Source: Diplocarpon mali | Lineage: Eukaryota; Ascomycota; Leotiomycetes; Helotiales; Drepanopezizaceae | DNA length: 61,718 nucleotides | NCBI GenBank assembly: GCA_024741835.1 | Contig: JAENRP010000261.1 | Span: forward strand, 3,150 to 64,867 | Direction: 5' to 3' | Part shown: positions 1 through 61,718 of the stretch, piece after piece | Position numbering within the stretch: position 1 is the stretch's first letter | How the letters are laid out: the number at the start of each line of letters is the position of its first letter | The notes under the pieces: model-generated | Seen by the model: only the letters and a program-made list of their open reading frames with translations | Database searches by the model: none | What the model was told of the DNA's origin: nothing | Program-made: the position numbers and the translations under genes

Positions 1-18
1 TTTTTATATACGCTTTTT

Positions 19-41
19 ACCTACGGGCCAGGCCTAGGAGT
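19..41 (-). repeat. PAL23 copy, 3' non-coding part of Gy-L
   Basis: Lies beyond the orfX2 stop codon, so this copy appears non-coding. It has no partner in the window because copy 2 is cut before this point. Confidence 0.75.
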
Positions 42-443
42 TAGAAAACGAAACTAGTAAAATAAACAAATAAGCTATAAAATCGCAAAAACAATTAAAA
101 ATAGTACTAACCTAAATATTAATTTTCCTTAATTCTCTTTAAAGGATAAGGAGAACTATTATTAGATAATACTCTCTTTATAAAGCGCCTACTTCTTTTT
201 AATAGTTCACTATTAGTATTAGAAGAGTCCGGTCTTAGTATTGCAAAAGCTTTAGTATTTCGTATAGATACTAGTATAGTTTGATAGCTTCTACTAATAG
301 GAAGAGAGACTTATATTATAGTATTATTATTATTATCCTCTTTATTATTATTATCATCCTTTAAAGAGTCTTCTACTATAGAGGGGGATAAGGCGGGCAG
401 CTCCTTAGATAATACTTCCTTGCCCTTACCTTTATTCAAATTG

Positions 444-466
444 AGTTGCAGGCCAGGCTTAAGAGT
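444..466 (-). repeat. PAL23 copy in orfX2 C-terminal region
   Basis: Read in the orfX2 frame as T-L-K-P-G-L-Q-L near codon 1042. It sits at almost the same position as the last copy in orfX1 (codon 1039). Confidence 0.8.
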
Positions 467-1265
467 CGTATCAGGAGTTTTAGCATAAGGTTTCTTAATG
501 CTATATTTCTTAAGAAGAATTATCTTATCAATTATATTATTAGCCTTAATATTATCTTTAGTACCTTTCGTCTTAGCCTAGGATTTACTACTATATAACT
601 ATAGTTCTAGTTATTATATTAGCTTTTAAATATTAGCAAAATCTTTAAAAAGTTCTTACTTATATTTCTTTAAATATATTATCAGTTATACTATATCCTT
701 TAAGAACAACTCCTTTATAGCTATTACTACTAATAGGTCATTCTATAATCTTTTACCTATAAGGGCCTTTGATAATAGACCGCCTTTTATTATACTAAAG
801 GTTATATAGAACTTTATAAAAGATTCTTTTACCGCACCCTATCTTACTATACTTAGTCTCTTTATACTAAATAAGTTAATAAGAAAATCTTCTAGGTTAG
901 TGCTATTCTTAAGTAAATCATTACCAATAACTTCCGTATAGTTATTGCTAATAGTTAAAAAACCGCCCTTTCCAGATTCCTATTCCAAATTGAGATTAAT
1001 AAATATACCTTATCTTATAAATACTAAAAATAGAGTAGTATCGTTTGAAACGTATTCCTTTAAGACAATTTTCTCCTTAGTATTTAGCTCTTTTTATTAT
1101 ATAGCGCTTTGCGCTAGATTTAACAAGATCTATTAAGAGTTCTTAAGATAATAAGATATAAGTATAAATGACTTATAAGACTTTTCCTATATAGCAAATT
1201 CTTTAATCGATTGTTTTATAGCTAGAATCATATAATAGTCAATAGTTCTATTATTAAGGGAGTTG

Positions 1266-1288
1266 ACCTACGAGCTAGGCCTAGGAGT
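1266..1288 (-). repeat. PAL23 copy in orfX2
   Basis: In frame at codon 768 (T-P-R-P-S-S, RIP stop, V). The orthologous copy is 53336-53358; the paralogous site in orfX1 is 5218-5240. Confidence 0.85.
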
Positions 1289-2495
1289 CGATCTAATAAA
1301 TCGTAAGTTAGCGTCAATCTTAGTAGTAATAACTCTTAAATAGTAGTTAATATCTACAAATTATATAGGTTTAGGATACGCTACCAACTTATATAAAGAC
1401 TTATAACAATTTAATAGCGCACTAAGATATAGCCTATAGTATATTCTTAAAGTCTATTATATCAAGCTATGCGTTATATTATAGAGAAATGCAAAGGGAG
1501 GCGAAAGTTTTTTATTAGAATTCCGAAAATAATACTAGTACATTTCCAATTCCTCTTATACTAATATTAAAAATGAATTCTTTTTATAATAGCTAAAGCT
1601 ATATATACGCATAGCGCTTAGAAAGGTATAGCTAAGCAATTTAAGCATATTTAAAAAGCCTTTGCTATAGAGCGATATTAAGGTATTATTAGTTAGTATA
1701 GTCTTATACTAAGCAGGGGTCTAAGCGATATTATAGAATACTTTAAGGGCCTTAGGTGCTACTCAGAACTTGGAGAAACCTAACGAAATATCTTTCTTAA
1801 CTTAATTAGCTATTCTATTACTAATAGCTATAATTGCATAGTTTCTAAAGTGTAATAAGAATAGTTTTAAATCGGGAGTAGTATAAAATTTATAGATGTT
1901 GGATAATACCTCTTTATTAGTAATTCCTATTAATGCTAATCTATAGTATAGTGCATATTATCGTTTATAAAGGGTATAAAATTTCTTAAAATGGAAGTCT
2001 CTAAATATCCCTATTAAGAATTTACTTAAGCGTATCTTCATTTCTAGTATTACTATAACTCTAAATTTATTACTATACTATAGTATTATCTTAATATTAA
2101 AGGGGACTTAATAACATTCTATAGAGATTATTATCGTAATGTCTTCCGGCTTCTCCTTAAGCATATAGTAGTCGCCCTTCGATTTCTTATAGTTGATAAA
2201 GAACTATATAATATTATCTATAGAGAATTTGTCTTATTATAGTTTTATAATCTATTTAATAGCTCTTGCTATTCCTTCTTATACTAATAAAACTTCTCCT
2301 TAGCCTTCCTTCTTTAAACGTTTCATTATTAACTTATAAAATTTAAAAACAAACTTTTATAAGTCCTTAGGAAAAGATTGTATAATATTTACAATATCCT
2401 TCTTAATATTATTAAAAATTTCTAAGACGTTAGTAATAATGCTCCCTTTTTCATTTGATAAATCTTCTTCTAAGTCTATAATATTATATATGCTA

Positions 2496-2518
2496 ACCTA
2501 TAAGCCAGGCCTGCGACT
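2496..2518 (-). repeat. PAL23 copy in orfX2
   Basis: In frame at codon 358 (S-R-R-P-G-L, RIP stop, V). Its ortholog is 52106-52128. No equivalent is present in orfX1. Confidence 0.85.
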
Positions 2519-2681
2519 TAATTTATTTGCTACTAGTGTTTAAGGTATTTAAGGCACTTTTAGGGATAGTAATTCAAATTCGTTTAAGTCGGAAAATAGG
2601 TAGTCGGGCTAGTATTCTACTTAAGCTTTAGGTGTTATAAGCACCTTATGCTTAAGGACTTCTTTATTATATACTTCTTCT

Positions 2682-2704
2682 ACTCGTAGGCTGGGCCTAC
2701 GAGT
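2682..2704 (-). repeat. PAL23 copy in orfX2, near-perfect palindrome
   Basis: Ten of eleven arm bases pair, the exception being a G:T-type mismatch. In frame at codon 296 as T-R-R-P-S-L-R-V. Orthologs are at 17372-17394 and 51928-51950. Confidence 0.9.
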
Positions 2705-3592
2705 TAAGTCGGGCTCGTTTGTTAATTCGGCTATAGGTAGTAGTAGCTTCGCAGCAGCAGGGATAATAAATTCCTATCTTTCTATTTTATTATTAAAGTA
2801 GTTTATAATATACTTAGCGAGATAAATCATCTTTTCTTTTATAATAAATAGACCGCATTATAATTATTATAAGCCAAGCGTATCTAGAACTATTTAATTA
2901 AGGAGTATAAAATTATTATACTAAGCGGGGCTGTCTTTTATAGTCTAAATAGTAGAGTATACGATAGTGCTTAAGAATCTAATAAATCTTCTATCCTAAA
3001 TACTATTTCCCTGTAATTTCTTTATATCTTCTTAGATAGTGAAATAGTTTAAAACCTATATAGCCCTTACTATAGGTTAGTATATTTTAAAAAATTTACT
3101 AAGCCCTTATAGGGCATTATTAGCAGTAATATCGGTTATAAAGTAGGTCTGGAAAAGTATGCTATAAGTGCCGTCTATAAGTTGCATTAATCTTTTTATA
3201 TACTTATTTTTCTTATCTCGGTTCTTCTGAAACAAATCAACTGAATTAGCATACCCTTAATACTCTTATAAAAACTTTTCTTAATTAATACCTTTGCTTT
3301 AAAGTTCCTTATCTAAGAAATCATCGAAACTTAAGAATCCTTCCTTAATAGTAGAAATTCTATAGTTAAGCACCTTAATAGATGAATTTAAGAATACCTA
3401 CTATTTTATCTTACTTAATATTCTATAGGTGCTTACTATATCTTTCAATAATCTTAGTAACTTACTATCCTATAAGAACCCTCCTTCTAATATTAGTTTA
3501 TTATTAGTAGTACTTAAGGACTTGCTGCCTAAGGTAACAACCGATATATTCTTCTTAGATATGGCCTTTTTACTTATAGTTAGTAGTACTAT

Positions 3593-4154
3593 AATGAATT
3601 ATTCAGCAAGAGGGGTAGCTTTAAATAAAGAGATGATTATTTAAGAAAGATTAACGATATAGGAGGCTTGTACTAGAAAAGATTGATAATAGAAAGATAA
3701 TAGTAGTAGTACTAGTATTATAGGTCTAGTAGGGTTGAAAAAAAGAAGTAAAAAAAAGTAAAATCGTAGTGCGAGGAGAGGCTTATTTATAGAGTTTAGA
3801 GTCGCGCTAGTGTATAAAGGAAAAGTGGGCATAAAGAGGCTGGAAGTGGGAATAAAGGTAGGGTATAACGCATATAAGGACCTATAATTAGTAAAGATAA
3901 TTATCAAAGGTAAGGATGACATTTCAAAGGTAAGCGTTAGAAAGTTATATATAAAGGGAATAATTAAAGAATAAATTATATAAAAAGTAAAGTAAATAAA
4001 GAATATATATAGAATAGAATAATAGGTTGAGAATAAAGAGGTATAGGTATATAGAAAGTAGATAATCTTAAAAAAATTCAACTTCTAATTCGCAATTTCT
4101 CCAAATGGTTTTTAAGGAAAGGGGGGTAGACTCGATTCTTTAGATCGAGTCGAC
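3593..4154 (-). other. orfX1-orfX2 intergenic spacer of Gy-L
   Basis: AT-rich spacer between the orfX1 stop and the proposed orfX2 start, conserved in copies 1, 2 and 4 but with small indels that change frame between copies. That argues against its being coding, although copy 1 happens to keep it open. Read on the minus strand it contains a TATATATAG run followed by two direct repeats of CTTACCTTTGA. These could belong to an internal promoter for orfX2; that role is inferred. Confidence 0.45.
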
Positions 4155-4332
4155 TTAATTATCAGTTCTATTATCACTTTAGGGTCTTCTTCTTTTGCAT
4201 TAGTTCTTATTTCTTAGCGATTTCTTAGCTTTAAGGACCTCTTTTAAAGGATCTTCTATTAGTACCCTTAGATTTAGTAATTGAGGTTCATCCGAACTAT
4301 CTTATAGGCTTAAGCCAGCTGAGTCTAACCTC

Positions 4333-4355
4333 ACTCGCAGGCTAGGCTCGCGAGT
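4333..4355 (-). repeat. PAL23 copy in orfX1 C-terminal region
   Basis: In frame at codon 1039 as T-R-E-P-S-L-R-V. Orthologs are 19016-19038 and 50274-50296. Confidence 0.9.
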
Positions 4356-5217
4356 CAGTCTTAGCGTTTTTAAGCTTAAGGGTAAAAACAGGGGATTAGT
4401 TCCTAAATTAGGGTCTAATATTATACTAGCGTCTTAGTTTGTCTCTTTTCCGAATTTTCTTATAATAATACCTTTATTAATTAGTATATTAGGCTCTTAG
4501 ATAGCATTTACTTTATCGCATTATCCTTAAGACTTAAGTTTATAAAGAAGCGACTTAGTATTTATAATATTTATCTAGGCCTTAATAAGGGTATTAAAGA
4601 GTTTTTAATTATATTTTATAAGGTGGATTTTCAACTTATCTTTATTAAGAAGGAATAACTCCTATACTTTAATTATAATAAAGGGATCCGTTTAAAAGCG
4701 CTAATTAATAATAGCTTTAAAAAGGCTGCTGCAGTTCTTAAGATGAAAAGCTGCTTTAAAAGGTGCAATAGTTCTACTTATATTAATCTATTAAGGTACT
4801 AGAGGTTGCTTTAGAGTAAAGATTAAAAAGATAAGATCGGAGATTCGAATCTTATTTTCTAAGGTATTCTTATCGCAAATAGCCGTATAGTTATTGCAAA
4901 AGGCTATAAAACTACCAGTTTTATAAAGTTTATCTAAGTGTATTTTAAGAAGGTGCCCTTATTTTATTATTACTATAATAGGGTTACTATTATTAGTAAT
5001 AGGCTGCAAGATCTTATTTTACTTTATTTTTATAGTTATATAAGCTAATTGAGATTTTAAACCAAGTGCCTAAGAAGTCTATCGACTTATCTTCTTTATA
5101 AATAGAATAAGTTTTATATCTAACTAAGAGCCGATCTACCTATTAAGGCTTTTAAAAGCTGGCCCTTATTTAATTAGTAGGATCTAATAATCTAAGACTT
5201 ACTTTTTAATAAAATTG

Positions 5218-5240
5218 ACTTATAGGCTAGGATCGCAAGT
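5218..5240 (-). repeat. PAL23 copy in orfX1
   Basis: In frame at codon 744 (T-C-D-P-S-L, RIP stop, V). Orthologs are 19901-19923 and 49389-49411. Confidence 0.85.
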
Positions 5241-6603
5241 AATAATCGGATTTTCTTTATTAGTAGCACTTATATCTCTCTTTATTAAAATAACTTAATT
5301 ATAAAGACTAAGACCAATTAATTAAAGAGGTTTAAAGTAGGCCATAAGCTAATAGGCTCTTTTACTTTTCGCTATTATAGCTAAGAGGTAGAGTTTATAA
5401 TATATCCGAAGGACTTATTAAGTAAGATTAAATATTATATTATAAAGAAAATAAGAAGGTATAAAGGTCGTATTATCTATAGGGCAGAAGTAATAAAGGT
5501 ATATCTCTACTTCTTATCTTATAATAGAGAGGAATATACCTATAAAAGCACTATTATTAATAGTAAAACTATCGATTAAGAAGCGATATCTAAAGGGTTA
5601 AGGCATTATAATTAACCCTTCTTCTTCTATTTCCTTTTATTATTTATTGCTTAATAATATCGAAAAGAAAGAATTGTTCTATTTAATTAGCTCTAACGCC
5701 TTTAAGACTTTAGGATTAGCCTTAAATTTTATAGCATTTAAAGATGCTTCTATTATTAATAGGTTAGATTTGCGTATCCTTAAAGAGATAAAGAATTAAT
5801 TATTAAAGTAGATTAGAAAAAGATTGATATCTTTTACTATATAGAAAAGTTCGAAGTATTTAATAGTTTTATTAATATTAAAGCCTTTATAATTAAGACT
5901 ATAGTAAACTAAAAGAGAGCGAATATAAAGGTTGCAAAGTCTTCTTACTTCGATTCTTATACTAAGAAGATACTATCGAAAGCGAGTTTTTATTATAAAG
6001 GATATTTAAATATTATATTATTCTTTAAGCTTAAGGTTAAGAATAACCGATTAAGGCATATTACTATAATTACAAATATCCTAATTAATAGATTCCTCTT
6101 CGCATTCTCCTTCTTATAAGATAAAATAGTCTTATTTAACATTTAAAAGACTAGGTTTTTAACTTCTATAATTATTAAAGAATTAAATAATAACTATAAG
6201 GGCGAACTTATTTAAGATAAGCTATTAAATTTATCTAATAGCTCTTCTAATTGTCTTTAAAGTAATAAGAATAGGGTCTTCTCTTATATTATCGTTTCTA
6301 AAACAGTTGTATATAAATATAAAGAATTTAAGAACTAGCTCCTTTAAATTATTAGAAAAGGAGTCTAAGCGAGCGCGCAATCCTTTAGTTTTAAATTGCA
6401 AATTAGCTAAGGTAGCTATTAAACGATCTATCCTTTTTAAAGGTCGAGCTAAAATAAGTCGTTTAACTAAAGGAGAGTCCCTTAAAAATTCCGAAAATTC
6501 TAAAGAGGCTGCGCTAAGCGTTTAAGCAGTTTATTTAATAGCAGTTTTTAAAATCATTTTAGCAAAAGGTAGGTTAGGTCTAGTTTTAAAATTCTCGCTT
6601 CTA

Positions 6604-6626
6604 ACTCTTAGTTTAGGACTATAAAT
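6604..6626 (-). repeat. PAL23 copy in orfX1
   Basis: In frame at codon 282 as I-Y-S-P-K-L-R-V. Its ortholog 42374-42396 reads T-Y-G-P-K-L-G-V. Confidence 0.8.
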
Positions 6627-7472
6627 TAAATTATATAATTTAGCACTTATTATATCTTTAAATTAAAAAGCGAATTTTAAAGCAGGCTTAGTTATAAATA
6701 ACCAATTCCCTTCTTTATTATTAAAGAAATCTTATCTAAACCCTAATATAATAGTCTAATTCTCTTTTAAAATAAGCAAACTATAAGCAAAAGCGCAGAG
6801 CCTTAGTATATTAATAATAGTACTATTAGATAAGGTAATATCTATAGCTTAATTTGATCTTTTTATAGCTCTATTAGCTATTATAAGTATTATATTAGAT
6901 AGGCTTATAAATCTATAATTGCAAATTCGATTGCCTTAGAATTTTGCTACTCCTTCTTAAATAATAAAGAAATTGAGAATCTAAATAGCTTTAGTAGTAG
7001 GAGTATTTTCCTTAAGAATTTTTAATAATACTCGCCTTCTATTATTAGAATCAATATTTATTAAGAAGTACGAATAAAATAAGAGTCCTCTCTTATTAGT
7101 AGCTGAATTATCCAATCGTCAAATAGATTCTTCCCTTTTATCTTAATCCATTTTAAAAGTATCGGCCAAGGTTATATATTAATTTGCATTAGCTAAGGAT
7201 TCCTCTTTAAAGATTCCCTTTAGTTTTAATTCTTTAGTTAGGAAGTCGTTAAATTAGAGAATTCCAAAAGCCACTTAGGTTAAAAGGTTATTAATAGCAT
7301 TCGCGTAAGCTAAAAGGAGTTTTTATTGCTCTATATCTCCTAAGGCTACATAGGTCGATTTAAAGCTCTTTAATAATATAATAGCTCTACTATCTTAAGA
7401 GAAGTTTATAACTAGTATTTATTTATCTCCTATTATAGTAAATAAAACTATTTATAAGTTCTTTAAAGGCAT

Positions 7473-7829
7473 ATTACTTATAAAAGATAAGGAGTATAAA
7501 TAAGAGAGTTTAATAGGGTATAAGAATTAAAAGTATATATAAGCTATAATAGGTTTACTATATATATATTAAGGAAATTGGACTTCTTATTTATTATTTA
7601 AAAAAAGTAATAAGAATGCTATAATTAAAGGCTAATATTAAGAATATAAAATAAGTCAAAGTAAGTAAGAATTTAAAGTGATTTTAAAAGATCTATATTT
7701 TAAATAATAAAGGAGGCGACCTTATCGAAAATGTAAAAATAAGGATTATAAGAAAGTAGGACAATTGATAAGCTAGGAAATCGCTTAATATTCCTACTTA
7801 TATTCTTTAGATATTTTAAGAATAATAAC
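7473..7829 (-). promoter_or_regulatory. pol-orfX1 spacer with promoter-like elements
   Basis: About 360 bp between the pol stop and the orfX1 ATG. Read on the minus strand it holds a TATATATATATATA run (visible in copy 2 near 41431), a second TATATA, and a pyrimidine-rich stretch just before the ATG (41508-41527 in copy 2). This layout is common for fungal core promoters, so orfX1 may have been transcribed separately from the gag-pol RNA. Inferred only. Confidence 0.35.
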
Positions 7830-7866
7830 TTAAGGTTATAATTAATTAGGTATTTTAATATTCTTT

Positions 7867-7889
7867 ACTCGTAGGACCGGCTTATAAAT
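7867..7889 (-). repeat. PAL23 copy at the pol C-terminus
   Basis: In frame 19 codons before the pol stop (I-Y-K-P-V-L-R-V). Its ortholog is 41107-41129. Confidence 0.75.
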
Positions 7890-9301
7890 CAAATTAGAAA
7901 AATCTTAATCTTTGTCTAAGGGTTTAAAATTGCTTATATTACTGTCGGTTCCTATAGAAGATTCGGAGGTTATATTAATTTCTAATTTATCTTTTAAAAG
8001 GAATAAGGTCTAATTATATTAATAAAAGCGCTTTAATCGGTTAGCTATAAAGGTTCCTTTAATATCGACTCTATTAAGTTCTTAAAGAGAATAGTATCCC
8101 TTTTCTTTCTACTTAGATTTAACCTTAAATAGGCTAAGCTATTAATAATTAAGTTTAGTATCTACTAATATATTAATACTTTTTATAATATTATAAACTA
8201 AGATAAAATTATCTTTTTAAATAAGGTAAGTCTTAAGTACTTTAAAAGCAGCCTATGCTTCCTTAGCTTTCTCCTAATATTATTTCTTTTATAAGATAAT
8301 CTCTTCTATATCTATATCTTAAAGCTTAAGTTATTAGCATCTTATTATAAGTAAATTAAAATAGTTCTAAATTTAACTATAGTCGAATAATCTTTAAATA
8401 GGCTATTAAGATATAAAAGGGAGCTATACCTCTCTATTATAAATAAGGAAGAATAGTATAACTCCAGTCGGTTTATAGATTATTATTTAATAAGCAAAGA
8501 GTATTTTATAAAAGTGTTTTATCTAATCCTTAAATTCTTTATAAGTAACTTTAGATAGACTATTAAGAATATTATAGTATCCTTATTCTACTACTCTATT
8601 AGCTTTCGAGTTATACGCTAAGATTTGAACCTATTTAATACTATATTTTCGCAAGAAAGCTTTAATTACTCCTTTATTTTTAAGGCCTCTATTAATAGTT
8701 AGTCTGCTAAAAAGTCTATAGCAATAGACTATATCTTTTTAAAGGAACTTTGCAATAGATTCAAAGTTAGCAGATCTTAAAGGTCGTCCTTTAAGCTATC
8801 TTAATAGGTCTTCCTTTATTAAAATAAAATATATTATCCTATTCTTAGTAGTTAGTACTTATATAATATCAAGGCTGACTTTATAGAAAAGGCCTAATAA
8901 CTAGGTTAGGAATAGAGGATTCTCTTTATAATTAGGTTTTCATTTCTAATAAGGGACGCAGCTTTTTACAAAAGCTTTACAATCCTTAAAAGAACCTTTT
9001 TAAAAGAATTTTCTTAAGAGCTAATAGTAAGTAGACTTAGCCCTTTAATAGCCTATTTCCTTATAAATATCTTAAATAGCCTTAGCTTATAGTTTATTAT
9101 TATTCAAATAGAATTATATAGGAAATGAGTTATCGCTTCTTTTAAATAACTGCCTTTCTTATATTAAATAAATCAGAGCTTTAGCTTTAAACTTCTAAAA
9201 ATCCTTAAAAGAAACTGTCTTTAGTCGTTTAAGTGTAATTAAAAATTTTGCGATTTCTTTAAAGTTACTTAAGTAGTTAAGTGATAAAATTCTCTTATTT
9301 A

Positions 9302-9324
9302 ACTTATAGGCTAGGTTTACAAGT
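9302..9324 (-). repeat. PAL23 copy in the RNase H-integrase linker, shifted frame
   Basis: The only clear exception to the common reading frame. The surrounding pol frame reads it as L-V-N-L-A-Y-K-L-N, one base out of register. The same holds for its ortholog 29991-30013. Confidence 0.8.
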
Positions 9325-11268
9325 CGAGTCCCTTTAAAGTGATATATTAATAAATAACTAACTTTATTCTCTACCTACTTATTAATATCTATTTCATCTT
9401 CTTTAATTAAATTAAAGGGGTAAGAATAAGTTCTTTTTAAAAGGCTATTAGCGGTAGTATTTTTCATTCTTAGAATATATTTGACTTTAAAGTCCATTAG
9501 TCTTATTTAAGCAATCTATTTTATTAGCAAAGCTCTTAATAGGTCGCTTGCAGCTTTATTCAATTATTTTATTAGTACTTTAGCATTAGTTTTAAAGATG
9601 AAGTAAATACTATAGAAGTCGCTTCTTATCTTTTTTATTACCTTTAAGGCGCCTTTGCATTCTTATTTAATAGTATTATACTTTATCTCTACTAGATTCT
9701 AAAGACTACTTTCAAAGCGAGCTAAATATCTTTTCTATTAGCTATTAGCTTATTAAAGGATAGCACCCTATTTAATTAAGCTTATATTAACTATTAGTAT
9801 AATTGGCCTAGCATTGGCTCTATAGTCTATTTTAATCAAATATAGCACTTTAAGCAACGCTTGCTTTAGTTATTTTATAGCCTTTATTTAAGGTTCTTCC
9901 TATTAAAACTCAGCCCTTTTCTAAAATAAGGTATAAATAGGTACTGCCTTTTTAGCGAAATCCTTAATTTAAATGCGATAGTATACTATAATACTAATAA
10001 ACGCGTAAGCTTCTGCCATATTATTATACCTCTTCTATTTATCGATTTTAAGTACTTTAGCCCTTTAAGGACTTCGGCTATTAGAATTAGTAATAAAACT
10101 AATAATTTCTATTAATAAAAGATAGTATTATATCTTCGGACCAACTATTGCTCTTACCCTTTCGAATCGTATAAGCACCTAATCTAGGTTTTAAATGTAT
10201 TCTATTATAAATCATTATATGCTAAGGAGAACTTCTTTATAATTATAAAATGATCTTAATCCTTTTACTCTTATATTATTTATATAAGGGAGCGCAATAT
10301 TAGGTATATAATCTACTAGTATCTTATAAATTACTTAAACAAATTGAGCAATCGAATTTATAACCTCTTAAGGTAATCTTATTATCTAAAGTAGCTTAAA
10401 AGGGATTTGAATTACTATTATATCTCTTAATTTAATATTAAGAATAAATTAGTTATATTTAAAAAAGAAGTTAATAAAAGAGCTATAGGTTAATCCTAAG
10501 AATTCATTTGAGAACTCATTTATATTCAAAGGGATTTTAGCGTCTTTAATAGTTACTTAGTTTATCTCTACTACTATTATTATTAGTCTATAAGTTCCCT
10601 TCTCTTTCTTAGCAATTAGGAACTATTTATTCTTATAAAGGCTATTATAGAACTTGAGAATACTTTACTTTAGCTTATCCTTTAATATTTCGATTACCTT
10701 TTCTTAAAGAGCTTTAAGGACCTCGAATGTTTTCTTTTACTAAGCTTTATAAGGTATTATCTTAATCTTAATATAAGGTATAACTTCTTTTCGAATCTGG
10801 CCTAGTTCCGTTTAGTTAAAAGCTAAGGCGTCCTTTCGATTTATTAAGGTTTTATAAAGTAGTTCGCATTCTTACTTTATTAAGTCATCTCTAATTTTTA
10901 ATATATTAAAACGCTCTTTTATTAGCTGATATCTAATAGGTTTATCGGAAAATCTGCTTATAATAAACTTATCGAATTTGCTACTTAGTTTTAAAGGTCG
11001 AAGCTTCTTATCTTATTTAAACTAATCATCTAAGCCTTTAGGCTTTAAGCTATTAGAGATTCCCTAATCTACTAGTTATACTTTATTAGCCTTACTTTTA
11101 TATATAGTTCGAATATTAACTAGTATTATGCTTCTTTGCTTATTTCCTTTTTTATTAAATCCTATAAAACGGTTCGAATTTTCCTTTTTAAAAATAAATA
11201 AAAGATTTTCTAAGTTATCAATTTAAAGTGCGTAAATGGAAATATTATTAGTAATTTTATTATTTTTT

Positions 11269-11291
11269 ACTTGCGGGTCCGGCTTATAAGT
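11269..11291 (-). repeat. PAL23 copy in the protease-RT linker
   Basis: In the pol frame as T-Y-K-P-D-P-Q-V. It lies 162 bp from the next copy, a spacing kept exactly in copy 2 (28024-28046). Confidence 0.8.
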
Positions 11292-11430
11292 AGTCTTTGG
11301 GTTTTTTAAAATGATTAGTAAATTATTGAAATTTATAAAACGAACCCTCTTCTTTACCTTATTTTTCTTTTTTCTTAATTATTAATCTAATAAAACGCTA
11401 ATTGTACTATTTTTCAAAATTCCAGATTTG

Positions 11431-11453
11431 ACTCTTAAGCTAAGACCGCGGGT
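11431..11453 (-). repeat. PAL23 copy in the protease-RT linker
   Basis: In the pol frame as T-R-G-L-S-L-R-V. Its ortholog is 27862-27884. Confidence 0.8.
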
Positions 11454-12899
11454 TAAATCACTATTATTTAAAATCAGCAAACTTACTTTCCTTTTGCTAT
11501 AACTCCTTGCTAAGTGCCTTCCTTTACTAGTATTAAGCCTAGCCCTTATACTAGCTAATTATTTCTTAAAACCTTATTTTAGAATTCGGCTATATCTCTT
11601 ATAATAACTATTTATCCTTTTAAAGATCGATCTGTATTTTAAAGACTAGCTTTTATAAGACTATCTTTAAGATAGTTAAATATTAGTTAAGATTCTAAAA
11701 TAAAAGGTATTTTTAAAAGAATATCATTTGAAGAATTCTCTATTATTAGAAAGTCAGTATAATTAATAATCCCTTTAACTCTAACCTTTACATTTTTCAC
11801 CTATTTATTAAAATTGTATTTTAATCTAAAGATAGTCGAATAAATAAGGAGTCGATCGCTAATAATTGTTAATCGAGCTATTTCTGCCACTTTTCTAATT
11901 ATTATATTAACTTTTGAACTATAATTGATTAAAGCCTTTGCTTTAACTAATTCTTTTATAAAATAAATAATTATAGGGTTTTTTATTGCAATTGCTAAAT
12001 AATTTCGATTAATATTCTAAGATATTAAAGCTATTGCTATAATATCGTAGTACCTTTAAGTTCCTTTGTCTTTTATAATCTAAAGACATTTGATTAAGGC
12101 TAAGTGCTTTTTAAAGTTCTTTTATATTATAATTTCCATTTTCTTATTATTATTCAAATCTTTAAATGTAACTAGGATATGCTTTCTTAGCACTTTATTA
12201 AACCGCTTAATTAAACCAAATAGGTCTTTAGATATAAGGTTTATTTGCTAGGCTATAATATTCTCTATAGCTTTCTTTATTGTAATTGAACTGGCGTATT
12301 TATTAATGAATTTTTCCTATTTTAATATTTGTCTTTTTTACTTAAGGTCAAGGGTTTGCGTAATAACTTTAACTTCTTAATCTTTAAGCTTAAAGCTATC
12401 TTCGTTTATTATATCCTTAATTAATTTGTCTACTATATCAGCTTTATCCTTATCTACTATAGTTCTAGATTATTAGGTATCTTTTAGCATTTAGACTCTA
12501 TATTAAGATTCTTAAGTTATACGCATTGATTTCTAGACTTTAACTGGTTTTATTAGTATTAAGGGAGTGGTAGATCTAGAAGGATGCTGAGTATTCCGAG
12601 GGTTTTTAGATATAGAAGTAGTATTAATATTAGCAGATACGTTATTATTAACCTACTTTAAAATAGAGATTCTTCTAACTTTAGTAGCAATCTGGTTCGA
12701 AGTTTAATTAGTAAGTACTCCTTTAAGTAGATTGCTAGCTAAACCTATATATATATAAATTAGAACCTTAGAGTTTATTTCGATAATGCGCTTTTATTTA
12801 GCCAAATCCTTATCCTACTTTATACTATATATTATTATTTGAATAGTCTATAGCTATAAGCGATTCTAATGTTTTTTAATAAAGATAGCCTTTAGCCTA

Positions 12900-14330
12900 G
12901 GATCTCTAATGCAAAGCATCCTATACTTATTAATATGTATAACCTTAGTATTAATAAAATAATAGAAAAGAGGACATTTGTTATAATACTTATATAAAGG
13001 GCAATTAGGTTCCTTATTATTATAAAAGTTATAAGTTAGTCTTCTTTTATTGCTATTCCCTTAATACCTTATAGTATTAATATTAGTAGAGTATTAGTTA
13101 AGATTAATTTCTCCTTCTTTAATCAACTATTAAGTTCTTATATTAGCTGGTTATTCCGAATGATAAGAAGTAGGAGTCTAGTAATAGGAACTATTAGGTT
13201 GGCTTATAGTAGTCGAGTTTTACCTATTACTAAATTAGGGAATATGCTATTTTTCTTATAAGAGATTATTAATCCTAGTTTTTAAGCTTTAGATTTAGAG
13301 TTTTATAAATTAAGTCTTAAGTTCCTTAATTCTAAGGTTGGATCTTACTCTTAAGTTAGGACTATAAGTAAAAGGTATAATTACTAGGTTCTTCTTTGCT
13401 TCTTCTATAACTTCCAGAGCTTTCGAATGTTCTTAGACTAGGCTTTTAAGGTCTTTAGTATAAAAGGGAGTAAGGGATTTTTCCTACTTTATAATATTAA
13501 TAGTTCTCTTATTAAGATCTGATTTTAAAGTAAAGGCTAAGAATTCCTTAAATAAGGCGAAAGTTATAAGGTCTTACTTATCGATTCTAAAATACTTAAT
13601 AATCTTATTTTAAAGGCTAATAGGTAATCTAAGTAAGAAAAGGCAGCCTCTTTCAACTTTGCTAAGTATTTTCTAGCTAATTAAGGTATTTAATATATAA
13701 GTAAAAGTCCGATAGTAGTTCTTAATTTCCTTAAGAGTATAAGTAGTTAGAATAAATTCCTTTAAGAAAGCTAGGGTATTGCGAATCTGCTATCTATTAA
13801 ATTCGCGGAATTTAGATTTAAGGGCCTTAATAAGGAGTTCTTATAAACTATGAGTTTTCTATTTAAAGAGGGATTTGATAATATCTTTACTTATATAATT
13901 ATAATAGCAAGGAAGTCGAAAAATCATATCCTTTTATATAATACCAAAATCGTAATAAGTTTCCTTATATTACTTAAGGAAATTAGTAATATTAATGCTT
14001 ATAAAGTAAGAAGCGCTAGGAGAATGAAAGAGGGAAAAGTAATTAATAATAGCCCTAAATATGGCTATTATCGTTTTATACTAACTGTTTAAGTTGATAG
14101 AATCTATAAAAGGTAAAGGGGAAGCTTTAATATTGCAAAATTGATTGCTAAGAAGAGTACTTCGAAATTCAAAAGGGCTTAAAGAACGCTTAAAATCTGA
14201 GTCAATCTTAAAGTAACTAAGATAAGTTTAAAAAGATTTAAATAAAGGGTTAGTAAAAAGTTTAAAATTATTATTATTTTTAGTATTTTCTAGTATTAAT
14301 ATTGAAAAAGTAAGTAGCAGTCTTAAGTTA
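12900..14330 (-). pseudogene. Gy-L gag region, copy 1
   Basis: Structural protein region between the 5' leader and pol. It is read best in the sister copy 3, where a continuous frame includes segments such as L-L-I-K-A-F-K-A-E-F and F-N/D-Y-Y-Q-T-F. A degenerate Cys knuckle (C-P-L-Y-K-Y-Y-N-K-C) is seen near 12970-13010 on the minus strand. Gag identity is inferred from position plus this motif. Ends are approximate and the gag/pol junction is not resolved. Plus-strand reading frames over this stretch are antisense by-products. Confidence 0.45.
13347..13369 (-). repeat. PAL23 copy in gag
   Basis: Reads T-Y-S-P-N-L-R-V on the gag strand. Its ortholog in the short element is 38812-38834 (T-Y-S-P-S-L-R-V). 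Confidence 0.8.
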
Positions 14331-14355
14331 TTTAAAAACGTCTTTTTATCCTTTT

Positions 14356-14378
14356 ACTTATAGGCTAGGCCTAGGAGT
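14356..14378 (-). repeat. PAL23 copy upstream of or early in gag
   Basis: Would read T-P-R-P-S-L, stop, V. It is out of phase with the gag copy at 13347, and the same phase difference is kept in copy 3 (39782-39804). It may therefore lie in the 5' leader. Confidence 0.75.
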
Positions 14379-15056
14379 AGAATTCCGAATTCTATTAAAA
14401 GTTTAATCCGAGTTTACTAAGAGATTTTAAATAAGTGCTAAATAGCTAATAAGAGCATTATAACTAATTATAATAAAATAAGGTTTACTTAATTAAGGAC
14501 TAATTTCTAAGATCAGGTTTATATATAAGATTATTCTTAGCCTTTAGGCCAATTCCTATTAGTCCTTAGAATAAAGGGGTCTTTAAAGACGATTCTAAGG
14601 CAATTTTTAGAATTCTATTAAGCTAAGGCGGCTGAATTATTAAATTCGGATTTCTAAGAATTCTAAGGAAACACTTCCGATTGGAGTTTGCGCTTAGTAT
14701 TACTTAAGTACTCGAAACTACTACTATTTGAAATTGCTATTATAGGATTTATCAAACTTTTTATACTAAAGAGCCGAAAATTCCGAGAATCTCGGAATTA
14801 AGGAGAAAAAATAGGGGTTTTTCAAAGTGGAGCCGAAAAGGGAAATTCTAAAGTTATTAATAATTGCTAAACGAAAATCGATAGTTCTAAGTAACTAAGC
14901 GATTAAGGATAAGGTTTTTAAAGTTGATCAAAATGCTATAAGTATTTCAAAGATATATTTTTCAAAAGGCCAGTCTTTTATCTGCGAACTAAGAGATTAA
15001 TAAGGTCGTATAAGGATAGAAATCTTAAGAAATCGGTCCTTGCGTAGGTCACTAAT

Positions 15057-15302
15057 ATAAAACAGAGGGGAGATAATATAAGAATAGGCCTAAGGGAAGA
15101 CCTAAAAAATAAAAGGAGGAAGCACTATAAGCGGGCTCTTTTAAATAAGATATTAAGAACAAGTCCCAAGTATAGGGTATATTCAGTACTTATAGCAACG
15201 CGCGCTATCTCTATATATAGAAGATGGCCCTTTTATCCTTCCACTGTCCTGCGCCGATTATATGATATATATCACGAGACCCATCCATCTCAGGTCTCCA
15301 TA
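15057..15302 (-). repeat. 5' LTR of Gy-L copy 1
   Basis: 246 bp, about the length of the two 244-bp LTRs of copy 3 (37854-38097 and 40500-40743) and similar along its whole length. It ends at the same internal junction as 40500, next to a shared sequence GACCTACGCA on the minus strand, where a primer-binding site is expected. The adjacent CTATA (15303-15307) is a possible target duplication that cannot be tested because the other end is off the window. Confidence 0.75.
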
Positions 15303-15349
15303 CTATATAGACTAAGCAATCGCAAGGGTAGGAGCAGGCCCTTTAATTA

Positions 15350-16918
15350 CTAAAAGCTCTACTATAGGCAATTGGTAAAGAAGCACGCTAGCTCTTATTA
15401 AAAGCACTAATCGATCGGGAGCTACGCTAGGATATAGAAGCTCTTAAGGGTAATACCAAAGGAGGGAGTTCTTTAAAACTAATAGAAGCTTAGCTTAAAG
15501 TACTTAATATAAGGGCCTTTCGAAAATGCAAAAAGCCTAATAAGAAGTAGGAAATAGTACCTATACCGCTCTATAGGTTAAAATAGAGAAGAGGAAGCGG
15601 GAATGCTATATATATAATATGCGTTAAAGATCTTTTACTAGCCTTTAAAGAACTTAGAACATATTAGTTAAAGTAGGTAAATAGCTTTATATCGACTTAC
15701 TAGCTAAATTAGAAGCCTGCGAGAACTAATAGAGAAGAGTATAAAGCGGTATAATACGTTATTACTATAGCGACTTAATCTAAAAGCTCTAAAGGAAACT
15801 CTACCCTTTCAATTCTACCTTAAGACAAGCTTCCTAGAGCGCCAACTTATTAGAAGGAGCTTGCAAACCACCCTTTCGAAAAGCAATTTAAAAAGAGAGC
15901 TAGAACTAAGATTAGAAACTTAAAAGCGCGTAATTACTAAAGAGTGATCGATAGAAGCGAGGCTACTATAAGGCCTATACTACTAAAGTAGGTCTTTAAC
16001 TATAAGTTAAGCTCTTTTAAGGAGATTAGCTGCTTTAAGTCAAGAATAATAGTAAGAAGAGATCTTTAAAAGAAAGCTTTTATTTTCTTTACCTACGCTA
16101 CGACGCTTGCATTAAGATCTTTTAAGGTTATAATAGCAATAGCTATTAAATTCGATATAAAGCTCTAGTAGTTCGACGTTATTAATACTTTTATAAATGC
16201 TAAGAGAGACCTTTAAAGCGCGTTAGTTGTTTACTTCTTATTAGATAGGTAGAAGTAGAAAGATAAGGTAGTAGAGCTCGATCGCGTCTTATATAGTCTA
16301 TAAGACTCCTTAGCGCTTTAGTATAGAGATTTTACTAGTACTTTAAAGTCTTTAAAGCTTACTCCTCTTAAGGAGGAGCCTTATATATTTATTAATAAGG
16401 ATAGGACTATTTTCATAGCCTTCTATATCGACGATATATAAGTAATATACTACTCCTTTTCAGCAGAAGAAGCTTAGAAAATTATAGAAGGACTGCGCAA
16501 AGTATACGAATTAATAGCTATAAGAGATATTAAGTGGTTTTTAAGGGTAAGAGTCTCTTAAGATAAGAAGCAAGGTATAATTACTTTACTTTATAATACT
16601 TATATTAAGAAGATGGCGAAGAGGTTCGGCTTTAATATAAGGCGTTCCCTAATACGCCGCTCCCCTACTTCGAACTTAAAAAGAACTATAAAATAGCTCC
16701 CTACTTAAGAATTAAGGAGTTCTAGGAAAAAGTAGGCTCTGCCTTATATATAGCTATTATACTGCGCTTAGATATAGCATTTGCAATCGCCTAGCTATCT
16801 TACTTTTATATAAATCCAAGCTCCTAATACCTTAAAGCTATCAATTAGATAATTCGCTACCTTTTTAATATACGCTTCTTAGGACTCACTTATTTAATAG
16901 ATCAAATAACCTAGTAGT
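15350..16918 (+). pseudogene. Copia reverse transcriptase fragment (Cop-B)
   Basis: RT of a Copia polyprotein. Typical fungal Copia motifs appear in order. Near 16090-16200 there is A-T-T-L-A-L-R-S-F-K followed by F-D-I-K-L-Q-Q-F-D-V-I-N-T-F-I-N-A. The catalytic box Y-I-D-D, preceded by F, is at 16424-16435. Further on come D-I-K-W-F-L and L-R-L-D-I-A-F-A. Near the end, I-R-Y-L-F and G-L-T-Y correspond to the segment just before RNase H, and the sequence then stops. The Y-I-D-D codons are intact even though many CAA/CAG codons have become stops. The upstream limit is not defined. Confidence 0.75.
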
Positions 16919-17361
16919 TGTGAAATATGAGGGCTGGCCGATATGGTAAAGAGAGTATAAGGTAGTATTGAGTAGTAATTAATAGTAGTAGTTGAAGAAC
17001 TTGGAGACTTAGGAGGCTTAGGAGGCTTAGGAGGCTTGATTCCTAACTACAGGAGCAAAGCAATCTATATATACAAAATATCTTGAGCTTCTAGAACCTT
17101 CTAGTATATTGGAGTTATACTAGATTATAAATCAATATAGGTATACGTAATGCAATACGTAATCCTTTGATTTGTAATATAGTTTTAGCTAAACTTAGTA
17201 CTATAAGTCATAGCTAAATATAGAACTATGACTCATAGCTAGGATATAGAGTTCATAGCTAAATTTAGTATAGCTATGATTTCTAATCCAACTTAGCTAG
17301 TATAGCTACTCCACCTTAGCTATTCCTACTTAGCTAGTATAGCTATGATTCTATATTCAAC
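16919..17361 (+). repeat. Probable 3' LTR of Cop-B
   Basis: Begins TGTGAAATA and ends TATTCAACA, which are near-inverted termini with the TG/CA ends of an LTR. It follows the Copia RT on its 3' side. Internally it is rich in variants of TAGCTATGATTCTA and CTTAGCTAGTATAGCTA. There is no second copy in the window to confirm it. Confidence 0.5.
17004..17039 (+). repeat. 9-bp tandem repeat (GAGGCTTAG)
   Basis: Three full units plus flanking partial units inside the presumed Cop-B LTR. Confidence 0.8.
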
Positions 17362-18292
17362 AGCTAATTCGACTCGTAGGCTAGGCCTATAAGTCAAATT
17401 TTCCTTATTGGTTAGTTCTATTAAGGGTGGCAACATTTTCTAGGCGGCGGGAATTACAAACTCCTATCTCTCCGTCTTGTTGTTAAAGTAGTTTATAGTA
17501 TACTTAGCGAGATAGATCATCTTTTCTTTTATAATAAGTAGATTGTATTATAACTATTATAGGCTAAGGGTATTTAAAATTGTCTGATCTAGGAGGGCTA
17601 AACTATTATACTACGCGGGATCGTCTTTTATAGTCTGAATGGTAGAGTGTATAATAGTACTTAAGAACCTTATAAATTTTCTACTTTTTATATTATTGCT
17701 TTAGAGTTTCTTTATACCTTCTTAGATAGTGAAGTGATTTAATACTTATATGGCCTTTGCTATAGGTTGGTATATCTTAAAAATTCTACTTAATTCTTAT
17801 AGGGTATTATTAGTAGTGATATTGCTTATAAAGTAAGTCTAGAAGAGTATACTATAGGTGCTACTTATAAATTGCAGCAATCTTTTTATATATTTATTCT
17901 TCTTATTCCGGTTTTTTTAAAATAAATCAATTAATATAAAATAACTTTAATACTTTCATAAAAACTTTTTACAATTAATCCCTTTGACCTTAAGCTTACC
18001 TTTAAGGAAATTATTAAAGCTTAGGAATCCCTCCTTAATTATAGAGATTCTATAGTTAAATATATTAATAGATAAGTTTAGGAATACTTATTATTCTATC
18101 TCGCCTAGCGTCTTATAGGTGCTTATAACGTCTTCTAATGATTGAAGAGACTTGCCGTCCTACGAGAATCTACCCTTTAGCATTAGTTTATTATTAGTAG
18201 TATTTTATAACTTGCTGCCTAAGGTAATAATTGATATATTCTTCTTCAGTATGGCTTTCTTGCTTAAGCTCGGTGGTGCTATAATAAATTAT
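17362..18292 (-). pseudogene. orfX2 N-terminal fragment (copy 4)
   Basis: About 310 codons from the proposed start (ATA at 18290-18292, as in the other copies) down to the truncation. It reads K-K-A-I-L-K-K-N-I-S, then F-S-Q-D-G, I-S-T-Y and E-Q-Q-V-F-L, matching copies 1 and 2. RIP stops are present. Plus-strand reading frames here are antisense. Confidence 0.6.
17372..17394 (-). repeat. PAL23 copy in orfX2 fragment
   Basis: Reads T-Y-R-P-S-L-R-V, orthologous to 2682-2704. Only ten bases from the Cop-B/Gy-L breakpoint. Confidence 0.85.
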
Positions 18293-18837
18293 TTAGTAGG
18301 GGGGATAGCTTTAAACGAAGAGATGACTATTTAGGAAAGATTAATAATATAAGAGGCTTATATTAGAAAAGATTGATAATAGAAAGATAATAGTAGTAGT
18401 GCTAGTATATAGGTTTAGTAGGGTTATAAAAGAAGTAAAAAAAGTAAAATCGTAGTGCGAGGATAGGCTTATTTATAGAGTTTGGAATCGCGCTAATGTA
18501 TAAAGGAAAAGTGGGTATAATAAGGCTAGAAGTAAGAATAAAAGTAGGGTATGATATATAAGGACCTATAATTAGTAAATGACAATTGTCAAAGGTAAGG
18601 ACGACATTTTAAAGGTAAGCGTTAGAAAACTATATATAAAGGGAATAATTAAGGAATGAATTATATAAAGAGTAAAGTAAATAAAGAATATATATAGAAT
18701 AGAATAATAGGTTAAGAATAAAGAGGTATAGGTATATAGAAAGTAGATAATCCTAAAAAGATTCAACTTTTAATTTGCAATTTCTCTAAATGGTTTTTAA
18801 AGGGACAAGGTAGACTTAATCCTTTAGATTGTTCGAT
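18293..18837 (-). other. orfX1-orfX2 spacer, copy 4
   Basis: Counterpart of 3593-4154, with the same AT-rich runs and small indels relative to copies 1 and 2. No gene seen. Confidence 0.5.
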
Positions 18838-19015
18838 TTAATTGTTAGTTTTATTATCACTTTGAAGTCTTCTTCTCTTGCGTTAGTTCTTACTTTTTAG
18901 CGATTTCTCAACTTTAGGGGCCTCTCTTAAAGGATCTTCTATTAGTACCCTTAGATTTAATAACTAAGGTTTATCCGAACTACCTTATAGGCTTAAGCCA
19001 GCTAAGTCCAACCTT

Positions 19016-19038
19016 ACTTATAGGCTAGGCTCGCGGGT
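19016..19038 (-). repeat. PAL23 copy in orfX1 fragment
   Basis: Reads T-R-E-P-S-L, stop, V, orthologous to 4333-4355. Confidence 0.85.
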
Positions 19039-19900
19039 CAGTCTTAGCGTTTCTAAGCTTAAGGGTAAAAACAGGGGATTAGTTCCTAAATTAAGGTCTA
19101 ATACTATACTAGCGTTTCAGTTCGTCTCTTTTCCGAACTTTCTTATAATAATGCCTTTATTAATTAGTGCATTAGGCTCTTAGATAGCATTTACCTTATT
19201 ACATTATCCTTAAGACTTAAGTCTATAAAGAAGCGATTTAATATCTATAACATTCGTTTAAGTATTAATAAAGGTATTAAAGAGTTTTTAATTATATTTT
19301 ATAAGGTAGATTTTCAACTTATCTTTATTAAGAAGGAATAACTCTTATACTTCGATCTTAACTAAGGGATCTATTTAAAAGCGCTAACTAATAATAGCTT
19401 TAAAGAGGCTACTATAATTCTTAAGATAAAAAGCTGCTTTAAAAGGTATAGTAGTTCTATTTGCATTAATCTATTAAGGTACTAAAGGTTACTTTAGAGT
19501 AGAGATTGAAAAGATAAGATCGGAGATTCGAGTCTTATTTTTTTAAGTATTCTTATTATAAATGGCTATATAATTATTGCAAAAGGCTATAAAACTACTA
19601 GTTCTATAAGGTTTATCTAAGAGCATTTTAAGAAGGTGCCTTTGTTTTATTATCACTATAATAGGGTTGCTATTATTAGTAATAGGCCGCAAGATCTCTT
19701 TTCGCTTCATTTTTACAGTTATTCGAGCTAGTTGAGATTTTGAACCAAGTGCTTAAGAAGTCTATTAAATTATCTTTTTCGCAGATAGAGTGAGTTTTAC
19801 ATTCGACTAAGAGCTAATCTACCTATTAAGGCTTCTTAAAGCGGGTCCTTATCCGATTAGTAGGATCTGATAATCTAAGACTCGCTTATTAGCAAAATTG

Positions 19901-19923
19901 ACTTATAGGCTAAGACCGCAAGT
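19901..19923 (-). repeat. PAL23 copy in orfX1 fragment
   Basis: Reads T-C-G-L-S-L, stop, V, orthologous to 5218-5240. Confidence 0.85.
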
Positions 19924-20585
19924 AATAATCGGATTTTCTTTATTAATAATAGCATTTGCATCTCTCTTTATGAAAATGACTTAATTATAAAGATTAAAGC
20001 CAATTAATTAAAGAGGTTCGAAGTAGGTAATAAGCTAATAGGCTCTTCTATTTTCCGCAATTATAGCTAAGAGGTAGAGTCTATAGTGCATTTAAAGGAC
20101 TTATTAAATAATATCGAATATTATATTATAGAGAAAGTAAGAAGGTATAAAGGTCGCGTTTTCTATAGAGTAAAAGTGATAAAGATATATCTCTATTTCT
20201 TAATATATAATAGAAAGGAATATACTTATAAAAGTACTATTATTAGTAGTAAAGTTATTAGTTAGGAAGCGATGTCTAAAGGGTTCAGGCATTATAATTG
20301 ATCCTTTTTCCTCTATTTCCTTTTATAGTTTATTACTTAATAATATCGAAAAGAATGAGTTATTCTATTTAATTGGCTCTAACGCCTTTAAGGCTTTAGG
20401 ATCAGCCTTGAATTTTATAGCACTTAAAGATACCTTTATTATTAATAGGTTAAACTTGCGTATCTTTAAGAAGATAAAGAATTAATTATTAAAGTAAATT
20501 AGAAAAGATCAATATCTTCTATTATATAAAGAAGTTTAAGGTATTTAATAGTTTTATTAATATTAAATCCTTTATAATTTTTTTT

Positions 20586-20645
20586 TCCTTTTAACGTGCT
20601 TTATTAGTTCTAAATTATATAGCACGGCTAGTCTACTAGCGTGTC
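20586..20645 (-). other. 3'-terminal double hairpin of LINE-A
   Basis: Read on the minus strand just before the poly(A): GCTAG and CTAGC form a short stem with a four-base loop, followed by CGTGCT pairing with AGCACG across about 20 bases. The same arrangement occurs in the second LINE-A (53866-53925) and in the otherwise diverged LINE-B (54610-54665). This is the expected place for the structure an RT recognises. Confidence 0.6.
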
Positions 20646-20699
20646 TAATTGTATATATATAGTATCCTTTCCACTATAACTGCTAATATTCATTTGGGA

Positions 20700-23600
20700 A
20701 TAGGCTCTTTAGCGAAAAATTCGCTTAAAAGAAAATAAAAATAAAAATAAACTATAATGCCTTAAATAAAAGAAAGGTTTTTAAAAGAGATTAATAGGTA
20801 GTTTAAACCACCTATTAGGATTCTTTATTAGAATAGTATTGCGAATCAGGAGCTATAATAGCCTTTGTTTCTCTATTTAAGTGCTACTAATGCGTATAAA
20901 TCTTAGTTTCTTTTAAGAATACTAAGAAGTGTTTAATTCTAGTTTTTATTTCAAATAGTAAGGGTAAAGATAGCTCTTTAAATCCCTTATATTCTTCTTT
21001 TATTTTTTATATAAGAGTACGTCTTTGATTATAGTACTCTTTATAAGAAAGAATTAAGTAGATTAGAGTTTCCCTATTACTATAAATACATTAGGGGTTT
21101 TAAGTTATACCTATTCTTTTTAAGTAAGACTTAATATACCTATGGCTTAGTTTTAATTAAAAGAAGGCGCTAGCAGTTTCTTTTAAAGTACTTATAGGTA
21201 GAGAGATCTATTTTAATATTTTATAAGAATATTGGGTTTTATAACTTTTTAAAGAAGTAGAATTAAGGTTATTTTAAATAAATAGAGATATTTACTACTT
21301 TTTAATTTCACTTATTTTTACCTTTAAAAAGGCAAAAGAAGTATAATTAGAAGAAGGAGTAGTTTTTATAGCTTATTTAGCTAGTTTATCTACTTCTTTA
21401 TTTCCAATTATATTAGTATGCCTTAGTACCTACTTAATTGTAATACTAGCTCCTTTATTAATTAAAGTCTTAGAAGTAGTAATTGTAGTAATTTAGTGGT
21501 TTTATCTTAGGCTATTTAAGGGAGTTTTTAATCTTTAAATAGCCGCTTGGTTATTTGAAAAAATAGTAAAAATATCCCCTTCTTTTACTATTAAGCTTAC
21601 TTTTAAGATTGCCTTAGCTATAGCTTTAAGCTTTCTATTATAGATTAATTCTAAATTTCCAATACTTATTCTATTAAAGTATTTTAGTAATTTTAGAATA
21701 AATAGGTCTTTATATAAATATAGAGTATAGCTATAACTAACTCTATTCCCTTTAACTATTTAAAAGCTATTAGTATAAATCGATAAATTATTAGTACTAT
21801 AGATATTTTATAAATATTATAAGTATTATACTACTTCTTCTTTTTTTAGTAGTTTAGATATTTCGATATTATAAAGCACTTCCTTTTTTTATAGGGTAAA
21901 ATAAAAGTATCTTATTATTTCAAATGAATTTAAATCGACTAAGAAGTATATCGATTTAATTAAGCTTTTAATTTAAGAAGAGGATTTTATATAGAAATTT
22001 TCATCTGCGATAATTTCTTCTTCTTCAATTGTTTAAATTGTTTTTTAAACTTCTACCTTAATAGGGTATTTTAAGCTTCATTTTAAGGAATAGAGTATAT
22101 AGTATCTAATACTATAGTTTAGCCTTATCTATAGTAGTAATAGGGCCGATTCTAGTTCTATTAGGATAAAAGGGGCTATTTTAAAAACCTTTAATATTTT
22201 TCTATAAGCTAGATTTTATATAAGTTATAATAGTTTTAAAATCGCCTTATTTTTATATTAAGGTTTCTATTAAAGTANAACTATAGTTTATAATACTTAT
22301 AATATAAGCTAGGTATAATTAATATATTATAAATAGGGAAAGACCTTTTGTAATAGAAGCTAGTCTATTTATATAGTATAATATTTGCTTTCCTTAAGAA
22401 GTCCTAATTGCTTAATATTCTTTAAATTATAGATTTAAATTAAAATAAATCCCTAACTACTTATTTAACTTTTTAGCGCTAATATAGTATTATTTAAAAG
22501 TCTAATCGATAGGGGATTTCTATAGAAAAAATGACTTAATTCTATTTTTTTAATATTAAAGCTAATTAAATATTATTCCCTTAGATTAATTAAATCTTTT
22601 ACCTCTCTTTTAAGAATTTTGATATTACTCTTAAAACTTGAAAAAGAGGTTATAAGACTTAAATTATTTATATAAGACTATAGTTTAACGTTTTAGGATT
22701 TAAATAGGTCTTAAATATAGATTAAGAATAAAATCGGTAAAATAGGACTTCCTTAAGCAATACCTATATTAATAGACTTAAATTCCTCTATTTAATTATT
22801 AAAGGTAAATCTAAGAGTACGGTCTTTTAAGAACGATTTAACCTATATAATAAGATTAATAGGGAGATTTAGTAAAACTAGAATCTATAATAGTCTATTT
22901 TTCGCAATATGATCAAATGCGCCCTTAATATTAAGGAATAGTATACTTATTATCAGCTTATTTATCTTATTTAGCTCTACTTTATTTTGCAAGAGTAGAG
23001 CTGCGTTAATAGCCGATTTATATAATCTATTACTAATTTGAGAATAGTATAGTAGAGTAGTAGTTTCGGCTAAATAACTAAGACGCTAGGCTAGTATTCT
23101 TTTAGAGATTTTACTAAGACAATTAAGCAGTGATATAATTCTATATACTTTTGGTTTTAAATAGTCTGGTTTTTTAAGCTTTTTAAGAATAAATCCAGTA
23201 GCTTATTTCTATACTTTAAGGTAGTAGCCTTAGTTTATTAAGGACGAATAGACCTTAAAAAACACTTTTAAAATAGCTAAATAAGCTTAAATAATTATTT
23301 CTTATATAATAAAATCTAGTCCTAGGGTTTTACCCTTTATCTTTGAAGTATATGCATTTTTAATCTTAATTTACATTAATAATATCCAACTCCACTTATT
23401 ACTCTTATTTAAATAATTAATATCATTTTCTAACGCTTATAGATTTAGACTATTAGAGATAGGTAGAGTTAGAAAGAGAGTACTTTTAAAGATATTACAC
23501 TTTTTTTAAAAAGTCGATTTAAGCTCTTAAGTATTAGAGTCAAATAAACTAGGGATTAATTAAGAGCTTAATCCCTTAGTATATAATATAGCTTTAAATA

Positions 23601-24760
23601 TCGACTAGAAGTCCTCTTTTTCTAAGAATTGGTTCTAGTGCTTTGTTTTTGCTATTTTAATTAAGTTAAAATACGTATTTCTAGCTTGTTTTAGTTCTTA
23701 TTGAAAAAGAGTATACCCTAAGGATTTGCTTTTATAATAGAATTGTTGCATGATTTTACGTAGATTTTTTAAATCCTTATTTCACTAGGGTTTACTATTT
23801 ACAGATAACTTAGATTTAGGTATTACCTTATCCGTAGCTTTTATGAATTTCGTAGTAAAAGTATTTACTAGGTCTTTTAGTTCTTGATTTGTACTAAAAT
23901 CTTTAGAATATCCGAAATCTAAGAAGACGTTTTTAATTATCTTCTTAAATTTTTCCTAATCTAAATTTTTTATATTATATTATAGAACAGTAGGGTAAGA
24001 CCTAGTATTACTAGTACTAGTAGTAATAGTAAATAGAACCCTAAAGTGATTAGAACCTAGATCTAGTATAGTTTGCCAGTCTATGATTTTATTTACTATT
24101 CCTTAAGTAGCAAATATTAAATTAATAATAGAGGGAGTTATTATATTTGATTTAAAATAAGTTCCTTCCCTTAGAGTATTTAATAGATATAAAGAGTGTT
24201 TCTTTATAATATCTAATAAAATTTAAGCGTAGTAATCAGTTTCTCTAAGGGGATCCTACCAAAGGTAATATATATTAAAGTCTCTTAAAAATATTATATC
24301 CTTAGAAAATAATATTAGTAAATAGTCTCTTTTTAAGAATTTAATATTATTCGGCATTTTAAAGTAACTTGCATTATAGATATTAATTAATTGAATATGA
24401 AAAACGTCTATAATAGTATAATTAGGATCAATTAATAAACTAGGCGCTAGCGTAGCGTATATTTTATTTGAAATATAAAATAATATTCTAAGCCTAAAGG
24501 AATTTTAATTCAAAAGGATTTATTTAAAACTAGAGTATATAATAGATTTATATAATAAATCGTTCTCTTATCTAATCTAAGGTTCCTAAATTGCAATTAA
24601 ATCAATAGATAACTCTATGGCTATTTGTAAAACGTGCTCTATAGTAGGCAAGCTTCTATTTACGTTAATTTATAGGCATTTATTCCTAATTATTATTAAT
24701 AGTAGATAGAGCGCCGAATCGATTTATAGTAGTAGTACTACTAGTAGTACGTTTTTTTAT
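20700..24760 (-). pseudogene. LINE-A ORF2: endonuclease-RT-RNase H, RIP-inactivated
   Basis: Target-primed reverse transcription protein. On the minus strand: endonuclease/phosphatase-type domain about 24700-23800, with D-F-N-I-Y-Y-L-W-Q; RT about 23500-22400; RNase H and tail about 21900-21200, with K-T-x-P-S-S-D-Y-T-S and F-A-F-L-R-V. The RT box reads Y-I-N-N at 22663-22674, so both catalytic Asp codons are lost. The second LINE-A still has D-D there (61711-61716). Many stops are RIP-type. Exact ends not resolved. Confidence 0.7.
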
Positions 24761-24769
24761 AAATTTGTT

Positions 24770-26335
24770 TTTAATTATAATAAAAACTTTATATAGCTTA
24801 AAATCAGCCGAATGTATAGTTTCTTTGCAATTAGCGCATTTAATACTAGTATACTTATACTTAGTATTTACCTTATAATTATTATAAGTATAAGCCTATC
24901 TTATATAGTTGCCTTTATATAAGGAGCATTTTGATTCTCTTTTATAAAGAACCTTTAAATAGCTAAATCTAGTATAGGTTTTATATTAGTATATACTATT
25001 AGTAGCTATATATTTGACAACTTTTACTAAAGCGCTACTAATATATAGTCTTTTACTTATAGCTTACTTAGCCTGATTTTTATCTAGGAAAGAGATAATA
25101 ATTATAATACTCTTATATAAACCAAAGTTACGTTTCTCTTTTAGAGTAGCTTAGTAGGATTTTCCTACTAAGGTAAAACCCTTATTAAAGGTTTTAATCT
25201 CTTTTAAGACTAGCTTTAAGTCTAGGCTACGCTTTATATTAAAATCCGCAAATGGAATACTATAAATAGCTACTTTATACTATAGCTCTTCCTATTTAAG
25301 ACTAGTTAATTAAAGAAGCACCCCTTTAATAATAGCCTTATTTAAAATTAAAAAATCAATGCTAAATATAGGAGTAGTAGTTAAAATAATATTTCTATAT
25401 AAAGATAAGGATATAATAGCAATTACTAAATCACTAAAACTGTTCTTTTTAAAAGTAGTATTAATTCAATTATATAAAGCAATTAACGAAAAAGAAGTAG
25501 TCGAAGCTAAAGGGGACTATAAGAGGGTGCATCTCTTAAAAAGGACTGGCTTACCGTTTCCCTTTGGCTTATTAGGCCCCGAATTCGCAGTAGGATTCCT
25601 AAGGCTACCTATAGCCCTAGCCCTATTCCTATTAGTACCACTTATACTAGTACTACTAGTAGTAGCGCTAGTACTATAATTTGTAGTAGTAGCTATAGTA
25701 GCTACTACTGCTAACTTGATTACTTAAGCATACGTTTTTAGCATTTGCTTAATTTTCTATATTGCTCTCTTTAAATTAGCTACCTATATAGTTAGAATTG
25801 AAGAAGTGTTTTTAATACAGTTATACTTTATATACTCTTTAAAAACCTTAAGTAAATCAAGTAGTTTCATCTGTTTTTCTTAAGAATTAGTCGCTAAGTA
25901 TACTTTAATAAAGAGGTCTCTTGCTTAAAGTATAAGCTTAGTTGATTCGTTAGTACTAATACTACTAGCGTCGTTTTAAAAGGAGAAGTCGATTCTAAGG
26001 GTTTTATTAGCTCTCTAATCAATTAGGGATAGTAGTCTCCTTTTGGCATTATTAACAATTTGGCTTGAATTAGCCGAAGGAGCCGTATTCTGCATTCGGC
26101 TAGCGTTGGTTTAAATAGGGGTAAGATTAAAGAGGTTAATACTCGAATCTCTACCTCTTGCAATAGGGTTACCCTTAAGGGTTAATTCGACTTTAGAAAT
26201 CGAATCAGAGCCTCTAATAGGGCTAGGTAGCTCTCCTTCCTCTATAGGAGAGTCGGAGTCGTAGTAAGGGACGCCCGCAGGGTCGCTTAAGGGCTTTATA
26301 CCACTTACTTTACTATTATAGTAGTAATAAGCCAT
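24770..26335 (-). pseudogene. LINE-A ORF1 (gag-like, zinc knuckle)
   Basis: Nucleic-acid-binding ORF1. The N-terminus M-A-Y-Y-Y-Y-N-S-K starts at 26335 and is followed by an acidic, Ser/Pro-rich stretch that is still open for 74 codons. Cys-rich motifs near 24960-24830 include C-A-N-C-K-E-T-I-H and a degenerate knuckle C-S-L-Y-K-G-N-Y, with Cys and His codons apparently changed to Tyr. This matches the layout of Tad1-type elements. The plus-strand reading frame over 25359-25679 is antisense. Confidence 0.6.
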
Positions 26336-26445
26336 TGCAGCTTATAAGGGCAAAAGGGCAAGGTGTTTAAGGTATCCTGCAAAGAATAGAAGGTAGTAAG
26401 CATCATTTGCTGAGGGGTGAAAAATCCAGAAAAGAGGTTGTGTGA
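26336..26445 (-). other. Probable 5' untranslated end of LINE-A and junction to Gy-L copy 2
   Basis: Less AT-rich sequence upstream of ORF1. Homology to Gy-L gag starts at about 26446. The expected continuation of Gy-L copy 4 is absent. Confidence 0.4.
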
Positions 26446-27861
26446 CTATAATCGCTTATAGTTATAGACTATTCGAATAATGATATATAGTACGAAATAG
26501 GACGAGAATTTGGTTAAACAATAGCGTATTATAGATATAAACGCTAAAATTCCAACTTATATATATATAGGTCTAATTAGCAATCTACCTAAGGGAGTTC
26601 TTAAGGACCTAGCTTCTAATTAAATAGCTATAGAAGTTAAAGGCATTTCTATCTTAGGATAGGTTAATAATAATATTTCAGCTAATATTAATGCTGCTTC
26701 TATATTTAAAAACCCTTAGAATTCTTAGTATCCTTTTAGATCTTTTACTCTACTAATACTGATAAAACCAGCTAAAGTCCAGAAATCAATATATATAACT
26801 TAGGAATCTTAATATAGAATCCAAATGCTAAAAGACACCTAATAATTTAGAACTATAGTAGACGAGGATGAAGCTAATATAGTAGACGAATTAATTAGAG
26901 ATATAATAGATGAAGATGGCTTTAAGCTTAAAGATTAAGAAGTTGAAGTAATTGCGCAGACCCTTAACCTTAAGCGAAAGAGACAAATATTAAAATAGGA
27001 AAAATTCATTAATAAATACGCTAGTTCTACTGCAATAGAGAAAGCTATAGAGAATGTTATAATCTAGCAGATAAACCTTACGTTTGAAGACCTATTTGGT
27101 TTAATTAGATAGTTTGATAAAGTGCTAGGAAAGTATATCCTAGTTACCTTTAGAGATTTAAATAATAATAAGGAAATGGAAATTGTAATGCAAAAGAACT
27201 CTAAGAAGCACCTAGCCTTAATTAAATATCTTTAAATTATAGAAGACAAAGGAACCTAAAGGTACTATAATATTATAGTAATAGCTTTAATATCTTAGAA
27301 TATTAATCGAAATTATTTAGCAATTGCGATAAAAAGCCTTATTATTATTTATTCTATAGAAGAATCAGTTAAAGTAAAGGCTCTAATCGATTATAGTTTA
27401 GAAGTTAATGCGATAATTAGAAAAGTAGTAGAAATAGCTCAATTGATAATCGTTAGCGATCGACTCTTTATTTATTCGACTGTCTTTAGATTAAAATACA
27501 ATTTTAATAGATAGGTGAAAAACGTAAAGGTTAGATTTAAAGGAATTATTAATTATACTGACTTTCTAATAATAGAGAATTCTTCAAACGATATTCTTTT
27601 AAAAATGCCCTTTATTTTAAAATCTTAGCTAATATTTAACTATCTTAAAGATAGTCTTATAAAAGCCAGTCTTTAAAATATAGATCAATCTTTAAAAGGA
27701 TAAATAGTTATTATAAGAGATATAGTCGAATTCTAAAATAAGGTTTTGAGAAACGATTAGCTAGTATAAGGGCTAGGCTTAATGCTAGTAAAGGAAGGCA
27801 CTTAGCAAGGAGTTATAGCAAAAGGAAGGTGAGTTTGCCGATTTTAAATAATAGCAATTTG

Positions 27862-27884
27862 ACTTACGGTCTTAGCTTAAGAGT
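27862..27884 (+). repeat. PAL23 copy in the protease-RT linker (copy 2)
   Basis: In frame as T-Y-G-L-S-L-R-V. The surrounding linker frame is open. Confidence 0.85.
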
Positions 27885-28023
27885 CAAATCTGGAATTTTA
27901 AAGAATAGTATAATCGGCGTTTTATTAGCTTAATAATTAAGAAAAAAGAAAAATAAGATAGAGAAGAGAGTTCGTTTTATAAATTTCGATATTTTACTAA
28001 TTATTTTAAAAAACCTAAAAACC

Positions 28024-28046
28024 ACTTATAGGCCAGACCTATAAAT
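28024..28046 (+). repeat. PAL23 copy in the protease-RT linker (copy 2)
   Basis: In frame as T-Y-R-P-D-L, RIP stop, M. Confidence 0.8.
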
Positions 28047-29990
28047 GAAAAATAATAAAATTACTAATAATATTTCCATTTACGCACTTTAAATTAATAA
28101 CTTAGAAAATCTTTTATTTATTTTTAAAAAAGAAAATTCAGACCATTTTATAGGATTTAATAAAAAAGGAAAGAAGTAGAAAAGCATAGTACTAGCTAAT
28201 ATTCGAATTATATATAAAAGCAAGGCAGATAAAATACAACTAATAGATTAAGGAATCTCTAATAGCTTAAAGCCTAAAGGATTAGATAATTAGTTTAAAT
28301 AAGATAAGAAGCTTTGACCTTTAAAGTTAGGTAGCAAATTCGATAAGTTTATTATAAGCAGATTTTCTAATAAACCTATCGGATATCGGCTAATAAAAGA
28401 GCGTTTTAATATACTAAAAATTAGAGATGACCTAATAGAGTAAGAATGCGAATTACTTTATAAAACCTTAATAAATTGAGAGGATACCTTAGCTTTTAAT
28501 TAGATAGAACTTAGCTAGATTTAAGAAGAGGTTACGCCTTATATTGAAATTAAGATAATACCTTATAAAGTATAGTAAGAGAAAACATTTAGGATTCCTA
28601 AAGCTCTTTAAGAAAAGGTAATTGAAATATTAAAGGATAGATTGAAGCAAAGCGTTCTCGAGTTCTATAATAGCCTTTATAAGAATAAATGGTTCTTAAT
28701 TGCTAAGAAAGAGAAGGGAACTTATAGACTAATAATAGCAATAGTAGAGATAAACTAAGTAACTATTAGGGACGCTAACGTCCCTTTAAATATAAATGAG
28801 TTCTTAAATGAATTCGCAAGATTAACCTATAGCTCTTTTATTAACTTCTTTTTTAAATATAACTAATTCATTCTTAATATTAAATCAAAAGATATAATAG
28901 TAATTTAAACCCCTCTTAAGCTACTTTAGATAATAAGATTACCTTAAAGGGCTATAAATTCGATTGCTCAATTTGTTTAAGTAATCTTTAAGATACTAGT
29001 AGATTATATACCTAATATTGCGCTCCCTTATATAAACGATATAAAAGTAAAAGGATTAAGATCATTCTATAATTATAAAGAAGTTCTCTTTAGTATATAA
29101 CGATTTATAATAAAATACATTTAAAACCTAAACTAAGTGCTTATACGATTCGAAAGGGTAAGAGCAATAGTTAGTCCGAAGTTATAATACTATCTTCTAT
29201 TAATAGAAATTATTAGTTTTATTATTAATTCTAATAGCCGAAGTCCTTAAAGGGCTAAAGTACTTAAAATCGATAAATAAAAGAGGTATAACGATATAGC
29301 AGAAGCTCGCGCGTTTATTAGTATTATAGTATACTATCGTATATAGATTAAGGATTTTACTAAAAAGGCAGTACCTATTTACTCCTTATTTTAGAAAGGG
29401 GCTAAGTTTCAATAGGAGGAACCCTAAATAGAGGCTATAAAACAACTAAAGCAGGTATTGCTTAAAGCGCTATATTTGATTAAAATAGACTATAGAGCCG
29501 ACGCTAGGCCAATTATACTAATAGTTAATATAAGCTTAATCAAATAGGATGCTATCCTTTAATAAGCTAATAGCTAATAGAAAAGACATTTAGCTCGCTT
29601 TAAAAGTAGTCTTTAAAATCTAGTAAAGATAAAGTATAATACTATTAAATAGGAATGCAAAGGCGCTTTAAAGGCAATAAAAAAGATAAGAAGCGACCTC
29701 TATAGCACTTACTTTATCCTTAAAACTAACGCTAAAGTCCTAGTAGAACAATTAAATAAAGCTGCAAGCGATCTCTTAAGAGCTTTGCTAGTAAAATGGA
29801 TTATTTAAATAAGACAAATAGACCTTAAAGTTAAATATACTTTAAGAATAAAAAATACTATTACCAATAGCCTTTTAAAAAGAACTTATCCCTACCTCTT
29901 TGATTTAATCAAAGAAGACGAAATAGATATTAATAAGTGGGTAAAGAACAAAGTTGGTTATCTATTAATATATTACCTTAAAGGGACTTG

Positions 29991-30013
29991 ACTTACAAGC
30001 CTAGCCTATAAGT
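29991..30013 (+). repeat. PAL23 copy in the RNase H-integrase linker (copy 2)
   Basis: Read as L-T-S-L-A-Y-K-S-N by the flanking pol frame, one base out of the usual register. Confidence 0.8.
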
Positions 30014-31239
30014 CAAATGAGAGAATTTTATCACTTAACTACTTAAGTGACTTTAAAGAAATCGTATAATTTTTAATTATATTTAAATAATTAAAGATAG
30101 TTTCTCTTAAGGATTTTCAGAAGTTCAAAGCTAAAGCTTTGATTTATCTAATATAAGGAAGGCGGTTATTTAAAAGGAGCGATAACTTATTTCTTATATA
30201 ACTCTATTTAAATGATAATAAACTATAAGCTAAGACTATTTAAGATGTTTATAAGGAGATAGGCTACTAAGGCGCTAAGTCTACCTACTACTGACTCTTA
30301 AGGAAATTCTTTTAAAAGGGTTCTTTTAAGGACTATAAAGCTTTTATAAAAAGTTGCGTCCTTTATTAGAAACGAAAACCTAATTATAAAGAGAATCTCC
30401 TATTCTTAACCTAGCTATTAGGCCTTTTCTATAAAGTCAGTCTTAATATTATATAAGTACTAATAATTAAAAATAGGATTATATATTTTATTTTAATAAA
30501 GGAAGACCTATTAAGATGGCTTAAAGGACGACCCTTAAGATCTGCAAACTTTAAATCAATTGTAAAGTTCCTTTAAGAAGATATAGTCTATTGCTATAGA
30601 CTTTTTAGCAGACTAACTATTAATAGAGGTCTTAAAAATAAAGGAGTAGTTAAAGCTTTCTTACGAAAATATAGTATTAAGCGGGTTTAAATCTTAATAT
30701 ATAACTTAAAAGCTAATAGAGTAGTAGAGCGAGGATATTGCGACATTCTTAATAGTCTATTTAAAGTTACTTGCGGAAAATTTAAAAATTAAATAAGATA
30801 CTTTTATAGAATACTCTTTACTTATCGAACGATAATCTATAAACCGACTGGAGTTATACTATTTTTCCTTATCTATAGTAAAGAGGTATAGCTCTCTTTT
30901 GAATCTCGATAGTCTATTTAGAGATTGTTCGATTATAGTCAAATTTAAAACCATTCTAATTTGCTTATAATAAAATGCTAATAACTTAAGCTTTAAAATA
31001 TAGATATAAAGGAAATCATTCTATAAAAGAAATAATATAAGGAAAAAGCTAAAGAGGCATAGGCTGCTTTTAAAGTACTTAAAACGCATCCTATTAAGAA
31101 AGATGATCTTATCCTAGTCTATAATATTATAAGAAGTATTAATATATTAGCAGATACTAAACTTAACTATTAATAGCTTAGTCTATTTAGGGTTAAGTTT
31201 AAGTAAAAAGAAAAGGGATACTATTCTCTTTAAGAACTT

Positions 31240-31244
31240 AATAG
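31240..31244. repeat. Target-site duplication AATAG, left copy
   Basis: Repeated at 40921-40925 on the other side of Gy-S. The uninterrupted site is seen in Gy-L copy 1 near 8085. Confidence 0.9.
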
Positions 31245-31499
31245 TGTTACGACTGGCTCTGGAGCGTACAGTAGGGCGATAATCGAGTAACGCTAACTGT
31301 ATTACCTCAAGAGGTACGCTATATAATAGAAAAGAAAAGATGAAGAAGAAGAGAGAGTCTCTAGTAGAGCTCCTTCAGAATAAGTACAGGTGCTTCACTA
31401 GCGTGCATATGATCTAGCCACCTCGCTACCTTAGTGTGCACCTGACTTCGATATATGATATAACCGTTTACGTGATATGTATGTAATGCGGCTATAATA
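31245..31499 (-). repeat. 3' LTR of Gy-S
   Basis: 255 bp. By hand count it differs from the right LTR at about two dozen positions, all but one being transitions, most with T or A here where the other copy has C or G. It is the more RIP-damaged of the pair. Confidence 0.9.
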
Positions 31500-31514
31500 C
31501 TACCCTCCCCCTTT
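31500..31514 (-). promoter_or_regulatory. Polypurine tract of Gy-S
   Basis: On the minus strand AAAGGGGGAGGGTAG directly precedes the 3' LTR, where plus-strand DNA priming is expected. It fixes the element's orientation. Confidence 0.8.
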
Positions 31515-33156
31515 GAAAAACTGCGCCCGCGCAATTGTATCTATAGGCATATTATCCTCTAGTTCCTTATAATTGTCAACTCTATTATTATATGACCTAA
31601 GCCAGCTTGATAGCGCCTTTAGTAGCCCTTTAGCTTAAGGGTTTTTTAAATGGAAATCTCGAATAGCATATGGCGCTATTATAGCATTAGAGCATAGGTA
31701 CTATTTAAGGTCTTTATTAGCTCCTTTCTACTTAATCTAATATTCGAGCTTCTTAGCTTAAATACAAGATCTAATTATTTCTTCTATCTCCTACTCCTCT
31801 TATTCTAGTAGCACTTTAATTAGGGTAGGAGGTTCCTAAACTTATCTTAGTAGAGAGTTGGGAAGGTATTTACGTAGTGAGTGCGAGTGGAAAATAGGGT
31901 AGATCAAATAGAGCGAATTAGGCAATTATAGCTTTTAGCTTTCTCTTAGCTTTTCTAATACTTTTACTAAGTTATACTACTTATCGGAGAGCTTTCGGCT
32001 CGGCCAGTCCAGTTTCCAGTTTTTAGTACTAATTAGTATATTATCTTTTATAGTCTAATCAACTGGCTAGCAGTAGAGATTTGCAAGCCGTTTTATTTTA
32101 GCCTATTATACTTAAAGAGATAATTGAGCGAATTGGACTACTTTTTAAGCTTTAGTAGCTATATAGAGCGCCGTTTTATAATTTAATCTCTTAATTGCTA
32201 TCTATAGAGGCTTTAGGTTAATTAAATTCTAAAAGGAGCGAGCTTTATAGCCATTTAGCACTTAGAAAGGGGAAATTTGCCTTAGCGATTTATAAGGTAA
32301 GGTTAATTGGGCAATATCTATTAAAGGTAAAAGACGACTTTAATTGTCTTAGTAGTATAAGTAGAATAGTCTAAGGCGTTATTTTAAGTACTAGTTTATA
32401 ATCTCAGTTTAGCTATTAACGTTAGGGTTATAGGCTGTAGTTAGCTTGACCTTTGTACTTAGTATTTGATAGAGCTCCTTTTAAAAGGTAGAGACGAATT
32501 AAGCGCCTCTATCTAATAGAATCGAATCGGGTATGCCGAAATGGCATATCTAATAAATTAAAAATAACTTTATAAGGCCTTTCGCGTTAATTGTCTTATA
32601 GCATAGGATCGATACTGCCTTCTTTAATAATCGGTCTATTATTACTAGTGCAAAGTCGTAGCCGAGTTCGTTAAGCGGAAGCTTTATAAAATCTATTATT
32701 AAGTATTAGTAAGCTCATTTAGGAATTGGCAAGGGTTATAAGAAACCAGGGGTCTTATTATAATAAGCTTTTATTCTCAAATAACAATAGTTCTAGATAT
32801 AAGTGCTAATATCGCTACTAAGGCTTTTCTAATAGTATTTTCTTCCTATTAGAAGCCTTATTTTCCTAATTCTAGCGTATGCAACGCAAGGTTACTTATA
32901 CATATAATAAATCAGAGCTATTTGCAGTTCGGGAGGTTAGGATAGTATAATAAGTCTACCTTAAAAGAAGAGTTTGCCTTAGCTAAGTTTATAGTCGAGG
33001 CTATAGTTCTACGCCTTATCTCAGAACTTCTATAGCTTAAAGGAGGTCTTATTAGCTTAAATAACCTTATCGATAATATAGTAGCTTGCTATATCGTACT
33101 CGACCCTTGATATTAGGTCGGCAGGTGCCTTTATTAGTGCGATTGGTATAATCGTC

Positions 33157-33310
33157 ACTTATAGGCCGGGCCTAGGAGTGGAATCGCCTTTATTGATCTG
33201 TGCTGAAATCACTCGTAGGCCGGGCCTGGGAGTGGAATCGCTTTTGTTAATCTGCGCTGAAATCACTTATGGGCCGGGCCCGGGAGTAGAATCGCCTTTA
33301 GTAGCGAGTA
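33157..33310 (-). repeat. Three 54-bp units each carrying a PAL23, RNase H-integrase linker
   Basis: PAL23 copies start at 33157, 33211 and 33265, exactly 54 bp apart. The unit encodes 18 residues: T-P-R-P-G-L-R-V plus the spacer I-S-A-Q-I-N-K-G-D-S. All three are in the pol frame (the other two read T-P-G-P-G-P, stop, V and T-P-R-P-G-L, stop, V). Confidence 0.9.
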
Positions 33311-35166
33311 CTTCTATAGAGAGCTTATCGTTGGGTAAGAGCTGCTAGTGGCGTAAAGCTCGTTTCCTAGCTTTAAGAGGGGTTAGCTCTTGGTCTTAAT
33401 ATAAGAGTATATTAGCTAGCGTATTTGTTATGCCTATTTAGTACCTAATAAGGAAGTTAAAGTTAGCGAAGAACTCCGCCTAGCGAGCCTGCTAGGCTAT
33501 TAAGTCCTTAGTTGTTATAAAGTACTTAAGGGCTTTATAATTAGTATATACGTATACCGTTTTCTAGGCCTTAAGTAGCTTTGCCTTATACTAGTAGAAC
33601 GATTTAAAAATCGCTAGGAGCTCTTTATTATAAATAGGGTAATTTAGCTTAGCGTTATTTATTATCTTTGAAAAGTACTTAATCAAGTGGTAGTTATCTT
33701 CTTCCTAAAGTTAGGAGAGTACGCTGGCGACTACGCTATTAGAGGCGTCGGTCTCAAGCCTTATCTGCTTTTAAGGGTAATAGTAGTATAAAATCGGAGT
33801 TATTTAAAGGCTTAAGCGCAGAGCTTCCTAAGCTTCCTTATAAGCGTTATTAAAGTTAAAAGGAACGTTTCCTATAAAAGCTATTAAAGGTCGGCAGATA
33901 CAATTATAGCTTTAAATAAACCTTTAATAGAAGTTATAAAACCCTAGGAAGCTTTATACGCTACGTACGTTCTTAGCGTATTTCCACTTTTAAATAACTA
34001 AGACCTTGTTAAAGTCTACCTTAATTTTGTAAATTTTAATAATAAACCTTAGGAACCTAATTTTAATAACCTTAAACTCGCTTTTCTTAATATCTGCTTA
34101 AAGGCTATAGTATTAGAGAATTCCTAAGATCTTCTTAATATAAATCTTATAGTTAAGGGAGTTTTCTAAGTAGATTAGAATATCATTTAAGTAGGTAAAG
34201 TAGAAATTGTTAAGGTAGTTAAGGAGAATATTATTAATAAACCTTTAAAAGGTAGTAGGCCTATTTGTTAGCCCGAATGGTAAAACCTTATATTTATAAG
34301 TCCTATAATGCGTGCGGAAAGTAGTTAGGTCCTTAGCGTTAGCTAATATGCAGATATAGTAGAAGGCTTATTATATATCGATTTTTATAAAAATACAAGC
34401 TTTTGATATACGTACTATTATCTTATTGATAAGTGGAATCGGATAAGGGTCTTTCTTTATTAAGGCGTTTAATTTCTAGTAGTCGATATATAAACGTAAA
34501 GAGCTATTAGCTTTCCTAATAAAGAGGATTAAGGCTGCCTAAGAGGAACTTAAAGCTTTAATAAATCCTTTATATAGGTTCTTAAGAATATAGCTCTTGA
34601 CCTTTAAGAGCTGTTTATTAGTAAGGCGATAGAAGGGTTCGATTATTAAGTTGTTCTTACTTATTAGCTCGATTTTATAATCTACCTTTAGCTAGGGTTT
34701 TAGCAGCTAATCAAAGGCCTAGCAATTAAAGATGTTTTTAAACTTAGTGTACTAAGGCAAGAGCTTTTAATCTATTAGCTTATCGTTGCTCTTATACTTA
34801 GCTTGCAGTGCCGAACTAAGGCTAAGGGAGCTAATTTCAGCCTGCTTAACCGATTCTTAGCAATTGATTTCTTAGCGATTGATTTCTTAATCTAAATTGT
34901 AAATAAAGCTTACGAATATAAACTCTTTAAGTACTAGTTCTTAAGTTTATATAACTTGTCTTACCTTAGTTATAAAGTGGTAGTAGAGGGCGCCGATTAC
35001 TAAGGCTAAGATTAGGCTGATTTAATAAGCTGTCTTCGGCGGAGTATTTCTCTTTATTAAAAGAGGGAGCAAGGAGTCTAATACTTTTAATAAGGCCTTC
35101 TTTATATAGTTCAGATCTCTTTTCAAGTCTTTAAAGAAACTGCTATCCTTAGGTCTATAAGAGGCC

Positions 35167-35234
35167 ACTTGCGGGCTAGGACTAGGAGTGGGATTCGAGT
35201 TCGCGGTTTTCACTCGCGGGCTAGGATTAGGAGT
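35167..35234 (-). repeat. Two PAL23 copies in the Gy-S protease-RT linker
   Basis: Copies at 35167-35189 and 35212-35234, 45 bp apart, inside a stop-free stretch of 80 codons. They read T-P-S-P-S-P-Q-V and T-P-N-P-S-P-R-V. Confidence 0.9.
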
Positions 35235-35939
35235 AGGATTCGAGGCGTTATAGCTTACTAGCACTAAGAGTTAAGCTTAGGCCATTCTTAGGTCTTTATC
35301 CTTAGCGTCTATTATAGCTGCTTAACGATCGACGTCTTATTAAGCTATTAGGGGTTTTATTAGCTATAAGAGATCGATTAGTATATATTAATTAAAGTAG
35401 GAGACGATAGGCATATCCTTAAGCTAAGAGATACTATTTTTCCCCTTTCTATAGGATTATTTAAAGTTATAGTGCTTTAGGAACTTCCTACTAATTAAAA
35501 CGTCGGTTACTCTTAAGCTTATAATTAAGAAAGGGAAGTTTATTTATCGCCTATCGATTAAAAGGGTAAGTAAGACGGCAAATCAAATAGTTTCTCCCTT
35601 AAGGCTATTATAGCCAATAAGGGTAATCGGTTTAAGTAGTTTAATAAACTTTACCTTAAGTCTTTAAGAAAGCTAATATATTAGAAATGTCTTAATAATA
35701 CTGAAAATATTAGCTTTATTATTAATATAAGTAACTGTTTTAATAAATGATCTATTTTAAGCTAGTTTTATAAGAATTAAAAATTGGCGGCCGCTTATTA
35801 ATAGGTAGGAATTAAAATCTAAGTCTTTTTATAAATTATAACTTATACTATAGTAGGAGTCTTTACTATAGCTTAGCAGTTTCTTAATAGTAGGTTGTTT
35901 TCTATTTCAACTTTAGCTATTATAAACTCGCCCTACTTC

Positions 35940-37189
35940 TTTAACTTTAGGCAGTCTATTGTATAGTAACTGGGAGCTCTGCAGTTATAGCAAAGACTAG
36001 ACGACGGCTTTAGGCTAGCAGACCTTTCTTAATAAGTTGCTAATAAGGGGGAATAAGTATAGGGAGCTAAGGAGGTAGCTATAGTAGTAGGTCTTTATAA
36101 CTCCCTTTTTAATATACTAAGGATACGGTCCTTTGAAGGGGAGAATGCGATAGCAGGAGCGACTTATTAAGCGTTATAGGCCTCTTCTTACTTAATATTA
36201 TAGGCCTTATGGTCTGCAATAGCTAAGAACTCATTTAAAGTAATATAATTATTATTTATTTTATACTTCTTTACTTAAAGGTTATTCTTTAAAGCTAAGG
36301 AGACCTTTTTATAAATATTATCGAATTAATAAGACTAATCGATCTTTCTAATTATAATAAGGGTAACGAACTTAGATTAGAACTTATTATATAATAATAA
36401 ACCTATAATTAGCCTACTATATTTAAGCTTAGCGGACTAAATATAGTTATAATTAAAGAACCTTTGATCTAAGACCTTAAGGATATTAGTAGCGTATATA
36501 AACTTATTAGTAAAGATAGGATTTATATATTATAGGATTAGGTTTTAAGCTTTACTTATTATATATTTAAAGTAGGTAGTAATCTAATCCTCTCTTAAAG
36601 TGAAGTTGCTTAAGTACTTTTAAATAAATACCTTTATAGCTATCTTTTAAGCGTTATAGGTAATTTCGCCTTAGTAGTTGCTAAAATAGGTTTAAAAGTA
36701 CTTAATTTGATAAGGGTCGACGGCTAAGACTAAAGGTCGGATAATTAAGAGGTAGTAGTCTAAGGGAGGCAGTAAGTCGGCGGTAAGGGACCGAGTGTTC
36801 TAAGGGCTAGCACTTAAGGAAGAAGGGGCAGCTATATTATTTTAAAGAGCGGCGGCTATAGCAGCGCTAATAAGGTTTGCGATTTCGGCCTATTAAGCAG
36901 TTGAAAAGAAAGGGGCCGATATAGTAAGAGTAGATGTCTTTAAAGAGAGTATAACTTCTTCTTTAACTTTAATCGATAGCAATAGGGTATTTCGAAAATC
37001 CACTCGCGGTCTAGGCCTAAGAGTGAAATCGGTACTAAGGGAGGTTTCTTCTTAAGTAGGCTTAAGAAAGGGAATATCTCTAGGACTAGGGTTAGCAGTA
37101 AGGCCTATAGAACTGGTAGCAGTAAGGCCTAGTGGTAAAGGTGCGGTTAACCTTTCACTTCTCTTAAGTGGTATAAGATTAGAGGTCAT
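35940..37189 (-). pseudogene. Gy-S gag with zinc knuckle
   Basis: Capsid/nucleocapsid protein starting M-T-S-N-L-I-P-L-K. It shows a long gag body (L-K-Y-S-R-L-I-I-G-L-L, then E-F-L-A-I-A-D-H-K-A-Y-N). At 35950-35992 it has the knuckle C-Y-N-C-R-A-P-S-Y-Y-T-I-D-C, a CX2CX4HX4C box in which His has become Tyr, a CAC-to-TAC change. One PAL23 lies at codon 55. RIP stops are scattered. The ATG is chosen as the first in frame after the leader. Confidence 0.7.
37002..37024 (-). repeat. PAL23 copy in Gy-S gag N-terminal linker
   Basis: In the gag frame as T-L-R-P-R-P-R-V, between a Pro/Ser-rich N-terminus and the gag core. Confidence 0.9.
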
Positions 37190-37770
37190 AAGTACTAACT
37201 CTCTTTATATTATCTAGTTTAGTCTAAAGGGACCTAATGCTAAATAGTGACCTATTTAAAAGGGGGAAGATCAGTATAAGCGGAGCTATATACGTTCTTA
37301 AAGCCTTCTAGTAGAGTATATATTAAGGTATCGTAGGTTCATAGATCTTAAGAGAGAAGGTTTTACTTCGGGATCACGTCTCTTTACTAATCAGGAGTTG
37401 CAATAAGGTTGTATAGGGAGGGAGAGAGTTGAGAAGAGAAAAGTTATTATACTGCTCTAGGCAGCAGCCTACGCTAGCGAAGCGAGGGCATAGTAAATAA
37501 TTTTTTTTCGGATTGAAATTGAAGGTGAATCTCTATTTGCAAAATGGAGTGCGTAAGGGGTCGAAAAAACGAGCTAATCTCGTATTCGAAGGTTGTTATT
37601 CAGCTTTCTCTAAAAACTAAATCAGTAGGATCTAGGCGCTATATATGAGTTGCTTAAGGCAGTTTATAGTAGGAGAATCGAGATCGAGTTGCTTAAGGCA
37701 GTTCGAAGTGACGATTCTAAAGGGGGTAGATATTAAGCTTCTTAGCGGAGGTTGAGTAGATCTTTTCTTA
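37190..37770 (-). other. 5' leader of Gy-S
   Basis: Lies between the right LTR and the gag ATG. It contains a run of T near 37501 and two imperfect copies of GAGTTGCTTAAGGCAGTT (37647 and 37688). No gene seen and no clear primer-binding site recognised. Confidence 0.4.
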
Positions 37771-37853
37771 TATTACGACTGGCTCTGGAGCGTACAGTGG
37801 GGCGATAATCGAGTAACGCTGACTGTATTACCTCAAGAGGTACGCTATGTAAT
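37771..37853 (-). repeat. 5' LTR of Gy-S, inner part
   Basis: The first 83 of 255 bp, starting TATTACGACTGG. It is split by copy 3 after a GTAAT target and resumes at 40749. Confidence 0.9.
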
Positions 37854-38097
37854 ATAAGAGGGAGCAGGAACAACACAAGAATAGGCCTACGTAAAGACTA
37901 AAGACAAAAAGGGAGGAAGTACCATAAGCAGGCTTTCCGAAGAAGAACTAGGACAATTTACTAGTTAAGGGTAGAATAGGTGGTTAGTATTGCGCACTAT
38001 CTTTAAGTATAATAGTAGTCTTATATATACCCCTTTCTTAGTCCTTATCTAACTATATAACCTATATCATAAGATCCTTTACTTCTAGGTCTTTATA
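37854..38097 (-). repeat. Left (3') LTR of Gy-L copy 3
   Basis: 244 bp. It differs from the right LTR mainly by transitions. No convincing polypurine tract is seen next to it on the minus strand. Confidence 0.85.
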
Positions 38098-38259
38098 TAT
38101 GCCTTAACTAACTTAAGTAGTAGCCTTTGCTATTATTAGTAAAGAATATAAGACTCTTATAAGTCGAGAATACCAATCCCTATTTATAAAAATAATAAGT
38201 ATAAGTAAGGTTAGTACCTAAAGTTGTAAAGGTAAGGAGAGGAGAGAGGGTTTTTTTTA

Positions 38260-38282
38260 ACTTATAGGTTAGGCCCGCAAGT
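38260..38282 (-). repeat. PAL23 copy at the end of the copy 3 reading frame
   Basis: Reads T-C-G-P-N-L, stop, V. In phase with the two other copies at 38389 and 38812. Confidence 0.8.
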
Positions 38283-38388
38283 GGATTTCAAAGAAATATA
38301 TAAAAGGAAAGAGGGAAGGGGAAGGGGAGAGGTGCGGTAGTAAATGAATAAAAATGATAAAAACTCCTTTTCCTCCTTTAGTAATACG

Positions 38389-38411
38389 ACTCTTAGTCTA
38401 GGACTGCGAGT
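38389..38411 (-). repeat. PAL23 copy in the copy 3 gag remnant
   Basis: Reads T-R-S-P-R-L-R-V. It has no counterpart at the matching region of Gy-L copy 1. Confidence 0.85.
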
Positions 38412-38811
38412 CAAAAGCTTAAAGTTATTAAAGCTATTAAATCGCAATTTTAAAGAAAATTCGATAATAATTTTAAGTAATCTTATACCCTAACCAACTT
38501 AAGAGGCGTCCTTATTAAAGAAAATCCAAGCTTTATATAAAATTAGATTAATAATTTAGGAATTTCTTTAATATAGCTATATATAATTATTAAGCCTTTC
38601 TAAGGTGGTAACTCGCTTATTTAACCTAAGGGAAGCTGGATTTAGGTATTTAAAGTTCGCATACTAGTTTTTACCTTCTAAAGCCTATCGATTATCAAAT
38701 TAAGGAGTGCGATAAGTTTCTTAAAGAAGGCCTTTAATTAAGGTTTCTAAACGTTAAATATAAAGTTTAAAAAACTAGGCTTTAAGTTCCTTGATTTTTA
38801 AAGCAGATTTC

Positions 38812-38834
38812 ACTCTTAGGCTAGGACTATAAGT
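38812..38834 (-). repeat. PAL23 copy in copy 3 gag
   Basis: Ortholog of 13347-13369. The flanks extend the palindrome to TTTCACT...AGTGAAA. Confidence 0.9.
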
Positions 38835-39781
38835 GAAAGGAATTACTACTGGATTTCTCTTTACCTCTTTAGTAATTTCTAAAGCCTTCGAATGTTCTTA
38901 TACTAAGCTTTTAAGATCTTTAGTAAAAGAGGAAGTAGGCTCTTTTTCCTTTTCTATTACCTTAATAGTCCTTTTGCTAAGGTCTGCTTTTAAGGCGAAG
39001 GTCGAGAAGTCTTCGAATTAAACGTATATTATAAGATTACGCTTATTAATTCTAAAATGCTTAATAATCTTATTTCAAAGGCTAGTAGGCAATTTAAGTA
39101 AGAATAGGCGTCCTCTTTCAACTTTACTAAGAATCTTTTAATCGATTAAGGTATTTGACACTTAAGTGAAGGTCTAATAGTAGTTTTTAAATTCCTTAGG
39201 AGTGCGAGTAATAAGAATAAACTCCTTTAAAAAGGCTAGAATATCGCAAATCTGCTATTTATCAAATTCCTGAAATTCAGCTTTAAAAGCCTTAATAAGT
39301 AGTTCTTAAGACTTGCGAAGCTTCCACTTAAGTAGAGATTTGATAATATCTTTGCTAATTTAGTCGTAGTAGTAGGGAAGTCGATTGATTATCTTATTAT
39401 ATCTAATACCGAAATTATAATAAGTCTTCTTATATTATTTAAGGAAATTAGTAATATTAGCTTTAGTAAAATAAGAAGCGCTAAGAGAATTAGAAAGGGG
39501 AAAATGATTAGTGATAGCTTTAAAGGCGGCTATTATTGCTTTATTTATTTTAATAGAAAGGGAGGAGCTAAGTCGAATATAATGCCTAAGGTATTTTAAA
39601 GAGTTTTCAGAATCCGAGTCAATCTTAAAGTAACTAAGGCAAGCTTAAAAAGATTTAAGCAAAGGGTTAGCAAAAGGTTTAAAATTGATATTTTTAAGTA
39701 TCGATATTAAAAAAGCAAGTGCAGTTATTAAAGGGGAAGATAAAGAACTTAAGTTATACAAAATCGTATTTCTATATTCCT

Positions 39782-39804
39782 ACTTATAGGCCTAGCTTAG
39801 GAGT
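39782..39804 (-). repeat. PAL23 copy, copy 3 leader/gag start
   Basis: Ortholog of 14356-14378; not in phase with the gag copies. Confidence 0.8.
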
Positions 39805-40499
39805 GAAAATCCGATTTCTATAAAAAGTTTATTTATACTTTACTAAGACTTCTTTAATAGGTATAAAGTAGCAAATAAGGGTACTATAATTACTAGTAGT
39901 AAGTAAAGGTTTATTAAGTCAAAGACTAATTTCTAAGATAAAGTTTCTAAGAAAGATTCATCTTAGCTTTTAAGACAATTCCTATTAGTCCTTAGAATAA
40001 AAGGGTCTCTAGAGACGATTCTAAGGCAGTTTTTAGAGTTTTATTAAGCTAAGGCGGCTGAATTATCAGATTCGGATTTCTAAAGATTCTAAGGAAACAC
40101 TTCCAGTTGGAGTTTGCGCTTAGTATTACTCAAGTACTCGAAACTACTACTATTTGAGACTGCTATTATAAGGTTTGCCAAACTTTTTATACTAAAAAGC
40201 CGAAAATTCCGAAAACCTTAGAGTTAAGGAGGAAAATAGGGGTTTTCAAAGCAGAGCTAAAAAGGGAAAATCTAAGGTTATTAATAGTAAAGAGTAGCAA
40301 TCGATAGTTCCAAATAACTAAGTGATTGCAAGGTCGATAATAGAGGAATAACAACCGATAGTTACAAATAACTAAATAATTATAGATTTAAAAGAGGTTT
40401 TCAAAGGGTTGATCTCTTATTTGCGAATTAAGAGAATTAAGAGGAGAAGTTGTATAAAGACGAAATCTCAAAGGAATCGTCCCTGCGTAGGTCACTAAT

Positions 40500-40743
40500 A
40501 TAAGAGGGAGTAGGAATAATATAAGAATAGGCCTACGTAAAGACTAAAGACAAAGAGGGAGGAAGCACTATAAGCAGGCTCTCTAAAGAAGAACTAGGAT
40601 AATTCACTAGTTAGGGGTAGAATAGGTGATTGGCATTGCGCGCTGTCTCTAAGTACAACAGTAGTCCTATATATACCCCTTTCTTAGTCCTCATCTGACC
40701 ATATGACCTATATCACAAGATCCTGCACTTCCAGGTCTCTATA
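40500..40743 (-). repeat. Right (5') LTR of Gy-L copy 3
   Basis: 244 bp, the less decayed of the two. It shares its inner junction sequence with the LTR at 15057-15302. Confidence 0.85.
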
Positions 40744-40748
40744 GTAAT

Positions 40749-40920
40749 GGAAAAGAAAAGATGAAGAAGAAGAGAGAGTCTCTAGTAGAGCTCCTCCAGA
40801 ATAAGTACAGGTGCTTCACTAGCGTGCACGTGATCCAGCCACCTCGCTACCTTAGCGTGCACCTGACTTCGACACGTGATATAACCGTTCACGTGATGTG
40901 CACGTGATGCGGCCCTAACA
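40749..40920 (-). repeat. 5' LTR of Gy-S, outer part
   Basis: The remaining 172 bp of the LTR, ending GGCCCTAACA before the AATAG duplication. This is the best-preserved LTR sequence in the window. Confidence 0.9.
40827..40906 (-). promoter_or_regulatory. Cluster of four CACGTG boxes in the Gy-S LTR
   Basis: Perfect CACGTG palindromes at 40827, 40873, 40890 and 40901. In the other LTR the same places read CATATG, TATATG, TACGTG and TATGTA, exactly the RIP products. CACGTG is the E-box/G-box bound by bHLH factors, so this may be an LTR enhancer. The regulatory role is inferred. Confidence 0.5.
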
Positions 40921-41166
40921 AATAGAGTCGATATTAAAGGAACCTTTATAGCTAATCGACTAAAACGCTTTTATCAACGCAACTAGACCTTATTCCCTTT
41001 AAAAGACGAATCAGGAACTAATATAACCTTCAAATATTTTATAGGAACCAATGGCAATATAAGCAATTTTAAACCCTTGGACAAAGACTAAGATTTTTCC
41101 AACTTAACCTATAAGTCGGTTCTATAAGTAAAGAATATTAAAATACTTAACTAATTACAACCTTAA
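40921..41166 (+). pseudogene. Gy-L pol C-terminal end (copy 2)
   Basis: Continuation of the integrase C-terminal region after Gy-S, reading G-T-F-I-A-N-R-L-K-R-F-Y and then T-L-F-P-L-K-D. It ends at TAA 41164-41166 after a PAL23 at 41107. The stop is at the same place in copy 1. Confidence 0.7.
41107..41129 (+). repeat. PAL23 copy at the pol C-terminus (copy 2)
   Basis: Reads T-Y-K-S-V-L, RIP stop, V, 19 codons before the pol stop. Confidence 0.75.
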
Positions 41167-41527
41167 ATTATTATTCTTCAAATATCCAAAGAACGCAAGC
41201 AGGAATACTAAACGATTTCTTAGCCTATTAATTATCCTACCTTCTTATAATCCTTATTTTTACATTTTTAGCAAGGTTGCCTCTTTTATTATTTAAAATA
41301 TAGATCTTTTAGGATCACTTTAAATTCTTACCTGCTTTAACTTATTTTACATTCTTAATATTAGCCTTTAATTATAGTATTCTTATTACTTTCTTTAAAT
41401 AATAAATAAGAAGTCCAATCTCCTTAATATATATATATATAGTAAACCTATTGCAGCTTATATATCCTTTTAATTCTTATACCCTATTGAACTCTCTTAT
41501 TCGCACTCCCTTTCTTTTATAAGCAAT
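41167..41527 (+). promoter_or_regulatory. pol-orfX1 spacer (copy 2)
   Basis: Counterpart of 7473-7829 in the readable orientation. A long TATATA run at about 41431-41442, a second TATATATCC near 41459, and CT-rich sequence immediately before the orfX1 ATG. Promoter function is inferred. Confidence 0.35.
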
Positions 41528-42373
41528 ATGCCTTTAAAGAATTTACAAATGGTTTTATCTGCTATAGTAGGAGATAAATAGATAATGGTTATAAACTTCT
41601 CATAGGATAGTAGAGCTATTGCATTATTAGAAAGCTTTAAATCGACCTATATAGCCTTAAGAGATATAAAGTAATAGAAACTCCTTTTAGCTTATACAAA
41701 TGCTATTAATAACCTTTTAATATAAGTGGCCTTTAGAATCCTTTAATTTAACGACTTTTTAATTAAGGAATTAAGACTAAAGGGAATCTCTAAAGAGGAA
41801 TTCTTAGCTAATGCAGATTAATATATAACCTTGGCTAACACTTTTAGAACAAACTAAGATAAAAGGGAAGAATCTATTCGACAATTGGATAATTCAGCTA
41901 TTAATAAGAGAAGACTCCTATTTCGTTCGCACTTCTTAACAAATATTAATTCTAATAATAGAAGGCGAGTATTATTAAAAATCCTTAAGGAAAACACTCC
42001 TACTACTAAAGCTATTCAGATTTTCAATTTCTTTATTATTTAAGAAGGAATAGCAAAATTCTAAGGCAATCGAATTCGCAATTATAGATTTATAGGCCTA
42101 TCTAATACAGTACTTATAATAGCTAATAAAGCTATAAAAAGATCAAATTAGACTATAGATATTACCTTACCTAATAGCACTATTATTAATATGCTAAGGC
42201 TCTGCGCTTCTACTTATAGTTTGCTTATTTTAAAAGAGAACTAGACTCTTATATTAAGGTTTAAATGAGATTTCTTTAATAATAAAGAAGGGAATTAGTT
42301 ATTTGTAATTAAGCCTGCTTTAAAATTCGCTTCTTAGCCTAAAGATATAATAAGCCTTAAACTATATAATTTG

Positions 42374-42396
42374 ACTTACGGTCCTAAACTAGGAGT
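42374..42396 (+). repeat. PAL23 copy in orfX1 (copy 2)
   Basis: In frame at codon 282, as in copy 1; reads T-Y-G-P-K-L-G-V. Confidence 0.8.
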
Positions 42397-42976
42397 TAGA
42401 AGCGAGAATTTTAAAACTAGACTTAACTTGCCTCTTATTGAAATGATTCTAAAAACTGCTATTAAATAAACTACCCGAACGCTTAGCATAGCCTCTTTAG
42501 AATTTTCGGAATCTTCAAAGGACTCTCTTCTAGTTAGACGACCTATTTTAGCTTGACCTTTAAAAAGGATAGATTATTCAATAGCTACCTTAGCTAATTT
42601 GCAATTTGAAACTAAAGGATTGCGCGCTCGCTTAAATTCCTTTTTTAATAACTTAAAGGAGCTAGTTCTTAACTTCTTTATATTTATATATAACTATTTT
42701 AAAAACGATAATATAAGGGAAGACCCTATTCCTATTACTTTAAAGACAATTAGGAAAGCTATTAAATAGATTTAATAGCTTATCTTAAATAAGTTTACTC
42801 TTATAAATATTATTTAGCTCTTTAATAATTATAGAAGTTAAGAACCTAGTCTCTTAAATGCTAAGCGAGACTATTTTATCTTATAAGAAAGAGAATATAA
42901 AGAGGAATCTATTAATTAGGATATTTGTAATTATAGTAATATGCTTCAATTAGTTATTCTTAACCTTAAGCTTAGA

Positions 42977-42981
42977 AAACG
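42977..42981. repeat. Target-site duplication AAACG, left copy
   Basis: Repeated at 48606-48610 on the far side of Cop-A. The undisrupted site corresponds to about 6020 in Gy-L copy 1. Confidence 0.85.
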
Positions 42982-43223
42982 TATTGCAAGTATGCCCGTC
43001 ACATGTTTGTCACATGATCTGTCATATGACATATTATATATATGATATATCATATGACTTGCCATATGACTTAGTGGCAGCCCTTGTTAAATAGCTCGTA
43101 GTTAGAGAGCTCTTATGAATTAAGATATAAGACACCCAACATCGTCGTTTGCACCTTATACTTCTTTATGCCCTCTCTTCTAGTTTACTATTAAGTTTAC
43201 TATTAGAGAACCTCCTTGCTATA
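42982..43223 (+). repeat. 5' LTR of Cop-A
   Basis: 242 bp, starting TATTGCAAG (TG decayed to TA) and ending CTTGCTATA. The next bases GGTTATAAGC resemble a degenerate initiator-tRNA primer site. Confidence 0.9.
43000..43068 (+). promoter_or_regulatory. Array of CACATG/CATATG boxes in the Cop-A LTR
   Basis: CACATG at 43000 and 43011, CATATG at 43023, 43051 and 43063, several within GTCACATG or CATATGAC context. RIP acting on CACGTG would give exactly these, as seen in Gy-S. The 3' LTR has still more decayed forms. An ancestral E-box array is inferred. Confidence 0.4.
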
Positions 43224-43599
43224 GGTTATAAGCCCTGTATGCCTATAAATAGCATTCGATAAATTCCATCGATTAGAGTCTCCTTTACAAATGAAAAGGC
43301 TAATTGATATTTTTGAGTTTTACTTAACTAATGACGTATAATAGCGTCATTTCAATAATAAAACAGTAGCTACTCCCCTTCCGGAGCGCTATGTAATAAT
43401 CCAAGCTTACGCAAGATTCGTCACTATAGCTGAATCATTAGGACTGATAGCTGAGATTACCAGCTTAATTGCTAAAAGTACTCTACTGCCTGAATTACCT
43501 ATTTTTAAAGGGACTAATATATAATACCTTAAACTCGAATTCAATAGTTCATCTCCTCCTCTTCCTCTTTCTCCTCCTTTCGATAACTCTATATATATA
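43224..43599 (+). other. 5' leader of Cop-A
   Basis: Between the LTR and the region where the gag frame becomes readable. Contains a TATATA microsatellite near 43591 and CT-rich sequence. An ATG at 43291 begins a different, short frame. No gene supported. Confidence 0.4.
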
Positions 43600-44681
43600 T
43601 ATATATAAATAAGATATTGTCGTTATCTTCAGCTGCCTTTAGCCTCCCTAAGTCTTAAAAGCTTAAAGGCATAAAGGACTATAGCCAATAGAGGAATAAG
43701 GTTTTAAACCTTATAAAGTCAAACGCCTTAACTATATATCTCTATACAAAAGCTAGAATATATACTCTACCTAAGGTTGACTTATAGGACTATTCTATTA
43801 TACTTAAGGAAAGGGACAATTGGATTAGATAGGAAGCTAAGGAATCTTAAATAAAGCTTACTATTATACTTAATTGCAAACCAGGCCTATTAGCTTATAT
43901 AAAAGGCGATAAATCTGCCTTAGATATATAGGAAGCTCTTTAAAAATAGTATAAAGGATCTAGAATAGTGCTTAAATATAATACTATCCAGACTTACGTT
44001 ATTATTAAATATAATGACTTTAATTCACTCAAAGCTTATATCATTGCCTTTAGGCTTTCAATTACTAAATTAAAAGCTCTCGACTCTACCCCTCCCTTTT
44101 ACTAGCACCCTATTATATTTATTACTAGCTATTCTAATAGATGGCCTATTTAGGCAAATTAATAATATTTTAACCTTCGCTTAGCTATAGCAGCTAGACG
44201 AAAATCAAAGATTATACTCGAAGCTCTTATTAAAGATATTACTAATAAAGCTTAAGCCTTATAGAGTTTAAAAATGAATAGAACTATCTTATATAGTAAT
44301 AAATCGGCTAGTAAGCCGCATTCCTCTGACTATAAGAAGTCAGAAAACAAAGGAGGTTTCAAAGACTTAAAGAAGAGTACCTCTAGGAATACTACCAATT
44401 CCCCTAACTCCCCCTGTCCTTATTGTAAGCAACTAGAGCTATACTATAAGGCAGAAGATTGCTTCGCAATTAATAAATCGAAAAGAGAGGCTTAGGAGAA
44501 GGATTTAAGGAAGAAGTACGTATTCCGTTACCTTAAAGGCAAGGATAATAAGTCCTTATTATTATTATCATTATCACCAAAAGGCAAGAAGCCTTTAAGG
44601 AAGACTTAGAAGGAAGACAAAGAGTTAGATAATGACCTCTTTAGGCATACTATGCTATTACTAACCCTAGGGCCAATTCTC

Positions 44682-44770
44682 ACTCGCGAGCCAGGCCTAG
44701 GAGTCAATTCCTTATTAGAAGGCGATTCCTCTTTAGGACCGATTTCCACTTGCAGGCCGGGACTAGGAGT
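44682..44770 (+). repeat. Two PAL23 copies in the Cop-A gag-protease linker
   Basis: 44682-44704 (T-R-E-P-G-L-G-V) and 44748-44770 (T-C-R-P-G-L-G-V), both in the polyprotein frame and 66 bp apart. Confidence 0.92.
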
Positions 44771-46160
44771 TAGTTCTTCTACCTCTTACTTCTTATTAAA
44801 ATTAAGGAATCGTTAGTTATATAATATAGGTACTAGTAAGCATATCTCTAATAATCTCTTTAAGTTCACTTCCTATACTACTTAAGATAATCTACCCTCT
44901 TTAAGTATAGTTAATAGATCTGTTCAACCTTTTAGTATTAGTACTTGCAAAGTTAATGCACTTAAATCCAATAGAAAGGTATATATTCTTAAGTTAATTA
45001 ATACTCTTTATATACTTTAATCACTTATCTACTTATACTTAGGTAGTAAATTTAATAAAATCAAAGGCTTCTATTAAAATGGTAAGCTATTCCTATTTAA
45101 TAAGAAGGAAATTTGCACTATTAATAATAATATATATATTAATAAGGAATAGCCTTCTACTAACTCCTTTAGTTATATAAGTAGATATGCTCTTTTAGCT
45201 GCTATCGAAAATGGACCTTTTAATATTAAGTTCTAGTACTGTCGATTAGGCTACGCTAGCCTATAAATAGTTAGAAAGACCTAATCTACTATTACTAATA
45301 TGCAAATTAAGGAAACAAAATTAAAGAAGATGCGAATTTGCGCTCCTTGCGAAAAAGGCAGACCTCTTTAATACGTTAATAAACGTTCAGATTGCCCTCG
45401 ACCTACGAAGGCACTTAATAAGCTATATATTAATATGGTTTATCTAAAGTCAATTGGCCTTAATAGCTATAAATATGCTTCTATCTTCACTTGCGCAGCT
45501 ATAATAGCTAAGTGGGGATAGACTTATATAAATAAATCTAATGCCTTTAAGGCAAATAAGAAGATAATCAGCCTTTTATATACTTAATATAATTATATAA
45601 TTAAGTAGTAGAAAACTAATAGAGGCAAGGAGTACTCTCTTATATAAATGCGAATACTTATAGAAAACCTTAGTATAATTTTAAAAGAATCTACTCTATA
45701 TATACTAGAATAAGATAGCAGATTAGAACGATTAATTTGCATACTAATAGAAAAATTGCAAATAGCTATAATTGATTAAAATATCCCCTCCTTTCTCTAG
45801 CCTTACCTCCTTCTTTCGATAATATATATTACTAATCTTACTACCTCTAATATTCTAGGTAGCAAGACTCTATATAAGGTCTTTTAGGATAATATTAAGC
45901 CTAATAAGCCTTATACTCCCTTAGTTAAGTATCTTTGAGTACTAGGCTATCGCATTTATATGCTAATTGAGAAAGAAAAGCGAACTTAAAGTAATAAACT
46001 AGCTTTAAGAGCAAAGGTAAGTACTCTTATTAGATTTAATAGTAGAAGTATCTATTAGATTTATATACTATTGCAAATAGGTGAAAAGATTATTCGATTA
46101 TCTTATATTCAATTTGATAAAGACGGCCTAATTATAGAGCTGCAATTAAGAGGTGATTTG

Positions 46161-46282
46161 ACTCCTAGGCCGGGACCGCGAGTCAATTCTTACTCTTACG
46201 ATTTCACTCTTAGGCCGGGACCGCGAGTTAATTCTAACTTTTATAATAATAATAATTTCACTCCTGGGCCGGGACCGCGAGT
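46161..46282 (+). repeat. Three PAL23 copies in the Cop-A integrase-RT linker
   Basis: Copies at 46161, 46206 and 46260 read T-P-R-P-G-P-R-V, T-L-R-P-G-P-R-V and T-P-G-P-G-P-R-V. They lie in a stretch that is still stop-free over 99 codons (46071-46370). Spacings are 45 and 54 bp. Confidence 0.95.
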
Positions 46283-48081
46283 CGATTTAAGAGAAGCTGA
46301 TAAAGCTGAGCTTCTGTCTTTAAGAAAAAGAGGAAGACCTCTTAGTTTAAAGAATAAGGCTCACCCTTAGCCTTCCGAAAAGAGAACTACTCGCTTAACT
46401 TATGCTCTTAGATTTAAAGCTAATAACTCTAATAATAAGGAAGCCTATTTAGGCGCCTTTTATATAGCCTTACTCGACTCTCTTTACTTAAATGACCCGA
46501 AAACAGTCGAATAAGCCCTCTCTTGCGCTAACGCCGATAAATAGCGATCTGCGATCAACTTTAAGTACAATTCCTTTACTTATAAGAATATATAGGTAGT
46601 AGTAAAACGCTTAAAACTCTTTAAAGATGATAGAGTACTTAGATCGAGACTCGTCTTTAAAATAAAAAGAGATTAAAATAAGGAAATCTCTTAATAGAAG
46701 GTCAGATTTATTATATAAAGCTATATGCAATAATAAGGTCGAGATTATAACTAAACCTTTGCTAGCATCTGCAAATCTGCCGTTTAAAAGATTGCAATTG
46801 CGCTTATAGCTCTTTACAACTTTAAGCTAAATTAGTTCGATATTAAAATAGCTTTCCTTAATTTAAAAGCTGACTCTAATATCTATATTAAGTTACCTCT
46901 TAAATACACTTAAGATAAGGTCGTTCTTTCACCTTAAGACTACTATCTTAAGCTTCTTAAGGCCTTATATAGCTTAAAGCAATCTCTATAACTATAGTAA
47001 GAAAAGCTACGGTCCGAGCTATAAAAGCTCGATTTTCAACCTCTTAATACTAATAATTGCGTATATATCAACCGCGCCTCTCGGATTCTCATTATCACCT
47101 ATATTAACAACTTCCTTATAGTAGTAAAGAAGGGTGATATATATAATAAGTTTAAAAGAGATCTTCGCAACCTCTTTAAAATCATAAGTAGCGAACCGGC
47201 TAACTACTTCTTAAGAGTATATATAATTAAAGATCGATAAAATAGAATAATCTCACTTTATTAAAATACCTATATTAATAAGGTTCTTAAACGTTTTTAT
47301 ATAACTAATTGCAAAAGCGTATTAACGCCTTTTGCTAATAGCTATAAAGTTCATATAGTCAAATTTAAAGGCCAAGCTACTTTATAAGAAGTGAAGCTAT
47401 ACTAAAAGATCTGTAGTTCTCTATAGTACCTTGCGCATTATACGCATTAGGATATACTATACTACTGCTCCATTCTTAGCAAATTCCTTACTAACCCTTT
47501 ACTATAATATATAGTAGCTTTAAAACGAGTTTTATAATACTTATAAGGAACGCGCTTCTATTATACTACCTTCGGAAGCAAAACAACTGACCTAGAGCTT
47601 TAGAAATTATATAGCTATTGCGATTCTAACTAAGCAGGTGATAAAGGAAGTAGAGCCTCCTATTCTAAGGCCGTCTTCTTCCTTAATAATAGCGTAATTA
47701 CCGCCTTCTTTAAGCGATAAACTATTATTGCTCTCTTATCTATAGAGGTAAAGTACGTCGCTATATGCAAATTCGCATAAGAGGCCTCTTAGATATGCTA
47801 AGTACTTAAGGAAATAGGCTACGCTAGCAATAACGCTACTAAAGTCGAAATGATCTGCGATAACTAGGAAGCCCTTTATCTTACCGAAAACCCCGAATAT
47901 CACTAGAGAACGAAGCATATCGATATTAAGTTCTATTATATTCGGCAAGAACTTTAGAAAGGCTATTTAAACCTCTAGTATACAAATACTAAAGACAACG
48001 CCGCCGATAGACTTATTAAGAGCTTAAATAGCTCCAACTACGCCGCCTTTATTAAATTGTTAAATATAAAGGTTCTGCACC

Positions 48082-48170
48082 TTGATTAAAGGGTGATTTT
48101 TTTTTATACCTCTATTATAAGGTGATTTTTTTTTGCACTTCTATTAAAGGGTGATTTTTTTTTACTCCTA
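48082..48170 (+). repeat. Three 29-bp tandem units with GGTGATTTTTTTT
   Basis: The GGGTGA/AGGTGA box recurs at 48091, 48120 and 48149, each followed by a T-run, just past the Cop-A stop codon. Confidence 0.8.
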
Positions 48171-48186
48171 GGCCGGGCCCGCGAGT
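48164..48186 (+). repeat. PAL23 copy in the Cop-A 3' untranslated region
   Basis: Directly follows the third 29-bp unit. Non-coding, with a GC core in otherwise AT-rich sequence. Confidence 0.85.
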
Positions 48187-48221
48187 TGATTTTGACTTAC
48201 TAAGGGGTAGATTTCCTACTC

Positions 48222-48253
48222 TAGAGTAGAGCGCGCTAGCGAACTCTACTCTA
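48222..48253 (+). other. Perfect 10-bp inverted repeat, possible hairpin
   Basis: TAGAGTAGAG and CTCTACTCTA separated by 12 bases in the Cop-A 3' region. It could fold in RNA and might act in 3'-end formation; role unknown. Confidence 0.6.
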
Positions 48254-48363
48254 TTTCCAATATCTGCAGGTTGATTTTTCATATAAAACTGTAGATTATA
48301 ATAAAAGTTATAATATTATATGTATTGCTAGCGAGTACCTTTAAAGGTCTCCCTAGAGGGGTG

Positions 48364-48605
48364 TGTTGCAAGTATGCCCATTATATGTTTGTTATATAAT
48401 CTATCATATGACATATTATATATATGATATATTATATAACTTGCCATATGACTTAGTAGCAGCCCTTATTAAATAGCTTGTAATTAGAGAGCTCTTATGA
48501 ATTAAGACATAAGACACCTAACATCGTCGTTTGCACCTTATACTTCTTCGTGCCCTCTCTTCTAATTTACTATCAAGTTCACTATTAGAGAACCTCCTTG
48601 CTACA
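48364..48605 (+). repeat. 3' LTR of Cop-A
   Basis: 242 bp, TGTTGCAAG to CTTGCTACA, preceded by a purine-rich AGAGGGGTG. More decayed in its E-box-like region than the 5' LTR. Confidence 0.9.
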
Positions 48606-49388
48606 AAACGATATAATATTCAAGTGTCTTTTATAATAAAAACTCGCTTTCGATAGTATCTTCCTAGCGTAGGAATCGAAGGGAGAAGACTTTGCGACCT
48701 TTATATTCGCTCTCTTTTAATTTACTATAGTCTTAATTATAAAGGATTTGATATTAATAAAACTATTAAATACCTTAAACTTCTTTATATAATAGAAGAT
48801 ATTGATCTTTTTTTAATCTACCTTAATAAACAATTCTTTATCTCTTTAAAGATATGCAAATCTAACCTATTAATAATAAAGGCATCTTTAGATGCTACGA
48901 AATTTAGGGCTAATCCTAAAGCCTTAAATGTATTAGAGCTAATTAAATAGAACAATTCCATCTTTTCGATATTATTAAGTAATAAATAATAAAAGGAAAT
49001 AGAGGAAGAAGGGTCAATTGTAATGCCTAAACCCTTTGGATACCGCTTTGTAATTGACAATTTTACTACTAATAATAGTACTTTTATAAGTATATTCCTT
49101 TCTATTATAAGATAAGAAGTAAAGATATACCTTTATTACTTCTGCCCTATAGATAACGCGACCTTTATACTTTCTTATTTTCTTTATAATATAATGTTTA
49201 GTCTTACTTAATAAGTCCTTCGAATATACTATAGACTCTACCTCTTAGCTATAATAGCAAAAAGTAAAGGAGCCTATTAGCTTATCGCTTATCTTAAACC
49301 TTCTTAATTGATTGGCCTTAGTCTTTATAATTAGGTTATTTTAATAAAAAGAGATATAAGTACTATTAATAAAGAAAATCCGATTGCT

Positions 49389-49411
49389 ACTTGCGGTCCT
49401 GGCCTATAAGT
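49389..49411 (+). repeat. PAL23 copy in orfX1 (copy 2)
   Basis: In frame (T-C-G-P-G-L, RIP stop, V), 361 codons before the stop codon. Confidence 0.85.
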
Positions 49412-50273
49412 CAATTTTATTAGTAAACGAGTCTTAGATTATTAAATCCTACTAATCGGATAAGGACCCGCTTTAAGAAGCCTTAATAGGTAGATTAGCT
49501 TTTAGTTAAATATAAAACTCACTCTATCTATAAAGAAGATAAGTCAATAGACTTCTTAAGCACTCGGTTTAAAATCTCAACTAGCTCGAATGATTATAAA
49601 AATAAAGCGAAAAGAGATCTTACGGCCTATTACTAATAATAGCAACCCTATTATAGTGATAATAAAACAAAGGCACCTTCTTAAAATGCTTTCGGAAGAA
49701 CCTTATCGAACTGGTGGTTTTATAGCCTTTTGCAACAACTATATAGCTATTTATAATAAGAATACCTTAGAAAATAATATTCGAATCTCCGATCTTATCT
49801 TTTCAATCTCTACTTTAAAGTAACCTCTAATACTTTAATAGGTTAATGCAAATAGAACTACTGCACCTTTTAAGGCAGCTTTTCATCTTAAGAACTGCGG
49901 TAGCCTCTCTAAAGCTATTATTAATTAGCGCTCTTAAACGGACCCCTTAGTTATAATTAAAGTATAGGAGTTATTCCTTCTTAATAAGAACAAATTGAAA
50001 ATTCACCTTATAAAATATAATTAAAAACTCTTTAATATCCTTATTAAGGCTTAGATAAACGTTATAAATACTAAATCACTTCTTTATAAACTTAAGTCTT
50101 AAGGATAATATAATAAAGTAAATGCTATCTAAGAGCCTAATATACTAATTAATAAAGGCATTATTATAAGAAAGTTCGGAAAAGAGATAAACCGAGATGC
50201 TAATATAGTAATAGACCTTAATTTAGGAACTAATCCCCTGTTTTTACCCTTAAGCTTAGAAACGCTAAGACTG

Positions 50274-50296
50274 ACTCGCAAGCCTGGCCTATAAGT
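50274..50296 (+). repeat. PAL23 copy in the orfX1 C-terminus (copy 2)
   Basis: In frame 66 codons before the stop (T-R-K-P-G-L, RIP stop, V). Confidence 0.9.
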
Positions 50297-50474
50297 AAGG
50301 TTGGACTTAGCTAGCTTAAGCCTATAAGATAGTTCGGATAAACCTTAATTATCAAATCTAAGGGTACTAATAGAAGATCCTTTAAGAGAGGTCCCCGAAG
50401 CTGAGAAATCGCTAAAAAGTAAGAACTAACGCAAGAGAAGAAGACTCTAAAGTGATGATAAAACTGATAATTGA

Positions 50475-51039
50475 GTCGAACGATCTAAAGAATTAAGTCT
50501 ACCTCCCCCCTTTGAAAACCATTTAAAGAAATTGCAAATTAGAAGTTGAATTTTTAAGATTATCTACTTTTTATATACTTATACCTCTTTATTCTTAACC
50601 TATTATTCTATTCTATACATATTCTTTATTTACTTTACTCTTTATATGATTTATTCTTTAATTATTCCCTTTATATATAGCTTTCTAACGCTTACCTTTA
50701 AAATATCGTCTTTACCTTTAATAATTGTCATTTACTAATTGTAGGTCTTTATATATATTATATCCTACTTTTATTCTTACTTCTAGCCTCTTTATACCTA
50801 CTTTTCCTTTACGCACTAGTACTATTCCAAACTCTTTAAATAAGCCTCCTCCCCGCACTACGATTTTACTTTCTTTACCTTTTCTATAGTCCTACCAAAC
50901 CTTAGCACTAGTACTAGTAATACTACTACTACTATATTCTATTATTAATTCTTTCCTAATACCAGCTTACTATCTTATTAATCTTTCTTAAATAAGCTTC
51001 TACGAGTTCTATCACCTTATCCCTGCTAAATAATTCATT
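50475..51039 (+). other. orfX1-orfX2 spacer (copy 2)
   Basis: AT-rich, with the same order of TATATATAG and CTTACCTTT motifs as copy 1. It has a one-base difference from copy 1 that changes frame, which supports a non-coding status. Confidence 0.45.
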
Positions 51040-51927
51040 ATAGTACTACTAAGCTTAAGTAAGAAGGCTATACTTAAGAAAAATATATCAGTTGTTGCCT
51101 TAGGCAGCTAGTTAATGAATACTACTAGCAATGAACTAATACTAAAGGGTGGCTTTTTATAGGATAGAAAAGCTCTAAGATCATTAGAAGATATTATAAC
51201 TACTTATAGAACGTTAGATAAGACGGAGTAATAAGTATTCCTAAATTCGTCTATTAAAGTACTAAACTATAGAATTTCTACTATTAAAGAAGGATTTTTA
51301 GGATTTGACGATTTTCTTAAGAAAGAGCTTAAGATTAAGAGAATCGATTGGGAAAAGTTTCTATAAAAATATTAAGGGTATGCTAATTCGATTGATTTGT
51401 TTTAGAAGAATCGAAATAAGAAAAATAAGTATATGAAAAGACTTATGCAATTTATAAACAGAATATATAGAACGCTCTTTCGGAGCCACTTTATAAATGA
51501 TATTACTACTAATAATACTCTGCAAGGACTCGGCAAGATTTTTAAGATGTATTAACCTACGGTAAGAGCGATATAGGTATTAAATCATTTCACTATATAG
51601 GAAGGAATGAAAAAGCTATAGGAAAATAACGTCAGAAGTAGAAAATTTATAGGGTTCTTAAGCACTATTATACACTCTACCATTCAGACTATGAAAGACA
51701 ATCCCTTATAGTATAATAATTTTGCACTCTTTAATCAGACTATTTTAAATTCCTTCAGCTTACAATAGTTATAATATAGTCTACTTATAGTAAGGGAGAA
51801 GATGGTCTATCTAACTGAGTATTCTATAAACTACTTTAATAATAAGATAGAAAGATAGGAGTTTATTATACCTACCGCTTAGAAAATGCTACTACTCTTA
51901 GCGGATTTAACTAATAAGCCAAATTTG

Positions 51928-51950
51928 ACTCGTAGGCCCGGCCTATAAGT
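51928..51950 (+). repeat. PAL23 copy in orfX2 (copy 2)
   Basis: In frame at codon 296 (T-R-R-P-G-L, RIP stop, V). Confidence 0.9.
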
Positions 51951-52105
51951 GGAAGCTTTATATAATAAAGATGCCCTTAAGCATAAGTTGCCTATAATAC
52001 CCTTATATATAAATAATAGACTACCGCGATTGCTAATCATCTAAGTCAGACGACTTTGATTCCCTATCTCCCGAAATCCCTTAAATACCTATAGTAATAA
52101 AATTG

Positions 52106-52128
52106 ACTCGCGAGTCCGGCCTACGGGT
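52106..52128 (+). repeat. PAL23 copy in orfX2 (copy 2)
   Basis: Reads T-R-E-S-G-L-R-V in the downstream orfX2 frame; ortholog of 2496-2518. Confidence 0.85.
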
Positions 52129-53335
52129 CGATATACGTAATATCATTAACTCAAATGGTAATTTGACTGATAAAGATAATAGTATAGCCACTAATGTATT
52201 AGAAATTTTTAATAATAGTAAGAAAGATACATCCGACCTTATATAGACTTTTCCTAAAGACTTGCAAAAGTTTATATTAGAATTTTATAAGTCTATAATA
52301 AAGCGTTTGAAAAAGGAAGATTAAGAAGAAGTTTTATTAGCGTAGGAAGGGATAGTAAGAGCTATTAAACAGATTATAAAGCTTTAAGAAGATGGATTTT
52401 CTGCTGATAATATTATATAGTTTTTCATTAAGTGTAAAAAGCTAAAGGGTAATTACTATATTCTTAAAGAAAAATCAGACGATAGTATAATAACCATCTC
52501 TATAAAATGCTATAAAGTCCCCTTTAATATTAAAATGATACTATAGTATAATAATAGATTTAAGATTATAGTAACGCTAGAGATAAAGATATAATTAAGC
52601 AGATTTGTAATAGGAATATTTAAAGACTTTAATTTCGAAAAATTTTATACTCTTTATAAGCGATAATATATATAATACTATAGATTGGCAATAGCATCTC
52701 TGACTAACGAATAAGTCTCCTTTAATATATACAAATTCTGCACTACACCTGACCTAACTCTATTCTTATTATATCTTAGAAATTATATAAACGTGGCCGC
52801 TAGTAGCAGAATGGCCAACTAGATTAAGAAAGATATATTATTAGGTTTTATAAAATTTAAGGTAGCACTTAAGGCTTTAAAATTGTTCTATAATATCTCT
52901 TAGACCCTCGCCTAGTATAAGTCCATACTAACCTTAAACAACTTTATATCACTTTATAGCAAAGGCTTTTTAAATATACCTAAACTATTTAATTGCGTAT
53001 TCTTAAGTATAGTACGCATATAAGGCTATAGTATTCGCAGGAAGAGTTCGTTTATAACTTTAGCATAAAAAGAGGTAGAAATGTATAAATACTATTTCCG
53101 CACCTTAGATAAGAAATCATCGCTACCTTCCGCCTTCCTTTATAATATAACTTTTAGCTTAATATAATAGATATTAAGGATGCATTATAGATTATATCTT
53201 AATGCTCTACTAACTTATTATAATTCTTTATATAAGCTAGTAGCTTATCCTAAGCCTATATAGTTTATAAGGATTGACTACTATTCGAGAATTGTTGCTA
53301 CTAAAATTGATACTAATATAAGGTTTGTGAAATTG

Positions 53336-53358
53336 ACTCCTAGGCCCGGCTTATAGGT
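53336..53358 (+). repeat. PAL23 copy in orfX2 (copy 2)
   Basis: Reads T-P-R-P-G-L, RIP stop, V; ortholog of 1266-1288. Confidence 0.9.
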
Positions 53359-54609
53359 CAGCTCCCCTAATAGTAGAACTATTGACTATTATATGATTCC
53401 TACGGTAAAACAATCTATTAGAGAATTTGCAGTTTAGGAAAAATTATATAAATTATTAAGTCTTATACCCTACCGCTTTAAGAATGCTTAATAGATCTTA
53501 CTTAGTCTGGTATAAAGCATAATATAATAGAAAGAATTAAACACTAAGGATAGAATACTATTAGAGAGTATATTTCTAATAAGACCGCTCTATTCTTTAT
53601 ATTTATAAGACAAGGTACTTTCGTAGACTTAGACTCTAATAGAAAGCCTGGAAAAGGAGGTTTTCTTACTATTAGTAATAACTATATAGAAGTTATTAGC
53701 AATAATTCACTTAAGAATAGCACTAACTTAGAAGATTTTCTTATCGATTTACTTAATATAAAGAGACTAAGCATAGTAAGATAGGGCGTAGTAGGAGAAT
53801 CTTTTGCAAAGTTCTATACAACCCTTAGTATAATAAAAGGTGGTCTATTATTATTTTTTTTTTTCCTTTTAACATGCTTTATTAGTTCTAAACTATATAG
53901 CACGGCTAGTCTACTAGCGTGTCTAATTGTATATACATAGTATCCTTTCCACTATAACTGCCAATATTCATTTGGGAACAGGCTCCTTAGCGAAAAATTC
54001 GCTTAAAAGAAAATAAAAAATAAAAACAAACTATAACGCTTAAACAAAAGAAAGGTTTTTAAAAGAGATTAACAGGTAGTTTAAACCATCTATTAGGATT
54101 CTTCGTCAGAATAGTATTGCGAATCAGGAGCTATAATAGCCCTTGTTTCTCTATCTAAGTGCTACTGACGCGTATAAATCTTAGTTTCTTTTAAGAATAC
54201 TAAGAAGTATTTAATTCCAGTTTTTGTTTCAAATAGTAAGGGTAAAGATAGCTCTCTAAATCCCTTATATTCTTCTTTTATTTTCTATATAAGAGTACGT
54301 CTTTGATTACGGTACTCTTTATAGGAAAGAATTAAGTGGATTGGAGTTTCTCTATTACTACAAATATAATAGGGGTTTTGAGTTATACCTATTCTTTTTA
54401 AATAAGACTTAATATACCTATGGCTTAGTTTCAATTGAAAGAAGGCGCTAGCAGTTTCTCTTAGAGTACCCGTAGGTAGAGAGATCTGTTTTAATATTCT
54501 ATAAGAATATCGGGTTTTATAACTTTTTAAGGAAGTAGAATCGAGGTTATTCTGAATAAACAGAGATATTTCCTACTTTTTGATTTCACTTATTTTTTTT
54601 TTTTTTTTC

Positions 54610-54665
54610 CTTTTAATATGCTATATTAGTTAAGAACTATATAGCACGGCTAGTCTACTAGCGTA
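54610..54665 (-). other. 3'-terminal hairpins of LINE-B
   Basis: Minus strand: GCTAG/CTAGC stem followed by GTGCTATAT pairing with ATATAGCAT. The same arrangement as in LINE-A, with a longer second stem. Confidence 0.6.
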
Positions 54666-54879
54666 TTGAATCATTATATACACTTTTCGGTCTATATCGC
54701 TTTACAATTAAGTATTCGGGAATATGCTCCCTTTTAGAATAAGGAAATAAGAAAATAGCACTAGTATTGAAAATATCAATCTCGCCCTAATAGCCGCCTA
54801 GCGAGCTCTAACCCTCGGTCTTTAGCTCTTGCTCCTAATGCCGCTTTCTTATACAAATACCAGTTTCTTTTAGGAATAT

Positions 54880-57800
54880 AAGTACTGCTTTAATTCCAAT
54901 TCGCGTATAGAGTAAAATAGCTATAGTAATTGTACTATAGCGTATAGCCTTATTTACCCAGTTGATTATTGCCTTCTACTATATTTTATAATATTTGCAG
55001 TTTAAAAGTAGGTGAATTGCGGTTTTAGTGCTCTTATAAGCGCATTTATCAGTCTACGCTAGCCCTAATCGGTATAAGTACGAATTTAAATATCTATAAC
55101 CTAATTTCAATTAATAGAACGTACTATTAGTAGTACGCTTTACCCTTATAGGTAGAAGTGGTTTTCTTAAGACTTTGCAATTATACTTCTTTGCGTAGGT
55201 CTTAAGGGTTAGTTTAGTAAGGTTTATAGATATATTTATATATATCTTACCCTTAGTTTGCATATTAACTAGGACCCTTAAGAATGCGAATAATATATTA
55301 TTCGAATCGATCGGAGCTTTAATAGCTAATTTAGCCAATTCGTCGGCTTTCTTATTTCCTATAATATCGCTATAGCCTAGAACCTAGCAGATTATGATTT
55401 TTACTCCTATATTCGTAATCTAAGTAGAAGCGATAATAGCTCTAATTTGCTAACTTTAGCCTAGATTATCAAAGGGGGTTTCGAGTCGTAGGATCACTAC
55501 CTAATTATCCGAGAAGACCGTATAATCGTTGCCTTCCTTTACTATATAGACCGTATACTCTATTACCTTTGTAATAGCCTTAAGTTCGCTATTATATACT
55601 AGCTTATTACTCTTTAAATTGCCGATTTAAGTATAAATCGGTAATATAAGAGCTCTGCTTAGCGTATAAGTATATATTATAAAACCGTACCCTATTCTAT
55701 AACCTTCTAGAGTTTACAAGCCATTTATATATATTAAAATATCGCAGCTCGTATACGCTATTAGGTAGTTTAAGTAGGCTTTTAATTCTTCGTCTTTTAT
55801 AAGCTTCGATATTCTAATATTATAAGGTACTTCTCTCTTTTATAAAAGGAAATAAAAGTGCCAAATCGCTTCTAGAGTTTCGGCGCTTACTATTAGGCTA
55901 ATTGAGTCGATTAAGCTTTTTATAGTTATAGGCGCAATTTTATCCCTTAATAAGTATTTTTTAACCTCCTTTTAAATAGGGTAGAGTCTACTCAATTTTA
56001 AGGCGCAGAGTATATACTGCCAGCTGCTATAGTTAAGTCTAATCTCTACTAGTAGTAGTGCTGCCTTTAGCTCCTTTAATATTATAAGAGCGGTTTTAAA
56101 GACCCTTAGTATATCCTTAATAGCTAGATTCTAAATTACTTATATCGCTTTGATTTTCGCCTTATTAGGGTAATCGATTTTCTATTATAAAATAGAACTA
56201 TAGTCTGCGATACTAGTAATATAAGCTAGGTAGAGTTATCGAATTGCACGCACTAAGAGCCCTACTAATAGATTCGAGAGTCTATTTATATAGTAATACA
56301 TCTGCCGAGCTAAAGAGGCCTTAATCGAAATATAGTCCTTAAACCTTAGATTTGCATCGAAGTGTATTCCGAGCCACTTTATTAGTTTTTTCGGCGCTAA
56401 CATTATATTATTAGGAAGTCGGATACTTAAGGTGCTCTTTATTAAGTAGAAGTAGATTAGCTTAGTCTTATTAATATCGAATCCAATTGAGTATTTTATC
56501 TCTAATTCAAATAGGTGCTTTGCCTCCCTCTTAAGAATCGAAATATTACATTTGAAGCTCTTCGATGCCGCCGTTAAGGTTAAATTATCTATATATAATA
56601 ATAGCTTAATATTCGTATTTTTAAAAAGGTTGCGAATATATATTAAGAATAGTATCAGCGAAATAAGGCTCTCTTAAGGAATACGTATATTTATTGCCTT
56701 AAACTCTTCTATTTAATTATTAAAAGTAAGCTATAAAGTACGGTTCTTTAAGAACGACTTTATCCAATTAATTAAGCTTAGCGGTAGTTTAAGTTACGCT
56801 AGCACCTAAAGTAGCCTATTCTTAAATACATAGTCGAAGGCTCCTTTAATATCGAGAAAGAGGGTTATAGTCTTAAGCTTATTAGCCTTATTCGATTCTA
56901 CCTTATTTTATAAGAGTAGGGCAGCGTCAATAGCTGATTTTCGCAGCCGACCTCCTATTTAACTACAATAGAGTAGTATAGTAGTTTTAGCTAAATAACT
57001 CAGGCGTCTTACTAGTATTCTTTTTAGTATTTTTCCAAGGCAATTAAATAGAGAGATTACCCTATATGCCTTTAGTCGATTATAGTTGGGTTTTTTCGGC
57101 TTTTTAAAAATATAGCCAATAGCGGATTTCTAGCAAACTAAGTAATAGCCTTAGTTAATAAGTATTAAGTATACTAAGTAGAATACCTAAGGGATCGCCG
57201 AATAGGCCTAAACTATAATCTCTTGCGTAATTAGATTAGGTCTAAGTGTTTTCCCTTTGATTTTTATTATATACGCATCCCTTAGCTCAATTTTTATAAG
57301 TTTTAGCCATTTCTACCTATCGCTATCTTTATACTCTCTTAGATTAATAGGTTCGGACTTTAAAGGCCTAAGGAATAATACGCATTTGAGAATATTACAC
57401 TTTTAATCGAATATCGATTCTAATTCCTTAGTTTCAAAGTTGTATAAGCTCGGAATTAGGGTATTTAGATTATTCGATTTCGTATAGCTTATAGTCTTAA
57501 ATATCGACTAAGCGTCCTCTTTCTCTAAGAACCGATTCTAGTGCTCTTTCTTCTTTGACTTAATTATATTAAAGTAGAGGTTTTTCGCACTCTTTAATTC
57601 GCTTATATAAAGCATATACCTTAAGGATTTATTTAATTGGTATAATTATTGCATTTCTTTTCAAAGTCGCTTTAGATTATCGTTCTATTAGAGTTTACTT
57701 ATTATTAATCGATTTTATCTTAGAATTGCAGTATTCGCCGCTTATGAAATTTTATTAGTAAATAGCTCCTTAAGAGTATCTAACTCTTAGTTTATATACG

Positions 57801-58650
57801 TTATATTTAAATTAATATTAAACTCTTAAAAACTTAAAATAAGGCTCTCTTTGAATTTTCTCTAATTTGCTTTTTTTATATTAAATCGTATAGTCTTATA
57901 GGATAGCGTTTTTCGGCTACTATTAGTAATAGTAAATAGTATCCTAAAATGGTCGGACCCAAGATCTGGTATAGTCTGCCAGTCGGTAATCCTATTAGCT
58001 ATACTATAAGTAGCAAGCGTAAGGTCTATTACAAAGGGTGCCTTTATATTCGGCCTAAAGAATATGCCCTCCCTTAGAGTATTTAGTACATTTAGTTTAA
58101 AGTGCTCGATTATACTAATTAAGCACTCTAAGTCGCTACTCCTTAGTATAATTAGATCCTACCAAAGGTAGTATATATTAAAGTCCCCTACTATAATAGT
58201 ATTATAAAATAGTAAGTTAAGGAGAAGGCTAGCTCTTTGAATTGTCTTACTATTAGTAGGAGACTATAGGTATTTTATATTATAAATATTAATTAGCTAG
58301 GTATTAAACTTAGCTAATTTAATAATTACACAGTTAGGGTCTTATAGTAAGCTAGATATTACCGAAGCAGTAAAAGTACCTAGTATATAGATTGCTACTC
58401 TCGGCCTAAGGGAGCCGTAGTTTAAGAGCAATTATTTATAGGCTGTATAAGCTATACTTCGAAATCTATTAGAGTCGTTAATCGTCTATAGCTCCTAAAT
58501 TGCTATAATTAAGATATTTAGTTCAATAGCTAATTATAGGATATATTCTATAATAGGTAGACTCCGATTTATATTAATCTATAGTATTTTGCAACTATTT
58601 ATTGATTTTAATTAATATATCAATCATCATATACGTATTAGTAATTCTAG
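54880..58650 (-). pseudogene. LINE-B ORF2: endonuclease-RT-RNase H, RIP-inactivated
   Basis: Minus-strand ORF2. Endonuclease domain about 58600-57750; RT about 57300-56200. The catalytic box is Y-I-D-N at 56584-56595, so the second Asp is lost. The following W-L-G-I-H-F-D-A-N-L-R-F-K-D is typical of fungal Tad1-clade RTs. RNase H is about 55750-55330. A stop-free C-terminal stretch of 75 codons at 55111-55338 (M-A-K-L-A-I-K-A-P-I-D-S) follows, in the position where LINE-A has its post-RNase H tail. Confidence 0.7.
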
Positions 58651-60250
58651 TATTTTTCGAATTATTATTCTTTATCGCTAAGTAGAGCTCGTATAGCTTA
58701 AAGTCGGCCGTATAAGTAGTACTTAAGCAATTTGCGCACTTAATACTCAAATAGGGGCATTTTATATTAGTTTTCTTATAAGTATTACAATAGTACTATT
58801 TACTTATATAGTCTCTTGCGCAGAGAATACACTTCTTAACTCTTTTGCATAGAGCTTTAGAGTGGCCGAATCCAGTGCATCTTATACACTAGTAAGTATT
58901 AGGCGTATCGATATATTTTACTACCTTCGCTAATAAACTAGCAATTAGGAGTTTCTTATCGATTGCCCTTTTTACTTAGTTAGAAGCTAGGAATGCGATA
59001 ATTATAATGCCTATCTATACTTCGCTTAAGTTGCGTTTATCCTTTAGAGTTGCTTAATAGGAGGTCCCGATAGGTAATAGCCCCTTATTAAAGGTGCTGA
59101 TTTCTATAGCGACTAATTAGGAGTTAAGTACTCCTGATTCTAAAGAAAATTCCTTAATTAGGATTCTATAAATTGCCACCTTATACTATAGCTCTCTTAT
59201 TAGTATTTTCTCTATATAGGGAAGCACCTCTTATATTATAAAGAGCTTTGAAATAAGGAACTTAATATTAAACTCAGGAGTAGTTGTAACTACTATATTG
59301 CCCTTTAAAGAGAGGGAGATTATAGAAACTACTAAACCTTAAATTCCGCTCTTATTAAAGGCGGCATTGAGTTCATTTCTTATAATAATAGGGGAAAAGT
59401 TTTTAGCCTAGACTGGATATGCTTATAAGAGGGTGCATCTCCTAATAGAGGCCGACCTACCTTTACTACTACTTATACCCTTACTTATAGTATCCTTAGG
59501 TAAACTAGAGCTATTTGTAGCCCTAGCCCTATTCCTAGCGGGATAAATATCGATATTCGTTAGTTTTACCCTATTCTTAATATTATTCGCTACTTAAGCC
59601 TAAGTCGACTTTGGAGCTAGTGTAGTATTTTTCTTTTGCGAATTAGCTATAATTGGCTTTCTATTTATATTTTTAATCTAGTTTTCGATTTTTCTAAAGG
59701 TTTGCTTTAGATTTGCAATTTAAGTAGCTAGTATAATCAAAGTATTGCGTATTTTGCCATTCTTTATATATTCTTTAAAAACCTTTATAAGGTTTAGAAT
59801 GCGGCTTTATTCTTATTTATTTTTTATCGCTAAGTATGCCTTTATAAGGAGGTCTTTTACTTAAAGTATAAGGTTATCGCTAGTCTCTTTTATATTTTAG
59901 TTCTGATTTTTAAAGGTTACCGATAATCTTAGGTTCTTATCAATATAAGGGATTGCAGTAAGGCTAGTAGGTTGTCTCTTGCCCCCGACCTCTATATAGC
60001 TCTATAGTAGTACTAAGGGCGAAAAATGGGATATTGGATTAGAGCTGAAATCTATAAAAATAGGAGCGAATTTGGAGCCGCTAGTGCCTATGCCTTTATT
60101 ACTAAGTAAGAGGCTCGGCTCGGTCTCGTTTTCGAGCTCTATAGCCCTTAAGAGGGTCGGTTCTAGAGTCGGAGAGGTTATTCCCCTAAAGGGGTCGGAA
60201 ATGGGCTCTATAACCCCTTGGGCTAGCTTAGCTTATACAGCCTTATAGCT
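58650..60250 (-). pseudogene. LINE-B ORF1 (gag-like)
   Basis: Minus-strand ORF1 remnant. Near 60170-59990 it reads E-P-I-S-D-P-F-R-G-I-T-S-P-T-L and then R-A-I-E-L-E-N-E-T-E-P-S-L. Cys codons cluster near 58900-58730, as in LINE-A ORF1. Its start is not resolved. Gag role inferred from position. Confidence 0.5.
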
Positions 60251-60344
60251 TTTAGGGGTTTCGGAGGATGATTTGGATTGTATTCTTCGAAGAATAAACG
60301 TGTTTCTAGTACAAAGGCAGGGGGGTCAATTTTTCGAAGTGTGG

Positions 60345-61718
60345 TTTCACTTATTTTTACCCTTAAAAAGGCAAAAGAAGTATAATCAGAAGAAGGAGTA
60401 GTTTTCGTAGCTTGTTTAGCTAGTTTATCTGCTTCTTTATTTCCAATTATATCAGTATGCCCTGGTACCCACTTAATTGCAATACTAGCTCCTTTACTAA
60501 TTAAAGTCTTAGAAGCAGTAATTGCAATAATTTGGTGGTTTTGTCCTAGGCTATCTAAGGGAGTTTTTAATCTCCAAATAGCCGCTTGGTTATCTGAAAA
60601 AATTGTAAAAATATCCCCTTCTTTTGCTATTAAGCTTACTTTTAAGATTGCCTTAACTATAGCTTCAAGCTCTCTATTATAAACTAATTCTAAATTTCCA
60701 ATATTTACTCTATTAAAGTATTCTAGTAATTTTGGAATGAATAGGTCTTTATATAAATATAGAGCGTAGCTATAACCAACTCCGTTCCCTTTAGCTATTT
60801 GAGAGCCGTTAGTATAAATCGATAAATTATTAGTACTATAGATATTTTATAAATACTATAGGTATTATACTACTTCTTCTTTTTTTAGAAGTTTAGATAT
60901 TTCGATATTATAAGGCACTTCCTTTTCCTATAGGGCAAAATAAAAGTGCCTTATTATCTCTAATGAATCTAAATCGACTAAGAAGTATATCGATTTAACT
61001 AAGCTCTCAATTTGAGAAGAGGATTTTATATAGAAATTTTCATCTGCGATAATTTCCTCTTCCTCTTCTTTAATTATTTGAATTGTTTTTTGAACTTCTA
61101 CCTTAATAGGGTATTTTAAGCTTAATTTCAAGGAATAGAGTGCGTAGCGTCTAGCACTATAGTTCAGCCTTATCTATAGTAGTAATAGGGCCGATTCTAA
61201 TTCCATTAGGATAAAAGGGGCTATTTTAAAAACCTTTAATATTTTTCTATAAGTTAAATTTTATATAGCTTATAATAGTTTTAGAATCGCCTTATTTTTA
61301 TATTAAAGTTTCTACTAAAGTATAAAACTATAGTCTATAATACTTATAACGCAGGCTAGGTATAATTGACGTATTGCAAATGGGGAGAGACCTTTTATAA
61401 TAGAAGTTAGTCTATTTATACAGTATAACATTTGCTTTCCTTAGGAAGTCCTAATTGCTCTATTTTCTTTAAATTATAGATTCGAGTCGAAATAAATCCC
61501 TAACCACTTGATTAACTTTTTTAAAGCTAATATAGTATTATCTAAAAGTCTAATCTATAGGGGATTTCTATAGAAAAAATGAATTAATTCTATTTTTTTA
61601 ATATCAAAGCTAATTGAATATTATTCCCTTAGATTAATTAAATCTTTTACCTCTCTTTTAAGAATTTTAATATTACTCTTAAAACTTAAAGAAGAGGCTA
61701 TAAGACTTAAATCATCTA
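60345..61718 (-). pseudogene. LINE-A copy 2 ORF2, RNase H and part of RT
   Basis: Continues LINE-A on the 5' side of the LINE-B insertion. Minus strand: R-V-K-I-S-E at the break, upstream of which K-T-T-P-S-S-D-Y-T-S-F-A-F-L is readable. A 67-codon stop-free stretch lies at 60928-61131 (linker rich in Glu). The RT D-D is intact at 61711-61716. This copy is visibly less decayed than 20579-26445. Confidence 0.7.

Follow-up and report, generated by a model that had tools for sequence, protein, structure and literature searches.

Rickettsia palindromic elements reside in bacterial host genes and are longer than the unit of about 30 bp that we describe here, which also forms tandem arrays and whose hosts are fungal retrotransposons. 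In the Drosophila gypsy element the array of Su(Hw) sites, for which the binding protein is known, lies in the untranslated leader; it is likewise a repeated motif inside an LTR retrotransposon, with protein binding as a feature of the Su(Hw) array, whereas the fungal motif is often found in coding linkers. According to excerpts of PMC2996958, the Rickettsia elements and related Wolbachia elements consist of palindromic DNA that is translated in frame as part of protein genes, and they share with the fungal palindrome the reading in frame, the tolerant segments and the many unrelated places. The same excerpts define palindromic amphipathic repeat coding elements (PARCELs) by an amphipathic protein motif of 25 residues; like the fungal palindrome these are tandem, in-frame coding repeats of variable number with dyad symmetry, and some are tied to mobile elements (PMC2996958), as the fungal palindrome is. 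The fungal peptide, however, is short and proline-rich and did not resemble the 25-residue motif when the translations were inspected by reading only, and the DNA block is conserved also where it is read in another frame or orientation.

For the yeast mitochondrial GC clusters, e.g., GC42, excerpts of PMC4478555 report presence/absence polymorphism, a putative target-site duplication and constraint on the stems with free loops. They resemble the fungal palindrome as short, constrained, GC-rich palindromes present in many copies in AT-rich DNA and differ in being mitochondrial, polymorphic for presence and stem-constrained. Mitochondrial palindromes and ultra-short elements of Neurospora and Podospora, compared by reference titles in PMC7218506, are also ultra-short repeated palindromic or invasive fungal sequences, but mitochondrial ones. 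The earlier note knew of no such palindrome in fungal transposons, and the literature searched likewise gave no description of this element; three sequence matches in the literature were due to chance, the papers being on unrelated subjects.

Copy number in the window and in the genome

The window, i.e., the whole stretch of DNA analysed, comprises 61,718 nt of Diplocarpon mali (assembly GCA_024741835.1, contig JAENRP010000261.1, positions 3,150-64,867, forward strand). With up to five mismatches ACTCGYRGGCCNGGCCYRCGAGT matches 31 places in the window. An iterated symmetric profile with a cut-off of 12.3 bits yielded 42 sites with scores of 15.7-39.2 bits where 43 had been counted by hand before, and these span 19 to 53336-53358, the limits given by the earlier note. 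Applied to forty order-2 Markov windows, the same profile gave 0.5 sites per window at the cut-off and 0.275 at 14 bits, the maximum being 18.5 bits. The genome scan which had been proposed (49.37 Mb) returned 890 exact matches to the degenerate pattern ACTYNYRGGCYNRGCCYRNRAGT versus 0 for the reversed control, and ACTCCTAGGCCNGGCCTACGAGT with up to three mismatches returned 1095 forward and 1087 reverse matches, copies of the symmetric palindrome being counted on both strands (controls 0 and 0). The earlier observation is confirmed and the over-representation is strong; the Markov windows and reversed-pattern controls rule out chance or composition as the source.

Collapsing the sister elements by self-BLAST leaves 28 window positions, in line with the about 28 independent sites of the earlier note. 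Five of the collapsed groups are, however, tandem or near neighbours (33157-33287, 35167-35234, 38260-38411, 44682-44770 and 46161-46282), and therefore only about 21-22 separate contexts remain. Rfam at gathering thresholds gave no match in this DNA, no tRNA or tmRNA was found, and the pattern ACTCSYRGGCCNGGCCYRSGAGT had no match in bacterial and archaeal genome contigs. The window sites are as follows:

19..41, strand., palindrome, 33.9 bits; L013 context (cluster)
444..466, strand., palindrome, 27.4 bits; clusters with L063
1266..1288, strand., palindrome, element A, 28.5 bits; aligned with sister 53336
2496..2518, strand., palindrome, element A, 27.2 bits; sister 52106
2682..2704, strand., palindrome, element A, 37.2 bits; sisters 17372, 51928; L005 family, flank-sampled
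4333..4355, strand., palindrome, element A, 34.8 bits; sisters 19016, 50274
5218..5240, strand., palindrome, element A, 27.1 bits; sisters 19901, 49389
6604..6626, strand., palindrome, 15.7 bits (the weakest); aligned with sister 42374
7867..7889, strand., palindrome, 22.2 bits; aligned with sister at about 41121-41143, where the site is kept with a score under the cut-off
9302..9324, minus strand, palindrome, Gypsy family D, frame 1, 23.5 bits; between RNase H and integrase zinc domain (Pfam, below cut-offs); sister 29991; relatives L023 and others
11269..11291, strand., palindrome, family D, 28.0 bits; sister 28024
11431..11453, strand., palindrome, family D, 24.3 bits; sister 27862
13347..13369, strand., palindrome, element E, 21.0 bits; aligned with sister 38812
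14356..14378, strand., palindrome, element E, 33.0 bits; aligned with sister 39782
17372..17394, strand., palindrome, 34.1 bits; near the homology end of element 17368-20579 (self-BLAST)
19016..19038, strand., palindrome, 29.2 bits
19901..19923, strand., palindrome, 27.7 bits
27862..27884, strand., palindrome, family D, 23.3 bits
28024..28046, strand., palindrome, family D, 23.9 bits
29991..30013, plus strand, palindrome, family D, frame 1, 28.9 bits
33157..33287, minus strand, tandem array, copies 33157, 33211, 33265, 54-bp period (TRF), 35.7, 39.0, 35.9 bits; linker upstream of integrase, Gypsy chromodomain element, L004 family (Pfam)
35167..35234, minus strand, two copies (35167, 35212), 45-bp period, 31.8, 30.4 bits; upstream of RVT_1
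37002..37024, minus strand, palindrome, putative Gag linker, no Pfam match, 31.7 bits; L009 family
38260..38282, strand., palindrome, 28.4 bits
38389..38411, strand., palindrome, 28.9 bits; clusters with L067
38812..38834, strand., palindrome, element E, 28.4 bits
39782..39804, strand., palindrome, element E, 30.1 bits
42374..42396, strand., palindrome, 23.5 bits
44682..44770, plus strand, two copies (44682, 44748), Copia, reversed orientation, 36.0, 34.6 bits; upstream of Pol beta-barrel domain; relative L052
46161..46282, plus strand, tandem array, copies 46161, 46206, 46260, 36.3, 34.3, 36.2 bits; Copia linker between SH3 and RVT_2 (Pfam)
48164..48186, strand., palindrome, 39.2 bits; adjoins 29-bp minisatellite (TRF); L076 family
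49389..49411, strand., palindrome, 32.4 bits
50274..50296, strand., palindrome, 34.2 bits
51928..51950, strand., palindrome, 36.9 bits
52106..52128, strand., palindrome, 30.6 bits
53336..53358, strand., palindrome, 30.8 bits

Host elements, reading frames and the shape of the unit

By Pfam the hosts include Copia and Gypsy elements, and the former host labels are confirmed for some elements only; pieces of element A (772-6018) had no Pfam match, and pieces of the putative Gag gave no hit either. A DotZ hit to a piece of element E was below its cut-off and was taken as chance. Both the large over-representation and the lack of relationship between the hosts, which are Copia, Gypsy and unassigned repeats, are supported. 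The sampled genomic set holds 209 sites, i.e., 201 distinct places with some fetched loci overlapping. Clustering of the flanks assigned 58 of the 59 stretches sampled to repeats, the 59th was so assigned by eye, and none was found in unique sequence.

Many copies encode in-frame linkers, often between protein domains, and like the Rickettsia elements the palindrome is thus in-frame DNA in unrelated genes (Copia and Gypsy linkers). Frame 0 prevails among the readable sites; the frames observed are frame 0 forward, frame 0 reversed (44682 and its relative L052) and frame 1 (9302 and its relative L023). A further frame-1 copy read by eye near the Pol C-terminus of L004 scored 8.7 bits and was dropped. 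At L060 the palindromes occur within a 61-bp array in which each frame has 12-26 stops. Both orientations, two frames and this stop-filled array exclude the descent of all copies from a single protein segment, in agreement with the earlier note. Tandem arrays have 1-4 units in one Gypsy family and from 1 to at least 10 in one Copia family; twenty Copia copies carry 1-10 units, and 130 of the 131 unit spacings in them are divisible by three. The array translations, read by eye, have periods of 13 or 16 residues with a short proline-rich core.

The unit exceeds 23 bp, being oriented and about 29-35 bp long with the consensus RATTY-N-ACTC[C/G]YRGGCC-N-GG[C/A]CYRCGAGT-N-RA. We compared 35 genome-wide representatives (40 clusters less five judged to duplicate a site already included), which were found by a profile limited to -11..+11 and chosen by profile score, a choice that favours conservation. 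Between families all four bases are taken at -12, 0 and +12, while -11, -10, +11 and +13 keep one base or base class. At position 5, 25 of the 35 combine a pyrimidine in one arm with a purine in the opposite arm, nine have purines in both arms and one has pyrimidines in both (P = 0.003 for numbers so low under independence of the arms). The palindrome is oriented, and the two arms described previously are not equivalent. The outward symmetry reported with them persists among the representatives as a composition-biased block; strict complementarity of the bases that border the arms, observed at 13 of 28 window sites (p = 0.0045), is not borne out in the 35 genome-wide (8 versus 8.8 in shuffles), and we rejected covariation of these bases. 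The contrast between GC core and AT-rich flanks is present and is partly due to RIP: in the palindrome 3.8% of the Cs stand in CpA, as against 18.6% in the flanks (C-to-T change by context was taken from 79 pairs, overlapping fetched loci included).

Conservation and occupancy of the sites

The palindrome has fewer transversions than its flanks in four of six comparisons and more in two. In the flank-sampled family we compared 21 copies of a single site, 20 of which had been retrieved solely through their flanks; transversions occur in 0 of the 23 palindrome columns versus 24 of the 120 columns of the flanks (p = 0.014), and transitions are equal (0.187 and 0.184). Fourteen window sister pairs have 2/308 versus 112/2737 transversion cells (p = 0.0007, the cells not being independent; two comparisons with 17372 are excluded and the pair 7867/41121 adds merely 9 aligned palindrome columns), and site 7867 has 0 versus 0.0041. 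The 151 Copia units, picked by a profile score that favours conservation, show transversions within -12..+14 only at +3 (0.25), +10 (0.13) and -5 (0.02) with traces of 0.007 at +6, +8 and +11, and third codon positions are likewise nearly free of them, whereas 23 of 25 spacer positions examined reach 0.099-0.497. The reverse was found in the Gag-site family (21 copies, L112 left out; 0.039 versus 0.014, at -3/+3 only) and at site 9302 (0.0097 versus 0.0047, at -7 only). A symmetric, position-specific constraint, as expected of a dyad site, is indicated by four data sets and opposed at +-3 and -7, and the arms differ at position 5. The centre and +-12 vary between families yet are constant within the Copia arrays, a pattern that favours the copying of whole blocks over selection acting base by base.

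Five own-genome flank searches, in which 40 candidates each of 187, 175, 190, 893 and 172 were scored, gave no empty site, the search with 893 candidates being weak as its right flank was seen at four places only; homologues lacking the palindrome were thus not found. Window sisters at 72.6-88.7% identity carry the palindrome at shared sites, and the same site is occupied in every family copy examined bar one rearranged copy: in the Gag-family flank fetches 19 of 20 are occupied and L112 is rearranged. Candidate empty sites in this family turned out to carry a complete palindrome next to a deletion. No target-site duplication was seen. Neither the target duplication and copies in unique DNA of MITEs nor the presence/absence polymorphism with target-site duplication of the GC clusters was seen in this genome, where the only changes were in unit number within arrays. 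Autonomous or recent mobility is therefore unsupported. The empty sites that the earlier note proposed to look for between orthologous elements did not appear, and the Rickettsia precedent remains a fair analogy except for mobility; of the proposed "mobile or converted element" conversion may hold, as the Copia blocks, bases that differ between families included, are nearly free of transversions between diverged spacers.

Possible recognition signal or selfish element

That the palindrome is less changed than the surrounding DNA in most comparisons suggests an agent by which it is recognised or copied. We favour, with a probability of a little under one half, an old, oriented, dyad-symmetric recognition signal that its hosts would have amplified and that constraint, the copying of blocks or both would have preserved. 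The palindrome may be held by recognition as DNA, the simplest agent being a putative dimeric DNA-binding protein and the alternative a putative nuclease or recombinase that would also copy it. The palindrome would have been duplicated as in-frame cassettes in linkers, array members may in addition have been made alike by short conversion events or by repeated duplication of the block, most copies in the genome would stem from amplification of the host elements, and RIP would then have eroded the surroundings more than the CpA-poor palindrome. In a more specific and more tentative form, Copia and Gypsy elements that are unrelated to each other may have taken up a dyad cassette of about 30 bp, tied to no single transposon family, as an in-frame insert in their linkers, and recognition by a putative factor would maintain it as DNA, even at silent sites; it would be a shared sub-transposon module exploiting or serving many retrotransposons and multiplying as arrays within their genes. 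For a binding site, as many as ten copies within a single coding linker are unusual.

An ultra-short selfish palindrome that acts like the Rickettsia elements or the yeast mitochondrial GC clusters, inserting in frame into tolerant linkers, perhaps by template switching at a hairpin during reverse transcription, and spreading between retrotransposon families and into arrays, would fit the unrelated hosts, both orientations and two frames, the stop that the common form carries in its third frame, the linker positions assigned by Pfam and the Copia blocks that are alike despite diverged spacers. The oriented, imperfect palindrome also suggests one ancestor, and yeast GC42 is both mobile and constrained in the excerpts of PMC4478555. 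We nevertheless regard this as rather unlikely, as the five flank searches, one of them weak, showed no empty site, no target-site duplication was seen and none of the 59 sampled stretches is unique; moreover, the centre base varies between families, and recent copying would carry the centre along. Selection for the linker peptide T-P-R-P-G-L/P-R-V with an incidental palindrome would explain the prevalence of frame 0 and the Copia spacings in multiples of three, but frame 1 at 9302/L023, the reversed reading at 44682/L052, the stops at L060 and the conserved silent third positions make it very improbable, and dyad symmetry would be left unexplained. We give just as little credence to an RNA hairpin selected for its structure, e.g., as a signal for packaging or for RNA stability. 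Among the four 35-base units folded, three beat nearly all shuffles (z -3.27, -4.32, -4.68), yet the fourth is unremarkable (z -1.76), +-7 is mostly mismatched, +-12 does not covary, +-3 shows all four combinations within one family, and coding strands carry both orientations.

Coding palindromes in bacteria and organelles are presumed to be selfish DNA. A nuclear case in fungal retrotransposons, with at least about 1000 matches in the genome, ten or more units arrayed in a single gene and silent-site conservation, would allow a direct test of whether such a palindrome is a parasite or a recognition site. It is also a sequence marker, poor in CpA, the dinucleotide which RIP attacks, and remains legible in elements that have decayed.

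Copy number and form of the palindrome

The consensus of the earlier note matched the window 31 times at up to 5 mismatches in 23, and the better of these matches were used to train a symmetric profile, which gave 42 sites between 19 and 53358, scoring 15.7–39.2 bits. Forty Markov-2 shuffled windows gave 0.5 sites per window at the same cut-off (top score 18.5 bits). In the source genome (49.37 Mb, 676 contigs) the degenerate form of the palindrome has 890 exact matches versus 0 for the backwards pattern, and the oriented form 139 and 107 versus 0 in the control. With up to 3 mismatches we obtained 1095 forward and 1087 reverse matches versus 0 and 0, the two totals overlapping as symmetric copies are counted twice. 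The palindrome is real, and its excess was confirmed in the window against the Markov-2 sequence and in the genome against the backwards pattern. A literature search returned no description of the palindrome of these retrotransposons.

The analysis covered 209 sites at 201 distinct places; by their flanks they fall into 40 clusters, 24 of which span at least two loci. After dropping five clusters as repeats of a site we compared 35 representatives, 10 of them not orientable. Conservation extends beyond the 23 bp, with Y at −13 in 34 of 35, R at +13 in all 35, R at +14 in 33 and R at −17 in 29, and all four bases are found at −12, 0 and +12. The palindrome is oriented, because position 5 usually differs between the arms: 25 representatives pair Y with R, 9 have RR and 1 has YY (P = 0.003). 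A second orientation marker lies at +3 (C in 24/35, A in 11/35). Folding of the symmetric arms into an RNA hairpin is weakened as an explanation by positions ±7 and ±12, which are unpaired.

Host elements and reading frames

All 59 stretches sampled from the pattern lists carry the palindrome, with 117 copies in total. In 58 of them the flanks cluster with another locus, and the last one (L075) resembles, as judged by eye, the family of L076, which includes window site 48164. The palindrome has been amplified along with its host elements. For the elements with matches, Pfam supports the unrelated hosts of the earlier note, placing the palindrome in Copia and Gypsy elements at different domain positions.

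Palindrome copies and neighboring Pfam domains (window positions, or stretches from elsewhere in the genome)
46161–46282: Copia copies, between SH3_retrovirus and RVT_2
L055 and L052 (relative of 44682): Copia copies, adjoining Pol_BBD
L004 family and window 33157–33287: Gypsy element with a chromodomain, upstream of the integrase core
35167–35234: Gypsy element with a chromodomain, upstream of RVT_1
9302: Gypsy family D, between RNase H and H2C2

The matches above the Pfam cut-offs are RVT_2, RVT_1 and Pol_BBD in L052; the other host-domain matches lie below them, as expected for decayed proteins. Element A, with five palindrome sites, gave no Pfam match. This element and its sisters (772–6018, 17368–20579, 48611–53851) have long decayed frames on one strand, and the homology of the 17368–20579 sister stops beside its own palindrome at 17372. 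A 29-bp minisatellite (48078–48169, 3.2 copies) adjoins the palindrome at 48164, and its neighborhood recurs in the L076 family. In L004 a borderline palindrome-like stretch (1379–1401, 10.8 bits) lies about 100 bases upstream of a strong copy at 1500.

Among 30 integrase loci collected with the Pfam H2C2 profile, seven, all of one Gypsy family, have the palindrome within 3 kb, and in 23 it is absent at 16 bits over the roughly 3 kb covered per locus. Three of the palindrome-free loci, L028, L034 and L035 (G000:C498, C102 and C200; best scores 9.9, −1.2 and −1.2), have stop-free frames of 964–1024 aa amid an otherwise RIP-decayed integrase set.

Where a site can be read, it mostly lies in frame 0 and encodes the peptide T-P/R-R-P-G-L/P-R-V. 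The L023/9302 copy is in frame 1, the L052/44682 copy is in frame 0 with reversed orientation, and in L060, with copies 61 bp apart, every frame of 623 bases contains 12–26 stops; in the third frame the common form itself contains a stop. Descent of all copies from one ancestral protein segment, which the earlier note had named as a counter-explanation, is excluded because copies differ in frame and orientation and L060 is full of stops. An explanation at the protein level is likewise weakened, as frames, orientation and silent sites speak against it.

Arrays, substitutions and mobility

The palindrome occurs as in-frame cassettes and has been duplicated locally. Distances of 23, 68, 113 and 158 in the Gypsy chromodomain family correspond, from the coordinates, to one to four units of a 45-bp period, and the distance of 131 in the window array to three units of 54 bp. 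Among twenty Copia copies collected by the left flank alone, one copy each has 1 and 3 units, two have 6, five have 7, another five have 8 and six have 10, ten being a lower bound since 610 bases of each were covered. Their unit spacings are multiples of three in 130 of 131 cases, and L055 and L106 differ by one 39-base unit.

Of six comparisons of transversions, four were lower in the palindrome than in its surroundings and two higher. The L005 family, which includes element-A site 2682, has transversions in 0 of 23 palindrome columns versus 24 of 120 flank columns (p = 0.014), with transitions at 0.187 and 0.184. Fourteen window sister pairs gave 2/308 versus 112/2737 transversion cells, and site 7867 gave 0 versus 0.0041. 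In 151 Copia units transversions are almost nil from −12 to +14 except at +3 and +10, and amount to 0.099–0.497 at 23 of 25 spacer positions. The opposite direction was found for the Gag-site family (0.039 versus 0.014) and site 9302 (0.0097 versus 0.0047). Change in the palindrome is restricted to particular positions, because this excess sits only at −3 and +3 in the former and at −7 in the latter. The Gag-site copies L009 and L110–L129 show every pairing of G/T at −3 with C/A at +3, six bases apart, and these palindromes have transversions nowhere else. In the Copia arrays bases variable between families are also fixed, which points to block copying. Constraint and short copying may act together.

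The window is without any stop-to-stop frame of 250 codons, and its TpA/ApT of 1.46 and (CpA+TpG)/(ApC+GpT) of 0.53 are values typical of RIP. In 79 within-family pairs, C-to-T change affects 47% of CpA, 38% of CpG and 14% of other sites in the flanks; the corresponding palindrome values are 70, 39 and 4%. Of all Cs, 3.8% stand in CpA in the palindrome versus 18.6% in the flanks. Much of the noted contrast between GC core and AT-rich flanks is thus survival from C-to-T decay. Survival under RIP does not explain the shared palindrome sequence.

The earlier note had likened the palindrome to a miniature mobile or converted element. Searches of the source genome with full or joined flanks found no empty site among the best 40 of 187, 175, 190, 893 and 172 candidates, under a scoring that takes closely related copies first and may therefore overlook empty sites of greater age. 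The 893-candidate search was weak, with the right flank at four places only; the 20 copies taken from it all have at least one unit. All 20 taken from the 190-candidate search are occupied, as are 19 of 20 from the 172-candidate search (Gag site), where the size difference of candidate empty sites proved to be a deletion beside the palindrome. The remaining Gag-site copy, L112 (G000:C280:40440–40850), has its palindrome rearranged against an upstream tandem repeat. Mobility is weakened by this lack of empty sites and by center bases that are specific to the family.

The palindrome is a shared, oriented block with dyad symmetry, and it may be recognized by a putative dimeric factor.
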